Below, piece after piece: positions 1 through 64,000 of a DNA stretch of 64,000 bases (the stretch's first letter is position 1; each line of letters opens with the position of its first letter). This stretch comes from Blumeriella jaapii. Lineage: Eukaryota; Ascomycota; Leotiomycetes; Helotiales; Drepanopezizaceae. The notes under the pieces were generated by a model that saw only the letters and a list, made by a program, of their open reading frames with translations, was not told where the DNA came from and did no database searches. The translations under genes were made by a program, and so were the position numbers. The DNA is taken from assembly GCA_009599575.1 (NCBI GenBank), contig VWND01000083.1, positions 1 through 64,000 on the forward strand, given 5' to 3'.

Positions 1-2070
1 TTTTTTTTTGGTTTTTTTTCAATTTAAAATCGTTTTTTCTTCGAATAATTTTAATTTTTTCGTTTTTTTATGATACAAAAATTTATTATTTGTTTAATAA
101 TTTTGTCGAATTTCTTTTTTATATTACATAAATCTGTTGACTTTCAATTTAATTTAATTTTTTTGTTTTATAATCTTTTAATTAATAGCTCGTTCGTCGA
201 CGGCTTCGAATCTAATATATTTATCGATTTATTTTTCGCTTCGCATTGGTGGTAGGAGCGCTTAGAAGACTGGTTTTTTTAAATATTTTGAACCGGGATG
301 TCGATATCGATATTTTTTTAAGATCGTCGTTAATTTCTTTTATTATCAGCGTTTTTTTAAATAGTTTTTATCGGTTGTTTTTTCGAATTTCAAAATGATT
401 TTTTTTTTTTCGAATTCTGACGTTTTTTTTTTATATCAGCTGGTTTAGCGATAAAACAAAGCCATTTTGCTTTTTTATAATTCGCTGGCTTAATTGTATA
501 GCTATAAGATCTGCAAATGCGATATTTGCATTTAGAAATATATAGATTTGTTTTTTCATTTATATATTTAAATTTTATTTTATATTTGAGATACGAGTTT
601 TTTTTTTGATTAGTAACGCTTTTTGGGATATTTTTTTCTTTTATTAATAAAAATCGTTTTTGGTTTTTTTTTGCATTTGTTCCTTGTTTTTTAAACAGTC
701 GTTTTATTTCGTATCTTTTACTTTTAAGCGCGATAATGTTTAATCAATTTTAATTTTCAATTTTATTAAAAAGCTTATTTCTGCTTTCGGTCGGTCCCGA
801 AGCAAATCGTTTTATATGTTGTTAATATAACAAATACTATTGTTTTTATACAAAAATTAAATGGCTTTTATATTCAAAGCGATATATAAGATTTTTCGCA
901 ATGAATTTTTTTTATTATTACAGAATTTATATTTAAAATCACGGGGTCTGTTTTAATAATTATTTTTATTACTTTTGGTAACCGCGATTTTGTTTTTTCG
1001 CGTTGGTTTTTTTTTTTTTTTCTTTAATAATCGTTATTATAATAATATTTCGCTGATCCTGATCGCTAATACGAAAAGATTGCTATTGAACAATTATTAC
1101 TTTTACGATGGTTTAGCGAAGCTAATCGCTTCGCGCATCTTAAAAAAATAATTGTTTTAAAAGCGCTATTTTGGTCGTTTTTATTATTCGAGTTAACGTA
1201 AAAAAGTTTTTTTTTTTTTGCTATTGCATAAAATTTTCGATTTTGCTTTAAAGTTTTTAAATTTTAATATCGGTAAATTTTAATACCAAAAGTTTCGATA
1301 TTTTTGTTAAGCTTTTTCAAGCCAATAAGTTTTTGCAAAACGATTAAATAATATAATAACCGATTGTTTTTTTTTAAGCGATTTCGGTAATTTTTAATAG
1401 CTGGGCATGCTTTTTTTGCCATTAAAACTTTTATACGTTTTTTTTGTAAATAAGAAAGGAAAATTTCTTTTAATTTATCCGCTTCGATGGTTAACGTTCG
1501 CTTTGGTTTTATTTAAAAACGAATTTTACAAATTTGAAATACTAATCGAAAGTTTCAGGGTTTTGTTTATTAATTTTAAAATGTTTAATAGTTTTATTGC
1601 GAATGCTGGTTGAAAAGCCAAATAAAAACAATTTTTTTTTTACTTAATTTCGCTTTAAGACTTTTTTGTTAACGAAAACGTTAAAAACTTTCGTATAATA
1701 TAATAATAGATTTTGAGTTTTTTTAATTTTTGACGGATTATTATAACGAACTGCTTAAAAAAAGCGATAGTATCGCGAATTTGTTAGCGATCGTAGTTTC
1801 GGAATTTCGATTTCAAAGCTTTAATTAGCTTACGCCAGTTTCGAGCTTTAATAGCTTTTTATTTTATTTATCGATTTGATAATATTTTTAATAATTAAGT
1901 TTTTATAATAGCGAAAGAGTTTATCGAACATTCAGTTTTTTTGAAAAAACTTCGAAATTCTTACATATTTTTTTATATGTTTTTCGATAAAAAATCTAAA
2001 AGGTAATATTGGCGCCATTAAATAAAAATGCACTAAAAGAGTCCAGAAAAAGGCATGCGGGCCCTCGTAT
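1..2070 (-). pseudogene. gag: A1 gag remnant (capsid polyprotein)
   Basis: This is the decayed gag gene of family A, which would have encoded the capsid precursor that packages element RNA. It aligns with the gag read at 40853 onward in A5. The start codon is lost: the ATG of the other copies reads ATA here (complement of 2068-2070), as RIP predicts. The following region also differs from the other copies by small insertions (a gggccc stretch near 2059-2064). Many in-frame stops are present, so it is non-functional. Confidence 0.75.
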
Positions 2071-2329
2071 AAAAAAACGAAAAGCGTCGTTGTTTTTATA
2101 GTATTAATAAAAGTATTGGTAAAGAATTTGAATTAAATAAATGAATATTTTCTGGAATTGCAGATTAAAGGTTTTTAGTATAAAAAAAAAATCGTTTTTT
2201 ATAAAGGAGCTATTAAAAAGGTTTTTGTGTTTTTTTAAAAACTTAAATATAAATAAGATTGCGCGTTTAAATATATTTGGGGTAGTGTGTTGAAAAACTT
2301 GTTTTTTAATAAGTTAATTAAATTGATAT

Positions 2330-2650
2330 AATATTGCTGTATGATTTACGGTTTCGATATTCCGTGGCTTAGGTTAATGCACGTACAGTTATTTTTTTAT
2401 TATTTATTTTTAAAAAGCCGCAAATTGTAATTACTATAATTATAAAACGTAAGATCAGGGGGGGGGAAGGTTATAGTTTTCGCTAGGCGTTTAACTAAAA
2501 AAGATTTAATTCAGAAGGGCCGAGCGCAGCGGTCGAAGCGTACGAACCAATATTCGATTTGTTATTTTTAAACAAAAAAGCGATTTTTCGAACTTTGAAT
2601 TTCGCACGGTTTAAAATTGCTTAACCGGAATTTTAAACGTTTCTGAAATG
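2330..2650 (-). pseudogene. A1 leader ORF remnant (small membrane-like peptide)
   Basis: This is the A1 copy of the short leader ORF that lies between the 5' LTR and gag in every family A copy, best preserved at 25513-25815. The GC-rich core ggccgagcgcagcggtcg (2519-2536) is conserved with A3, A4 and A5. This copy differs by a run of nine G at 2458-2466, where the others have a short purine stretch. Function is unknown; see the A3 copy for the peptide. Confidence 0.5.
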
Positions 2651-2867
2651 TATTACATTTTTGTAATTTAATAATTGTGCGCAAAATAAAAAAAGTTATT
2701 AAAAGTTTTTTTATATAATACAGCTGCGAATAATATTATATGAAAGGTTTTTTAAGCCGTAATAGCGAAATATCGAAATCGATTTTAATTAAAAATTTAA
2801 GAAATGTATCGGCGAATATATAAAAACGAAAAACACCGAAGTTTGAATTTTTACGTAAGTTATCAAA

Positions 2868-3135
2868 TGTAAAAAATAAATAGGAAAACCAAATTAATAC
2901 GGCCATATATCGGTAGGTAAAATAGTCTAGGAAATCTCTAGAAAAGACTGAAAAAAGGAAAAAAAAAATAAATAAAAGTATAAATTGGATTGCGTGCTTA
3001 TGATATTATCTAAAGGGGTGCTTTGCTCTTATATCTGTTGAAGATAGTTAGTGGCAGGGGGTTTCGGAAGGGTCTATGCCTCGACCATAGCTAAAACTAC
3101 CAACTTTTATTAATACAAGGTATCACCGTTTTATA
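2868..3135 (-). repeat. A1 5' LTR (268 bp)
   Basis: This is a family A long terminal repeat bounded by TGTAAAA and a RIP-altered TTTTATA (TTTTACA in better copies). It is recognised by repetition of the same sequence at eight places in the window. The A1 leader abuts it on the left. The right flank is the A0 element. Confidence 0.9.
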
Positions 3136-3709
3136 TTATTTGCAATTATATACTACGACGCCAAGCTAATTAAAACTATTTAAAAAGGCTTAGCTTTTTT
3201 CGTATTTCAGCGCGTTCGTTTAAAGCAATGGCCTCGGCTATTTTATCGAATTACAAAAACCGAAAGCTACGGAATAAAAAATAAAATAACTTTTTTATCA
3301 GCTTTTCGATTAAGCAAAAAGTACGTTTTCGTTAAATTCAAAACCCAAAAAACCGACAGCGCGATATTAATTTATTCGAATAATTATACGACGCAAAAAT
3401 ACAAAAACTATTTCGAAAACGACAATTCGATAAGCAATCTGATATTATTTATATTACGGCGAAAGCAATTATAGCATTTTCGATAATTTTCGATTGCAAA
3501 CGGTTATTTCCGAATTATTCCGTGGAATAGTCTTTTTTACAGGCCTCGAAGCTTTTCAAAAGCATTCGTCGGTAAATAACCGTAATCCGACCTATTAGTC
3601 TTACGCGAAGCAAAAAGCGTTAATCGGTTTTAATTACGACGAACTAATCGACTACTTTTACGATTTTAATATAAAACTTTTCAGCGCCTTTTGTAAAGCG
3701 TAGAACCAT
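3136..3709 (+). pseudogene. A0: 3' part of family A ORF2, fragment
   Basis: This fragment of an older family A copy lies in plus orientation. It matches A5 from about 49886 to 50446, near the end of ORF2. It is bounded on the left by A1 and on the right by the 3' LTR of A2, so both were inserted into A0. The first four bases (ttat) are the A1 target duplication; ccat at 3706-3709 is the left A2 target site (the uninterrupted sequence in A5 reads ccac). The function of ORF2 is unknown. Confidence 0.75.
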
Positions 3710-3979
3710 TGTAAAAGTAGATAGGAAAACCAGATTGATACGGCCACATATCGGTGGGTAAAAATAGTCTAGGGAATTTCTAGAAAAAAACTGAAAAAAG
3801 GAAAAGAAAAATGAATAAAGGTATAAATTGAAACTGCGTGCTTATAGTACTATTTAAAGGGGTGCTTTACTTTTATATCTATTAAAAGTAGTTAATAGCA
3901 AAGGATTTCGGAAAGGTTCATGCCTCGACTATAGCTAAAACTATTAATTTTTATTAATACAAAGTATTACCGTTTTATA
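3710..3979 (-). repeat. A2 3' LTR (270 bp)
   Basis: This family A LTR starts tgtaaaagtag and ends ttttata. It is followed by the short AT-rich segment that separates ORF2 from the 3' LTR in all family A copies. Confidence 0.88.
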
Positions 3980-4099
3980 TTCTATTTTAAATAATATACG
4001 TAATCGTTTTTAATTACGACCAAAAAAAAACATAATTTCAATAAATGTAATTTAATTTATTTTATATAATTTAAAAACCAATTAATTAAAAACCGAATT

Positions 4100-6763
4100 T
4101 TTTAATTCTATATTTTTTCGGTTTTTTAATTTGTTTTTAGCTTTTTTGCTATTAGCTTTTGCGAAAGAATAGCGTTTCGCTTATCGTTTAAATTATTTTG
4201 TTTATTTTGCTTTTTTAAAAAATGGCTTGATAAAATATTAATCGAAATATCGTTTAAATTTACAAACGTTTTAATAGCTTTTTCGTCGATAATATTATTA
4301 AGCGTCGCCGCGACGGATGTTTTTTACGATTTTTTTTCGTAAATAATAAATTTTAACTTTTGAACGTGGTTTTACGTTTTGTAAAAAGCATTAAAAAATT
4401 TTGTATTAAAATCGTAAAAATAATCGATTAATTCGTCGTGATTAAAACCGATTAACGCTTTTGTTTTACGTAAAACTAATAGGTCGGACTACGGTTATTT
4501 ACCGACGAATGCTTTTAAAAAAGCTTCGAAGCTTGTAAAAAAAATTATTTTACGAAATGGTTCGGAAATAATCGTTTGCAAATCGAAAACCATCGAAAAA
4601 TATTATAATTGCTTTCGCCGTAATACAAATAATATCAGATTATTTATCGGATTATCGTTTTTCGAAATAATTTTTATATTTTTGGCGCCGTATAATTATT
4701 CGAATAAATTAGTATTACGCCGTCGGTTTTTTTAGGTTTTAAATCTAACGAAAAACTTTTTGCTTAATCGAAAAGCTAATAAAAATTATTTTATTTTTTA
4801 TTTCGTAATTTTCGGTTTCGTAGTCCGATAAAATAGCCGAGGCCATTGCTTTAAACGCGCTGAAATACGAAAAAGCCGGGCTTTTTTAAATGATTTTAAT
4901 TAGCTTAGCGTCGTGGTATAATTGCAAATAAACTTCGATTATTTCCGAATTGTATACGAATGCAGGCAAAACGTAATAATCGAAAATAGCGTCGATAAAG
5001 TTTTCGATTTTTTCTTTTTTTTAAAAGTCGGCGATATCGAATTTTATAATTATAACACGGTCGTCGAACCAACGAAACCTAAAGCGATCGAAACGTTAAA
5101 ATAAGCTACGAAGCGGCAGTTTCCGAGATTTCGAATAATTAAAGCAGCGAAATAAAAGCCGGAGTACATTTTAAAAGCTTATTAATAAAATTGTAAAAGT
5201 ATATTAGCGAAAAAAAATTATAAGCGCTTTTTTGGGTTTTAACCAATCGAAAATAATATTTGTATATAACTACCTTTTTTTTTTTAAAATATAATAATGG
5301 TTTGTTTTTTTCGTTTATAAAATTTTACGTAATTAACGAATTCGCAATTTAATTCAAATAAGTTTTAAAATATATTTTCGGTCGAAAAGCCAAAAAAATC
5401 GGCTTTTAGAAATATTCGTTGCTTTTATTTTTTTACGTTTTAGTCGAATTTTATAATCGCGCTAAAAGTTTTAAAATTTGTTTTAAAATTTGCGTAGCCC
5501 AAATAAATCTTCGCACGTGCTTATATAATTCTCGCAGTTTTTCGTCGAAATATAAATTAATTATTAAAGTTAATTTCGAATACGTCGTAATCCGAATTTT
5601 TAATAGCAGCGAATCGATTAACGAAGCCGATAATATTAATTTTTTTTATAATTAAATCGCAGTACGCCGCGTAATACCGTACGTAAAAATAGCAAAACTT
5701 GCCGTTTTTTTTAGCGTTAATATTATTCGTAAAAACGAAATTAAAAAATCGAAGTTTTTTAATAAAAAAAAGCTCGAATAAAAACGGATTACCGTTTTTA
5801 AAAATCTTTTTTATTTGCTTTAACGTATTACATTTGCAATTTTCCGAAAAAAGCTTAATTTAATTTTCGTTCGAAGCAAAAAAAAAAAAAGCTAACGAAT
5901 TTATTTAATTTTTATATAAAAATATCGAAATAAAACTTTTAAATCGTTTCGTCGTTAAAAACGAAAGTTTTAAGCAAAATAATTTGATTTTAAACTTTTT
6001 ATATAATTTCTTTCGCGATAATTTCGATATTTTTTTTTAGGTTTTTTCGGTCGAATCGTATAATAATCGAGATTTTAAATGCTTTTATTAAAATTTAAAA
6101 TATTAGCGATAGCGGTACGACGTTTTTAAACGCAGCAAGCGTTTTTAATATTTGCGTATTTAATTTCGAAAAATCAGATTCAAAATCGTTTAAGTTTTTT
6201 TTTTTCGAAGTGCCGGCGTTTTTTAAATCTGATTTCGTAAAATCGTCGCGTTTTTTATTAATTAGCTTAAAACTTATAATCCGGCGTCGATTTTCGGCTG
6301 TTTTTATTCGCGGTGCCTTTTTTGCTAGCGACGCGAATAATTTTTTTTTTCGAATAAAAAATATTTCGGAAATATCGGCGCGCTTTTCTACGTTTTTTAT
6401 TTTTATTTTTTCCGAAATCGTTTTTACCGGTATAATAAATTTTTTATATTCGAATAAGCGGTTGTTTGCTATTACGCTTTTAATTTCGTTTTCGGATTCG
6501 TTTTCGATAATTAGAAATAAAAATCGCCGAATTATTTTAGCTGTTTAAAAATATTAATTGCTACTGCGTATGTTTTTTCGAATTAAACGAAAATAATATT
6601 AGCTTTTTCGTTTTTTTCGTCGTCGTAAATTTAAAACGTCGAAATAGCGTCGTTTTTTTTATTCGGTATAAAAATGCCGTATTTAACGACGCTTAATCTT
6701 TTGCTTTAAAAAAAAATCAGATTTAAAATTTCGCAGCCGATTAAAATTTTTTTTAGCGATTAT
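4100..6763 (-). pseudogene. A2 ORF2 remnant, larger part
   Basis: This is the minus-strand remnant of the long extra coding region of family A, homologous to 47445-50690 in A5. It is split by A3; the remainder is at 26308-26940. Stops are mostly TAA and TAG. It contains one m33 mini-element (6306-6338). I recognise no catalytic domain; see the A5 copy for details. Confidence 0.65.
6306..6338. repeat. m33 palindromic mini-element (A2 ORF2 site)
   Basis: A 33-bp unit with arms ATTCGCGGTGC and GCGACGCGAAT (9 of 11 positions are inverted-repeat matches) and a T-rich centre. It lies inside ORF2 without changing the frame. Confidence 0.8.
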
Positions 6764-7030
6764 TATAAAAGTAGGTAGGAAAACCAGACTGATACGGCCA
6801 TATGTCGATGGGTAGAATAGTTTAAGGAATCCCTAGAAAAAGCTGAAAAAAGGAAAAAAAAAATAAATAAAAGTATAAATTGAACTGCGTGCCTATAATA
6901 CTATCTAAAAGAATGCTTTGCTTTTATATTTATTAAAGGTAATTAATAGCAGAAGGTTTCGGAAAGGTTCATGCCTCGACTATAGCTAAAACTACCAATT
7001 TTTATTAATACAAAATATTACCGTTTTATA
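6764..7030 (-). repeat. A3 3' LTR (267 bp)
   Basis: Starts tataaaagtagg (TGTAAAA with one RIP change) and ends ttttata. The adjoining interior, ttctgtctcaaat, preserves on the minus strand the best copy of the purine-rich stretch (gagacagaa) expected just before a 3' LTR as polypurine tract. Confidence 0.9.
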
Positions 7031-7149
7031 TTCTGTCTCAAATAATATATATAATCGTTTTTAATTACAATTAAAAAAAAAACATAACTTTAATAAATGC
7101 AATCTAGTTTATTTTATATAATTTAAAAACTAATTAATTAAAAACCGAA

Positions 7150-10100
7150 CTTTTTAATTCCGCATATTTTCGGTTTTTTAACCCGTTTTTGGCTTTTTTG
7201 CTGTTGGCTTTTGCGGAGAAATAGCGTTTCGCTTATCGTTTAAATTATTTTATTTATTCTGCTTTTTTAAAAAATGGCTCGATAAAATATTAATCGAAGT
7301 ATCGTTTAAATCTACGAACGTTTTAATAGCTTTTTCGTCGATAATATTATTAAATATCGCCGCGACGGATGCTTTTTACGATTTTTTTTTCGTAAATAAT
7401 AAATTTCAATTTCTGAACGTGATTTTACGCTTTGCAAAAAGCGCGCTAAAAAGTTTTATATTAAAATCGTGAAAATAATCGATTAATTCGTCGTAATTGA
7501 AATCGATTAACGCTTTTGCTTCGCGTAAAACTAATAGGTCGATGATTACGGTTGTTTGCCGACGAATGCTTTTAAAAGGGTTCCGAAGCCTGTAAAAAAA
7601 ACTATTTTACGAAACGGTTCGAAAATAATCGTTTGCAATCGAAACCATCGAAAATGCTATGATTGCTTTCGCCGCAATATAAATAATATTAAATTACTTA
7701 TCGGATTATCGTTTTTCGAAATAGTTTCTGTATTTTTACGCCGTATAATTGTTCGAATAAATTAGTATTGCGCCGTCGGTTTTTTAGATTTTAAATCTGA
7801 CGAAAACTTTTTTGCTTAATCGAAAAGCTGATAAAAATTATTTTATTTTTTATTTTATAGCTTTCGGTTTCGTAGTCCGATAAAATAGCCGAAGCTATTG
7901 TTTTAAACGCGCTAAAATACGAAAAAGCTAAGCTTTTTTAAATGGTTTTAATCAGCTTAACGTCGTGATGTAATTGCAAATAAGCTTCGATTATTTCCGA
8001 ATTATATGCGAATGCAAGCAGAACGTAATAATCGAAAATGGCGTCGGTAAAGTTTTCGATTTTTTTTTTTTTTTTTAAAAATCGGCGATATCGAATTTTA
8101 TAATTGTAATACGGTCGGGGCCAGCGAAACCTAAAACGATCGGAACGTTAAAATATGCTACGAAGCGGCAGTTTTCAGAGTTTCGGATAATTAAAGCAGC
8201 GAAATAAAGGCCGGAGTGCATTTTAAAAGCTTATTAAAATAAAATTATAAAATATATTAGCGAAAAAAAGCTGTAAGTGTTTTTTAGGTTTTAATTAGTC
8301 GGAAATAATGCTTATATATAATTATTTTTTTTTTTATAAAATGCAGCAGTAATTTGTTTTTTCTCCGTTATAAGCTTTTACGTGGTTAACGAATTCGCAG
8401 CTTAATTTAAATAAATTTTAAAATATACTTTCGGTCGAAAAGCCAAAAAAATCGGCTTTTAGAAATATTCGTTGCTTTTACTTTTCCACGTTTTAATCGA
8501 GCTTTATAATCGCGTTAAAAACTTTAGAATCTGCTTTAAAATTTATATAGCCTAAATAAACTTTAGCACGCGCTTAAATAATTTTCGTAATTTTTCGTCG
8601 GAATATAAACTAATTATTAAAGTTAATTTCGAATACGTCGTAGTCCGAATTTTTAATAATAGCGAATCGATTAGCGAAGCCGATAATATCGATTTTTTTT
8701 ATAATTAAAATCGCAGTACGCCGCGTAACAGCGTATATAAAAATAGCAAAACTTGCCGTTTTTTTTGGCGTTAATATTATTTATAAAAACGAAATTAAAA
8801 AATCGAAGTTTTTTAACGAAGAAAAGCTCGAATAAAAACGGGTCACCGTTTTTAAAAGTTTTTTTTATTTGTTTTAGCGTATTATATTTGCAATTTTCCG
8901 AAAAAAACTTAATTTAGTTTTCGTTCGAAGCAAAAAAAAAAAAAGCTGACGGATTTATTTAGCTTTTTATATAAAAATATCGAAATAAAACTTTTGAATT
9001 GTTTTCGTCGTCGAAAGCGAAAGTTTTAAGCAAAGTAATTTAATTTTATGCTTTTTGTATAATTTTTTTCCGTAATAACTTCGATATTTTTTTTCCAAGC
9101 TTTTTCGGTCGAATCGCGTAATGGTCGAAATCTTAAATGCTTTTATTAAAATCTGAAATATTAGCGGTTCGACGTTTTTAAACGCAGCAAGCGTTTTTAA
9201 TATTTGCGTATTTAATTTCGAAAAATCAGATTTAAAATCGTTTAAATTTTTTCTTTTCGAAATACTAAGGTTTTTTAAATTTAATTTTATAAAATCGTCG
9301 CGTTTTTTTATTAACTAGCTTAAAGCTTATAATTCGGCGTTGATTTCCGGCTGCTTTTTTTATTCGCGGTGCTTTTTTTGCTAACGACGCGAATAGTTTT
9401 TTTCTTCGAACAAAAAGGATTTCGAAAGTATCGGCGCGCTTTTTTACGTTTTTTGTTTTTACTTTTTCCGAAATCGTTTTTATAAATACAATAAGCTTTT
9501 TGTATTCGAATAGGCGGTTGTTTGCTATTACGCTTTTAATTTCGTTTTTTAATTCGTTTTCGATAATTAAAAGTAAAAATCGTTAAATTGTTTTAGCTGT
9601 TTTAAAAAATATTAATTGCTATCGCGTATATCTTTTCGAATTAAACGAAAATAATATTAGCTTTTTCGTTTTTTTCGTCGTCGTAGATTTAAAATATCGA
9701 AATAGCGTCGTTTTTTTTCTTCGATATAAAAAATGCCGCATTTAGCGACATTTAATTTTTTGTTTTAAAAAAAAAATCAGATTTAGGGTTTCGCAACCGA
9801 TTAAAACTTTTTTTTTAGCGATTGCATAACGTCGTCGACCAATTTGCAAACAGTTGTAAAAAGGCTTGTAAACCTGCGGGCCTTTAGATTATTAGCTTTT
9901 AGAACTTACGTTTTAAAAATATAAGCGTTTAATATTTAAACTTTTTTTTTAATAAAAATAATAATTTCGAAAAAACGAGCGAAATGCCGAAATAAAATAA
10001 CACCGGTGATTTTGCTAAAAACGTATTTTTAAATATTTTTTTTTCGTTGATTTGGCAAAAAGCGCAAAATTCGGTCTATTATTTTTTTTTTATTATTTCG

Positions 10101-10435
10101 AGCTTTTTTTGCTTCGGCGAAAGTTTTTAAAGCGTTATCGTAATTCAGCAGAAATTTATCGTAATTAAAGCTTTTGCAAACGAATTCAATTTTAACGAAG
10201 CTTTCGTAATCGAATAAAAATTCGTTAACGTTTTTAATTATTATATCGAATTGTTTTATAAACGTTTTTACGAAAGCAGCTTATTGGTTTGAAATAGCGG
10301 CATTATATGCTTGCTTAAACTCGGAAAAATTGCGTATAATAATTCCGTTCTAAAATAAATTAAAAATAAGTTTGCTAAATTTAGCAACGCTTTGCTTAGG
10401 GAACGATATAATATCGATAAATTTATTAATTAAAA
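7150..10435 (-). pseudogene. A3 ORF2 remnant (unknown function)
   Basis: This is the full-length A3 copy of the extra coding region, homologous to 47445-50690 in A5. The C-terminal end lies near the 3' LTR and the N-terminal end near 10435. It includes an m33 unit at 9362-9394. Stops and small indels break the frame. Because it is uninterrupted, it provides the empty target site for A3 itself: gattgcataacg near 9820. Confidence 0.65.
9362..9394. repeat. m33 palindromic mini-element (A3 ORF2 site)
   Basis: A 33-bp unit with left arm ATTCGCGGTGC and right arm ending GACGCGAAT, at the same ORF2 site as 6306, 34960 and 48484. Confidence 0.8.
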
Positions 10436-10873
10436 AAGTATATTATATTTATTAAAAAGTAAATAGAAAAAAATACGGGGATTATAAAATATTTGTATTT
10501 AAAAGTTACGGAAATTCGCATATTGTTTTTTTAATAAATTATAATTATTCAGACAAGCATCCGTTTAAAACAACGAAAAAAGTAAATAATACAAAAGATA
10601 GCAAATAATAAAATATATAAAAAATAATTTTCATAAAATATGCGAATAATATAAATATATCAAATATGCGGCTTAAACATATACAAAGCTTTTGTTTTGG
10701 TAAACAAAAGTATAATTAAACAAAAAAAAATATAATAAATATCTCAAATAATATAAAAAAAAGTCTTAAAAATAAACAAAATAATTAAATTATATATAAG
10801 CAAAGCAAAACAAAAACAGTAAAACAGTATATAATAAAAAGGGAAACAATAAACAATAAAAACAGTAAAACAA
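10436..10873. other. A3 AT-rich spacer between pol and ORF2
   Basis: About 440 bp of very AT-rich sequence, poor in CpG, between the pol stop and ORF2, with equivalents at 26941-27374, 36021-36476 and 47006-47444. No coding frame is supported. The low CpG content contrasts with the coding parts, so it was probably non-coding before RIP and could hold ORF2 expression signals. Confidence 0.5.
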
Positions 10874-11561
10874 TTAGTAAACAATTTTGTATATACTTTT
10901 CTTTTTTTCGGTTATAAATAGAATTACGATTTAAACTGTGTTTTCAGCAGCGGAATTATCGTCCGGTTATTTTCAAACCTTTCCAAAAAGTTCTTTTTTC
11001 AGAAGTATAATCGCTTTAATCGAAATCGTCGTCGAAGTCGCTAAAATCGGAATCGCTGTTTGATTTTAAAATCTAAAAAATAAATTTGCTAATTCCTTTT
11101 GTAAAATCGCTTTAATCGGTTAGCGGCGAACGTTTCTTTTAGTTTTATTTTATCGAGTTCCGTAAGCTTATAATAGCTTTTATTTAACTCGGCTTCGTAT
11201 ATTTCGTAAAATCCGAGCTATTTGTAATTAAGCTTAATATCGGCCGATTTATCGATAGCGCGCTAAACGTCGTAAACTAAAACTAAATCTTTTTTTTTAA
11301 TTAGCGTTTTTTTTAAAACTTTAGTTTTATTTCAGATTTTCTTAGCCGTTTTTTTATATTTTTTTTTTTAAAATTATTTTTTTTATATTTATATCGCGGT
11401 AATTTAATTATTTAAATTTTATTGCTAATAAATCTGCTTTCGTTTTTATTTTAACCACGTTATAAAGCTTTTACATAAGCTATTTTATTTTCAAAAGCAG
11501 TCGAGCGTTTTTGCCGTATTAAATAAAAAATAAAATTATTTTAATAAAAGCGTATATATAT
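10874..11561 (-). pseudogene. pol: A3 integrase C-terminal part (GPY module and acidic tail)
   Basis: This is the C-terminal end of the A3 pol polyprotein, cut from the rest of integrase by C1 insertion. The homologous plus-strand copy in A5 (46320-47005) reads a GPY/F-type module (LGPYEICEAELNKSYYKL), then an NRLKRFY stretch and an Asp/Ser-rich tail. Such modules follow the catalytic core in Ty3/Gypsy integrases. The stop is near 10874-10876. Confidence 0.7.
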
Positions 11562-11566
11562 ATGCG
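11562..11566. repeat. C1 target site duplication, left (atgcg)
   Basis: Five bases atgcg immediately before the 5' LTR, repeated exactly at 19805-19809. Homologous uninterrupted copies (28073-28078, 37174-37180) read a single acgta or gcgca at this place. Confidence 0.9.
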
Positions 11567-11868
11567 TGTTGCGCTATATTTACATTCCTTTATTTCCTTT
11601 CATTTCTTTTGTTCCAGATTCATTCTTCCTGTACGCTTTCAGTAATTAAATGTTCCTGGAGCTCGGAAAGGCTCGTAGTCACGTGATAACGAGCCTTCTC
11701 GAAGACTAGTTTTTCCGAGCGACTGACTAAGCGAGCCCGAACCTTTCGTCTTCTGCGGAGAGCTCGCCAGTCAGACTTAGAATAATACAAATAATATCTT
11801 ACTGCATACAATTCATCCGTCCCAGCCTCCGGTAAGGGTTCCTACCGACTATTCGGCTATGCACGACA
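11567..11868 (+). repeat. C1 5' LTR (302 bp)
   Basis: Starts tgttgcgctatattt and ends ctatgcacgaca, the same length as the 3' LTR at 19503-19804, from which it differs mostly by transitions. The composition is near balanced in the middle (cccagcctccggtaagggtt), unlike the rest of the window. A conserved minus-strand reading in both LTRs is probably only a by-product. Confidence 0.93.
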
Positions 11869-11885
11869 GTTATAAGCCCCGGAGC
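11869..11885 (+). promoter_or_regulatory. C1 primer binding site, initiator tRNA-Met half-molecule type
   Basis: The bases after the 5' LTR read gttataagccccggagc. Undoing two G-to-A changes gives GTTATGGGCCC, complementary to the anticodon stem-loop of initiator tRNA-Met (GGGCCCATAAC). Copia-type elements are known to prime with an internally cleaved initiator tRNA-Met fragment, so this fits family and position. The two changes are inferred. Confidence 0.6.
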
Positions 11886-11999
11886 CAATTAATAAGCTTC
11901 TTTCTGCAATGCATACGCTAAGAAACTCGTTAGAAGCCCTTACCGGTTAATTTATTCGAATTATTAAAAGATATTCGTAGGAGGTTATATTTTGCAAAG

Positions 12000-13330
12000 T
12001 TTTTTTTTTATTTAGCAAAAAGCCACGAATCGATAAAAAGCCATTGAAAATGCGGAAAGCATTAATTCTTCGATCTTTTTAACCTACAAATTTCATTTTT
12101 ATTTTTTTACTTTTTTTAATCCAGTTAATCGACCTTCTATAACGAAAAACAATATATCGGCCCCTACGAAAAAAAAAGATTTTCCTTTACGACCCAAAAT
12201 CGTAAATCTCCTAATTAAAAACGTACAAATTTCACCGATCAAAAATTCTTTCCCCTCGATTACACCGATTCTGACTTTTCACTTCGCTCTTTTATTAATA
12301 AACGACCATAAAAACAATCTTTTTACCAGTTTATCGATTAAAAAAAACAAAAAGCGCTAAGCAGACTACGATCGAAAATGCGCCGAATACAACGGCATAA
12401 CCGAAGCAGAAAGGGCCGCCGTTACGACTAATAACCCTTCCGACAAGCCTCGACCAGCCAATTTAACTTTCGACGACTTAAAAAATAAAATCGATCATTT
12501 TTCTAAAAATCATTTAAAAAAACTTAAAAAATGGCAGGAGTACGTTACTACCTATCAAAAGTTGCTCGACTAAGTCTTTTCAACTGTGGAAACCAGTTTA
12601 ATAAACTTTGCAATTGCTTAATCGAAAATCAACGCTATTAATAATAAAAAAGCGTACGCCATTTTCCATATTAATTTGCAAAAAAAAAGATTTTTTAATA
12701 AATAAAAGTGTGCGTAAAGTCAAAAATCCATACCATAAAAAAAAACAGAGATTATTCCAGGCCCTCGTTCGTATTTTAAAAAAAAAATATTGCCTCTGCA
12801 TATTCTTCCGTAATTAGCTCCGTCAGATTTAACTACAGAAACATTTTTCGCAAAGCGTACAGCGGAAAGATAAATATTACCGAATAAATAAAAAAAATAA
12901 CAGACCGCTTACAAAGCAATTATCGAATACAAGATTTCTGATATAAATAGCCGCTACGCTGCCACCGATTTTCTCGACGCAATCGCCGCATATATTAATC
13001 TATAATAGGCGAACGGCAAAAAAGCTAAGTATTTGAAAAACGAACTTGCCGGCCTCCCTATAAAAAAAACTTTAATCGAACTAAGCTTTATAATCTTTTC
13101 TTTTAAAAAAACCGAGGATTCGACAATTCAAGCCGAAAAATCGGAGTTTTCGCCACTTCCCTTTTCGATTCTGAAAATAACGATACTTCGAAAAATCGTA
13201 AAAAAAAAAAAAAAAAAAAAAAAAGCAAAAAAAAAAAAGAAAAAAAGTATAACTGTCTATGCGACATTTTCAAAAAGCGCCATTTCTATTTTTTAACCGA
13301 TTGTAAAAAGCTTTTATACGCAATAAATAA
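12000..13330 (+). pseudogene. gag: C1 gag remnant
   Basis: This is the nucleocapsid precursor of the Copia element. A well-kept stretch at 12361-12600 reads a charged helical region (DYDRKCAEYNG, then TFDDLKNKIDHFSKNHLKK). A second stretch at 12900-13030 reads TAYKAIIEYKISDINSRYAA. Near the end a poly-Lys coding A-tract (13200-13248) precedes a zinc-knuckle-like CLCDIFKKRHFYFLTDC (about 13255-13305), whose Cys/His pattern resembles the CxC...H...C knuckle of fungal Copia gags. Frame changes and stops make it non-functional. Confidence 0.7.
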
Positions 13331-14110
13331 TCGTCGTAAAAAAAAGACTTTTCCCAAACCCCCCAAATAAGCAAAAGATCGTTGAAATGCGAAAAAAATT
13401 GTTCTCCAATCATAAAAAAAACCTTAAAAGCTCTAAATAAAAAAAAGTATTTAAATAATCGCAATTAACAAAATCCTTGGAATTCCAATAACTAAGCTAA
13501 AATAAATTTTAAAATCAACTTTTAAAAACGATCAGAAAAAGTTTTCTACCGCAATTTTCTGTTTTTCTTGCTCTGATGCGATTAAAAAGCATTTCGGAAT
13601 CAACGTTTTGGCTTTGAAGCCTGGTTAGTATTATTTTTTTAAATAAAAGTATCTTTTTTTAACAACTGCTCTAAAACCCATTTGATAAACGATAAAAACT
13701 TTTTTATCGAAAGGTTTTACAAAAAGATTAATAATCTTATTAATAGCGTTTATACAAGCATACAAAATCTTTTAATTGTCGGGAAAAAAAAAAAAAAAAG
13801 TCGTTTGATAAAAAAAAAGCCTTTCGCAAAAAAAATAAAAAATCTTAAAATATAATTTTTAACAACGTGGCGTTTGTTTCAAACTTTATCATTAATATTA
13901 TTTCCGCTAGTTTTTTAATTAAAAAAGATTATTAATTCCAAAGGTCGGATAATACTTTTCGTTTTAAAAACTTTAAAAATTTTATTTTAAAAACGTTAAT
14001 ATTAAACGATCGCCGATTTTTATATATTTAAATATATTAAAATCAATTGCTTTTTTTATTCGCATTTTCCACGTAATAATTTAAACTTTTTAAAACGTGA
14101 TTCGCCCGGC
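13331..14110 (+). pseudogene. pol: C1 protease region remnant
   Basis: This lies between the gag knuckle and the integrase leader and is strongly RIP-altered. The end of the region (13860-14040) reads FNNVAFVSNFIINIISASFL, then LRFKNF and ILNDRRFLYI, which has the form of the segment between Copia aspartic protease and GAG-pre-integrase (a 'V.FVP.F..N..S...L' pattern). The catalytic Asp motif could not be picked out with confidence. Confidence 0.5.
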
Positions 14111-15200
14111 TTTATAATTTATATAATTCCGAAACGTCGTACGCGCCATAAGTTTAAAAAAAGCAGCGTGTTTACGTACGATCGGAATAACGATGCGCGC
14201 TTATAACACTTTCGTTCGGGCCATTTAAACAAAAACGCGCTCGAAAAGCTGGTCGAAAACATTCGTAAAGTAAAAATCAAAAGCTTAATCAAAGTGGAAT
14301 GCGAAAAGTATGCTATTACGCATTTAAAGCAAGTGATTTCGAAAGTAATATTAGAAAACAAGTTTCCCAGGTTTTTCTTTCGCATCGGCTAAGACTTTTA
14401 CGACTATTCCAAAAGTCGTAAAAAAGCTTACAACGGCTCGACGTAAATATTTCTGATAAAAAACGAATATAATAAAAAGATTTAAGCCTTCGCTATCAGA
14501 ACGAAAAGTATAAAAATCGTTCTAGACCGTTTCCAAACGTTCGACGCATAAATAAAACGCTAATATAATTTTTTAATTTGCAAAATTCGACAAAATAACA
14601 AGTCGTCGATAATTTCAAAGCAAAAAAACACCATTTCGAAATATTAGAAATAAGCGGAGCGCGAAAGTATCGATTTGGAATTAATTCTATTTTACGTGTA
14701 CCAGCCAAACGGCTCGATCGAACGAACAAAAAAAAAAATAATTAAACGTTCGATAAAAATAAAAATTAAAGCGGGATTTCCAATTTCCCTTTGGCCCGAA
14801 ACGATAAAAGCAGCAGCGCATTTGTATAATATATCGCCGCTTGCGAAAAAACAATTTAAATTTCCAAATAAAATTTTATACAATTGATTTAGGCAATATT
14901 TCCGGTATTACGACCCTGCTATTATAAAAGCGCGTACGGCCGATCTCAAACCAAACTGAAGCAAAATTTATGCGTATAAAACTTGTGCGTATTTAATAAT
15001 AAAAGATCGGAAGGCTATAAAATATAAAAAAGAATTTAAAATCCTTTCGAAAAAACATATCGGATATTTAATTAAATATAACGCCTCTAATATTTACAAA
15101 ATTTAAATGCTTTAGCTAATGCGTATAATTACGAGCCGAAACGTAGTATTTAACGAATCCAAATTCTATTTTTCGAAGCGTGAAAATCCAAGTCCTATAA
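14110..15200 (+). pseudogene. pol: C1 integrase remnant (with GAG-pre-integrase)
   Basis: This is the Copia integrase, which would insert element cDNA. It starts with a GAG-pre-integrase-like stretch (RSGHLNKNALEKLVENIRKV, near 14205-14270). Then comes DFYDYSKSRKKAYNG (about 14390-14440), the region of the first catalytic Asp. A clean open stretch at 14675-14887 reads YQPNGSIERTKKKIIKRS and then FPISLWPETIKAAAHLYNISP, matching the family pattern 'Y.PQQNG..ER' with its catalytic Glu followed by the LWPEA-type helix. Stops elsewhere are mainly TAA and TAG. Confidence 0.85.
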
Positions 15201-16380
15201 CTAAATTAAAGCTTTAAAAACCGTGGAATTTATCGAAAACGCGGAAAACGAAAAAGCTTAAAACGCTAAGTATCAGATATTAGCGGACGGTTTTAATAGC
15301 GGCGTAAACTAGCAAAACTCGGTGTGCTAGAAAAAAAATAATACAAAAAAAAAGCTATTATTATAAAACGAGCAATTTCCAAATTTTACAAAAAAAAATA
15401 GAAATCCTTTTCCATCGGAGCCACTATCAGAACCAGAACCGATTTTAAATCTTTTTAATAAATTTTCAAAGCTTACGGTGAAAAAGAAAAACATTTTAAT
15501 ATTAATGGATTTAAACATTCCAAAAAATAAAGCCAAATCCTCGGGGATAAAAAACCTAATAAAAGTCGAAATAATCGAGCCTTTTTTTACGATCGATTTA
15601 AACGTTCAGAGCTCGGAAATAATAATCTTTTATAAAAGCCTTCTCGACAAAGCTACTACCGACCAATTTCAATTTTTAAAACTAATTATTAATCGGAAAT
15701 ATACAAAACATATCCGAAACATTTTAACCGACGCGATAAAAGCGTTAAAAAGTTATAGAAATTTAAAAAAAAATAACAGATTAATAAAGTTTATTATTGC
15801 AAAACAAAATAAAACAAAGCAAAGCTTTAGAAAATCCTTCGGCGCGGGCATAAAAATGGCCCTATACGAAAAAGCGCGCAATTCAACCCTTTAAATTATA
15901 ATTAAAAGCCATCGCTCGGCAAATCAAACGCCAAATCGATTTAAAATAAAACAGCCATCTGAACGATTGCTTTTAAAAGCTCCTCTAAGGCTAACTACTG
16001 AAAAAAAGACACTATTTAAAAAAAGTAAAAAAAACAAATCGAAGTTTCCGATAAGCGATAAAAAGCAATTGATTTTAGAAATTGCCAAACGAAATCGTAC
16101 AAATTCCATTTTATATTGGCCGGATAAACCGGAAATATACGCCACGGTATACGAAATCTTTTAATCAATAGTTTTATTTATCAAATAACAAATCGACGAA
16201 TTCGTTTATACGTTTTAAACAAACGAGCCGATTCAGATAAATAAAAAAAACCTTCAGACTGTTTACGCAATAATAGCGGCTTCGATGGAAAAAAAATCGG
16301 TAAAAAACATTCAACTTTCCGACCAAAAACAATATCGGAACAACCTTTCGAAAGCTTTAAAAAACTAGAACGAATTGAAA
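15201..16380 (+). pseudogene. pol: C1 integrase-RT linker, partly open
   Basis: This is the low-complexity linker usual between integrase and RT in Copia polyproteins. It contains the longest open stretch of the element (15478-15894, 138 codons, charged, no recognised domain) and a second open stretch at 15967-16164 ending near ILYWPDKPEIYATVYEIF. Both are in the coding direction and are probably fragments of the polyprotein, not separate genes. Confidence 0.6.
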
Positions 16381-17330
16381 ACCATCAAATAGGAAAGCAA
16401 TTTAAAAAAAAAGCAAAAACCGAGATTAAAAACTTGAAAACCAAAAAATGCTAAAAAATTATTAAAAAAAATAAAACCATAAAGCTTATTCTATTCAAAT
16501 GGATTTTTATATACAAAACGAACAGCTCAAGCGAATTGCAGCGGTGCAAATCGAAACTAATCGTAAGGAAAAACCTTCAAAACGAAGCTTTAATTTTTTT
16601 TATATACGCAGTTATATTCGCAGCCCGTTTTTTCCGAACGGTTATAACGCTGGCGGTCCATTTCGATCTGAAAATTAAGCAATTCGATATGATTAATACT
16701 TTCGTTAATGCAAAACGAAATTCCAGAAGTAAACTAATTACGTGTAATCTGCCTAATGAATTTAAACAACCAGATATAATAATATAATTAAACCGAGCTT
16801 TATATAAATTAAAAAACTTTTCAGTTTTATAATACGGCGAATTTGCCAACATTTTAAAAAAGCTAAAGCTCGAACCAATAGGCGAAAAGCCTTATATATT
16901 CGCTAACGAAATACGGAGCGTATACGTAACGTTTTACGTCGACGATATTTAAATTTTATACCACGCCTCCTATTCGTCAAAAGCCGACGAAATTATTTTC
17001 GGTTTGAAAAAGGTTTACGAATTTACAAATATAAGAAATCTGATTATTTTCTCGGAGTTCGTATTTTACGAAATAAACAAAAAAAAAAAATCTTTCTGCT
17101 TTACGATTCGTATATCGAAAAAATCGCTACGAAGTTTAATACATGCAAAAAGCGTTTTCCAAGCACGCTTTTCCTAATCTGCGAATTTATTAAAAACTCA
17201 GGCGTAGCTACGCCTTCGCAAATTAAAAAATATCAAGAAAAAGTCGGTTTAATTTTATATACGGCCATTATACTTCGATCCGACGTGGCTTTCGCAGCCT
17301 TTCAGCTTTTTTATTTTTTTACCAACCTAA
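16380..17330 (+). pseudogene. pol: C1 reverse transcriptase remnant (YVDD kept)
   Basis: This is the Copia-type RT. The open stretch 16536-16787 reads VHFDLKIKQFDMINTFVNA and then ITCNLPNEFKQP, corresponding to the 'Q.DV..AFLNG' and 'M.QP.GF' motifs. The polymerase active-site box YVDD is intact at 16935-16946 in VTFYVDDI, followed by a stop where Gln is expected and then ILYHASYSSK. Further on, FLGVRILRNKQKKK (about 17050-17095) is the usual post-palm motif. Stops and frame changes make it inactive. Confidence 0.9.
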
Positions 17331-17940
17331 ATCTTTAACATTTCGAAGCAGCCAATTAAACGCTTCGATATTTTTATAAAACGAAATTTCTAAAAATCGT
17401 TTACAATCGGAAAAAGCGAAAAAACTAATTAATAATTTTCACCGACGCTTTTTTCGCCGACGATTTAAAAACTCGGAAATTATCTTAGAAGTATATTTTT
17501 TTTTTTTTCGAAAATGCTATTTTGTAAAAAGCTGTACGACAAAACATAATTACCATTTTTTTTACTAAAGCGGAGCTATTTGCTTATATAGCGACCGTAA
17601 AAGAAATAATAGCATTCCAACGTTTTTTTAAAAAACTTCGATTCGACGTTGTTTCTAAATGAAACGTATATTGCGACAATTAGCAAACGATCAGATTGAT
17701 CGTAAAAAACAAAAAAAAAATTTTTACGAAGCTTCGCTACGTCGATATAAGTAATATATAAATTCGCTAAAAATACCAAAATAAAAAATTCAAAATCATA
17801 TACTTTTTAATAAATAAAATACACGCAGACGGTTTTACCAAAAATCTGATCCGACAAAAGCACGAGAATTTCGTTAAACTCTTTAATTTACGGGATTTTC
17901 GAAGCCTTATCGAAAAGCTCGACCAATCGAGCTGAAAAGC
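17330..17940 (+). pseudogene. pol: C1 RNase H remnant and end of pol
   Basis: This is the Copia RNase H and C-terminus. It reads IIFTDASFADDLKTRK near 17430-17475 (first catalytic Asp region) and TKAELFAYIATVKEIIAFQRF near 17563-17630 ('E.E..A' motif region). The hallmark C-terminus near 17820-17905 reads IHADGFTKNLIRQKHENFVK, where known Copia elements have 'ADGLTK.L...KH..F'. Pol ends close to 17934. Confidence 0.88.
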
Positions 17941-19502
17941 TTGCATTTTGCAAGCGTACATTTATTTAAACAGACTTTTATTAAAACTTAAAACATAACA
18001 AAAACTATTTTTTAAGCAAATTCAAAAACCCAAAAACCAAACCGCTCAGCTTTGCAAAAAATTAAAAATATAATCCGCTAAAACAATAATCCGCGCACGA
18101 CGCTTCGCGATAATCAGATCTGAAATAAATCCTTCGATAACCTTTTTAAAAACGGCTGCCGCCGGCTATGCTGCCGCCGGCTGTGCAGCCGGAACATTCC
18201 CTCCTTCTTGCGAAACTCTACCAGACTAAAAATCAAAAACGTTTAGCAGAAAAGTCGCCGCGAAATTCCCTCCTGAATCTTTAAAAACGGAAGCATTTTT
18301 TAATAGATCGTGGCCAGGTCCCATTCCGCTAGCACGTGGAACAGACGTAAAAGTTTTTATTCGAAAAGCAGAAATCTAAAAGACTCCACGAGCCGCGGCG
18401 AGCTTCGCGTTAATAATACGCTTTGTGTTTATTAGTTTTGCTTCTGAATTACAACCGATTTAAAAGCTTACTTTTTTGCATTTTTAAAGCCGCTTTAACC
18501 GTAAAATAAAAAATAACCGTTATATTCTAAAAATCGATTAGTAAAAACGATAGAGTTTTTCGATAAAACTAACCGTTTTAATAATCTTATTAATCCGAGC
18601 TTTAAAAACGGAAAATCACGCAGCCAAAACGTTCGCGTCGGCCGGAATATACGACGTGCTAATTGCGTAGCACCGATAGCAACGAGCTCCAGCTAAATTC
18701 GATAAGCAATCGTAATTTAAATTTCCAGTTGCTTCGCGAGCAACACAGGTTATATAAAAAATAAAATTAAAAAGCCCAAAAATAACAGGCTTTTTAGCCC
18801 CGGTGCGAACGCGTTTTAAAAAACGATCATCGTCGTTATTTCTACCTTTAATTTCTTCGCTTTAATAACCTCCGGCCGCTTTCTTTCCAAAAGCGCCAGT
18901 GTTCTGCCCTCCTTTTCCGAAAATACCATCAGGACCGAAACCATCGCCAATAGCTTTTTTACCGCCAGCAGCGTTTTCTTTACTTTTAGGCGCCATATCG
19001 GCATTTTCGAGGCCGGGCAAATATAAATCTCCGAAAAAACCGTTTAAAAACGAAATATCGAAAAGATCGCTTTTTTCGAAAAAGTTAAAAAAAAACGAAT
19101 TGGCCGAAAAAGCCGATTGATTACGCAAAATAAACTTCGCAAAACTCCGATTACGCAAACGCCGAAAATTAAGAATCCGAAAAGCTGGGCTAACTTGTCG
19201 CGTAAAGTTACGCGGACGATCTTTTTTAAATATAAAAAAAGCTATATCGATGTTTTTAATCAAAATAATAAAACCTGAATCTATTAGAAAACTGGTGAAA
19301 AAATAAAAAAATTAAAGTTTTCAAAAGCGACGAAACGTTTATTTAAGCTAAATTAGCTTTATTTACGCTTCGCAACGACAAAAAATATAAACAAGCCATA
19401 TAAATATTGCAATATCGCGTTACGGCCGCATTCGAACGATAAAAAAACCTTCCCGCGCTTTAAAAATAGCTAATCGCCGGATTAGCAATTAGCTAAAAAA
19501 TA
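17941..19502. other. C1 extra 3' region with candidate ORFs on both strands
   Basis: There are 1.56 kb between the end of pol and the 3' LTR, where Copia elements normally have little sequence. GC content is higher and RIP is milder than around it. On the minus strand one frame runs from MAPKSKENAAGGKKA (start 18996) to a TGA at 18046-18048, about 316 codons. Its internal stops are all TAA, TAG or TGA, which RIP could produce, and it includes an Ala/Pro repeat (PAAA.PAAA, near 18145-18180). On the plus strand, 18780-19480 also gives a fairly open frame. Neither is recognised. It could be a captured gene, an antisense accessory ORF or a fused element. Confidence 0.5.
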
Positions 19503-19804
19503 TATTGCGTTATATTTACATTTTTTTATTTTCTTTTATTTCTTTTGTTCCAAATTTATTTTTCCTATACGCTTTCAGTAGTTAAATGTTTCTGAAGCTC
19601 GAAAAGGCTCGTAATCACGTAATAACAAGCCTTTTCGGAAACTAATTTTTCCGAGCGACTGACTAAGCGAGCCCGAACCTTCCGTTTTCTGCGGAAAGCT
19701 CGCCAGTCAGACTTAGAACAATACAAATAACATTTTACTATATACAATTTATCCGTCCCAGCCTCCGGTAAGGGTTCCTACCGACTATTCGGCTATGCAC
19801 GACA
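19503..19804 (+). repeat. C1 3' LTR (302 bp)
   Basis: Starts tattgcgttatattt (one RIP change from TGTTGCGC) and ends ctatgcacgaca. It pairs with 11567-11868, with differences mostly C-to-T or G-to-A. The duplicated target atgcg follows at 19805-19809. Confidence 0.93.
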
Positions 19805-19809
19805 ATGCG
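19805..19809. repeat. C1 target site duplication, right (atgcg)
   Basis: Exact repeat of 11562-11566. After it the A3 integrase sequence resumes (tataataaaaagcatt). Confidence 0.9.
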
Positions 19810-20660
19810 TATAATAAAAAGCATTCTAAAGAATTTCCGCGATCAACGCTTATAGCTTTTTCGAATAGCTTTAAAAAAGCCGTTAAAAATATTCTTATAA
19901 TCTCGTTACGAATCCGTTGCTTTTCGAATTATAAGCTAAAATCTGAATACGCTAGATCCCGTATTTTTTTATAAAAGTTTCGACAACGCCTTTGTTTTCG
20001 GATTTATTATCGACGTTTAATTTATCAAATAAACCGTATCGATATACAACGTTTTTTTAAAAAAAAATCGCTATAACTTCGGAAATAGCGTTTCGGAAAA
20101 ATCGCTTTTTAAGCCATTTAAATAAATCGTTAATAACGAATACGAAATATATATAACCGCGATCGGTAATTAATACGCGTATAATATCGAAATTAATTTT
20201 TTCCTAAATTCTAAAAAACTACGTTAAATATAATAAATTTTTTTTTCGGCCAAGCTTTCGTTTTTGGCAAAAAATACAGTTTTTAACGAAAGCTTTGCAA
20301 TTTTCGAAGCATTTTTTTTATTAAAAATCGTTTTTGATTCGGTAATAAATGGCTTCAGCTTTTTTATAAAACATTTTTTCGTAAGCTTTTTTTATAATTT
20401 AAAATTTATCGATTTTATTATTTATTATTAAGCGTTTTTAATATATATTATTTTCCATTTTATATAGCTTTTTGTCGGCTAAAATATAATCGAAAGCTTG
20501 GTTTTTAAATAATTTAAATTAATAATTTAATACGTTAAATAATTTAAACAAAATAATTAAATAATATACGATTAAATAAAAATCTTCGGTTTTATAATTA
20601 TCGATCAAAAGTTTATTTTTATCGCTAATCGGCTTATTCCGATCGTTTTCGATTAAATCC

Positions 20661-20693
20661 ATTCGCGGTGCCAACCGAAATAATAACGTAAAT
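20661..20693. repeat. m33 mini-element (A3 integrase site 1)
   Basis: 33 bp, left arm ATTCGCGGTGC, right arm RIP-altered (AACGTAAAT). It encodes part of FRLAPRM on the minus strand. Confidence 0.8.
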
Positions 20694-20723
20694 GCTTTTT
20701 CGGCCCGAAAATCGGTGTTTTTT

Positions 20724-20756
20724 ACTCGCGGTGCCAGCCGAAATAACAACGCGAAT
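20724..20756. repeat. m33 mini-element (A3 integrase site 2)
   Basis: 33 bp, ACTCGCGGTGCC to AACGCGAAT, 30 bp after site 1. It encodes FALLFRLAPRV on the minus strand. Confidence 0.8.
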
Positions 20757-20800
20757 AGTTTTGGCTTTGTAAAACCCAAAGCGCAAATAGCGAAGCAGCC

Positions 20801-22460
20801 GATTTCGTCAGCGATTTATTCGTCGATATTTTATTCGTTTTATTTAGCGAAATCAAACGAATAAAAACGTTTTCGTTTAAAAAGGCCGTTTGCCGCTGTA
20901 TTAATTATTTTTTTAATATATCTGATTTCGAAATTTATAAATCGTATTTAAGCTATTTAATTAATAACGAACGCTTTTGGTAAATCACTGGCTTTTTTAT
21001 TTAATTAATCGATAAAAACTTTTGCGTTTGTTTTCAAAATAAAATACACGCCGTATAATTCGCTTTTTATTTTTTTTATTATTTTAAAAGCGCTTCGATA
21101 TTTTCGTTTAATAATATCGTAGCGCGCTTTAACGAAAAATTATAAATCGCTTTCGAATCGTAAAAAATGCCGTTTTTTATTTTTATCGATTTGTTGCAAT
21201 ACAGCTTTCTAACCGAAAATATTAGCGTCGACAATTAAAATAATTTTTTTTGCGTCTGGGCTGTAATCGATTCGTACAAGCAATAGGGCCGATAAAAAGT
21301 CGTTTTTAAAAATTTTTATAATTTTATTCTGCTTTTTTTTCCAAACGAAATCGATTTTTTTTTTATCGTAGCGTAAATAAATGTAGTTTTTTAAAAGAAG
21401 TTTTTGATTTAATTACGATAATAAATCATAACGCCAATAAAAGCTTTGGCTTCGGTAATATTTTTACACTTTTTCTATTCGCAAATCTTTTTAATTTTTT
21501 TTCGTTAAAAATGGCGGCCAGCGCTGTCAGTTATATAGCCAACGATATTTATTTCGGATATACAAAATTTTAATCGAAGATTAATAATAGCTTTAGCTTT
21601 TTCGAAACAAATTATAATTTTATCGATATTTTAAATATATTTTATTATATAACGTCGAATTTTAAGAAAAATCTTTTTATTATTATAATATAATTTAAAA
21701 CTTTTTATTTCGACGTCGTTAACGTAAAAAAAAATAATATCGGATATGCAAATTATAAAAACCTTATATACGACTTTTACGAATTAAGCGACTAAATTAA
21801 TAGCTTTTATAAGTATTTTGGTTATGCGTAATAAACCGATTAGAATTTAAATTGCCGTTATATTTCGAAATCGTAAATTAAATATTAAATAATCGTAGCC
21901 GGAAAACAAATCGAAAAAAAAAGCGATCGTCAGTTTTGCGAATTCGTTTGAAAATTAATCGACGTTAAATGGCACGTTAACGTTTCGTATCGTTATTCTG
22001 TTTATTTCGACGATTGCGGTAATAAATCTGTAAATGCTTTTTTTTTTTTTCGCAACGATAAACCATTTGTTTTTGTATAAGCCGTGGCAAAATTCGAAAA
22101 TCCTTTATTTAATTCGTTTTTTCAGCATTTCGACTATTTTATTTTAAAAAGCTTTAGAAACTGAAAAAGTCTTTTTTTGCCAGGCTTCGTAAAATACGGT
22201 TTTGATATCGATATAAAACGTAACGTTAAAGCTGAATTAGTTTATTTCGATAAAATCGAAAACTATAGCCTTTTTTCGGTTGCGTAAAACTTCGTATAAA
22301 ACTTCTTTTTTTTTTGGTAAAAATTAAGTTCCGATTATTAAATTATCAAATCGTTTTCTTATAAATCGGCTGCCAAATAATAAGCTGGAAAATCGGCCGA
22401 TAATAAATCCTTCGAATTCGCTAATAATTAATTAAAATAATCTTATTGCTTTATTTTTTT
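20801..22460 (-). pseudogene. pol: A3 reverse transcriptase and RNase H remnant
   Basis: This minus-strand RT and RNase H copy is homologous to A5 43700-45300. The active-site region reads FFYVNDVEIK near 21711-21745, where the A5 copy keeps VDD; Asp-to-Asn is the G-to-A change expected from RIP. It provides the uninterrupted sequence (ttattgctttattttttt, near 22447) that shows where A5 inserted into A4. Non-functional. Confidence 0.78.
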
Positions 22461-23456
22461 CGAACTAATCGTTTATTTTTCCGGAAATATTCCTACCGGA
22501 TTCGCCAAAATTTACGAATCGTATTTTATTAGCTTTACGCTTATAAAAAATGCTAATATTAATACAAAAAAATAAAATATATAAGTCGGATTTGTTTAAT
22601 ACAAAAACAAAATCTTCGGAATTTTTATTTCCGAATTAATAGCCAAAAATATTAATATTAGCTAATTTTATTCGCGGTGCCATTTCGATTAATAACGTAA
22701 ATACTTTTAGCTGAATATTTTCTAAGTTTTGTCGTAATTCAGCGTTTGTTTTAAAACCAAAGCCGGCTATTCGTTTTTCGATAAAACGTCGATTAAAAAA
22801 ACTTTATCGCCGGCGACGGTGATTTGATTTTAAAAAAATCGGTTCTAGTTTTAAAAAAAAGCTTTTATTTGGCCGTTTTCGGTGTATTTAAAATTAACGA
22901 AACTTTCCAAAATCCAAAGCATTTTAAAAATAATAAAATAGAAATATTTTTTTATTATCAAAAAGTTTTTATAAATAATAATATTTTCAACGTCGATTTT
23001 TATATTTCGTATAATCTTATTAAATTTAATCGTATTTTTATTAACGGTAATATAAATTATTCGTTTATCGGTGATAATCGAAATTCCATTGGTTTCGGCT
23101 GTTTTTTAGTTTATGCAATTAACTTCGGCTTTATTATCGAATAAAGCGAGAGCGGTCGTACTTTTCTCAAGCATTATTTTTATTTTTAGCGCTTTTATAG
23201 CCGTATAAAAGCAGTTTCGTCGTTTTGATTTTCGGATTTTTATAACAAAAGCTAAAAGGCTAATTTTTTCCGAAAATTCCTTTTTATCGGCTAAATTGAT
23301 TACGGTATTATAAATTTCTTTTTGATTTTTTTTCAATTCAAAATCGTTTTTTCTTCGGATAATTTCAATTTTTTCGTTTTTTTTTAATACAGGAATTTGT
23401 TTATTAATAACTTTATCGAATCTTTTTTTTGTGCTAAATAAATCGCTGAATTTCAA
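22461..23456 (-). pseudogene. pol: A3 protease region remnant
   Basis: The open minus-strand stretch 23106-23456 ends in LALFDNKAEVNCIN, the retroviral-type aspartic protease active-site region. The expected DSGAE has become DNKAE through G-to-A changes. The sequence between protease and RT includes an m33 unit at 22670-22702. Gag lies upstream without a clear break, so gag and pol may have been one polyprotein. Confidence 0.75.
22670..22702. repeat. m33 mini-element (A3 PR-RT site)
   Basis: 33 bp, ATTCGCGGTGCC to RIP-altered AACGTAAAT. The centre, atttcgattaat, differs from the integrase copies. Confidence 0.8.
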
Positions 23457-25272
23457 TTTAATTTTTTATTTTATAATTTTTTTAATAATTTCGTCGACGG
23501 CTTCGAAGCTAATATATTTATCGATTTATTTTTCGCTTCGCATTAATAATAAACGTTTAAAGGCTGGTACTTTTTAAATAATTTAAACCGAAATATCGGT
23601 GTCGATATTTTTTATATCGTCGTTAATTTTTTTTATTATAAGCGTTTTTCTAATAGTTTTATCGGTTTTTTTTCGAATTCCAAAATCTTTCTCCTTTTCG
23701 ATTCTGACGTTTTTTTTCATACCAATTGATTTGACGAATAAAACAGAAGCGCTTTACTTTTTTATAATTCGCTGGCTTGATTATGCAGCCATAATATTTG
23801 CAAATGCGATATTTGCATTAGCAATATATATATTTATTTTTTATTTATACATTTGAATTCTATTTACGCTTAGGATAGAGGTTCTCTTTTTAATTATTAC
23901 GCTTTTTAAAATGTTTTTTTTTTATTAGTAAATCGTTTTTGCATTTTTTTTGTTTTCTAAACAGTCGTTCCATTTCGTACCTTTCATTTTTAAGCGAATA
24001 GTATTTAACCAATTTTGATTTTCAGCTTTGTTAAAAAAGCCTATTCCTGCTTCCGTCGGTCCGAAGCAAATAGCTTTATATTTATTAATATAGCAAATAT
24101 TATTATTTATACAAAAATTAAATACTTTGCATTCAGAACGAATATAAGATTTTTCGCAGTAAATTTCTTTATTATTACAAAATCCATATTTAAAGCCACG
24201 GGATCTGTTTTAATAATTACTTTTATCATTTTAATAGCCGCGATTTTGATTTCCGCGTTAGTTTCCTTTTTTCTTTTAATAATCGTTATTATAATTAATA
24301 TTTCGCTGATTTTAATCGCTAATACAAAAAGATTGCTACTGGGCAGCTATTACTTCTACGATAGCTTAGCGAAATTAATCGCTTCGCGTATTTTAAAAAA
24401 AGTAATTATTATAAAAGTTATTTTAATCGATTATTTAAATTAACGTAAAAAAGTTTTTTTTATTGCTGCATAAAACTTTCGATCTTGCTTTAAAATCCTT
24501 AAATTTTAATATCGGTAAATTTTAACACGAGAATTTCGATATTTTTATCAAGCTTTTCCAAGCTAATAGATTTTACAAAGCGATTAAATAATATAATAAC
24601 TGATTGTCTTTTAGCGATTTCGATAACTTTTAATAGCTGGGCATATTTTTGTATTAAAGCTTTTACGTTTTTTTTATAAATAAAAAAAAAAGATTTTTCT
24701 TGGTTTATAGCTTCGATAATACGTTCGCTTTAGTTTTGTTTAAAAACGAACTTTACAAATTTGAAATATTAATCGAAAGTTTCAAAGTTTTGTTTATTAA
24801 TTTTAAAATGCTTAATAGTTTTGTTACGAATGCTGGTTAGAAGGCTAAGTAAAAACAATCTTTTCTGTTTAACTTCGCTTAAAACCTTTTTGTTAACGAA
24901 AACGTTAAAGACTTTCGTATAAATACGATAATAAGCCTTAAGTTTTTTGGCTTGGCGAGTTATTATAACAAATTGCTTAAAAAAAGCGATAATATCGCGA
25001 ATTTATTAGCAATCGTAATTTCGGAATTCCGATTTCAAAGCTTTAATTAATTTACGCCAATTTCGAACCCCAATAGCTTTTCATTTATTTATCGACTTAA
25101 TAATATCCTTGATAATTAAGTTATAATAGCGAAAAAGTTTATCGAACATTTCAGTTTCAAAAACTCCGAAATTCTTATAAATTTTTTTATATTTCTCGAT
25201 AAAATCGGTAATATTGGCGCCACTAAATAAAAATGCATCAGAAAAGCCAGGAAAAAGCATGCGGCCTCGCAT
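23457..25272 (-). pseudogene. gag: A3 gag remnant
   Basis: This is the capsid polyprotein. The start is at 25272 with an open stretch to 25081 reading MRGRMLFPGFSDAFLF, then GANITDFIEKYKKIYKNF and MFDKLFRYYN. The same start is seen at 40853 (A5) and 53930 (A4). The pattern of an N-terminal 'F.G.NI..FL..YE' followed by a long helical capsid is usual for fungal Gypsy gags. A Cys-rich stretch exists downstream, but an intact CCHC knuckle is not evident. Confidence 0.78.
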
Positions 25273-25512
25273 AAAAAAACGAAAAGCGTCGTTGTCTATA
25301 ATATTAATAAAAATATTGGTAGAATTTAAATTAAATAAATAAATGTTTTCTGAAATTGCAAATTAAAAGTTTTCAATATAAAAGAAATCGTTTTTAATAA
25401 AAAAGCTATTAAAAAAGTTTTTATATTTTTTAAAAAAATTAAATAAAATAAGATTGCGTTTAAACATTTAAATAATATATTGAAAAACTTGTTTTTTAGT
25501 AAATTAACTGAA

Positions 25513-25815
25513 TTAATATAATATTGCTATATAATCCACGGTCTCGATATTCCGTGGCTCAGGCCAATGCACGTACAGCCATTTTTTTATTACTTCTAAT
25601 AAAAAGCCGCAAATTGTAATTGCTACAATCACAAAGCGTAAAATCAAAAAGTTAAGCTTTCGCCAGGCGTTTGACCAAAAAAGATCTAGTTCGAAAAGGC
25701 CGAGCGCAGCGGTCGAAGCGTACGAATTAATATTCGATTTGTTATTCTTAGATAAAAAAGCGATTTTTAAGCTTTGAATTTCGCACGGTTCAAAATTACC
25801 TAACCGTAATTTCAA
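25513..25815 (-). CDS. A3 leader ORF: 100-aa membrane-like peptide
   Basis: This is an uninterrupted 100-codon frame between the 5' LTR and gag, conserved in position and reading in A1, A4 and A5 although those have stops. The middle reads STAALG and WSNAWRKLN, followed by a hydrophobic segment (LILRFVIVAITICGFLLEVI, about residues 56-75) that could span a membrane, and ends YVHWPEPRNIETVD. The family is not recognised. It could be an upstream regulatory ORF, an accessory gene, or a chance frame kept open because its codons lack RIP targets. Retention of the same frame in four copies favours real coding in the ancestor. Confidence 0.45.
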   Translation of the reverse strand: MKLRLGNFEPCEIQSLKIAFLSKNNKSNINSYASTAALGLFELDLFWSNAWRKLNFLILRFVIVAITICGFLLEVIKKWLYVHWPEPRNIETVDYIAILY

Positions 25816-26043
25816 ACGTTTCTGAAATATATTACATTTTTATAATTTAATAATTATACGCAAAATAAAAAAAGCTATTAAAGATCCTTTATATAATACA
25901 ACTGCGAATAACACCATATGAAAAGTCTTTTAAGCCGTAATAGCGAAATATCGAAATCGGCCTTAATTATAAATTTGAAAAATACATCGGCGAATATATA
26001 AAAACGAAACACCGAAATTTAAATCCTTGCGTAAATCACCAAA

Positions 26044-26307
26044 TGTAAAAATAAATAGGAAAACCAAACTGATACGGCCATATATCGGTGAATAAAATAA
26101 TCTAGGAAATCCCTAGAAGCTGAAAAAAAGAAAAAAAGAATAAATAAAGGTATAAATTAAACTGCGTGCTTATAATACTATCTAAGGAAATACTTTGCTC
26201 TTATACCTGTTAAAAGTAGTCAATAGCAGGGGGTCTCGGAGAAGTCCATGCCTCGACCATAGCTAAAACTACCAACTCCTATTAATACAAGGTATCACCG
26301 TTTTACA
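26044..26307 (-). repeat. A3 5' LTR (264 bp)
   Basis: Starts tgtaaaaataaatagg and ends ccgttttaca (terminus unmutated). It is followed by ttat, the A3 target duplication, and then A2 ORF2. Confidence 0.92.
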
Positions 26308-26940
26308 TTATATAACGTCGTCGACCAATTTGCAAACAGCTGTAAAAAGACTTATAAATCTGCGGGCCTTTGGATTATTAGCTTTCAGAGCTTGCGCCTT
26401 AAAAATATAAGCGTTTAATATTCAAACTCTTTTTTTAATAAAAGTAATAATTTCGAAAAAACGAGCGAAATGCCGAAATAAAATAATACCGGTGATTTTA
26501 TTAAAAACGTATTTTTAAATATTTTTTTTTATTAATTTAGCAAAAAGCGCAATATTCGGTCTATTATTTTTTTTTTATTATTTCGAGCTTTTTTTGCTCC
26601 GGCGAAAGCTTTTAAAGCGTTATCGTAATTTAGCAGGAATTTATCGTAATTAAAACTTTTACGAACGAATTTAATTTTAACGAAGCTTTTGTAGTCGAAT
26701 AAAAATTCGTTAACGTTTTTAATTATTATATCGAATTATTTTATAAATATTTTTACGAAAACTGTTTATTAATTTAAAATAACGGTATTATATATTTGCT
26801 TAAATTCGGAAAAATTGCGTATAATAATTTCGTTCCAAAATAAATTAAAAATAAGCTTGCCAGGTTTAGCAACGCTTTATTTAAAAAACGATATAATATC
26901 GATAAGTTTATTAATTAAAAAGATATATTATATTTTGTTA
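26308..26940 (-). pseudogene. A2 ORF2 remnant, N-terminal part
   Basis: The remaining part of A2 ORF2, continuing 4100-6763 after removal of A3. It is homologous to A5 47445-48070. Stops are mainly TAA. No domain is recognised. Confidence 0.6.
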
Positions 26941-27374
26941 AAAAATAAATAAAAAAAAATATAAAAATTATAAAGTATTTGTATCCAAAAGTTACGGAAA
27001 TCCGCATGTTATTTTTTTAATAAATTATAACTGTTTAGGCAAATATTCGTTTAAAATAACGAAAAAAATAAATAATACAGAAAATAGCAAATAATAAAAT
27101 GCATAAAAAATAGTTTTCGTAAAATATACGAATAATATAAATATATTAAATATGCGGCTTAAATATATACAAAACTTTTGTTTTAATAAACAAAAGTATA
27201 ATTAAACAAAAAAAAATATAATAAATATTTTAAATAATATAAAAAAAAGTTTCTAAAATAAACAGCGTATATAAAACAAAATAATTAAATTATATACAAT
27301 TAAGCAAAACAAAAACAATAAAATAATATATAATAAAAAAAAAAACAACGGATAACAAAAACAATAAAACAATT
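26941..27374. other. A2 AT-rich spacer between pol and ORF2
   Basis: Equivalent of 10436-10873. Almost pure A/T with (ta)n tracts; nothing coding is seen. Confidence 0.5.
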
Positions 27375-28929
27375 AATAAATAATTTTATATATATATTTT
27401 TTTTTTTCGGTTATAAATAAAATCACGATTTAAATTATGCTTTCAGCAGCGGAATTATCGTCCGGTTGTTTCCAGACTTTTCTAAAAAAATAAACTTTTT
27501 TTTTTTCAAAAGTATAATTGCTTTAGTCGAAATCGTCGTCGAATTCGCTGAAATCGAAATCGCTTTTTGATTTAAAATCCAAAAAATAAATTTGCTGGTT
27601 TTTTTTGTAAAATCGCTTTAACCGGTTGGCGGCGAACGTTTCTTTTAGTTTTGTTTTATCGAATTTCGTAAACTTATAATAGCTTTTATTTAATTCGGCT
27701 TCGTATATTTCGTAGAATCCGAGCTATTTATAATCAAGCTTAATATCGGCCGATTTATTAATAACGCGCTGAACGTCGTAAACTAAAATCAAATTTTCCT
27801 TTTTAATTAGCGTTTTTTTTTAAATTTTAATTCTGTCCCAGATTTTTTTAGCTGCTTTTTTATATTTTTTTTTTTTTAAAATTATTTTTTTTATATTTAT
27901 ATCGCGGTAATCTAACTGTTTAAATTTTATTATTAATAAATCTGCTTTCGTTTTTATTTTAACCATGTTATAAAGCTTTTACACAGGCCATTTTATTTCC
28001 AAAAACAATCGAGCGTTTTTGCCGTATTAAATAAAAAATAAAATTATTCTAATAAAAACGTATATATATATACGTATAATAAAAAGCATTTCCGAGAATT
28101 TCCGCGACCAACGCTTATAGCTTTTTCGAATAGCTTTTAAAAAGCCGTCGAAAATATTTTTATATTTTCGTTTAACGGATCCGTTACTTTTCGAATTATA
28201 AGCTAAAATTTAAATGCGCTGAATGCCGTATTTTTTTATAAAAGTTTCGATAACGCTTTTGTTTTCGGATTTATTATCGACGTTTAATTTGTTAAATAAA
28301 CCGTATCGATATATAACGTTTTTTAAAAAAAAAATCGTTATAGCTTCGGAAATAGCGTTTCGAAAAAAGTCGCTTTTTAAATTATTTAAATAAATCGTTA
28401 ATAATAAATACGAAATATATATAATCGCGATCGGTAATTAATACGCGTGTAACGTCGAAATTAATTTTTTTTCAGATTTTAAAAAACCACGTCGGATATA
28501 ATAAGTTTTTTTTTCGGCCCGGCTTTCGTTTTTAATAAAAAATATAATTTTTAACAAAAGCTTTGCAATTTTCGAAGTATTTTTTTTTATTAAAAATCGT
28601 TTTTAATTTGGTAATAAATAGCTTTAGCTTTTTTATAAAACACTTTTTCGTAAGCTTTTTTTATAATTTAAAATTTATCAGCTTTATTATTTATTATTAA
28701 GCGTTTTTAATATATATTATTTTTTATTTTATATAGTTTTTTATCGGCTAAAATATAATCGAAAACTTGGTTTTTAAATAATTTAAATTAATAATTTAGT
28801 ACGCTAAATAATTTAAACAAAATAATTAAATAATATACGATTAAATAAAAATCTTCGGTTTTATAATTATTAATTAAAAGTTTATTTTCGTTATTAATCG
28901 GCTTATTCCGATCGTTTTCGGTTAAATTT

Positions 28930-28962
28930 ATTCGCGGTGCTAGCCGAAATAATAACGCGAAT
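28930..28962. repeat. m33 mini-element (A2 integrase site 1)
   Basis: 33 bp, ATTCGCGGTGCTAG to AATAACGCGAAT. Confidence 0.82.
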
Positions 28963-28992
28963 GCTTTTTCGGCCCGAAAATTAATGTTTTTT

Positions 28993-29013
28993 ATTCGCGG
29001 TGCCAGCCGAAAT
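28993..29013. repeat. m33 mini-element (A2 integrase site 2), truncated by B1
   Basis: The first 21 bp of an m33 unit (ATTCGCGGTGCC then agccgaaat), after which the B1 LTR begins at 29014. The right arm should follow the far end of B1 outside the window. Confidence 0.75.
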
Positions 29014-29281
29014 TGTGACGATCTAATCAGTCGGAGGGCTGGGAGATCAGTCAACTGGTCGCCGAGTTCATATGATATGAAAAACGAGCCTTTGGTTTTG
29101 TAACAAAAATATTTATTTAAAATCAACAATTACAAAAGGCAGAGATTGCTAAGAAAAAAAAGCTTTATATATATAAATAATTTTTACAATTAATAAGAAA
29201 CCTATCAGAAGACTAAAAAGCTTGCAGCTATACGTAGTTGCTGGGGTGATATACGAAGTGGCAAAAAAGTGAATCGTTATA
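29014..29281 (-). repeat. B1 3' LTR (268 bp)
   Basis: Starts tgtgacgatctaatcag and ends aatcgttata (ATCGTCACA with RIP changes). It is homologous to 56779-57048 and 62920-63189. Family B LTRs have inverted ends TGTGACGAT...ATCGTCACA. Confidence 0.9.
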
Positions 29282-30950
29282 TTATTTTTCCGTCCGAAAA
29301 AAGCGCGCCTTCGAGCTTTTATTTATCGGTACGTTATTATCCAAATAATTGTACGAATCCAAATCTTCGGAATACGCTTTTAGCCAGTTTACAAGTTTTG
29401 CAAAAGGACCGAAAAGCTTTTTATGCGCCAAGTGAAAGTCGCGCATTTTCAGAAAAGCGTATATAAAATCAGACGCGGAATACTACGTAAAATTTTTATT
29501 TAAGCTTACTCAAAAAGCTTTGTACTAAAAAATTTTTCGCTGCATTCGATAAGCGATCAATTTTTCGATTTCGTATTTAAGCTTATTAGTTATATTAATA
29601 AGTTTAAAAGCTGAATTAACCTGACCTAAAAGCGCGTCGTTAGCTGCTTTACGCAGTCGATTAACGTAAAAAACTGGATGTACGTTTATAATATTAAAAA
29701 GATTTAGCTTAAAAGCGTTATCGAAAATTTTGGCTACAATCTTAAAAGGGCCGTTTATAAAATTGTCGAACTTACGAAAGGGCCGGAAAGTCGGAAATAA
29801 ACGCATATCGAATTATATATAATCGCTAACGTTAAAATCGATCGCGCGGCGAGATTTATTCGCACTTTTTTTTATTTTGTCGTAGATTTGTTAAAAATGC
29901 GATTTAGCGAAATTCCAAGCGTCGTAGTGGCGGCGAACGTACGCACAAGCTTCGTTTGCGTTTAGCTTGTATAAAAGATTAAAAAAAAAAGAAATATCGA
30001 GCTTTTAGTTTCAATTAGTATAAAAAATATAACCGTATATAATTTTAAAAAATAAAAAGCTATTTAAACTTTCGTAAAAAAAAACTATTTGGGCGAAATC
30101 CATTATTAAGAAAAATTCGCTCCAATCGTTTTAATAAAAATTTACGAAAGATAGAAAGCGTTTTTGCAAATATTAATTGTAAATTTCGGTTTGACCGTCG
30201 GTTTTAAAATAAGCGGCTGTCGAAAGCTTCAGTTGCGTACCGAATATTTTGTTTAATTCAAACCAAAAAATAAACTAATACTAAAAGCTACGATCGCTAA
30301 TAATATTTTTTAAAAGGCCAAAATATTTGTATACGTAAAATATATATAATTTAGCGAAGCTTCGAGCGTCGATATTTTTATAGCAAAAGATCGAAATAGC
30401 TTGCTTAAAAAAGCGATTTATTATTACGAATACGTTATCGTAATCGTATTTGTTTTTATTAAAATTGCAAAAATCTATTATAACGTGCTTTTAAAAATGG
30501 TCAGAAACAGAAAAAAACTAAAGAAAACCGGGGCGCTTATTTTTTAAAATAAAACTTTTTCGATAAGCGTGGTAATTGCGATAGTATTGTTTTACGAAAG
30601 CTGTTATACTTCGCTAATAATATTAATTCGAAAGCAATTACGTAGTTTTGCAAGCGTTAAAATAAGCGGTAGAAATCTGGTCGTACACTTTTCGTATAAA
30701 AGCCAAACGAAAATAATCGACGTTTGATATTATCAGACGATCGTAATATAATAACAGGTCGCGTTTAAATATATACGAAAACGGAATGTTGTTATCGTCG
30801 TTTTTTTTCGTAGCGTTTCGTACAGCTTTTTTTCGGAAGGCTATCAGGCTGCTAGCTATGCGATTAACGTAAAAAATTTAGTTAACGATACGAAATGCGG
30901 AAGAAAAATTAATTATTTTAACAATAAAAACAGCTGTTTCGGAGGCCGTG
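29282..30950 (-). pseudogene. pol: B1 integrase with C-terminal chromodomain
   Basis: This is the chromoviral integrase. The open minus-strand stretch 29525-29806 reads MRLFPTFRPFRKFDNFINGPFKI (quoted in part), then VHPVFYVNRLRKAAND and KLKYEIEKLIAYRMQRKIF. The first part is the GPF/Y module; the HPVFHVS-type motif precedes chromodomains in fungal Gypsy elements, and the 'YEVE.IL..R' pattern is the start of a chromodomain, continuing to about 29390. Such domains can guide insertion into heterochromatin. The catalytic core lies upstream (29900-30750) but is heavily mutated. Confidence 0.8.
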
Positions 30951-32382
30951 GAAGGTCGAAGTTTTTTAATTAAAAAACGATAATCGATCTGATCGGTTCG
31001 AAAAAGGGTTTGCAGGCGCTAAATGCGTTTTAAAAAGTTTTGGCGGTCGAATTCGTTCGTACGACGTGTTAGTGCGTCAGCCAAAAAATTATGTTTATTT
31101 GATTTATATATAATAAAAAAGTTGTAATCGGCGAAAAGCTCGGCCTAGCGTGCTTATCGAGCGTTTAAAAATTTAAAAGTTATAAAATATTTTAAAGTCT
31201 TATAATTAATAATTATTTTGATTTAATAAATTAAATTAGCTAGTTCAGTACGAAAGTTGCCTAGAAATCTTACGATTGCGAGCATTTCTTTATCGTATAC
31301 GACGTAATTTAGTTTTGCGAAAGCTATGATTTTGCTGAAATAAGCGATTGGAAGCCAATCGTTATTATAAAATTGCGAAAGCATAAAAGCTATTACGCCG
31401 TCGAAAGCGTTAGTTTTTAATATGCAAAAAAGATTTTGCTTGTAATATTATAAAACTGATGCAGTAATAAAAGCTAATATAAAAAAGTCGAAACTTTCCT
31501 AATATTTAAAAGTAAAATTGTAAAAAACGTTAGCCTTGGTTAAATAAATCAAAAGCTTTGTAATTATACCGTAATTTCGAATAAAACGTCGGTAAAAATT
31601 ATAAAAACCAAAAAAGCTTTATATATTTTTTACAATAATAGAAAGCTTTTAGTAAGCGACCACGGAAACTTTCTCTGGATCTATTTCTAAGCTTTTAGTA
31701 GAAATAATAAAATCTAAATAACGGGTCCGAATAACGTTGAATTTAGACTTTCGAATATCGGCCTGTAATTCAGCGTCAGCGAGCTTTTGAAGCATTTTGC
31801 GAACGTGTATGATATGTTTTAAAAAATCGAACGAATAAATAAAAATATTATCCAGGTATATAATACAAAAATCGTTTAAATAATCGAAAAAAACGTCGTT
31901 TATATAACGTTAGTAAATTGCGGGTTTATTAGTAAGGCCAAAAGATAGCATTTTGCATTTATAAGCGTCGTAACGCATACGAAACGTCGTCAGTTTTTTA
32001 TTAGCGAGGTTTATTCGAATTTTATAAAAAGCTTAACGAATATCGAATTTCGTAAAAATTCGTGCTTTCGAAAAACGAGCAAAAGTTTTATCGATAAAAA
32101 GGAAAAGGTAGCGATTTTTACGAATAACGTTATTAAAAGCTCGATAATCGATATAAAAACGTAGTGAACCGTCGGGTTTTTTAGCGAAAAGCATTGGAGC
32201 AGCGAAAAAAACGATAAAAGATTCGATAAAGCTTTTGTTAAGATTATTTTGCAAATAAGTTTTAATAATTTCGAATTTCGGAATCGATATTTTATATAAA
32301 AAAGTGTATTTCAGCTTTTTTTTATTTATAATAAGCTCGATTTTATAATCGTAGGGCCGGTAAAAGGCTAGCTCGTTATTAG
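30951..32382 (-). pseudogene. pol: B1 RNase H and reverse transcriptase, larger part
   Basis: This is minus-strand RT/RNase H. The open stretch 32033-32254 reads FAAPMLFAKKPDGSLRFYID, then YRAFNNVIRKNRY and FARFSKARIFTKFDIR, the classical Gypsy RT motifs. The active-site box is YLDN (31847-31858), where YLDD is expected, a G-to-A RIP change. RNase H follows at about 31080-31450, homologous to 58917-59147 in B2. The RT N-terminal end is cut off by A4. Confidence 0.88.
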
Positions 32383-32649
32383 TGTAAAAGTAGGTAGGAA
32401 AACCAGACTGATACGGCCATATGTCGGTGGGTAAGATAGTCTAGGGAATCCCTAGAAGAAACTGAAAAAAAGAAAAAAAAAATAAATAAAGGTATGAATT
32501 AAACTGCGTACTTATGGTACTATCTAAAAGGATGCTTTGCTTTTATACCTGTTGAAAATAATCAATAGCAAAGGGTCTCGAAAAAATCCATGCTTTAACC
32601 ATAGCTAAAACTACCAATTTTTATTAATACAAAGTATTACCGTTTTATA
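32383..32649 (-). repeat. A4 3' LTR (267 bp)
   Basis: Starts tgtaaaagtaggtagg and ends ttttata. It is preceded by ttag (32379-32382), the left target duplication. Confidence 0.92.
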
Positions 32650-32789
32650 TTTTGTTTTAAATAATATATATAATCGTTTTTAATTACGACCAAAAAAAAA
32701 TATAATTTTAATAAATACAATTTAATTTATTTTATATAATTTAAAAACCAATTAACCAAAACCGAACTTTTTAGCTTTATACTCTTTTG

Positions 32790-35700
32790 GTTTCTTAACC
32801 CGTTCTTGGCCTTTTTGCTATTGGCTTTTGCGAAAAGGTAGCGTTTTGCTTATCGTTTAAATTATTTTGTTTATTCTGCTTTTTTGAAAAGTGGCTCGAT
32901 AAAATATTAATCGAAATATCGTTTAAACTTACAAACGTTTTAATAACTTTTTCGTCGATAATATTATTAAACGTCGCTGCGACAAATACTTTTTACGACT
33001 TTTTTCCGTAAATAATAAATTTCAGCTTTTAAACGTGATTTTACGTTTTATAAAAAGCGCTAAAAAGTTTTATATTAAAATCGTAGAAATAATCGATTAA
33101 TTCGTCGTAATTAAAACCGATTAACGCTTTTGCTTCGCGTAAAACTAATAAATCGGACCACGGTTATTTGCCGACGAATGCTTTTGAAAAAGCTTCGAAG
33201 CTTATAAAAAAGATTACTTTACGAAATAATTCGAAAATAATCGTTTGCAATCGAAACTACCGAAAATATTATAATTGCTTTCGCCGCAATATAAATAATA
33301 TCAGATTGTTTATCGGATTATCGTTTTCGAAATAATTTTTGTATTTTTGCGCCGTATAATTATTCGAATAAATTAATATCGCGCCGTCGGTTTTTTAGAT
33401 TCTGAATTTAACGAAAACTTTTTGCTTAATCGAAAAACTAATAAAAATTATTTTATTTTTTATTTCGTAATTTTCGGTCTCGTAGTTCGATAAAATAGCC
33501 GAAGCTATTGCTTTAAACGCGCTGAAATACAAAAAAGCTGAATTTTTCTAAATGGTTTTAATCAGTTTGGCGTCGTAGTAAAATTACAGGTAAACTTCGA
33601 TTATTTCCGAATTATATGCGAATACAGGCAGAACGTAATAATCGAAAATAGCGTCGATAAAATTTTCGATTTTTTTTTTTTTTTAAAAATCGGCGATATC
33701 GAATTTTATAATTGTAATACGATCGGGGCCAGCGAAACCTAAAGCGATCGGAACGTTAAAATATGCCACGAAACGGCAGTTTTCAAAGTTTCGGATAATC
33801 AAAGCAGCGAAATAAAAGCCGGAATATATTTTAAAAGTTTATTAAATAAAATTATAAAATATATTAGCGAAAAAAGCTGTAAGCGCTTTTTGGGTTTTAA
33901 TTAATCGGAAATAATATTTGTATATAGCTATTTTTTTTTTTATAAAATACAGCAGTAGTTTGTTTTTTCCGTTGTGAAACCTTACGTAATTAACGAATTC
34001 GCAGTTTAATTCAAATAGATTTTAAAATATACTTTCGGTTAAAAAGCTAAAAAAGTCGGCTTTTAAAAATACTCGTTGCTTTTATTTTTTTACGTTTTAA
34101 TCGAGCTTTGCGTTCGCGCTGAAAATTTTAAAATCTGTTTTAAAATTTGCGTAGCCTAAATAAGCTTTCGCACGCGCTTAAATAATTTTCGCAGTTTTTC
34201 GTCGGAATATAAATTAATTATTAAAATTAATTTCGAATACGTCGTAATCCGAATTTCTGATAATAGCGAATCGATTAGCGAAGCCGATAACATCGATTTT
34301 TTTTGTAATTAAATCGTAATACGCCGCGTAATAGCGTACGTAAAAATAGCAGAATTTGCCGTTTTTTTTAGCGTTAACGTTATTTGTAAAAACGAAATTA
34401 AAAAATCGAAGTTTTTTAACGAAAAAAAGCTTGAATAAAAACGGATTATCGTTTTTAAAAGTTTTTTTTATTTGTTTCGGCGTATTATATTTGCAATTTT
34501 CCGAAAAAAGCTTAGTTTAGTTTTCGTTCGAAGCAAAAAAAAAAAAAAAAGCTGACGGATTTATTTGGTTTTTATATAAAAATAGCGAAGTAAAACTTTT
34601 AAATCGTTTCGTCGTCGAAAACGAAAGTTTTAAATAAAATAATTTGATTTTATACTTTTTATATAATTTTTTCCGCGATAATTTCGATATTTTTTTTTAG
34701 GTTTTTTCGGTCGAATCGTATAATAGTCGAGATTTTAAATACTTTTATTAAAATCTGAAATATTAGCGGTACGACGTTTTTAAACGCAGCAAGCGTTTTT
34801 GATATTTGCGTATTTAATTTCGAAAAATTAAATTTAAAATCGTTTAAGTTTTTTTTTTTCGGAATGCCGATGTTTTTCGAATCTGATTTCGTAAAATCGT
34901 CGCGTTTTTTATTAATTAGCTTAAAAGCTATAATTCGGCGTCGATTTCCGGCTGTTTTTACTCGCGGTGCCTTTTTTGTTAGCGACGCGAATGATTTTTT
35001 TTTCCGAATAAAAAAAGTTTCGAAAATATCGGCGCGCTTTTTTACGTTTTTTGTTTCTATTTTTTCCGAAATCGTTTTTATAAATATAATAAGCTTTTTG
35101 TATTCGAATAAGCGGTTGTTTGCTATTACGTTTTTGATTTCGTTTTCGGATTCGTTTTCGATAATTAAAAATAAAAATCGCCGAGTTATTTTAGCCGTTT
35201 TAAAAATATTAGTTATTATAACGTATATCTTTTCGAATTAAACGAAAATAATATTAGCTTTTTCGTTTTTTTCGTCGTCGTAAATCTGAAATATCGGAAT
35301 AGCGTTGTTTTTTTTTTTCGGTATAAAAATACCGTATTTAGCGACGCTTAGTTTTTTATTTTAAAAAAAGGTTAGATTTGAAATTTCGCAATCGATTAAA
35401 ATTTTTTTTAGCGATTGTATAGCGTCGTCGATCAGTTTGCAAACAGCTGTAAAAAAGCTTGTGAATTTGCGAGCTTTTGGGTTGTTGGCTTTTAAAACTT
35501 GCGTTTTAAGAATATAAGCGTTTAATATTTAGATTTTTTTTTTTATAAAAGTAATAGTTTCGAAAAAGCGAACGAAATGCCGAAATAAAATAATATCGGT
35601 AATTTTGCTAAAAACGTATTTTTGGATATTTTTTTTTCGTTAATTTAATAAAAAACGCAAAATTCGGTCTGTTACCTTTTTTTTGTTATTTCGAGCTTTT

Positions 35701-36020
35701 TTCGCTTCGGCGAAAGCTTTTAAAGCGTTGTCGTAATTAAACAGGAATTTATCGTAATTAAAGCTTTTACGAACGAATTCAGTTTTAACGAAGCTTTCGT
35801 AATCGAATAAAAATTCGTTAACGTTTTCAGTTATTATATCGAGTTGTTTTATAAACGTTTTTACAAAAGCTGTTTATTAATTTAAAATAGCGGCATTATA
35901 TGCTTGCTTAAATTCGAAAAGGTTGCGTATAATAATTCCGTTTCAAAATAAATTAAAAATAAGCTTGCTAAATTTAGCAACGTTTTATTTAAAAAACGAT
36001 ATAATATCGATAAGTTTATT
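32790..36020 (-). pseudogene. A4 ORF2 remnant (unknown function)
   Basis: The A4 copy of the extra coding region, minus strand, homologous end to end with 47445-50690. It carries m33 at 34960-34992. Several frame interruptions and many TAA/TAG codons are present. As in the other copies no catalytic motif is recognised; see A5. Confidence 0.65.
34960..34992. repeat. m33 mini-element (A4 ORF2 site)
   Basis: 33 bp, ACTCGCGGTGCC, centre ttttttgtt, right arm AGCGACGCGAAT. Confidence 0.82.
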
Positions 36021-36476
36021 AATTAAAAAGTGTATTGTATTTATTAAAAAATAAATAAAAAAAATACGGAAATTATAAAATATTTGTATCCAAAAGTTAC
36101 GAAAATCCGCATATTATTTTTTTAATAAATTATAACTGTTCAGGCAAGCATCCGTTTAAAACAGCGAAAAAAATAAATAATACAGCAAATAATAAATAAT
36201 AAAATGCATAAAAAATAGTTTTCGTAAAATATGCGAATAATATAAATATATTAGATATGCGGCTCAAACATATATAAAGCTTTTGTTTTAATAAACAAAA
36301 GTATAATTAAACAAAAAAAAGTTTAATAAATGTCTTAAATAATATAAAAAAAGTTTTAAAAATAAACAGTATATATAAAACAAAATAATTAAATTATATA
36401 TAATTAAGCAAAATAAAAATAATAAAACAATATATAATAAAAAGAAAAACAATAAATAACAAAAACAATAGAACAA
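36021..36476. other. A4 AT-rich spacer between pol and ORF2
   Basis: Same spacer as 10436-10873. The long hydrophobic reading on the minus strand at 36288-36476 is a composition effect. No gene is supported. Confidence 0.5.
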
Positions 36477-38024
36477 TTAGTAAACAATCTTGTAAGCATT
36501 TTTCTTTTTTTCAGTAATAAATGGAATTATAATTTAAATTATGCTTTCAGCGGAGTTATCGTTCGGTTGTTTCCAAACCTTTCCAAAAGGTTTTTTTTTT
36601 TCTTCAGGAATATAATCGCTTTGGTCGGAATCGTCGTCGGAATCGCTGGAATCGGAGTCGCTGTTTGATTCAAAATCCAAAGAATAAATTTGCTGGTTTT
36701 TTTTATAAAATCGCTTTAATCGGTTAGCGGCGAACGTTTCTTTTAGTTTTATTCTATCGAATTTCGTAAGCTTGTAATAGCTTTTATTTAACTCGGCCTC
36801 GCATATTTCGTAAAATCCGAGCTATTTATAATCAAATTTAATATCGGCCGATTTATCGATAGCGCGCTGAACGTCGTAAATTAAAACTAAATTTTTTTTT
36901 TAATTAGCGTTTTTTTTTAAATTTTGATTTTATTTCAGATTTTTTTAATTGCTTTCTTATACTTTTTCTTTTTTAAAATTATTTTTTTTATATTTATATC
37001 GCGGTAATTTAATTATTTAAATCTTATTGCTAATAAGTTTACTTTCGTTTTTATTTTAACTACGTTATAAAACTTTTATATAAGCTATTTTGTTTTTAAA
37101 AACAGTCGAGCGTTTTTGCCGTATTAAATAAAAAATAAAATTATTTTAATAAAAGCGTATATATATATGCGCATAACAAAAAGTATTTCCGAGAATTTCC
37201 GTAACCAACGCTTATAGCTTTTTCGAATAGCTTTTAAAAAGCCGTTAAAAATATTCTTATAGCTTCGTTCTACGGATCCGTTGCTTTTCGAATTATAGGC
37301 CGAGATTTAAATACGCTAGATCCCGTATTTTTTTATAAAAGTTTTAATAACGCTTTTGTTTTCGGATTTATTATCGACGTTTAATTTGCTAAACAAACCG
37401 TATCGATATACAACGTTTTTTTAAAGAAAAATTATTATAGCTTCGGAAATAACGTTTCGGAAAAATCGCTTTTCAAGCTATTCGAATAAATCGTTAATAG
37501 CGAATACGAAGCATATATAACCGCGATCGATGATTAATACGCGTATAACGTCGAAGTTAATTTTTTTTTAAATTTTAAAAAACCACGTCGGATATAATAA
37601 GTTTTTTTTTCGGCCAGGCTTTCGTTTTTAATAAAAAATGCAATTTTTAACGAAAGTTTTGCAATTTTCGAAGCATTTTTTCCATTAAAAATCGTTTTTA
37701 ATCCGGTAATAAATAGCTTTAGTTTTTTTATAAAACACTTTTTCGTAGGTTTTTTTTATAATTTAAAACTTATCGGCTTTGTTATTTATTATTAAACGTT
37801 TTTAATATATATTATTTTCCATTTTATATAACTTTTTGTCGGCTAAAATATAATCGAAAGCTTGATTTTTAAATAATTTAAACTAATAATTTGATACGCT
37901 AAATAATTTAAATAAAATAATTAAATAATATACGATTAAATAAAAGTTTTCGATTTCGTAATTATCGATTAAAAATTTATTTTCGTCGCTAATCGGCTTG
38001 TTTCGATCGTTTTCGGTCAAATCC

Positions 38025-38057
38025 ATTCGCGGTGCCAACCGAAATAATAACGCGAAT
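38025..38057. repeat. m33 mini-element (A4 integrase site 1)
   Basis: 33 bp, ATTCGCGGTGCCAACC to AATAACGCGAAT, with both outer arms unmutated. Confidence 0.85.
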
Positions 38058-38087
38058 GCTTTTTCGGCCCGAAAATTAATGTTTTTT

Positions 38088-38120
38088 ATTCGCGGTGCTA
38101 ATCGAAATAGCAACGCGAAT
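38088..38120. repeat. m33 mini-element (A4 integrase site 2)
   Basis: 33 bp, ATTCGCGGTGCTAATCG to AGCAACGCGAAT. One of the best preserved copies: arms match as inverted repeats at 10 of 11 positions. Confidence 0.85.
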
Positions 38121-38200
38121 AATTTCGGCTTTATAAAACCCAAAGCGCAAATAGCGAAGCAGCCGATTTCGTTAGCAATTTATTCGTTAATATTTTGTTC

Positions 38201-39815
38201 GTTTTATTTAGCGAAATCAAACGAATAAAAACGTTTTTGTTTAGAAAAGCCGTTTGCCGCTGTATTAATTGTTTTTTTAATATATTTAATTTCGAAATCC
38301 ATAAATCGCATCCAAGCTATTTAATTAATAACAAATGCTTTTAACAAATTATTAGCTTTTTTATTTAATTAATCGATAAAAATTTTTGCGTTTGTTTTTA
38401 AAATAAAATATACGCCGTACAATTCGCTTTTCATTTTTTTTATTATTTTAAAAACGCTTCGATATTTTCGTTTAATAGCATCGTAGCGTATTTTAACGAA
38501 AAATCATAAGCCGCTTTCGAATCGTAAAAAATACCGTTTTTTGTTTTTATCGATTTATTATAATACAGCTTCCTAACCGAAAATATTAGCGTCGATAATT
38601 AAAATAATTTTTTCTGCGTTTAGGCTATAATCGATCCGTATAAACGATAAAGCCGATAAAAGGTCGTTTTTAAAACTTTTATAATTTTGCTTTGCTTTTT
38701 TTCCTAAACGAAATCGATTTTTTTTTTATCGTAGCGTAAATAAATATAACTTTTTAAAAAAAGTTTTTAATTTAATTGCGATAATAAATTATAACACTAA
38801 TAAAAGCTTTGGCTTCGGTAATATTTTTATATCTTTTTTATTTGTAAATCTTTTTAATTTTTTTTCGTTAAAAATAACGGCCAGCGCTGTTAGTTATATA
38901 ACCGACGATATTTATTTCGGATATACAAAATTTTAATCGAAGGCCAATAATAGCTTTGGCTTTTTCGAAGCAAATTATAATTTTATCGATGTTTTAAATA
39001 TGTTTTATTATATAACGTCGAACTTCAGGAAAAATCTTTTTATTATTATAATACGATTTGGGATCTTTTATTTTAACGTCGTTAACGTAAAAAAAAGCAA
39101 TATCAAAAATGCAAATTATAAAAACCTTATATACGATTTTTACAAATTAAGCCATTAAATTAATAGCTTTTATAAATACTTTCGTTATGCGCAGTAAACC
39201 GATTAGAATTTAAATTGCCGTTATATTTCGAAATCGTAAATTAAATATTAAATGGTCGTAGTTTAAAAACAAATCGAAAAAAAAAGCGATCGTTAATTTT
39301 GCGAATTCGTTTGAAAATTAATCGACGTTAAATAACACGTTAGCGTTTCGTATCGTTATTTTGTTTATTTCGACGATTGCGATAATAAATTTGTAAATGC
39401 TTTTTTTTTTTTTTTTCGCAACGATAAACCATTTGTTTTTATATAAGTCGTGGCAAAATTCGAGGATTTTTTATTTAATTCGTTTTTTTAGCATTTCGAC
39501 TATTTTATTTTAAAAAGCTTTAGGAACTGAAAAAGTTTTTTTTTGCCAAGCTTTATAAAACACGGTTTTAATATCGATATAAAACGTAACGTTAAAGCTA
39601 AATTGGCTTATTTCGGTGAAATCGAAAGCTATAAGCTTTTTTCGGTTGCGTAGAATTTCGTATAAAACCTTTTTTTTTTTTAGCAGAAATTAAATCCCGA
39701 TTGCTAAATTATCAAATCGTTTTTTTGTAAATCGGCTGCCAAATAATAAGCTGAAAAATCGGCCGGTAATAAATTCTTCGAATTCGCTAATAATTAATTA
39801 AAATGATTTTGTTAC
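38201..39815 (-). pseudogene. pol: A4 reverse transcriptase and RNase H remnant
   Basis: Minus-strand RT and RNase H, homologous to A5 43700-45300. It is cut at 39815 by A5; the upstream protease continues at 51096. The flank ttac (39812-39815) is repeated at 51096-51099, and the uninterrupted A3 sequence has ttgc there. Confidence 0.75.
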
Positions 39816-40082
39816 TGTAAAACGGTGATACCTTGTATTAATAGAAGTTGGTAGTTTTAACTATGGTCGAGGCATGGACCCCTTCGAAACCCCCTGCCAC
39901 TAACTACCTTCAACAGGTATAAAAGCAAAGCACCTTCTTAAATAATACCATAAGCACGCAGTTCAATTCATACCTTCATTTATTTTTCTTTTTCTTTTTT
40001 CATTCTCTTCTAGAAATTCCCTAGGCTATCTTACCCACCGACATATAGCCGTATCAATTTAGTTTTCCTACCTACTTTTACA
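39816..40082 (+). repeat. A5 5' LTR (267 bp)
   Basis: TGTAAAACGG...CTACTTTTACA with perfect 7-bp inverted termini (TGTAAAA/TTTTACA). One of the least mutated family A LTRs. It differs from the 3' LTR of the same element mostly by C-to-T and G-to-A changes. Confidence 0.95.
39918..39925 (+). promoter_or_regulatory. A5 LTR TATA box (tataaaag)
   Basis: tataaaag lies in caggtataaaagcaaagc in the middle of the LTR, in the transcription direction of the element. It is conserved in the 3' LTR (50932-50939) and in the reverse-orientation LTRs. This is the expected position for the U3 promoter. Confidence 0.6.
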
Positions 40083-40339
40083 TTTAATAACCTACGCAAA
40101 AATTCAAACTTCGGTGTTTCGTTTTTATATACTCGCCGATGCATTTCTTAAATTCTCAATTAAAATCGACTTCGATATTTCGCTACTACGGCTTAAAAAA
40201 CTTTTCATATAATATTATTCGCAGCTGCATTATATAAAAAACTTTTAATAGCTTCTTTTATTTTACGCACAATTATTAAACTACAAAAATATAATATATT
40301 TCAGAAACGTCTGAAATTACAGTCAGGCAATTTTGAACC

Positions 40340-40620
40340 GTGCGAAATTTAAAGCTCGAAATCGCTTCTTTATTTAAAAATAACAAATCGAATATTAATT
40401 CGTACGCTTCGACCGCTGCGCTCGGCCTTTCTAAACTAAATCTCTTTTGGTCAAACGCCTGGCGAAAACTCAACCTCCTAATTTTACGCTTTGTAATTAT
40501 AACAATTACAATTTGCGGCTTTTTATTAAAAGTAATAAAAAAATGGCTGTACGTATATTAGCTTAAACCACGGAATATCGAAACCGTAAATCATACAATA
40601 ATATTATATTAATCCAATTA
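40340..40620 (+). pseudogene. A5 leader ORF remnant (membrane-like peptide)
   Basis: A5 copy of the leader ORF. An open stretch to 40561 reads SFKNNKSN-type residues, STAALG, FWSNAWRKLN and LILRFVIITITICGFLLKVI. After a TAG (Trp or Gln in the ancestor) it continues PRNIETVD. A one-base deletion near 40363 relative to A4 shifts the N-terminal part. See the A3 copy. Confidence 0.45.
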
Positions 40621-40852
40621 ACCTATTAAAAAACAAGTTTTTTAACACGCTACCCAAATATCTAAACGCAATTTTATTTCATTTAATTTCTTTAAAAAAC
40701 ACAAAAACCTTTTTGATAGCTCCTTTATTAAAAACGATTTCTTTTATATTAAAAACCTTCAATCTGCAACTTCAAAAAACACTTATTTATCTAATTCAAA
40801 CCCTACCAACATTTTCGCTAATATTATAAATAACGACGCTTTTCGTTTTCTT

Positions 40853-42600
40853 ATGCGAAGCCGCATGCTTCTTTCTGGCTCTTCTAGTACACTTTTATTC
40901 AATGGCGCCAATATTACCGACTTTATCGAAAAATATAAAAAAACCTATAAAAACTTCGAAGTTTTTAAAACTGAAATATTCGATAAGCTTTTTCGTTATT
41001 ATAACCCAATTATTAAAAATATTATCAAATCGATAAATAAATAAAAGATTATTAAAACTCGAAATTGGCGTAAGCTAATTAAAACTTTAAAATCGGAATT
41101 CCGAAACTACGATCGCTAGCAAATTCGCGATACTATCGTTTTTCTTAAACAATTTATTATAACAACTCGCCAAACCAAAAAACTCAAAGCCTATTATCGT
41201 ATTTATACGAAAGTTTCTAACGTTTTCGTTAATAAAAAGATTTTAAGCGAAATTAAGCAAAAAAAATTGTTTTTATTTAGCTTTCCAATCAGCATTCGCA
41301 ACAAAATTATTAAATATTTTAAAATTAATAAACAAAACCTTGAAACTTTCGATTAATATTTTAAATTTATAAAATTCGTTTTCAAACAAAATCAAAGCGA
41401 ACGTATTATCGAAGCTATAAACCAAAAAAAATCTTTTTTTTTTATTTACAAAAAAAACGTAGAAGCTTTAATGCAAAAATATGCCCAGCCACTAAAAGTT
41501 ACCGAAATCGCTAAAAAACAATCAGTTATTATATTATTCAATCGTTTTGCAAAGCTTATAAGCTTGAAAAAGCTTAACAAAAATATCGAAACTTTCGTAT
41601 TAAAATTTATCGATATTAAAATTTCAAAATTTCAAAACAAAATCGAAAGTTTTATACAATAGCAAAAAAAACTCTTTTACGTTAATTCGGATAATAAAAA
41701 CGATTAAAATAATTTTTATAACAATTATTTTTTTTAAAATACGCGAAGCGATCAATTTCGTTAAGCCACCGTAAAAATAATAGCTGCCTAATAGCAACTT
41801 TCTCGTACTAACGATTAAAATCAGCGAAACACTAATTATAATAACGATTATAAAAAAAAAAAAAAAAACTAACGCGAAAACCAAAATCGCGGCTATTAAA
41901 ATAATAAAAATAATTATTAAAAAAAACTTCGTAACCTTAAATATAAATTCTGTAATAACAAAAAAATTTACTGCGAAAAACCTTATATTCGCTTAAAATA
42001 CAAAACATTCAATTTTTATATAAACAATAATATTTGCTATATTAACAAATATAAAACGATTTGCCTCGGACCGACGAAAACAAAAATAAGCCCTTTTAAC
42101 AAAGCTAAAAATCAGAGCTGATTAAATACTATTCGCTTAAAAATAAAAAATACGAAATAAAACGACTGCTTAAAAAACAAAAAAAATGCCGATTTTTATT
42201 AATAAAAGAAAAAACATCCCAAAAAGCGTACTAATCAAAAAGAAAACCTCTACCTCAAATATAAGTAAAATTCAAATATATAAATAAAAAACAAATATAC
42301 ATATTGCTAATATAATTATCGCATCTGCAAATATTATAGCTGCATAATCAAACTAGCGAATTACAAAAAAACAAAATGTTTCTATTTTATTCGCCAAACC
42401 GATTAATATAAAAAAAAACGTTAAAATCGAAAAAGAAAAAAATTTTAAAATTCGAAAAAAAACCGATAAAACCATCAGAAAAACGCCTATAATAAAAAAA
42501 ATTAACGACGATATAAAAAATATCGATACCGATATTCTAATTTAAATTATTTAAAAAATACCAGCTTTTAAGCGCCTACTATTAATACAAAACGAAAAAT
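40853..42600 (+). pseudogene. gag: A5 gag remnant
   Basis: Capsid precursor. It starts MRSRMLLSGSSSTLLFNGAN, continues ITDFIEKYKKTYKNF and ends its first open stretch at 41044 with IKSINK. The reading then continues in frame through TAA codons with WRKLIKTLKSEFRNYD and TKKLKAYYRIYTKVSNVFVN. A second open stretch at 41471-41662 reads MQKYAQPLKVTEIAKKQ. This has the pattern of fungal Gypsy gags. A Cys-containing region follows at about 41950-42060. No intact zinc knuckle is seen. Confidence 0.8.
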
Positions 42601-42899
42601 AAATCGATAAATACATCAGCTTCGAAGCCGTCGACGAAGCTATTAAAAAAATTATAAAACAAAAAATTAAATTAAAATTTAACAATTTATTTAATACAAA
42701 AAAAAAATTCGACAAAATTATTAACAAACAAATTCCTGTATTAAAAAAAAACGAAAAAATTAAAATCATCCGAAAAAAAAACGACCTTAAATTAAAAAAA
42801 AACCAAAAAAAAATTTACAACATCGCAATCAATTTAGCCGATAAAAAAAAATCTTCGAAAAAAATCAACCTTTTAATTTTCGCTATAAAAACCCAAAAA

Positions 42900-43680
42900 T
42901 CAAAACGACGAAACTGCTTTTACACGGTTATAAAAACGCTAAAAATAAAAATTATATTTAAAAAAAATACGACCGCCCTTACCTTATTCGACAATAAAGC
43001 CGAAGTCAATTGTATAAACCAAAAAACAGCCGAAGCTAATAATATTCCGATTATTACCGATAAACGAATAATTTACATCACCGTTAATAAAAATATTATT
43101 AAATTTAATAAAATTATACGAAATATAAAACAAAACGTTAAAAGTATTATTACCTATAAAAACTTTTTAATAATAAAAAAATGCCCCCATCCCATTATTC
43201 TTAAAATACCTTAAATTCTGAAAAGTCTCGTCAACTTCAAATATACCGAAAACGGCCAGATAAAAGCCTTTTTTTAAAACTGAAACCGGTCCCTCCAAAA
43301 TCAAATCACCGTCGCCGGCGACAAAGTTCTAATCGACGTTTTATCGAAAAACGAATAACCGGCTTTGGTCTCAAAATAAACGCTAAGTTATAATAAAACC
43401 TGAAAAATACTCGGCTAAAAACATTCGCATCACCAATCGAAATAGCACCGCGAATAAAATTAATCAATATTAACATTTTTAGCTATCAATTCGAAAATAA
43501 AAATTCCGAAGATTTCGTTTTCGTATTAAACAAACCCGACCCATACACTCTACTTTTTTATATTAATATCAGCACTTTTTACAAGCGCAAAATTAATAAA
43601 ATACGATCCGTAAATTTCGGCGAATCCGATAAAAATATTTCCGAAAAAATAAACGATTAATTTAAAAAAAATAAAGCAAC
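42900..43680 (+). pseudogene. pol: A5 protease and protease-RT linker remnant
   Basis: Aspartic protease that would process the polyprotein. Near 42982-43020 it reads LFDNKAEVNCINQ, where DSGAE is expected; Ser and Gly codons became Asn and Lys by G-to-A. The linker carries m33 (43423-43455) in the reading FASPIEIAPRIKLI, then FVFVLNKPDPYTLLFYINIS. Inactive. Confidence 0.75.
43423..43455. repeat. m33 mini-element (A5 PR-RT site)
   Basis: 33 bp, seen here as ATTCGCATCACC to AGCACCGCGAAT (reverse orientation relative to the minus-strand copies). It encodes FASPIEIAPRI. Confidence 0.8.
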
Positions 43681-44560
43681 AAAACCATTTTAACCAATTA
43701 TTAACGAATTCGAAAAACTTATTACCGGCCGATTTTCCAGCTTATTATCCGGCAGCCGATTTACAAAAAAACGGTTTAATAACCTAGCAATCGGAACCCA
43801 ATTTTTACCAAAAAAAAAAAAAGTTTTATACGAAATTCTACGTAACCGAAAAAAAGCTATAATCTTCGATTTTACCGAAATAAGCCAATTTAGCTTTAAC
43901 ATTACGTCTTATATCGATATCAAAACCGTATTTTACAAAGTTTGGCAAAAAAAGACCTTTTCAATCCTTAAAACCTTTTAAAATAAAATAATCGAAATGC
44001 TAAAAAAACGAATTAAACAAAAAATTCTCGAATTTTGCTACGGCCCATATAAAAACAAATGGTTTATCGTTGCAAAAAAAAAAAAAGCATTTACAAATTT
44101 ATTATCGCAATCGTCGAAATAAATAAAATAACGATACGAAACGCTAACGTGCTATCTAACGTCGACCAATTTTCAAACGAATTTGCAAAATTAACAATCG
44201 CATTTTTTCTCGACCTGTTTTTAAGCTACGACCATTTAATGCTTAATTTACGATTTCGAAATATAACGGCAATTCAAACGCCAATCGGTTTATTACGTAT
44301 AACGAAAATACTTATGGAAGCCACCAATTCAATCGTTCAATTCGTAAAAATCGTATACAAAATTCTTATAATTTGTATTTCTGATATTATTCTTTTTTAC
44401 GTCGACGACGTCGAAATAAAAAGCTTCAAATTATATTATAATAATAAAAAAATCCTTTCTGAAATTCGACGCTATATAATAAAACATATCTAAAATATCG
44501 ACAAAATTATAATCTGTTTCGAAAAAGCCAAAACTATTATTAGCCCTCGATCAAAATTTT
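43681..44560 (+). pseudogene. pol: A5 reverse transcriptase remnant (VDD kept)
   Basis: Gypsy-type RT. The open stretch 44059-44493 (144 codons) covers the palm: FFLDLFLSYDHLMLN, then ITAIQTPIGLLRITKILMEA, TNSIVQFVKIVYKIL, and the active-site box YVDDVEIK (VDD at 44401-44409), ending EIRRYIIKHI. The motifs match fungal Gypsy polyproteins of the 'AFQTPLGL.R...LP.GATNS' type. Upstream (43870-44050) EISQFSF and MLKKRIKQ are RT N-terminal. It is the best preserved domain of the family in this window. Confidence 0.9.
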
Positions 44561-45300
44561 ATATATCCGAAATAAATATCGTTGGCTATATAACCGACAG
44601 CGCTAGCCGCCATTTTTAATAAAAAAAAATTAAAAAAATCTGCGAATAAAAAAAGTGTAAAAATATCACCGAAGCCAAAGCTTTTATTAGCGTTGTGATT
44701 TATTACCGCAATTAAATCAAAAACTTTTTTTAAAAAGCTGCATTTATTTACGCCACGATAAAAAAAAAAATCGATTTCGTTTGGAAAAAAAAGCAAAGCA
44801 AAACTATAAAAGTTTTTAAAAACGACTTTTTATCGGCCTTATTATTTATGCGGATCGATTACAACCCAAACGCAAAAAAAATTATTTTAATTATCGACGC
44901 TAGTATTTTCGATTAAAAAGCTGTATTACAACAAATCGATAAAAACAAAAAACGGCATTTTTCACGATTCGAAAACGATTTATAATCCTTCGCTAAAACA
45001 CGCTACGATGCTATTAAACGAAAATATCGAAACGCTTTTAAAACTATAAAAAAAATAAAAAACGAATTATACGGCGTATATTTTATTTTGAAAACAAACG
45101 CAAAAGTTTTTATCGATCAATTAAACGAAAAAGCTAATAACTTACCAAAAGCGTTCGTTATTAATTAAATAGCCTGGATACGACTTATAAACTTCGAAAT
45201 TAAACATATTAAAAAAATAATTAATACAGCGGCAAACGGCCTTTTCAAACGAAAACGTTTTTATTCGTTTAATTTCGCTAAACAAAACGAATAAAATATC
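44561..45300 (+). pseudogene. pol: A5 RNase H remnant
   Basis: RNase H domain. It reads NIVGYITDSASRHF at the RT end (about 44575-44620), then ILIIDASIFDQKAVLQQIDK, RYDAIKRKYRNAFKTIKKIK and GVYFILKTNAKVFIDQLNE, ending HIKKIINTAANGLFKRKRFY. These correspond to the catalytic-Asp strand, the 'YD..KRE' helix and the 'TDA..L..QLN' strand of Gypsy RNase H. The Q positions are now TAA. Confidence 0.8.
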
Positions 45301-45368
45301 GACGAATAAATCGCTAACAAAATCGGCTGTTTCGCTATTTGCGCTTTAAGTTTTACAAAACCAAAACC

Positions 45369-45401
45369 ATTCGCGTTGCTATCTCGGCTAGCATCGCGAA
45401 T
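45369..45401. repeat. m33 mini-element (A5 integrase site 2)
   Basis: 33 bp, ATTCGCGTTGCT to GCATCGCGAAT. It encodes FALLSRLASRI on the plus strand. Confidence 0.82.
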
Positions 45402-45431
45402 AAAAAACATTAATTTTCGGGCCGAAAAAGC

Positions 45432-45464
45432 ATTCGCGTTATTATTTCGGCTAACACCGCGAAT
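45432..45464. repeat. m33 mini-element (A5 integrase site 1)
   Basis: 33 bp, ATTCGCGTTATT to AACACCGCGAAT, 30 bp after the previous unit. It encodes FALLFRLTPRI. Confidence 0.82.
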
Positions 45465-47005
45465 AAATTTAACCGAAAACGATCGGAATAAGCCGATTAG
45501 CGACGAAAATAAACTTTTAATCGACAATTACGAAACCGACGATTTTTATTTAATCGTATATTATCTAACTATTTTATTTAAATCATTTAGCGTATCAAAT
45601 TATTAATTCAAATTATTTAAAAACTAAGCTTTCGATTATATTTTAGCCGACAAAAAGCTATATAAAATAAAAAACAATATACATTAAAAACGCTTAATAA
45701 TAAATAATAAAGCTGACAAGTTTCAAATCATAAAAAAAATCTACGAAAAAATATTTTATAAAAAAACTGAAATTATTTATTACCGAATTAAAAACGACTT
45801 TTAATAAAAAAAATACTTCGAAAACTGCAAAACCTTCGTCAAAAGCTGTATTCCTTACTAAAAACGAAAACCTGGCCGAAAACCTATTATATCCGACGTA
45901 GTTTTTTAAAATCTAAAAAAAAATCAATTTCGACGTTATACGCGTGCCAACTACCGACCGCGATTATATATGCTTCGTATTCGCTATTAACGACCTATTT
46001 AAATAGCTTAAAAAACGACCTTTCCGAAACGCTATTTTCGAAATTATAACGACCTTTTTTTAAAAAAACGTTATATATCGATACGATTTATTTAGCAAAT
46101 TAAATATCGATAATAAATCCGAAAACAAAAGCGTTATCGAAACTTTTATAAAAAAATACGAAATCCAACGTATTCAAATCTCAGTTTATAATTCGAAAAG
46201 CAACGGATCCGTGAAACAAAGCTATAAAAATATTTTTAACGGCCTTTCAAAAACTATTCGAAAAAGCTATAAGCGTTAATCGCGGAAATTCTCGGAAATG
46301 CTTTTTATTATGCGCATATGCATATACGCTCCTACTAAAATAATCTTATTTTTTATTTAATACGGCAAAAACGCTCGACTGCTTCTGAAAACAAAATAGC
46401 TTATTTAAAAACTTTATAACGTAATTAAAATAAAAACGAAAGCTGACCTATTAGCAATAAAATTTAAATAGCTAAACTACCGCGATATAAATATAAAAAA
46501 AATAATTTTAAAAAAAAAAAAATATAAAAAAGCAGCTAAAAAAATCTAAAATAAAACCAAGATTTTAAAAAAAACGCTAATCAAAAAAAAAAATTTGATT
46601 TTAATTTACAACGTTCAGCGCGCTATCGATAAATCGGCCGATACTAAGCTTAATTATAAATAGCTCGGACCCTACGAAATATGCGAAGCCGAATTAAATA
46701 AAAGCTATTATAAGCTTACGGAATTCGATAAAACAAAACTAAAAAAAACGTTCGCCGCCAACCGGTTAAAGCGATTTTACAAAAAAAATCAGCAAATCTA
46801 TCTTCTAAATTCTGATTCAAACAGCGACTCCGATTCCAGCGAATCCGACGACGATTCCGACCAAAGCGATTATACTTCTGAAAAAAAACCCTCTGAAAAA
46901 ATTTAAAAACAACCGGACGATAACCCCACTGCTAAAAGCACAATTCAAATAATAATTCCACCTATAACCGAAAAGAAAAAAAGTGCTTACAAAATTATCT
47001 ACTAA

Positions 47006-47444
47006 CTGTTCTACTATTCTTGTTTTCTTCTTTATTATATACTATTCTACTGTTTTTATTTTATCTTATTTATATATAACCTAATTATTCTGTTTCGTAT
47101 ACACTGTTTATTCTTAAGACCTTTTTCTATATTATTTGAAATATCTATTATACTTTTTTTTATTTAATTATATTTTTATTTACTAAAACAAAAGCTTTGT
47201 ATATATTTAAGCCGCATATCTGATACATTTATATTATTCGCATATTTTACGAAAACTATTCTTTATACATTTTATTATTTGCTACTTTCTACATTATTTA
47301 TTCTTTTCGCTATTTTAAACAAATACCTGCCTAAACAATTATAATTCATTAAAAAAACAGCATACGGATTCCCGTAACTTTTAAATACAAATACTTTATA
47401 ATTTTCGTATTTCCTTCTATTTATTTTTTAACAAACAACACACC
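47006..47444. other. A5 AT-rich spacer between pol and ORF2
   Basis: About 440 bp, strongly AT-rich and CpG-poor, with pyrimidine-rich stretches such as ctactgtttttattt. Nothing coding is seen. It may contain an internal promoter or splice signals for ORF2, but none can be shown. Confidence 0.5.
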
Positions 47445-50400
47445 TTTTTAATTAACAAACCTATCGATATTATATCGTTTCCTAAGCAAAGCGTTGCTAA
47501 ACCTAACAAACTTATTCTTAATTTATTTTAAAACGAAACTATTATACGCAATCTTTCCGAATTTAAATAAGCATATAATACCGCTATTTCAGATTAACAA
47601 ACAGCTTTCGTAAAAACATTTATAAAACAATTCGATATAATAACTGAAAACGTTAACGAATTTTTATTCGATTACGAAAGCTTTGTTAAAACTAAATTCG
47701 TTCGCAAAAGCTTTAATTACGACAAATTTTTGCTAAACTACGATAACGCTTTAAAAACCTTCGCCGAAGCGCAAAAAAAGCTCGAAATAATAAAAAAAAA
47801 ATAATAAACCGAATATTGCGCTTTTTGTTAAATCAACGAAAAAAGAATATTTAAAAATACGTTTTTAACAAAATCACCGATATTATTCCATTTCGGCATT
47901 TCGCTCGCTTTTTCGAAACTATTACTTTTATTAAAAAAAAAGTCTGAATATTAAACGCTTATATTTTTAAAGCGCAAGCTCTAAAAACCAATAACCCAAA
48001 AGCTCGCAAATTCATAAGTCTTTTTACAACTGTTTGCAAACTGGTCGACGACGTTATGCAATCGCTAAAAAAAATTTTAGTCGGCTGCGAAATTTTAAAT
48101 CTGATTTTTTTTTAAAATAAAAAATTAAACGTCGCTAAATACAGCATTTTTATACCGAACGAAAAAAACGACGCTATTCCGACATTTTAAATCTACGACG
48201 ACGAAAAAAACGAAAAAGCTAATATTATTTTCGTTTAATTCGAAAAAACATACGTAATAATAATTAATATTTTTAAAATAGCTAAAACAATTCGGCGACT
48301 TTTATTTCTAACAATCGAAAACGAATCCGAAAACGAAACCAAAAGCGTAATAACAAATAACCGCTTATTCGAATACAAAAAACCTATTATACTTATAAAA
48401 ACGATTTAAAAAAAAATAAAAACAAAAAACGTAAAAAAGCGCGCCGATATTTCCGAAATCTTTTCTATTCGGAAAAAAAAACCATTCACGTCGCTAGCAA
48501 AAAAGGCACCGCGAATAAAAACAGCCGGAAATCGACGCCGAATTATAAACTTTAAATTAATTAATAAAAAACACGACGATTTTACGAAATCAAACTTAAA
48601 AAACGCCGGCACCGCGAAAAAAAAAAACTTAAACGACCTTAAATCTGACTTTTCGAAATTAAATACGTAAATATTAAAAACGCTTGCTGCGTTTAAAAAC
48701 GTCGTACTACTACCGCTAATATTTTAAATTTTAATAAAAGCATTTAAAATCTCGATTATTATACGATTCGATCGAAAAAACCTAAAAAAAAATATCGAAA
48801 TTATCGCGAAAAAAATTATATAAAAAACATAAAATCAGATTATTTTATTTAAAACTTTCGCTTTCGACGACGAAACGATTTAAAAGTTTTATTTCGATAT
48901 TTTTATATAAAAACCAAATAAACCCGTCAGCTTTTTCCCTTTTGCTTCGAACGAAAACTAAACCAAACCTTTTTCGAAAAATTGCAAATATAATACGCCG
49001 AAATAAATAAAAAAACTTTTGAAAACGATAACCCGTTTTTATTCAAGCTTTTCTTCGCTAAAAAACTCCGATTTTTTAATTTCGTTTTTACGAATAATAT
49101 TAACATTAAAAAAAACGGCAATTTTTGCTATTTTTACGTACGTTATTACGCGGCGTACTACGATTTAATTATAAAAGAAATTAACGTTATCGATTTCGCT
49201 AATCGATTCGCTATTATTAAAAATTCGAATTACGATATATTCGAAATTAATTTTAATAACCAATTTATATTCCGACGAAAAACTGCGAAAACTATTTAAA
49301 CACGTGCTAAAACTTATCTAAAATACGCAAATTTCAAAGCAGACCCTAAAATACTTAACGCGACCATAAAATTCGACTGAAACGTAAAAAAGTAAAAGCA
49401 ACGAATATTTTTAAAAGCCGATTTTTTTAGCTTTTCGACCGAAAATATATTTTAAAATCTATTTAAATTAAGCTGCGAATTCGTTAATTACATAAAATTT
49501 TATAACGAAAAAAACAAGCTACTATTGTATTTTATAAAAAAAAAAATAGCTATATACAAACATTATTTCCGACTGATTAAAACCCAAAAAGCGCTTACAG
49601 CTTTTTTCGCCAATATATTTTATAATTTCGCTTAATAAGCTTTTAAAATGCATTCCGGCTTTTATCTCGCTGCTTTAATTATTCGAAACTCCGAAAACTG
49701 CCGCTTCGTAGCTTATTTTAACGTTCCGATCGCTTTAAATCTCGCTGATTCCGACCGTATTATAATCATAAAATTCGATATCGCCGATTTTTAAAAAAAA
49801 AAAAAAATCGAAAATTTTATCGACGCTATTTTCGATTACTACGTTCTGTCTGCTTTCGCATACAATTCGAAAATAATCGAAGCTTATCTGCAATTATATT
49901 ACAACGCTAAACTGATTAAAACCACTCAGAAAAGCCTAGCTTTCTCGTATTTTAGCGCGTTTAAAATAATAGCTTCGGCTATTTCATCGGATTACAAAAT
50001 CGAAAACTACGAAATAAAAAATAAAATAATTTTTATTAGCTTTTCGACTAAGCAAAAAGTTTTCGTCAAATTTAAAACCTAAAAAACCGACAACGCGATG
50101 CTAATTTATTCGAACAATTATACGGCGCAAAAATACAAAAATTATTTCGAAAATAATAATCCGATAAGCAATTTAATATTGTTTATACTACGGCGAAAGC
50201 AATTATAGCATTTTCGATAATTTCGACTGTAAACGACTACTTCCGAACCATTTCGTAAAATAGTTTTTTTTACAGGCTTCGAAGCCTTTTCAAAAGCATT
50301 CGTCGGTAAATAATCGTAATCCGACCTATTAGTTTTACGCAAAGCAAAAGCGTTAATCGGTTTTAATCACGACGAACTAATCGATTATTTCTACGATTTT

Positions 50401-50690
50401 AATACAAAACTTTTTAACGTCTTTTGCAAAGCGTAAAACCACGTTAAAAATTAAAATTTATTATTTACGAAAAAAAATCGTAAAAAGCATTCGTCGCAGC
50501 GACGTCTAATAATATCATCGACGAAAAAACTATTAAAACGTTCGTAAATCTAAACGACATTTCGATTGACATTTTATCGAGCCACTTTTTAAAAAAGCAA
50601 AATAAACAAAATAATTCAAACGATAAGCGAAACGCTATTTCTCCGCAAAAGCCAACAGCAAAAAAACTAAAAACGAATTAAAAAAATCGA
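47445..50690 (+). pseudogene. A5 ORF2: long extra coding region, function unknown
   Basis: About 1,080 codons after pol, present in A0, A2, A3, A4 and A5 and absent from ordinary Gypsy elements. RIP stops are mostly TAA, and there are frame changes near 47840 and 48830-49000. Readable pieces: FLFDYESFVKTKFVRKSFNY (near 47665), FTTVCKLVDDVMQSLKKILV (near 48020), IFIPNEKNDAIPTF (near 48150), an m33-encoded FTSLAKKAPRI (48484), INVIDFANRFAIIKNSNYD (near 49185), KALIGFNHDELIDYFYDFN (near 50345), and a Lys/Asn/Gln-rich C-terminus with KKQNKQNNSNDKRNAISPQK. No known domain is recognised. It might be an accessory or structural protein. Confidence 0.6.
48484..48516. repeat. m33 mini-element (A5 ORF2 site)
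   Basis: 33 bp, ATTCACGTCGCTAGC to GGCACCGCGAAT. It encodes FTSLAKKAPRI on the plus strand. Confidence 0.82.
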
Positions 50691-50828
50691 AAAAATATAA
50701 GGCTAAAAAGTTCGGTTTTTAATTAATTGGTTTTTAAACCATATAAAATAAATTAAATTATATTTATTAAAATTATATTTTTTTTTGATCGTAATTAAAA
50801 ACGATTATATATATTATTTAAAATAAAA

Positions 50829-51095
50829 TATAAAACGGTAATATCTTATATTAATAAAAATTAATAGTTTTAGCTATAATCGAAGCATAAATCCCTCCGA
50901 GACCTCCTGCCACTGACTACCTTCAACAGGTATAAAAGCAAAGCACCCTTTTAAATAATACCATAAGCACGCAATTCAATTTATACCTTCACTTATTCTT
51001 TTTTTTCTTTCTTTACTCTCTTCTAGGAATTCCCTAGGCTATCTTACCCACCGACATATGGCCGTATCAATCTGGTTTTCCTACCTACTTTTATA
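50829..51095 (+). repeat. A5 3' LTR (267 bp)
   Basis: Starts tataaaacggtaata (RIP form of TGTAAAACGGTGATA) and ends ctacttttata. It is followed by the target duplication ttac and the resumed A4 sequence. Confidence 0.94.
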
Positions 51096-51900
51096 TTACT
51101 TCGTTTTTTTCGAACCAATCGTTTATTTTTCCGGAAATATTTTTACCGAATTCGCCAAGATTTACAAATCGTATTTTATCAGCTTTATATTTATAAAAAA
51201 TGCTAATATTAATACAAAAAGGTAAAATATATAAATCGGATTTATTTAATACGAAAACGAAATCTTCGGAACTTTTATTCCCGAATTAATAATTAAAAAT
51301 ATTAATATTAGCCAATTTTATTCGCGGTGCTATTTCGATTAGCGACGTAAATGCTTTTAGCCGAATATTTTCCAGGTTTTATTATAGCCTAACGTCTATC
51401 CTAAAACCAAAGCCGGCTATTCGTTTTTTAATAAAACGTCGATTAAAAAGACTTTGTCGCCGGCGATAATAATTTGACCCTGAAAAAATCGGTTCCAATT
51501 CCAGAAAAAAGCTTTTATTTAATCGTTTTCGGTGTATTTAAAATTGACGAAGCTTTCCAAGATTTAAAACATTTTAAAAATAATAAAATAAAAGCATTTT
51601 TTTATTATTAAAAAGTTTTTATAAATAATAATATTTTTAACGTCGACTTTTATATTTCGTATAATTTTATTAAACTCAATCGTATTTTTATTAACGATAG
51701 TATAAATTATTTGTTTGTCGGTAATAATCGGGATACTATTGGCTTCGGCTGTTTTTTGGTTTATGCAATTAACTTCGGCTTTATTATCGAATAAAGCGAA
51801 AGCGATCGTATTTTTTTCAAGCATTATTTTTATTTTTAATGCTTTTATAGCCGTATAAAAACAGTTTCGTCGTTTTGACTTTTAGGTTTTTATAATAAGA
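51096..51900 (-). pseudogene. pol: A4 protease and linker remnant
   Basis: Minus-strand continuation of A4 pol beyond A5. The open stretch 51564-51824 reads IAFALFDNKAEVNCINQKTA (protease active-site region, DSGAE changed to DNKAE), then IIIYKNFLIIKKCF. It contains m33 at 51320-51352 in the linker towards RT. Confidence 0.75.
51320..51352. repeat. m33 mini-element (A4 PR-RT site)
   Basis: 33 bp, ATTCGCGGTGCT, centre atttcgatt, right arm AGCGACGTAAAT. Confidence 0.82.
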
Positions 51901-53930
51901 ATTAAAAAGCTGATTTTTTCCGAAAATTTCTTTTTATTAGCTAAATTAATTACGGTGTTGTAAATTTCTTTCTGGTTTTTTTTCAATTTAAAATCGTTTT
52001 TTTTTCGGGTGATTTCAATTTTTTCGTTCTTTTTTAATACAAGAATTTGTTTATTAATAATTTTATCGAATCTTTCTTTTATGCTAAATAAATCGCTGAA
52101 TTTCAATTTAATCTTTTGTTCTATGATTTTTTTAATAGCTTTATCGACGGCTTCGGAGCTAATATATTTATCGATCTATTTTTCGTTTCGCATTAATAAT
52201 GGGCGTTTAAAAGCTGGTATTTTCTGAATAATTTAAACCGGAATGTCGGTATCGATATTTTTTATATCGTCGTTAATTTCTTCTATTGTAAGCGTTTTTT
52301 TAATAGTTTTATCGGTTTTTTTTCGAATTTCAAAATCTTTCTTCTTTTCGATTTTAACGTTTTTTTTTATACCAATCGGTTTGACGAATAAAACAGAAGC
52401 ATTTTGCTTTTTTATAATTCGCTGGCTTAATTATGCAGCCATAATATTTACAAATGCGATATTTGCATTAGCAATATATATATTTGTCCTTTATCCATAC
52501 ATTTAAATTTTATTTACATTTAAAATAAAAGTTTTCTTTTTGATTAATACGCTTTTTGGAATATTTTCTTTTTTATTAGTAAAAATCGTTTTCGCATTCT
52601 TTTTGTTTTTCAAGCAATCGTTCCATTCCGTATTTTTTATTTTTAAGCGAATAGTATTTAATCAGCTTTGATTTTCAGCTTTATTAAAAAAGTTTATTCC
52701 TGCTTCCGTCGGTCCGAAGCAAATCGCTTTATATTTATTAATATAACAGATATTATTATTTATACAAAAATTAAACGCTTTGCATTTAAAACGAATATAA
52801 GATTTCTCGCAGTAAATTTCTTTGTTATTACAGAATTTATATTTAGAACCACGAAACCTGTTTTAATAATTACTTTTACTATTTTAATAGCCGCGATTCT
52901 GATTCCCGCGTTGGTTTTTTTTTTTTTTTTAATAATCGTTATTATAATTAATATTTCGCTAATTCTGATCGCTAATACGAAAAAGTTGCTATTAGGCAGC
53001 TATTATTTCTACGGTGGTTTAGCGAAGCTGATCGCTTCGCGCATTTTAAAAAAAGTAGTTATTATAAAAGCTATTTTAATTATTTTTATTATCCGAGTTA
53101 ACGTAAAAAAGTTTTTTTTGCTATTATATAAAACTTTCGATTTTATTTTAAAATTTTTAAATTTTAATATCGGTAAATTTTAATACGAAAATTTCGATAT
53201 TTTTATTAAGCTTTTCCAAGCCTGTAAATTTTGCAAAACGATTAAATAATATAATAACTGGCTGTTTTTTAGCGATTTCGGTAATTCTTAATAACTGAAC
53301 ATATTTCTGCACTAGAGCTTCCACGTTTTTTTTATAAATAAGAAAAAGAAATTTCTTTTGATTTATGGCTTTAATAATACGTTCGTTTTAATTTTGCTTA
53401 AAAACGAATTTCACAAATTTAAAATACTAATCGAAGATTTCAAAATCTTATTTATCAACCTTAAAATGCTTAATAATTTTATTGCGAATGCTAGTTGAAA
53501 AGCCAAGTAAAAACAATTTTTTTTGCTTAACTTCGCTTAAAACTTTTTTATTAACGAAAACGTTAAAAACCTTCGTATAAATACGATAATAAGCTTTGAA
53601 TTTTTTGATTTAACGGGTTGTTATAACAAACTATTTAAAAAAAGCGATAGTATCGCGGATTTGCTAGCGATCGTAGTTTCGAAATTCCGATTTCAAAGCT
53701 TTAATTAGCTTACGCTAATTTCGAGCCTTAATAGCTTTTCATTTATTTATCGATTTAATAATATCCTTAATAATTGGGTTATAATAGCGAAAAAGTTTAT
53801 CGAACATTTCAGTTTCAAAAACTTCGAAATTTTTATAGGTTTTTTTATATTTTTCGATAAAATCGGTAATATTGGCGCCATTAAATAAAAATGTACCAAA
53901 AGAGCCAGAAAAAGGCATGCGGCTTCGCAT
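51901..53930 (-). pseudogene. gag: A4 gag remnant
   Basis: Gag of A4, starting at 53930 with MRSRMPFSGSFGTFLFNGAN and an open stretch to 53739 ending IKDIIKSINK. It continues minus strand with stops. The long hydrophobic plus-strand frames here (for example 52668-53183) are antisense shadows of the Lys-rich gag. Confidence 0.78.
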
Positions 53931-54189
53931 AAAAAAACGAAAAGCGTCGTTATCTATAATATTAGCGAAAATATTGGTGGGGTTTGAATTAAATAAATAA
54001 GTGTTTTCTGAAGTTATAAATTAAAGGTTTTTAATATAAAAAAAATCGTTTTTAATAAAAAAGCTATTAAAAAAGTTTTTGTGTTTTTTAAAGAAATTAA
54101 ATAAAATAAAATTGCGTCCAAATATTTAAATAATATATTAAAAAATTTGTTTTTTAGTAAATTAACTGAATTAATATAATATTGCTATA

Positions 54190-54485
54190 TAATCTACGGT
54201 TTCGATATTCCGTGGCTCAGGCTAATACACGTACAGCCATTTTCTTATTACTTTTAATAAAAAGCCGCAAATTGTAATTGCCACAATTATAAAGCGTAAA
54301 ATCAAAAGGTTAAGTTCTCGCCAAGCGTTTAACTAAAAGAAATTTAATTCAAAAGGGCCGAGCGCAGCGGTCGAAACGTATAAACCAATATTCGATTTAT
54401 TATTCTTAAACAAAAAAGCGACTTTCGAACTTTGAATTTCGCACGGTTCAGAATTGCCTAATCGTAATTTCAAACGTTTCTGAAA
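54190..54485 (-). pseudogene. A4 leader ORF remnant
   Basis: Minus-strand copy of the leader ORF. It reads KLRLGNSEPCEIQSSKVAFL, then STAALGPFELNFF, a TAG, LNAWRELN, the hydrophobic LILRFIIVAITICGFLLKVI, and after a second TAG PEPRNIETVDY. Only those two stops interrupt it, both explainable by RIP. The frame agrees with the open A3 copy. Confidence 0.5.
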
Positions 54486-54711
54486 TATATTGCATTTTTA
54501 TAATCTAATAACTATGCGCAAAATAAAAAAAGCTATTAAAAGTGTTTTATATAATGTAATTGCGAATAATATTATATAAAAAGTCTTTTAAGCCGTAATA
54601 GCGAAATATCGAAATCGATTTTAATTATAAATTTAAAAAATGCATCGGCGAATATATAAAAACGAAACACCGAAGTTTGAATTTTTGCGTAAATTATTAA
54701 ATGTAAAAGTA

Positions 54712-54968
54712 AATAGGAAAATCAGACTAATTCGGCCATATATCGGTAGGTAAAATAATCTAGGAAATTTTTAAAAAAAACTGAAAAAAAAAAAAAAAAA
54801 AAAAATAAAAGTATAAATTAAACTGCGTGCCTATAATACTATCTAAAGGAATGCTTTGCTCTTATATCTGTTGAAAATAGTCAGTGGCAGAGGGTCTCGG
54901 AAGGGTCCATGCCTCAATTATAGCTAAAACTACCAACTCCTATTAATACAAAGTATCACCGTTTTACA
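54712..54968 (-). repeat. A4 5' LTR (257 bp)
   Basis: Starts tgtaaaagtaaatagg and ends ccgttttaca. It is slightly shortened by changes in a poly-A stretch. The target duplication ttag follows (54969-54972). Confidence 0.92.
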
Positions 54969-54972
54969 TTAG

Positions 54973-56190
54973 CGGCTTTAAAAAATACGTGTTCGAAGTT
55001 TTTGTACTTCGGAGAAAAAAATTCGAAGAAAAGTTTATTCGAAATTAATTTTGCTAAGCTGGTTGAAAAAGTCGAAATCGATATTTCGTTCGTTTTAAAA
55101 CGTTCGAAAAAACTATAAGATTAAATTTTAAAAAAAATATTATACGTAAAATCGTTTAATATTTTGTCGATTTCGTACAGAAAAATTAAAAACATTTTAA
55201 TTGCTTTTTTTCTGAAAATCAGCTTGAAAGCGTATGTAATAATTTGGCAGATAGAAATTGGGTAAGCAGTAAATTAAAAAACTCGTTTTCGAACTGATCG
55301 TTTGAGAAATTCAAAAGGTGGTTGCTTATTTGAACTATCGATTATATTAAGCTGAAAGGCTATCGCGGCGAGAGCCTTTTTTCGGTTTTTGATGTAATTG
55401 TTTTTCGTAGAACGAAAAAGCTGTTTTGACGAAGAAAAAAGAAAAAAAGAAGAAAAAAAAATAATAAAAAAGGGATCGTCAGCCTGGGAAGGTGGTGGTG
55501 TGATTTCTTGTATTATTCCACTGGCGTCGCTATCGAAATTAGCACCGCGAATGAAATTCGACTTTTTCGCGCTTCGCATAGCGTCGTAAATTTGCTATAA
55601 TTGGTCAAAGTTTTTGTCACGTCTTACAGCGTCGTTTTAATGGCGAAATTGAATTTTTCGGAGGTGCAAATAAAAGACTTTAATACAACGAGCGTAAAAG
55701 GCTATAAGGGGGTAAAACTTCGGCTAATAAAGCTTGCGTTTATTACAGTTTAATAAAATTTGATATTCGGCCAACCAAGCTTTTTTTAAAATCATATTAT
55801 AATTTCCGAGGTTAATAATTAAAAAAAAAGTAAACGATTGTATTCGATTGTTAATAATAAAATTGAAAAGCGTAAAATATATAATTAAATAGCTACGAGC
55901 TTTATTATACTTTTTTACAGAAAAAAAAGCCGGGAAAAATTAAATTAAAAGTTTAAAAAAAAAAAAAAAAGGATTTGATTAACGCCGAATCGATTAACGC
56001 ATAACCGTTCGTTTTAAAGTCGGCGAGCGCTTTTATTTTATACGAAAAGCCATTTTTAATAAGTGTAACGGGAATTATTAATAAATCGTTATTAAAAAGT
56101 TTTCGAACGTTAAAATAACGTATATCGCGCAATACGCTTAAAAAAAAGGCTTTGCTTAGGCTTAAGCGTTTTTTCGACTGGCGGGAAAGC
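54973..56190 (-). pseudogene. pol: B1 protease, linker and RT N-terminal remnant
   Basis: Minus-strand coding part of B1. The open stretch 55274-55579 reads MRSAKKSNFIRGANFDSDAS (including the m33-encoded IRGANFDSDA), then ITPPPSQADDPFF, a proline-rich linker. Upstream in reading direction (55986-56046) is ALADFKTNGYALIDSA, the aspartic protease active-site region where DSGA became DFKT by RIP-type changes. The RT N-terminus follows downstream towards 54973. Confidence 0.78.
55520..55552. repeat. m33 mini-element (B1 PR-RT linker)
   Basis: 33 bp in a different retroelement family: GGCGTCGCTATCG to AGCACCGCGAAT on the plus strand. The B1 coding strand reads IRGANFDSDAS through it, that is, the opposite orientation relative to coding compared with family A. 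Confidence 0.8.
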
Positions 56191-56560
56191 TGTCAGGAAC
56201 CAACATCACGTGTATGAGTCAGGTGATCCGCCAAAACCCTCTGCCTTCTACCAACCCTCGAATAATACTTTCTGCGGATAGGCCGTAAGGGCCGGATAGT
56301 ATTATAAGGGCTGGAAATAATATTTAAATAAAACATTTTATAAGAATGATTGCTAAAAAACCAGTTATTAAGATTATATTAAAAAAAATTAAAAAAAGGT
56401 CGGAATAAGGGCTGGAAAGCATACTAAATAAAATTCGCTTGGTTTCCTGGGAAATACTTTTTTCGAAGGCTTTACCTTTCCTTTTGTATTTATATACGCT
56501 TTTTACTAAAAATATAAAAAGTAAAAATTAATCTGACTATTAACCCAATTTTATCTAAGT
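56191..56560 (+). repeat. D1 putative LTR or terminal region
   Basis: Starts TGTCAG at the break with B1. It contains purine-rich direct repeats (aagggccggatagtattataagggctgg and, 130 bp on, ggaataagggctggaaagcata) and an AT-rich TATA-like tatttatatacg (56488-56499). There is no second copy in the window, so the LTR nature is unproven; the right end is a guess. Confidence 0.35.
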
Positions 56561-56576
56561 TTTATTATTTAAACTA

Positions 56577-56778
56577 ATGTTTTCTTGCTTTTCAATTTTT
56601 ACATTTTAATTTTTTTATTTACCGGAACGGCAATTCGATATTACTAAAACAATTTTTTATTATATTATTATATTTATATCGTTATTATCGATATTATAAC
56701 TTTTCGCATTCAGAAAACAAACACTTCCAGCTATTTAAAAAGACCTAGCATTTTCGGCTGTTTAAAAAAACCTCGTAC
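56577..56778 (+). pseudogene. D1 coding region, N-terminal part
   Basis: A frame from ATG at 56577: MFSCFSIFTF, a stop where Gln is expected, FFYLPERQFDITKTIFYYII, and later SAVQKNLV-like residues with TAA for Gln. It is interrupted by B2 at 56778 and continues in exactly the same phase from 63195. Product not recognised. Confidence 0.5.
56774..56778. repeat. B2 target site duplication, left (cgtac)
   Basis: cgtac immediately before the B2 LTR, repeated exactly at 63190-63194. Confidence 0.93.
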
Positions 56779-57048
56779 TGTGACGATCTAATCAGTCGAA
56801 GGGCTGGGAAATCAGTCAACTGGTCGCCTTGTTCATATGGTATAAGAAAACGAGCCTTTGGTTTTGTAACAAAGATATTTACTTAGAATTAACAACTGCA
56901 AAAGGCAGAAGTTGCTAAAAGAAAAAAGTCTTATATATATAAATAATTTCCACAATTGATAGAAAGATCCACTAAAAAACCAGGGAGCTTGCAGCTATAC
57001 GTAGTTGCTGGAATAACACGCGAAGTGATAAAAAAATAAATCGTTACA
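56779..57048 (-). repeat. B2 3' LTR (270 bp)
   Basis: Starts tgtgacgatctaatcag and ends aatcgttaca. It pairs with 62920-63189; the TGTGACGAT/ATCGTCACA inverted ends are 9 bp. Confidence 0.94.
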
Positions 57049-57062
57049 CTACCCCCCCGTCC
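57049..57062 (-). promoter_or_regulatory. B2 polypurine tract
   Basis: ctacccccccgtcc, which on the coding strand reads GGACGGGGGGGTAG directly before the 3' LTR. This is the expected plus-strand primer position, and it is unusually intact. In B1 the same place has become attatttttccgtcc. Confidence 0.75.
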
Positions 57063-58700
57063 GAAAAAAGCGCGCCCTCGAGCTTTTATCCATTAGTACG
57101 TCGCTATCTAAATAATCGTACGAATTCAAATCTTCGGAATACGCCTTTAGCCAGTCTATAAGTTTTGCAAAAGAACCGGGAAGCTTTTTATGCGCCAAAT
57201 GAAAATCGCGCATTTTTAAAAAAGTATATATAAAGTTAAACGCGAGGTACCACGTAAGATTTTTATTTAAGCTTATTTAAAAAGCTTTATATTAAAAAGT
57301 TTTCCGTTGCACTCGATAAGCGATTAATTCTTCGACTTCGTATTTAAGCTTATTAATTATATTAATAGGTTCAAAGATTGAATTAATCTGATTTGAAAGC
57401 GCGTCGTTAGCTGTTTTACGCAGTCGATTAGCGTGGAAAACTGAATGTACGTTTATAATACTAAAAAGATTTAGCTTAAAAACGTTATCGAAAATTTTGG
57501 CTATAATTTTAAAAAGGTCGTTTATAAAATTATCGAGTTTGCGAAAAGGCCGGAAGGTCGGAAATGAACGTATATCGAACCATACGTAATCGCCAACGTT
57601 AAAATCGATCGCGCGGCGAAACTTATTCGCATTTTTTTTATTTTATTATAAGCTTATTAAAAATACGATTTGGCGAAGTTTTAAACGTCGTAATAGCGGC
57701 GAGCGTACGCACGAGCTTCGTTTGCGTTTAATTTATATAAAAGGTTGAAAAAAAAAAATATCGAGCTTTCAATTTCAATTAGTATAAGAAGTATAACCGT
57801 ATACAATTTTAAAAGATAAAAAGCCATCTAGACTCTCGTAAAAAAGGACTATTTAAGCGAAATCCATTATTAAAAGAAATTCGCTCCAATCGTTTTGATA
57901 GAAATTTACGAAAAGTCGAAAGCGTTTTTACAAATATTAGTTATAAATTTCGGTTTGACCGTCGGTTTTAAAATAAGCGGCTATCGAAAGCTTTAATTGC
58001 GTATCGAGTATTTTGTTTAATTTAAACCAGAAAGTAAATTAATATTAAAAGCCACGATCGCTAATAATATTTTTTAAAAGGCCAAAATACTTATATACGT
58101 GAAATATATATAATTTAGCGAAGCTTCGAGCGTCGATATTTTTATAACAAAAGATCGAAATGGCTTATTTAAAAAAACGATTTATTATTACGAACACGTT
58201 GTCGTAACCGTATTTGTTTTTGTTAAAATTGCAAAAATCCATTATAACGTGCTTCCAAAAATGGTTAAAAATAAAAAAAGGCTGAAAAAAGCCGGAGCGT
58301 TTATTTTTTAAAATAAAACTTTTTCGATAAGCGTAGCAATTGCGATAATATTGTTTTACAAAAGCTGTTATACCTCGTTAATAATATTAATTCGAAAGCA
58401 ATTGCGTAGTTTTGCGAACGCTAAAATAAACGGTAAAAATTTGATCGTGCACTTTTTGTACGAAAATCAAACGAAAATAATCGACGTCTGGTATTATTAA
58501 GCGACCGTGATATAACAGCAAGTCGCGTTTAAATATATACGAAAACGGAGTATTATTAGCGTCGTTTCCTTTCGTAGCGTTCGTACAGCTTTTTTTCGAA
58601 AAGTTATTAAGCTGCTAGCTGTGCGATTAGCGTAAAAAAGCTAATCAACGATACGAAATGCGAAAGAAAAATCAGCTATTTCAACGATAAAAACAGCTGT
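57063..58700 (-). pseudogene. pol: B2 integrase with chromodomain
   Basis: Minus-strand integrase and chromodomain, homologous along its length to B1 29282-30950. The C-terminal region (57063-57560) corresponds to the chromodomain and a tail; next is the HPVFHV-type motif and GPF/Y module (about 57400-57560). The catalytic core and zinc-binding region lie at about 57700-58480. Many stops and D-to-N or E-to-K changes. Confidence 0.78.
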
Positions 58701-59200
58701 TTCGAAAACCGTGAAAAATCGAAGTTTTTTAATTAAAAAGCGGTGATCGATTTGATTTATTCGGAAAAAAGTTTGCAAGCGCTAGGTGCGTTTAAAAAAG
58801 TTTTGGCGGTCGAATTCGCTCGTACGACGTGTTAATGCGTTAATCAAAAAGTTGTATTTATCTGGTTTATACGTAATAAAAAAGTTGTAGTCGGCGAAAA
58901 GCTCGGCTCAGCGTATTTATCGAACGTTTAAAAGTTTAAAAATTATAAAATATTTCAAAGTTTTATAATTAGTAATAATTTTGATTTGATAAATTAAACT
59001 AGCTAATTTAATACGAAAATTGTCTAAAAATCTTACGATTGCGAATATCTTTTTATCGTATACGACGTAATTCAGCTTTGCGAAAGCTATAATTTTGCTA
59101 AAATAAGCGATTAAAAGCCAATCGTTGCTATAAAATTGCGAAAGCATAAAAGCTATTACGCCGTCGGAAGCGTTAGTTTTTAATATACAAAAAAGGTTTT
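58701..59200 (-). pseudogene. pol: B2 RNase H remnant
   Basis: The open stretch 58917-59147 reads NDWLLIAYFSKIIAFAKLNY, then YDKKIFAIVRFLDNFRIKL and IITNYKTLKYFIIFK. The family patterns are 'H.IAY.S.KL..AE.NY...D.E..A...' and 'TDHK.L.YF'; Asp is now Asn in the latter (ITNYKT), a RIP change at a catalytic residue. Confidence 0.85.
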
Positions 59201-60140
59201 GCTTATAATATTATAAAACTGATGCAGTAATAAAAGCTAATATAAAAAAGTCGAAACTTTTCTGACATTTAAAAATGAAATTAAAAAAAACGTTAGCTTT
59301 GGTCAAATAAATCAAAAGCTTTGCAATTATACCGTAGTTTCGAATAAAACGTCGGTAAAAATTACAAAACCAAAAAAGCTTTGTATATTTTTTACAATAG
59401 TAAAAAGCTTTTAATAAGCGACCACGGAAATCTTTTTTAAGTTTATTTTTAGGTTTTTAATCGAAATAATAAAACCTAGATAACGGGTCCGAGTAACGTT
59501 AAATTCAAACTTCCGAATATCGGTTTGTAATTCAGCGTCAACGAGCTTTTAAAGCATTTTGCGAACGTATATAACGTGTTTTAAAAAGTCGGATAAATAA
59601 ATAAAAATGTTATTTAAATATGCAATGCAAAAATCGTTTAAATAATCGAAAAAAACGTCGTTTATATAATATTAATAAGTTGCGGATTTATTAATAAAGC
59701 CAAAAAGTAGCATTTTGCATTTATAAGCGCCGTAACGCGTACGAAACGTCGTTAATTTTTTATTAACGGAATTTATTCGAATTTTGTAAAAAGCTTAACG
59801 AATATCGAGCTTCGTAAAGATTCGCGCTTTCGAAAAACAAATAAAAGTTTTATCGATAAAAAAAAAGAAATAGCGATTTTTACGAATAACGTTATTAAAA
59901 GCTCGATAATCGATATAAAAACGTAATAAACCGTCGGATTTTTTAGCGAAAAGCATTAGAGCAGCGAAAAAAGCGATAAAAGATTCGATAAAACCTTTAT
60001 TAAAATTATTTTGCAAATAAGTTTTAATAATTTCGAATTCCGGAATCGATATTTTATATAAAAAAGTATATTTCAGCTTTTTCTTATTTATAATAAGCTC
60101 GATTTTATAATCGTAGGGCCGGTAAAAGGCTAGCTCGTTA
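59201..60140 (-). pseudogene. pol: B2 reverse transcriptase remnant
   Basis: The open stretch 59795-60160 covers the RT N-terminus: YRPYDYKIELIINKKKLKYT, then YLQNNFNKGFIESFIAFFAA, LMLFAKKSDGLLRFYIDYRA and FTKLDIR. The active-site box is YLNN (59609-59620) in place of YLDD, both Asp codons changed by G-to-A. Downstream motifs match fungal chromoviral RT. Inactive. Confidence 0.9.
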
Positions 60141-61250
60141 CTGGCGGCTTTAAAAAACACGTATTCGAGGTTTTTGTATTCCGAGGAAAAAAATTCGAAG
60201 AAAGGTTTATTCGAAGTTAGCTTTGCTAAGCTGGTTGAAAGGGTCGAAATCGATATTTTATTAATTTTAAAACGTTCGAAAAAACTATAAAATTAAATCT
60301 TAAAGGAAATATTATACGTAAGGTCGTTTAGTATTTTGTCAATCTTATACAAAAAGGTTGAAAACACTTCAATTGCTTTTTTTTTAAAAATCAGCTTAAA
60401 AACGTATGCAATAATTTGGCAGATGGAAATTAGATAAGCAGTAGATTAAAAGATTCGTTTTCGAATTGATCGTTTAAAAGATTTAAAAAATGGCTTGTTT
60501 AAATTATCGATTATATTAAGCTGAAAGGCTATCGCGGCGAAAGCTTTCCTTCGGTTTTTGATATAACTGTTTTTCGTAAAACGAAAAAGCTGTTTTAACG
60601 AAAAGAAAAAAAAAAAAAAAAAAATAAAAAAAAAAAATCGGCAGCTTGGGAAAATAATATAATTTCTTATATTATTTTATTGGCGTCGCTATCGAAATTA
60701 GCACCGCGAATAAAATTCGATTTTTTCGCGCTTCGCACAGCGTCGTAAGTCTGCCATAATTAATCAAAATTCTTGTTACGTTTCACAACGTCGTTTTAAT
60801 AGCGAGATTAAATCTTTCGGAAATGCAAATAAAAGACTTTAATACAACGAGCGTAAAAAGCTATAAAAAGGTAAAACTTTGGCCAATAAAGCTTGCGTTT
60901 ATTACAATCTAATAAAACTTGGTATTCGGCCAACCAAGCTTTTTTTAAAATCATACTATAATTTCCGAAGTTAATAATCAAGAAAAAAATAAACGATTGT
61001 ATTCGATTATTAATAATAAAATTAAAAAGCGTAAAATATATAATTAAATAGCTACGAGCCCTATTATATTCTTTTACAGGAAAAAAAGCCGGGAAAAATT
61101 AAATTAAAGATTTTAAAAAAAAAAAAAAAAATTTGATCAGCGCCGAATCGATCAATATATAACCGTTCGCTTTAAAATCGGCGAGCGCTTTCATTTTATA
61201 CGAAAAGCTATTTTTAATAAATATAACGAGAATTGTTAATAAATCGCCAT
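60141..61250 (-). pseudogene. pol: B2 protease and linker remnant
   Basis: The protease active-site region near 61139-61198 reads ALADFKANGYILIDSA, DSGA changed to DFKA. Downstream, RAWLAEYQVLLDC-type residues and KLYWP complete the protease. The linker, as in B1, contains SAKKSNFIRGANFDSDA with the m33 unit at 60679-60711 and then a basic, proline-containing stretch to RT. Confidence 0.75.
60679..60711. repeat. m33 mini-element (B2 PR-RT linker)
   Basis: 33 bp, ATTGGCGTCGCTATCG to AGCACCGCGAAT. Same site as in B1, so acquired before the two copies diverged. Confidence 0.82.
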
Positions 61251-62560
61251 CAAAAAGCTTTCGAACGTCAAAATAACGTATATCGCGTAATACGTCTAAA
61301 AAAAAGGCTTTGCTTAGGCCTAGGCGTTTTTTCGACTGACGGAAAAACTTTTAATTTCCTTATATATATTTTGAAAATCGTTTGGAAAAAAAATTTCGTT
61401 TTTACTATTATTATCGAAAAGCGAATCTTCGGCCGGTTCGACCTCGTTTATATTTACCAGTCTAAAAAAGCTTTTAAATGGAACCGAAGGTCGGCCCGTA
61501 AAAGGTTTTGCAAATTAGCCTTTCTGAATTTTTTAATATGAAATAAAAAACGAGCGTTGTCGTTGGTCCGATCGAAAAAAAAAAACGCCAAAAAGAGCGT
61601 TTTGGCGTAAAAAAAAAGAAAAAACAAAGGGCTGAGAAAAAGCTTGTAAAGCATTTAAACGACTCTCGTACGTACGATTTGACTCGTAATACGCTTTGGT
61701 TAAAAACTTACCATTTTAATAAATAGTAAACTTAATTAAAAAGCGATTCGCGTATAAAATTCGTTCAGCTAACTAATCTTATTTTTTTTATCGGACGGCG
61801 GTAAGCCAATTCTTAAAAGTCGTTGTACGCGCTTATTTCAAATACAGCTTTTTTCGTAAACGCTTTAGTATTTTATCGCAAAAAGCGTTTCGAAGCTGTT
61901 TATCGGTTCGTATTTAAACGTTCGCTGCGAAAATGAAAAATCGCAGATAAAAGCGCCAGAAGTCGTCGTGCGTATTTATTGCAAGTATTTTAAATTTGTT
62001 TTCCGCCTTCTGAACGTTTGAAAAATCGACCAAAAAATCGGCGATCTTTTTTATTAATTTTTCGGAAAATGTAAAATCGGAACGGTTCAAAATACGCGGG
62101 GTTAAAAACTCTTTTGCTACGCCTTCGGTTTAATCGAATATATAATTCTTGCGAAATCGATCGTTAACGAAATAGTCGTAATAAAATTCGAAATTGTCGA
62201 AAACTTTAATTTCCTAATGGCGTGTTTTATAATTTTTACTATTATTTAATTTAAACTTAAAGTTCGAAACGCGTTTTATGCGAGCTAATCGAAAATCAGC
62301 AGATAAATAGAAACTATAGCGTTCAAAAAGCGCGCTAAGATTTTGGCCGTTAAAAGAAAATTTAAAAAAAGTTCGCGAAAAGCGTAAAAGTTGATTTGCA
62401 GCGTTTGTTAATTAAAATGAAACGTTGCGAAAAAATAAAACAGCAGATTCGCGATTGGCAAAAGCACGTTCGATAAATTCTACCAAACGCTTTGATTAAA
62501 AGGTCTGTCGCAATCGTATAGCTTCCAAAAGTTGTCGTTTACGCTTTTGCGCTTTCTTCA
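61251..62560 (-). pseudogene. gag: B2 gag remnant
   Basis: Gag of family B on the minus strand. Readable pieces include LNRSDFTFSEKLIKKIADFL (near 62070), VDFSNVQKAENKFKILAINT, and DDFWRFYLRFFIFAANVQIR (near 61910), with capsid-like helical spacing. It is in the gag position between leader and protease. No zinc knuckle is recognised. The plus-strand open frame 61233-61541 is a shadow. Confidence 0.65.
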
Positions 62561-62919
62561 GTTGATTTTGCAAAAGTTTCAACTAAACGCTTTTAGCGCT
62601 AGGCTGAAAGATGGCAGGCGAAATGGTTAGCGCTCTGCCTTTTCTTTTGTTTTTTTCTTCGGAGAAAAAACTGTTTTTCAAAAGAAAAAGCTTTTGGGAA
62701 AAGCTGCTTTTTCGCTAATTAAAAAAAGGAAGGTTATGGTATAATAGCAGGAGCTGAAAAGCTTTGCTAAAGGAAAGATCGTTGAACAAAAGCCATTTTT
62801 CGCGAAATGCGGAAATAAGCTTTTTCACGACCGGTCGATCATTTTGGTATGACCCGTAAGGAATTCGAGGAAAAAGATAGTTTACGCCGTCGCCAGCGTA
62901 AAAAAAGAATTGTTAATAA
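62561..62919. other. B2 leader between 5' LTR and gag
   Basis: About 360 bp with higher GC and little RIP. Next to the LTR the coding strand reads attaacaattctttttttacgc; no standard tRNA complement is seen directly at the LTR border, so the priming mechanism is unclear. No ORF is supported. Confidence 0.45.
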
Positions 62920-63189
62920 TATAACGATTTAATTAATCGAAGGGCTAAAAGATCAGTCAACTAGTCGCTTTGTTTATATGATATAAAAAAACGAGCCTTT
63001 GATTCTGTAACAAAGATATTCATTTAAAATCAATAACTGCAAAAGGCAGAAGTTGCTAAAAAAAGAAAGTTTTATATATATGAATAGTTTCCATAGTTAA
63101 TAGAAAGACCCACCAGGAAACCAGGGAGCTTGCAGCTATACGTAGTTGCTGGGGTGATACGCGAGGTGGCAAAAAAGTGAATCGTCACA
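62920..63189 (-). repeat. B2 5' LTR (270 bp)
   Basis: Starts tataacgatttaattaatcg (RIP form of TGTGACGATC) and ends gaatcgtcaca. The target duplication cgtac follows. Confidence 0.94.
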
Positions 63190-63194
63190 CGTAC
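63190..63194. repeat. B2 target site duplication, right (cgtac)
   Basis: Exact repeat of 56774-56778. Confidence 0.93.
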
Positions 63195-63880
63195 CATCGT
63201 TTCCTTTGACGTTACTAATTTTATTAAAAATCGAAAATATTTTATTATTAAAGCGCGACGATTCTTTAATTTCTTTTATCGAAAAAATTATTAAAAAAAG
63301 CCACGCTTAAAGCGATTCGGAAAAACTTTCCATCGAAACTTTAATTTATTTAATTAATAAACGAATCCGCGAACAAAAAAAAAACGATAAACGTAAGAAA
63401 ATAAAAGAAATACAAGCTAAAATAAAGCAAAAAAAAACTAAAAAAAAAGTCTACGAAATAATTAAAAAACTCGAAAAAACCAAAAGACGCCGAAACGAAT
63501 TTCGAAAAAAAATTAAATAATTTTAACAAGAATTTAACGCTTTCGAAAATATCGAAAAAAAAGTTTTTATATTTTTTAATACCGTTCTAATTAAAAAAAG
63601 ACAGAAAATAACCTAAGCCGGCGATTATTATAAAATATTCTCGAAGCATTACGATAATAATATTTATTAAAAACGATCTAGCATTTTCTTTAAATATATT
63701 ATACTTTTTATAAAAAACACAGCGAATTCGAGCCGAAAAATATTAAAAATAAAAGACTTTTTAATATATCGAAAGAAAAATACTAAAAAAGCTTAATTTT
63801 TCATTCGGCGTGCAAAGCGAAGCTTCCGCTAAAATAAAAAAATAATATTTTGTACCGATTAAAAAAAAATTAACGCTTAT
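63195..63880 (+). pseudogene. D1 coding region, continued (charged coiled-coil-like protein)
   Basis: Continuing the frame from 56778: PSFPLTLLILLKIENILLLK, then RDDSLISFIEKIIKKSHA, a stop, SDSEKLSIETLIYLINKRIRE, then a long Lys/Glu/Arg-rich stretch (KKKVYEIIKKLEKTKRRRNE) with coiled-coil character, EFNAFENIEKKVFIFFNTVL, AGDYYKIFSKHYDNNIY and SSIFFKYIILFIKNTANSSR. Internal stops are TAA. No transposase, RT or integrase motif is recognised. It could be a gag, a transposon-associated ORF or a captured host gene. Confidence 0.5.
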
Positions 63881-64000
63881 GTTTTAGCTTTCGACGATAA
63901 AATAAAAAAAAAATAAACCGGATACGAACGACGTTTTACGAATATTCGAATTATATAAAACGATTTTAAAAAATGGATATTAAACTTTTTGATAAATGCG

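What the first reader, a model, noticed from the sequence alone, without database searches (positions are those of the whole stretch)
6306..60711. A 33-bp palindromic mini-element (m33) inside the coding frames of two different retrotransposon families
Seen: 17 units of 33 bp with arms ATTCGCGGTGC and GCRACGCGAAT and a variable centre, at 6306, 9362, 20661, 20724, 22670, 28930, 28993 (cut), 34960, 38025, 38088, 43423, 45369, 45432, 48484, 51320, 55520 and 60679. These collapse to five independent sites: family A PR-RT linker, family A integrase (two), family A ORF2, and family B PR-RT linker. The length is a multiple of three, and each site is read through without frame change (FALLFRLAPRI, FASPIEIAPRI, FTSLAKKAPRI in family A; IRGANFDSDAS in family B, opposite orientation). 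Two families sharing a CpG-rich palindrome at unrelated polyprotein positions suggests a tiny mobile sequence that tolerates insertion in proteins. Rickettsia palindromic elements are the known analogue; I know of no described fungal case.
Basis: partly seen in the sequence, partly recalled or inferred. Interest (0 to 1): 0.87.

Follow-up and report, generated by a model that had tools for sequence, protein, structure and literature searches.

The report
Palindromic 33-base insert in retrotransposons
The same hairpin-like 33-base sequence sits, read in frame, at several unrelated places in the genes of two different fungal retrotransposons, which suggests a tiny insert that was copied a few times and then carried along when the retrotransposons multiplied.

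Summary
In detail: all 17 units are in place. A scan blind to RIP mutation finds 16 of 17 at 25-26 of 26 arm positions, against at most 24 elsewhere and in five shuffles. The genome (47.4 Mb; nearest named relatives Helotiales) holds about 1,100 exact-arm places. All 108 distinct copies read in context lie at the same five sites: four in family A (11.3 kb), one in family B (6.4 kb). Exclusion searches gave no convincing further site. The shared thing is DNA, not peptide: it ends sharply at 33-34 bp and is read in different frames on opposite strands in A and B. Anatomy: 13-bp arms, 7-nt loop; one site's loop is the reverse complement of another's, as template switching would leave. No empty site was found among 40 scored copies each for B, c and d; at the a/b doublet 5 of 37 keep one unit. 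Best reading: a quasi-palindromic micro-insert copied at least three times, then amplified as a passenger. The copying mechanism, present mobility and host-gene copies are not shown.

The parts
6306..6338 (+). m33 unit, site c (family A ORF2); the strand given is that of the ATTCGCGG...A arms, the coding strand of A is the other
9362..9394 (+). m33 unit, site c
20661..20693 (+). m33 unit, site a (family A, after the RT/RNase H region and before the integrase region; domain names by eye)
20724..20756 (+). m33 unit, site b, 63 bp from a
22670..22702 (+). m33 unit, site d (family A PR-RT linker)
28930..28962 (+). m33 unit, site a
28993..29013 (+). m33 unit, site b, first 21 bases; cut by a family B LTR that starts at 29014
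34960..34992 (+). m33 unit, site c
38025..38057 (+). m33 unit, site a
38088..38120 (+). m33 unit, site b
43423..43455 (-). m33 unit, site d
45369..45401 (-). m33 unit, site b
45432..45464 (-). m33 unit, site a
48484..48516 (-). m33 unit, site c
51320..51352 (+). m33 unit, site d
55520..55552 (-). m33 unit, family B PR-RT linker; here the arm strand is also the coding strand
60679..60711 (-). m33 unit, family B PR-RT linker
39818..51097 (+). one family A copy (about 11.3 kb): LTR 39818-40084, gag/PR-like pieces, site d, RT-like pieces, sites b and a, integrase-like region, ORF2 with site c, LTR 50831-51097; domain names by eye except a weak RT match
   Evidence: self-BLAST; open pieces; RT only weakly matched (4ol8 E 0.18)
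56779..63189 (-). one family B copy (about 6.4 kb), Ty3/Gypsy type, ends TGTGACGAT...ATCGTCACA, flanked by CGTAC on both sides
   Evidence: RNase H PF17917 and SH3_Tf2-1 PF24626 on the minus strand; RT of another copy PF00078 and Ty3 RT 4ol8 E 5e-15; protease RVP_2 only below cut-off (E 0.008)

Best explanation
m33 is a 33-bp (perhaps 34-bp, with a C before ATTCGCG) quasi-palindromic DNA micro-insert: 13-bp arms, one arm mismatch, 7-nt loop. Shown: one and the same DNA sequence is present at five places in two unrelated LTR-retrotransposon families, with abrupt ends, in frame, on opposite strands and in different frames. Inferred: it was copied into coding DNA at least three times before each family expanded. 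It survived where 11 extra residues are tolerated (inter-domain linkers of Pol, and ORF2) and then multiplied as a passenger by retrotransposition. Its loop flipped between the a/b and the c/d/B forms by template switching within the hairpin (exact for b against d, approximate for c and B). The a/b doublet loses one unit by recombination between the two 33-bp direct repeats. How the unit was copied from site to site is not known. The likeliest route is a strand-switching event at the hairpin during DNA synthesis (host replication, or reverse transcription of co-packaged RNAs) that pastes it elsewhere.
For: Sharp boundaries: in the inferred site strings 12 bases of one arm (positions 22-33, coding-of-A orientation) are identical at all five sites; the other arm varies at five positions, four by transition; flanks drop to 8-20 of 45 matches per pair. 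The B unit's best matches anywhere in a family A copy are m33 sites (26, 25, 24 of 33; the fourth A unit gives 22); the best elsewhere is 20, and 30 shuffles peak at 18-22. Different frame and strand: FASLxxxAPRI on the reverse strand at offset 1 in A, IRGANFDSDAN on the forward strand at offset 0 in B. The fourfold-degenerate third bases in GCG, GCA, CCG and CGA are the same at a, b, c and d, which peptide conservation alone would not give. In purine/pyrimidine code 2 of 26 arm columns vary across sites b, c, d, B, against 4 of 7 loop columns (Fisher p = 0.011). The loop of b at 38088, ATCGAAA, is the exact reverse complement of loop d, TTTCGAT. [quoted passage not shown] Passenger amplification: by match span, 40 of 40 scored copies are filled at B, at c and at d. 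Double a/b copies differ on average by 11% in all bases but 0.7% in transversions, so A is a recent burst later hit by RIP. Loss at a/b: 5 of 37 full-length rows keep one unit (all five read; left flank of a, right flank of b), and L085 (single) shares three transversions with L069 (double) against the rest.
Against: No empty orthologous site, no third family and no host-gene copy were found, so insertion is inferred from shared sequence at non-homologous sites, not from filled/empty pairs. The searches needed near-perfect arms or known flanks, and only 40 candidates per flank search were scored (of 690, 475, 476 and 482). The three independent A sites all use the same strand and frame; with four open frames available that is about a 1 in 16 chance, and it also fits a peptide role. 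No target-site duplication could be recognised, and no enzyme is known. The hairpin's folding energy exceeds shuffles clearly only for b and d (up to about 2.9 sd), little for c and B, and not for a on one strand. The arms-versus-loop test rests on four sites, and the typed d representative is a composite. Transversions are few, so kinship among copies is poorly resolved.
Confidence: 0.55

Rival explanations
1. The units spread without any element of their own: ordinary short-patch copying (gene conversion, reverse-transcriptase template jumps between co-packaged A and B RNAs, or local duplication) moved a chance palindrome within A and once into B.
For: Only five sites, in two families of the same genome. 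a and b are 31 of 33 identical and 63 bp apart. AAA-S-C precedes all four A sites, which could serve as microhomology.
Against: Each event would have had to carry the same 33-34 bp and nothing more, which is just what defines a unit. B shares the unit but not the AAA flank.
Confidence: 0.27
2. A peptide motif selected in the polyprotein (protease cleavage site, flexible linker, localisation signal) is repeated at domain junctions.
For: Sites a, b, d and B lie between Pol domains (domain names in A by eye). All A units are read in the same frame.
Against: Third codon positions are the same between A sites, the DNA is palindromic, and B reads another frame on the other strand, so the peptides differ (FASLxxxAPRI against IRGANFDSDAN) while the DNA is shared.
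Confidence: 0.06
3. m33 is a binding or recombination site (13-7-13 layout like lox/FRT/RS sites of tyrosine recombinases), conserved in its arms and free in its spacer.
For: Arms vary less than the loop. The layout resembles lox-type sites (recalled, not tested). Loop orientation differs between sites.
Against: Among 108 distinct copies the only mixed junctions are the five a-left/b-right single-unit copies, which ordinary direct-repeat recombination explains. No recombinase search was made.
Confidence: 0.08
4. Chance similarity of AT-rich, RIP-mutated DNA.
For: RIP makes many degenerate AT-rich repeats in this genome.
Against: Controls are 0 against 1183/1300 and 3 against 1090, and the transversion-only scan singles out these units in the window.
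Confidence: 0.01

Closest known systems
Rickettsia palindromic elements (RPE), and the similar protein-coding palindromes of Wolbachia and Methanocaldococcus
   Same: Palindromic DNA inserted in frame in coding genes, typically in non-structured segments (passages of PMC10969869 and PMC2996958).
   Different: RPEs are about 150 bp, in ten families, inserted in many unrelated bacterial genes. m33 is 33 bp and was seen only in two retrotransposon families of a fungal nuclear genome.
Repetitive hairpin elements of organelle DNA (yeast mitochondrial GC clusters, double hairpin elements, sponge RHE)
   Same: Short hairpins dispersed in a genome, mostly between genes but at times inside them (PMC2800124 passages).
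   Different: Organellar. m33 is nuclear, lies in coding sequence at all five sites, and was seen only in retroelements.
Spacer inversion and arm homogenisation in short inverted repeats by template switching
   Same: Explains the flipped loop and the matched arms (PMC8604942).
   Different: That process rewrites a repeat in place; it does not by itself move it to a new site.
MITEs
   Same: Short inverted-repeat DNA without an enzyme of its own.
   Different: No larger parent with such ends and no target-site duplication were recognised; 33 bp is below usual MITE length (recalled).

Membership tests
Protein-coding palindromic element (RPE-like, broad sense) | Palindromic unit repeated at non-homologous positions | tested here: met
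   Five sites with unrelated flanks; hairpin predicted for both strands of five units, with energy above shuffles to varying degree
Protein-coding palindromic element (RPE-like, broad sense) | In-frame insertion that keeps the gene open | tested here: met
   33 bp; open frame through the unit in A and B pieces
Protein-coding palindromic element (RPE-like, broad sense) | Filled and empty orthologous sites | tested here: not met
   No empty site in 40 scored copies each for B, c, d; at a/b only loss of one of two units in 5 of 37; no relative species could be searched
Rickettsia palindromic element (strict) | About 150 bp, inserted in many unrelated cellular genes | tested here: not met
   33 bp; all 108 distinct copies read lie in two retrotransposon families
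MITE | Target-site duplication | tested here: inconclusive
   No flanking direct repeat common to the five sites (by eye); without an empty site a short one cannot be excluded
Tyrosine-recombinase target site | Recombination at the site by a cognate recombinase | tested here: inconclusive
   Mixed junctions only between a and b, 5 of 108 copies; no recombinase search was made
Ty3/Gypsy LTR retrotransposon (family B, the carrier) | RT, RNase H and integrase-side domains between LTRs | tested here: met
   PF00078, PF17917, PF24626; 4ol8; LTR pair and CGTAC on both sides
Ty3/Gypsy LTR retrotransposon (family A, the carrier) | RT, RNase H and integrase-side domains between LTRs | tested here: inconclusive
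   LTR pair clear; RT match weak (4ol8 E 0.18); no Pfam match above cut-off in the pieces scanned

The most novel reading that the evidence does not exclude
A hyperparasitic palindromic micro-element of a eukaryotic nuclear genome: a 33-bp hairpin that spreads between retrotransposons by pasting itself in frame into their coding regions, tolerated as an 11-residue insert, and that uses the host retrotransposon as its amplifier.
Probability: 0.4. Interest if true: 0.8.

Novelty: new variant of a known kind. Interest (0 to 1): 0.58.

Why it matters
Protein-coding palindromes are known as selfish inserts in some bacteria and an archaeon. A nuclear eukaryotic case inside transposon genes would extend the phenomenon and give a clean system in which copy number, RIP-immune kinship and site count can all be measured. 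It also bears on how short inserts enter proteins: the linkers between Pol domains would act as tolerant landing sites.

Tried and rejected
Chance and RIP artefact: rejected by controls and by the purine/pyrimidine scan. Peptide repeat: disfavoured by the B frame and strand and by third codon positions. Further sites: searched with arms intact and known centres excluded (R at 15: one search gave 0, one search gave 7 forward and 9 reverse; S at 13: one search gave 2). All 18 places were cut out as loci, and those that carry a unit fall in known contexts. With five excluding positions and 3 mismatches, one search gave one place on both strands, equal to its control; that place lies in the stretch later fetched as L070, in a host gene, and I read it as chance. 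With RIP-tolerant arms and new loops, one search gave 5 places, control 0, all close variants of known types by their letters; two of the five are also and were read in context, three were not. A 33-bp place next to site a (20597, 37961, 45496) had 3 arm mismatches; the window expects about 9 such matches by chance. Viral and bacterial/archaeal collections: no exact match. Protein relatives of two unit-bearing pieces: none. Rfam: no family at gathering scores. No other fungal genome could be searched with these tools. Literature: answered searches listed no nuclear fungal protein-coding palindrome that I recognised; the library lacks most subscription journals.

Papers seen: PMC8604942 (abstract and section 6); PMC10969869, PMC2996958, PMC2800124, PMC2694212 (passages only); all others as search listings; PMC186582 was not held.

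It shows that the 23 copies counted as a are 18 at a and 5 single-unit copies with left flank of a and right flank of b.
Full report
Observation. I scanned in purine/pyrimidine code, which RIP transitions cannot change. There 16 of 17 units reach 25 or 26 of 26 arm positions; the best other place in the window reaches 24, as do two of five block-shuffled windows. Genome-wide, the long-arm pattern with up to 3 mismatches gives 1183 forward and 1300 reverse matches (some places on both strands) and no control match. The palindromic short-arm pattern gives 1090 places against 3.

Where. The genome is 47.4 Mb in 91 contigs. One host protein from it, Spo7-like, is nearest among named relatives to Drepanopeziza brunnea (79%), Diplocarpon rosae (75%) and Cadophora gregata (72%); the single closest hit is an unnamed protein at 99%. 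Drepanopeziza and Diplocarpon are Helotiales, family Drepanopezizaceae. Family A is about 11.3 kb with 267-bp LTRs (39818-51097). It carries site d between protease-like and RT-like pieces, b and a further on before the integrase-like region, and c in an extra ORF before the 3' LTR. These domain names in A are by eye from recalled motifs; the only computed support is a weak RT match (E 0.18). Family B is about 6.4 kb (56779-63189), ends TGTGACGAT...ATCGTCACA and is flanked by CGTAC on both sides. It has RNase H and Tf2-type SH3 domains on the minus strand, a protease match only below cut-off, and in another copy a Ty3-type RT (E 5e-15). Self-BLAST at E 1e-10 shows no stretch of 250 bp or more shared by A and B. 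The B unit lies in the PR-RT linker.

Five sites and no more seen. In 88 held sources (285 kb, most of them fetched because they carry the unit) 108 distinct copies passed the arm scan and none was unassigned. By each flank on its own they are a 18, b 17, c 27, d 5, B 36, and 5 with the left flank of a and the right flank of b. Patterns built to exclude the known centres gave 0, 7+9, 2 and 2+3 matches. Those that were read in context (all, two of five) lie at known sites; the other three were judged from their letters only. A looser search gave one place, equal to its control, in a host gene, which I read as chance.

DNA, not peptide. In A the unit is read on the reverse strand at offset 1 (FASLxxxAPRI). 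In B it is read forward at offset 0 (IRGANFDSDAN), and in L040 and L059 that frame runs on into the segment just before the RT. Third codon positions GCG, GCA, CCG, CGA are the same across A sites. In a whole A copy the unit of B finds m33 sites as its best matches (26, 25, 24 of 33); the fourth A unit gives 22, places elsewhere 20, and 30 shuffles 18-22. Similarity is confined to 33-34 bp.

Anatomy. The arms are 13 bp with a G/A mismatch at 8/26, and the loop is 7 nt. Predicted hairpins range from -5.9 to -14.4 kcal/mol against shuffle means of -5.5 to -7.8: about 2.9 sd better for the best strands of b and d, about 1-1.5 sd for c and B, and none for a on one strand. The loops are GYCGAAA (a, b), TTTTTGC or an all-pyrimidine form (c), TTTCGAT (d) and ATTTCGA (B). 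The loop of b at 38088 and that of d are exact reverse complements. Across b, c, d and B, 2 of 26 arm columns and 4 of 7 loop columns vary by transversion (p = 0.011). [quoted passage not shown]

History. Joined-flank queries, in which an empty site would rank first, found none: B 40 of 40 scored (690 candidates), c 40 of 40 (475), d 40 of 40 (482). These were judged by match span, one B row being partial; 6 B and 4 c copies were also read. At a/b (476 candidates, 40 scored) 37 rows were full length or nearly so: 32 carry both units and 5 carry one unit without the 30-bp spacer; all five were read. Among 23 a/b copies the mean distance between the 18 double ones is 11.2% in all bases and 0.7% in transversions, so A is a recent burst later hit by RIP. 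Resolution is low, but the single copies do not stand together, and L085 (single) shares three transversions with L069 (double), so single units are best read as repeated losses. The insertions therefore predate the expansions.

Mechanism and rivals. I favour a micro-insert copied at least three times and then carried as a passenger. The copying step is not shown. Short-patch copying between retrotransposons is the main rival and differs mainly in whether the 33 bp is a unit in its own right; the constant ends favour that. A peptide role is disfavoured by the B frame. The 13-7-13 layout recalls recombinase sites (recalled), but the only exchange seen is between the neighbouring a and b.

Novelty. 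Protein-coding palindromes are known in Rickettsia, Wolbachia and Methanocaldococcus (passages), and organelle hairpin elements in fungi, plants and sponges (passages). My seven answered literature searches listed no nuclear fungal case that I recognised, in a library that lacks most subscription journals.

Noticed in passing
28993-29014: A family B element inserted inside the unit of site b, right after its loop and the next base. Whether B prefers such hairpins as targets was not tested.
   Followed up: partly
20694-20723 and its copies: The 30-bp spacer between a and b itself contains a short palindrome (TTTTCGGGCCGAAAA on the coding strand); five copies lack the spacer together with one unit.
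   Followed up: partly
3708-9823: A family A block of about 3.05 kb (LTR-like start plus ORF2 with site c) occurs twice in a row, 87.6% identical.
   Followed up: no
47500-50700: Family A has an extra coding region of about 3 kb between the integrase-like region and the 3' LTR, with no Pfam match above cut-off in the pieces scanned.
   Followed up: partly
39818-51097 and relatives: Double a/b copies differ by 11% in all bases but 0.7% in transversions, so purine/pyrimidine coding gives RIP-free kinship.
   Followed up: yes
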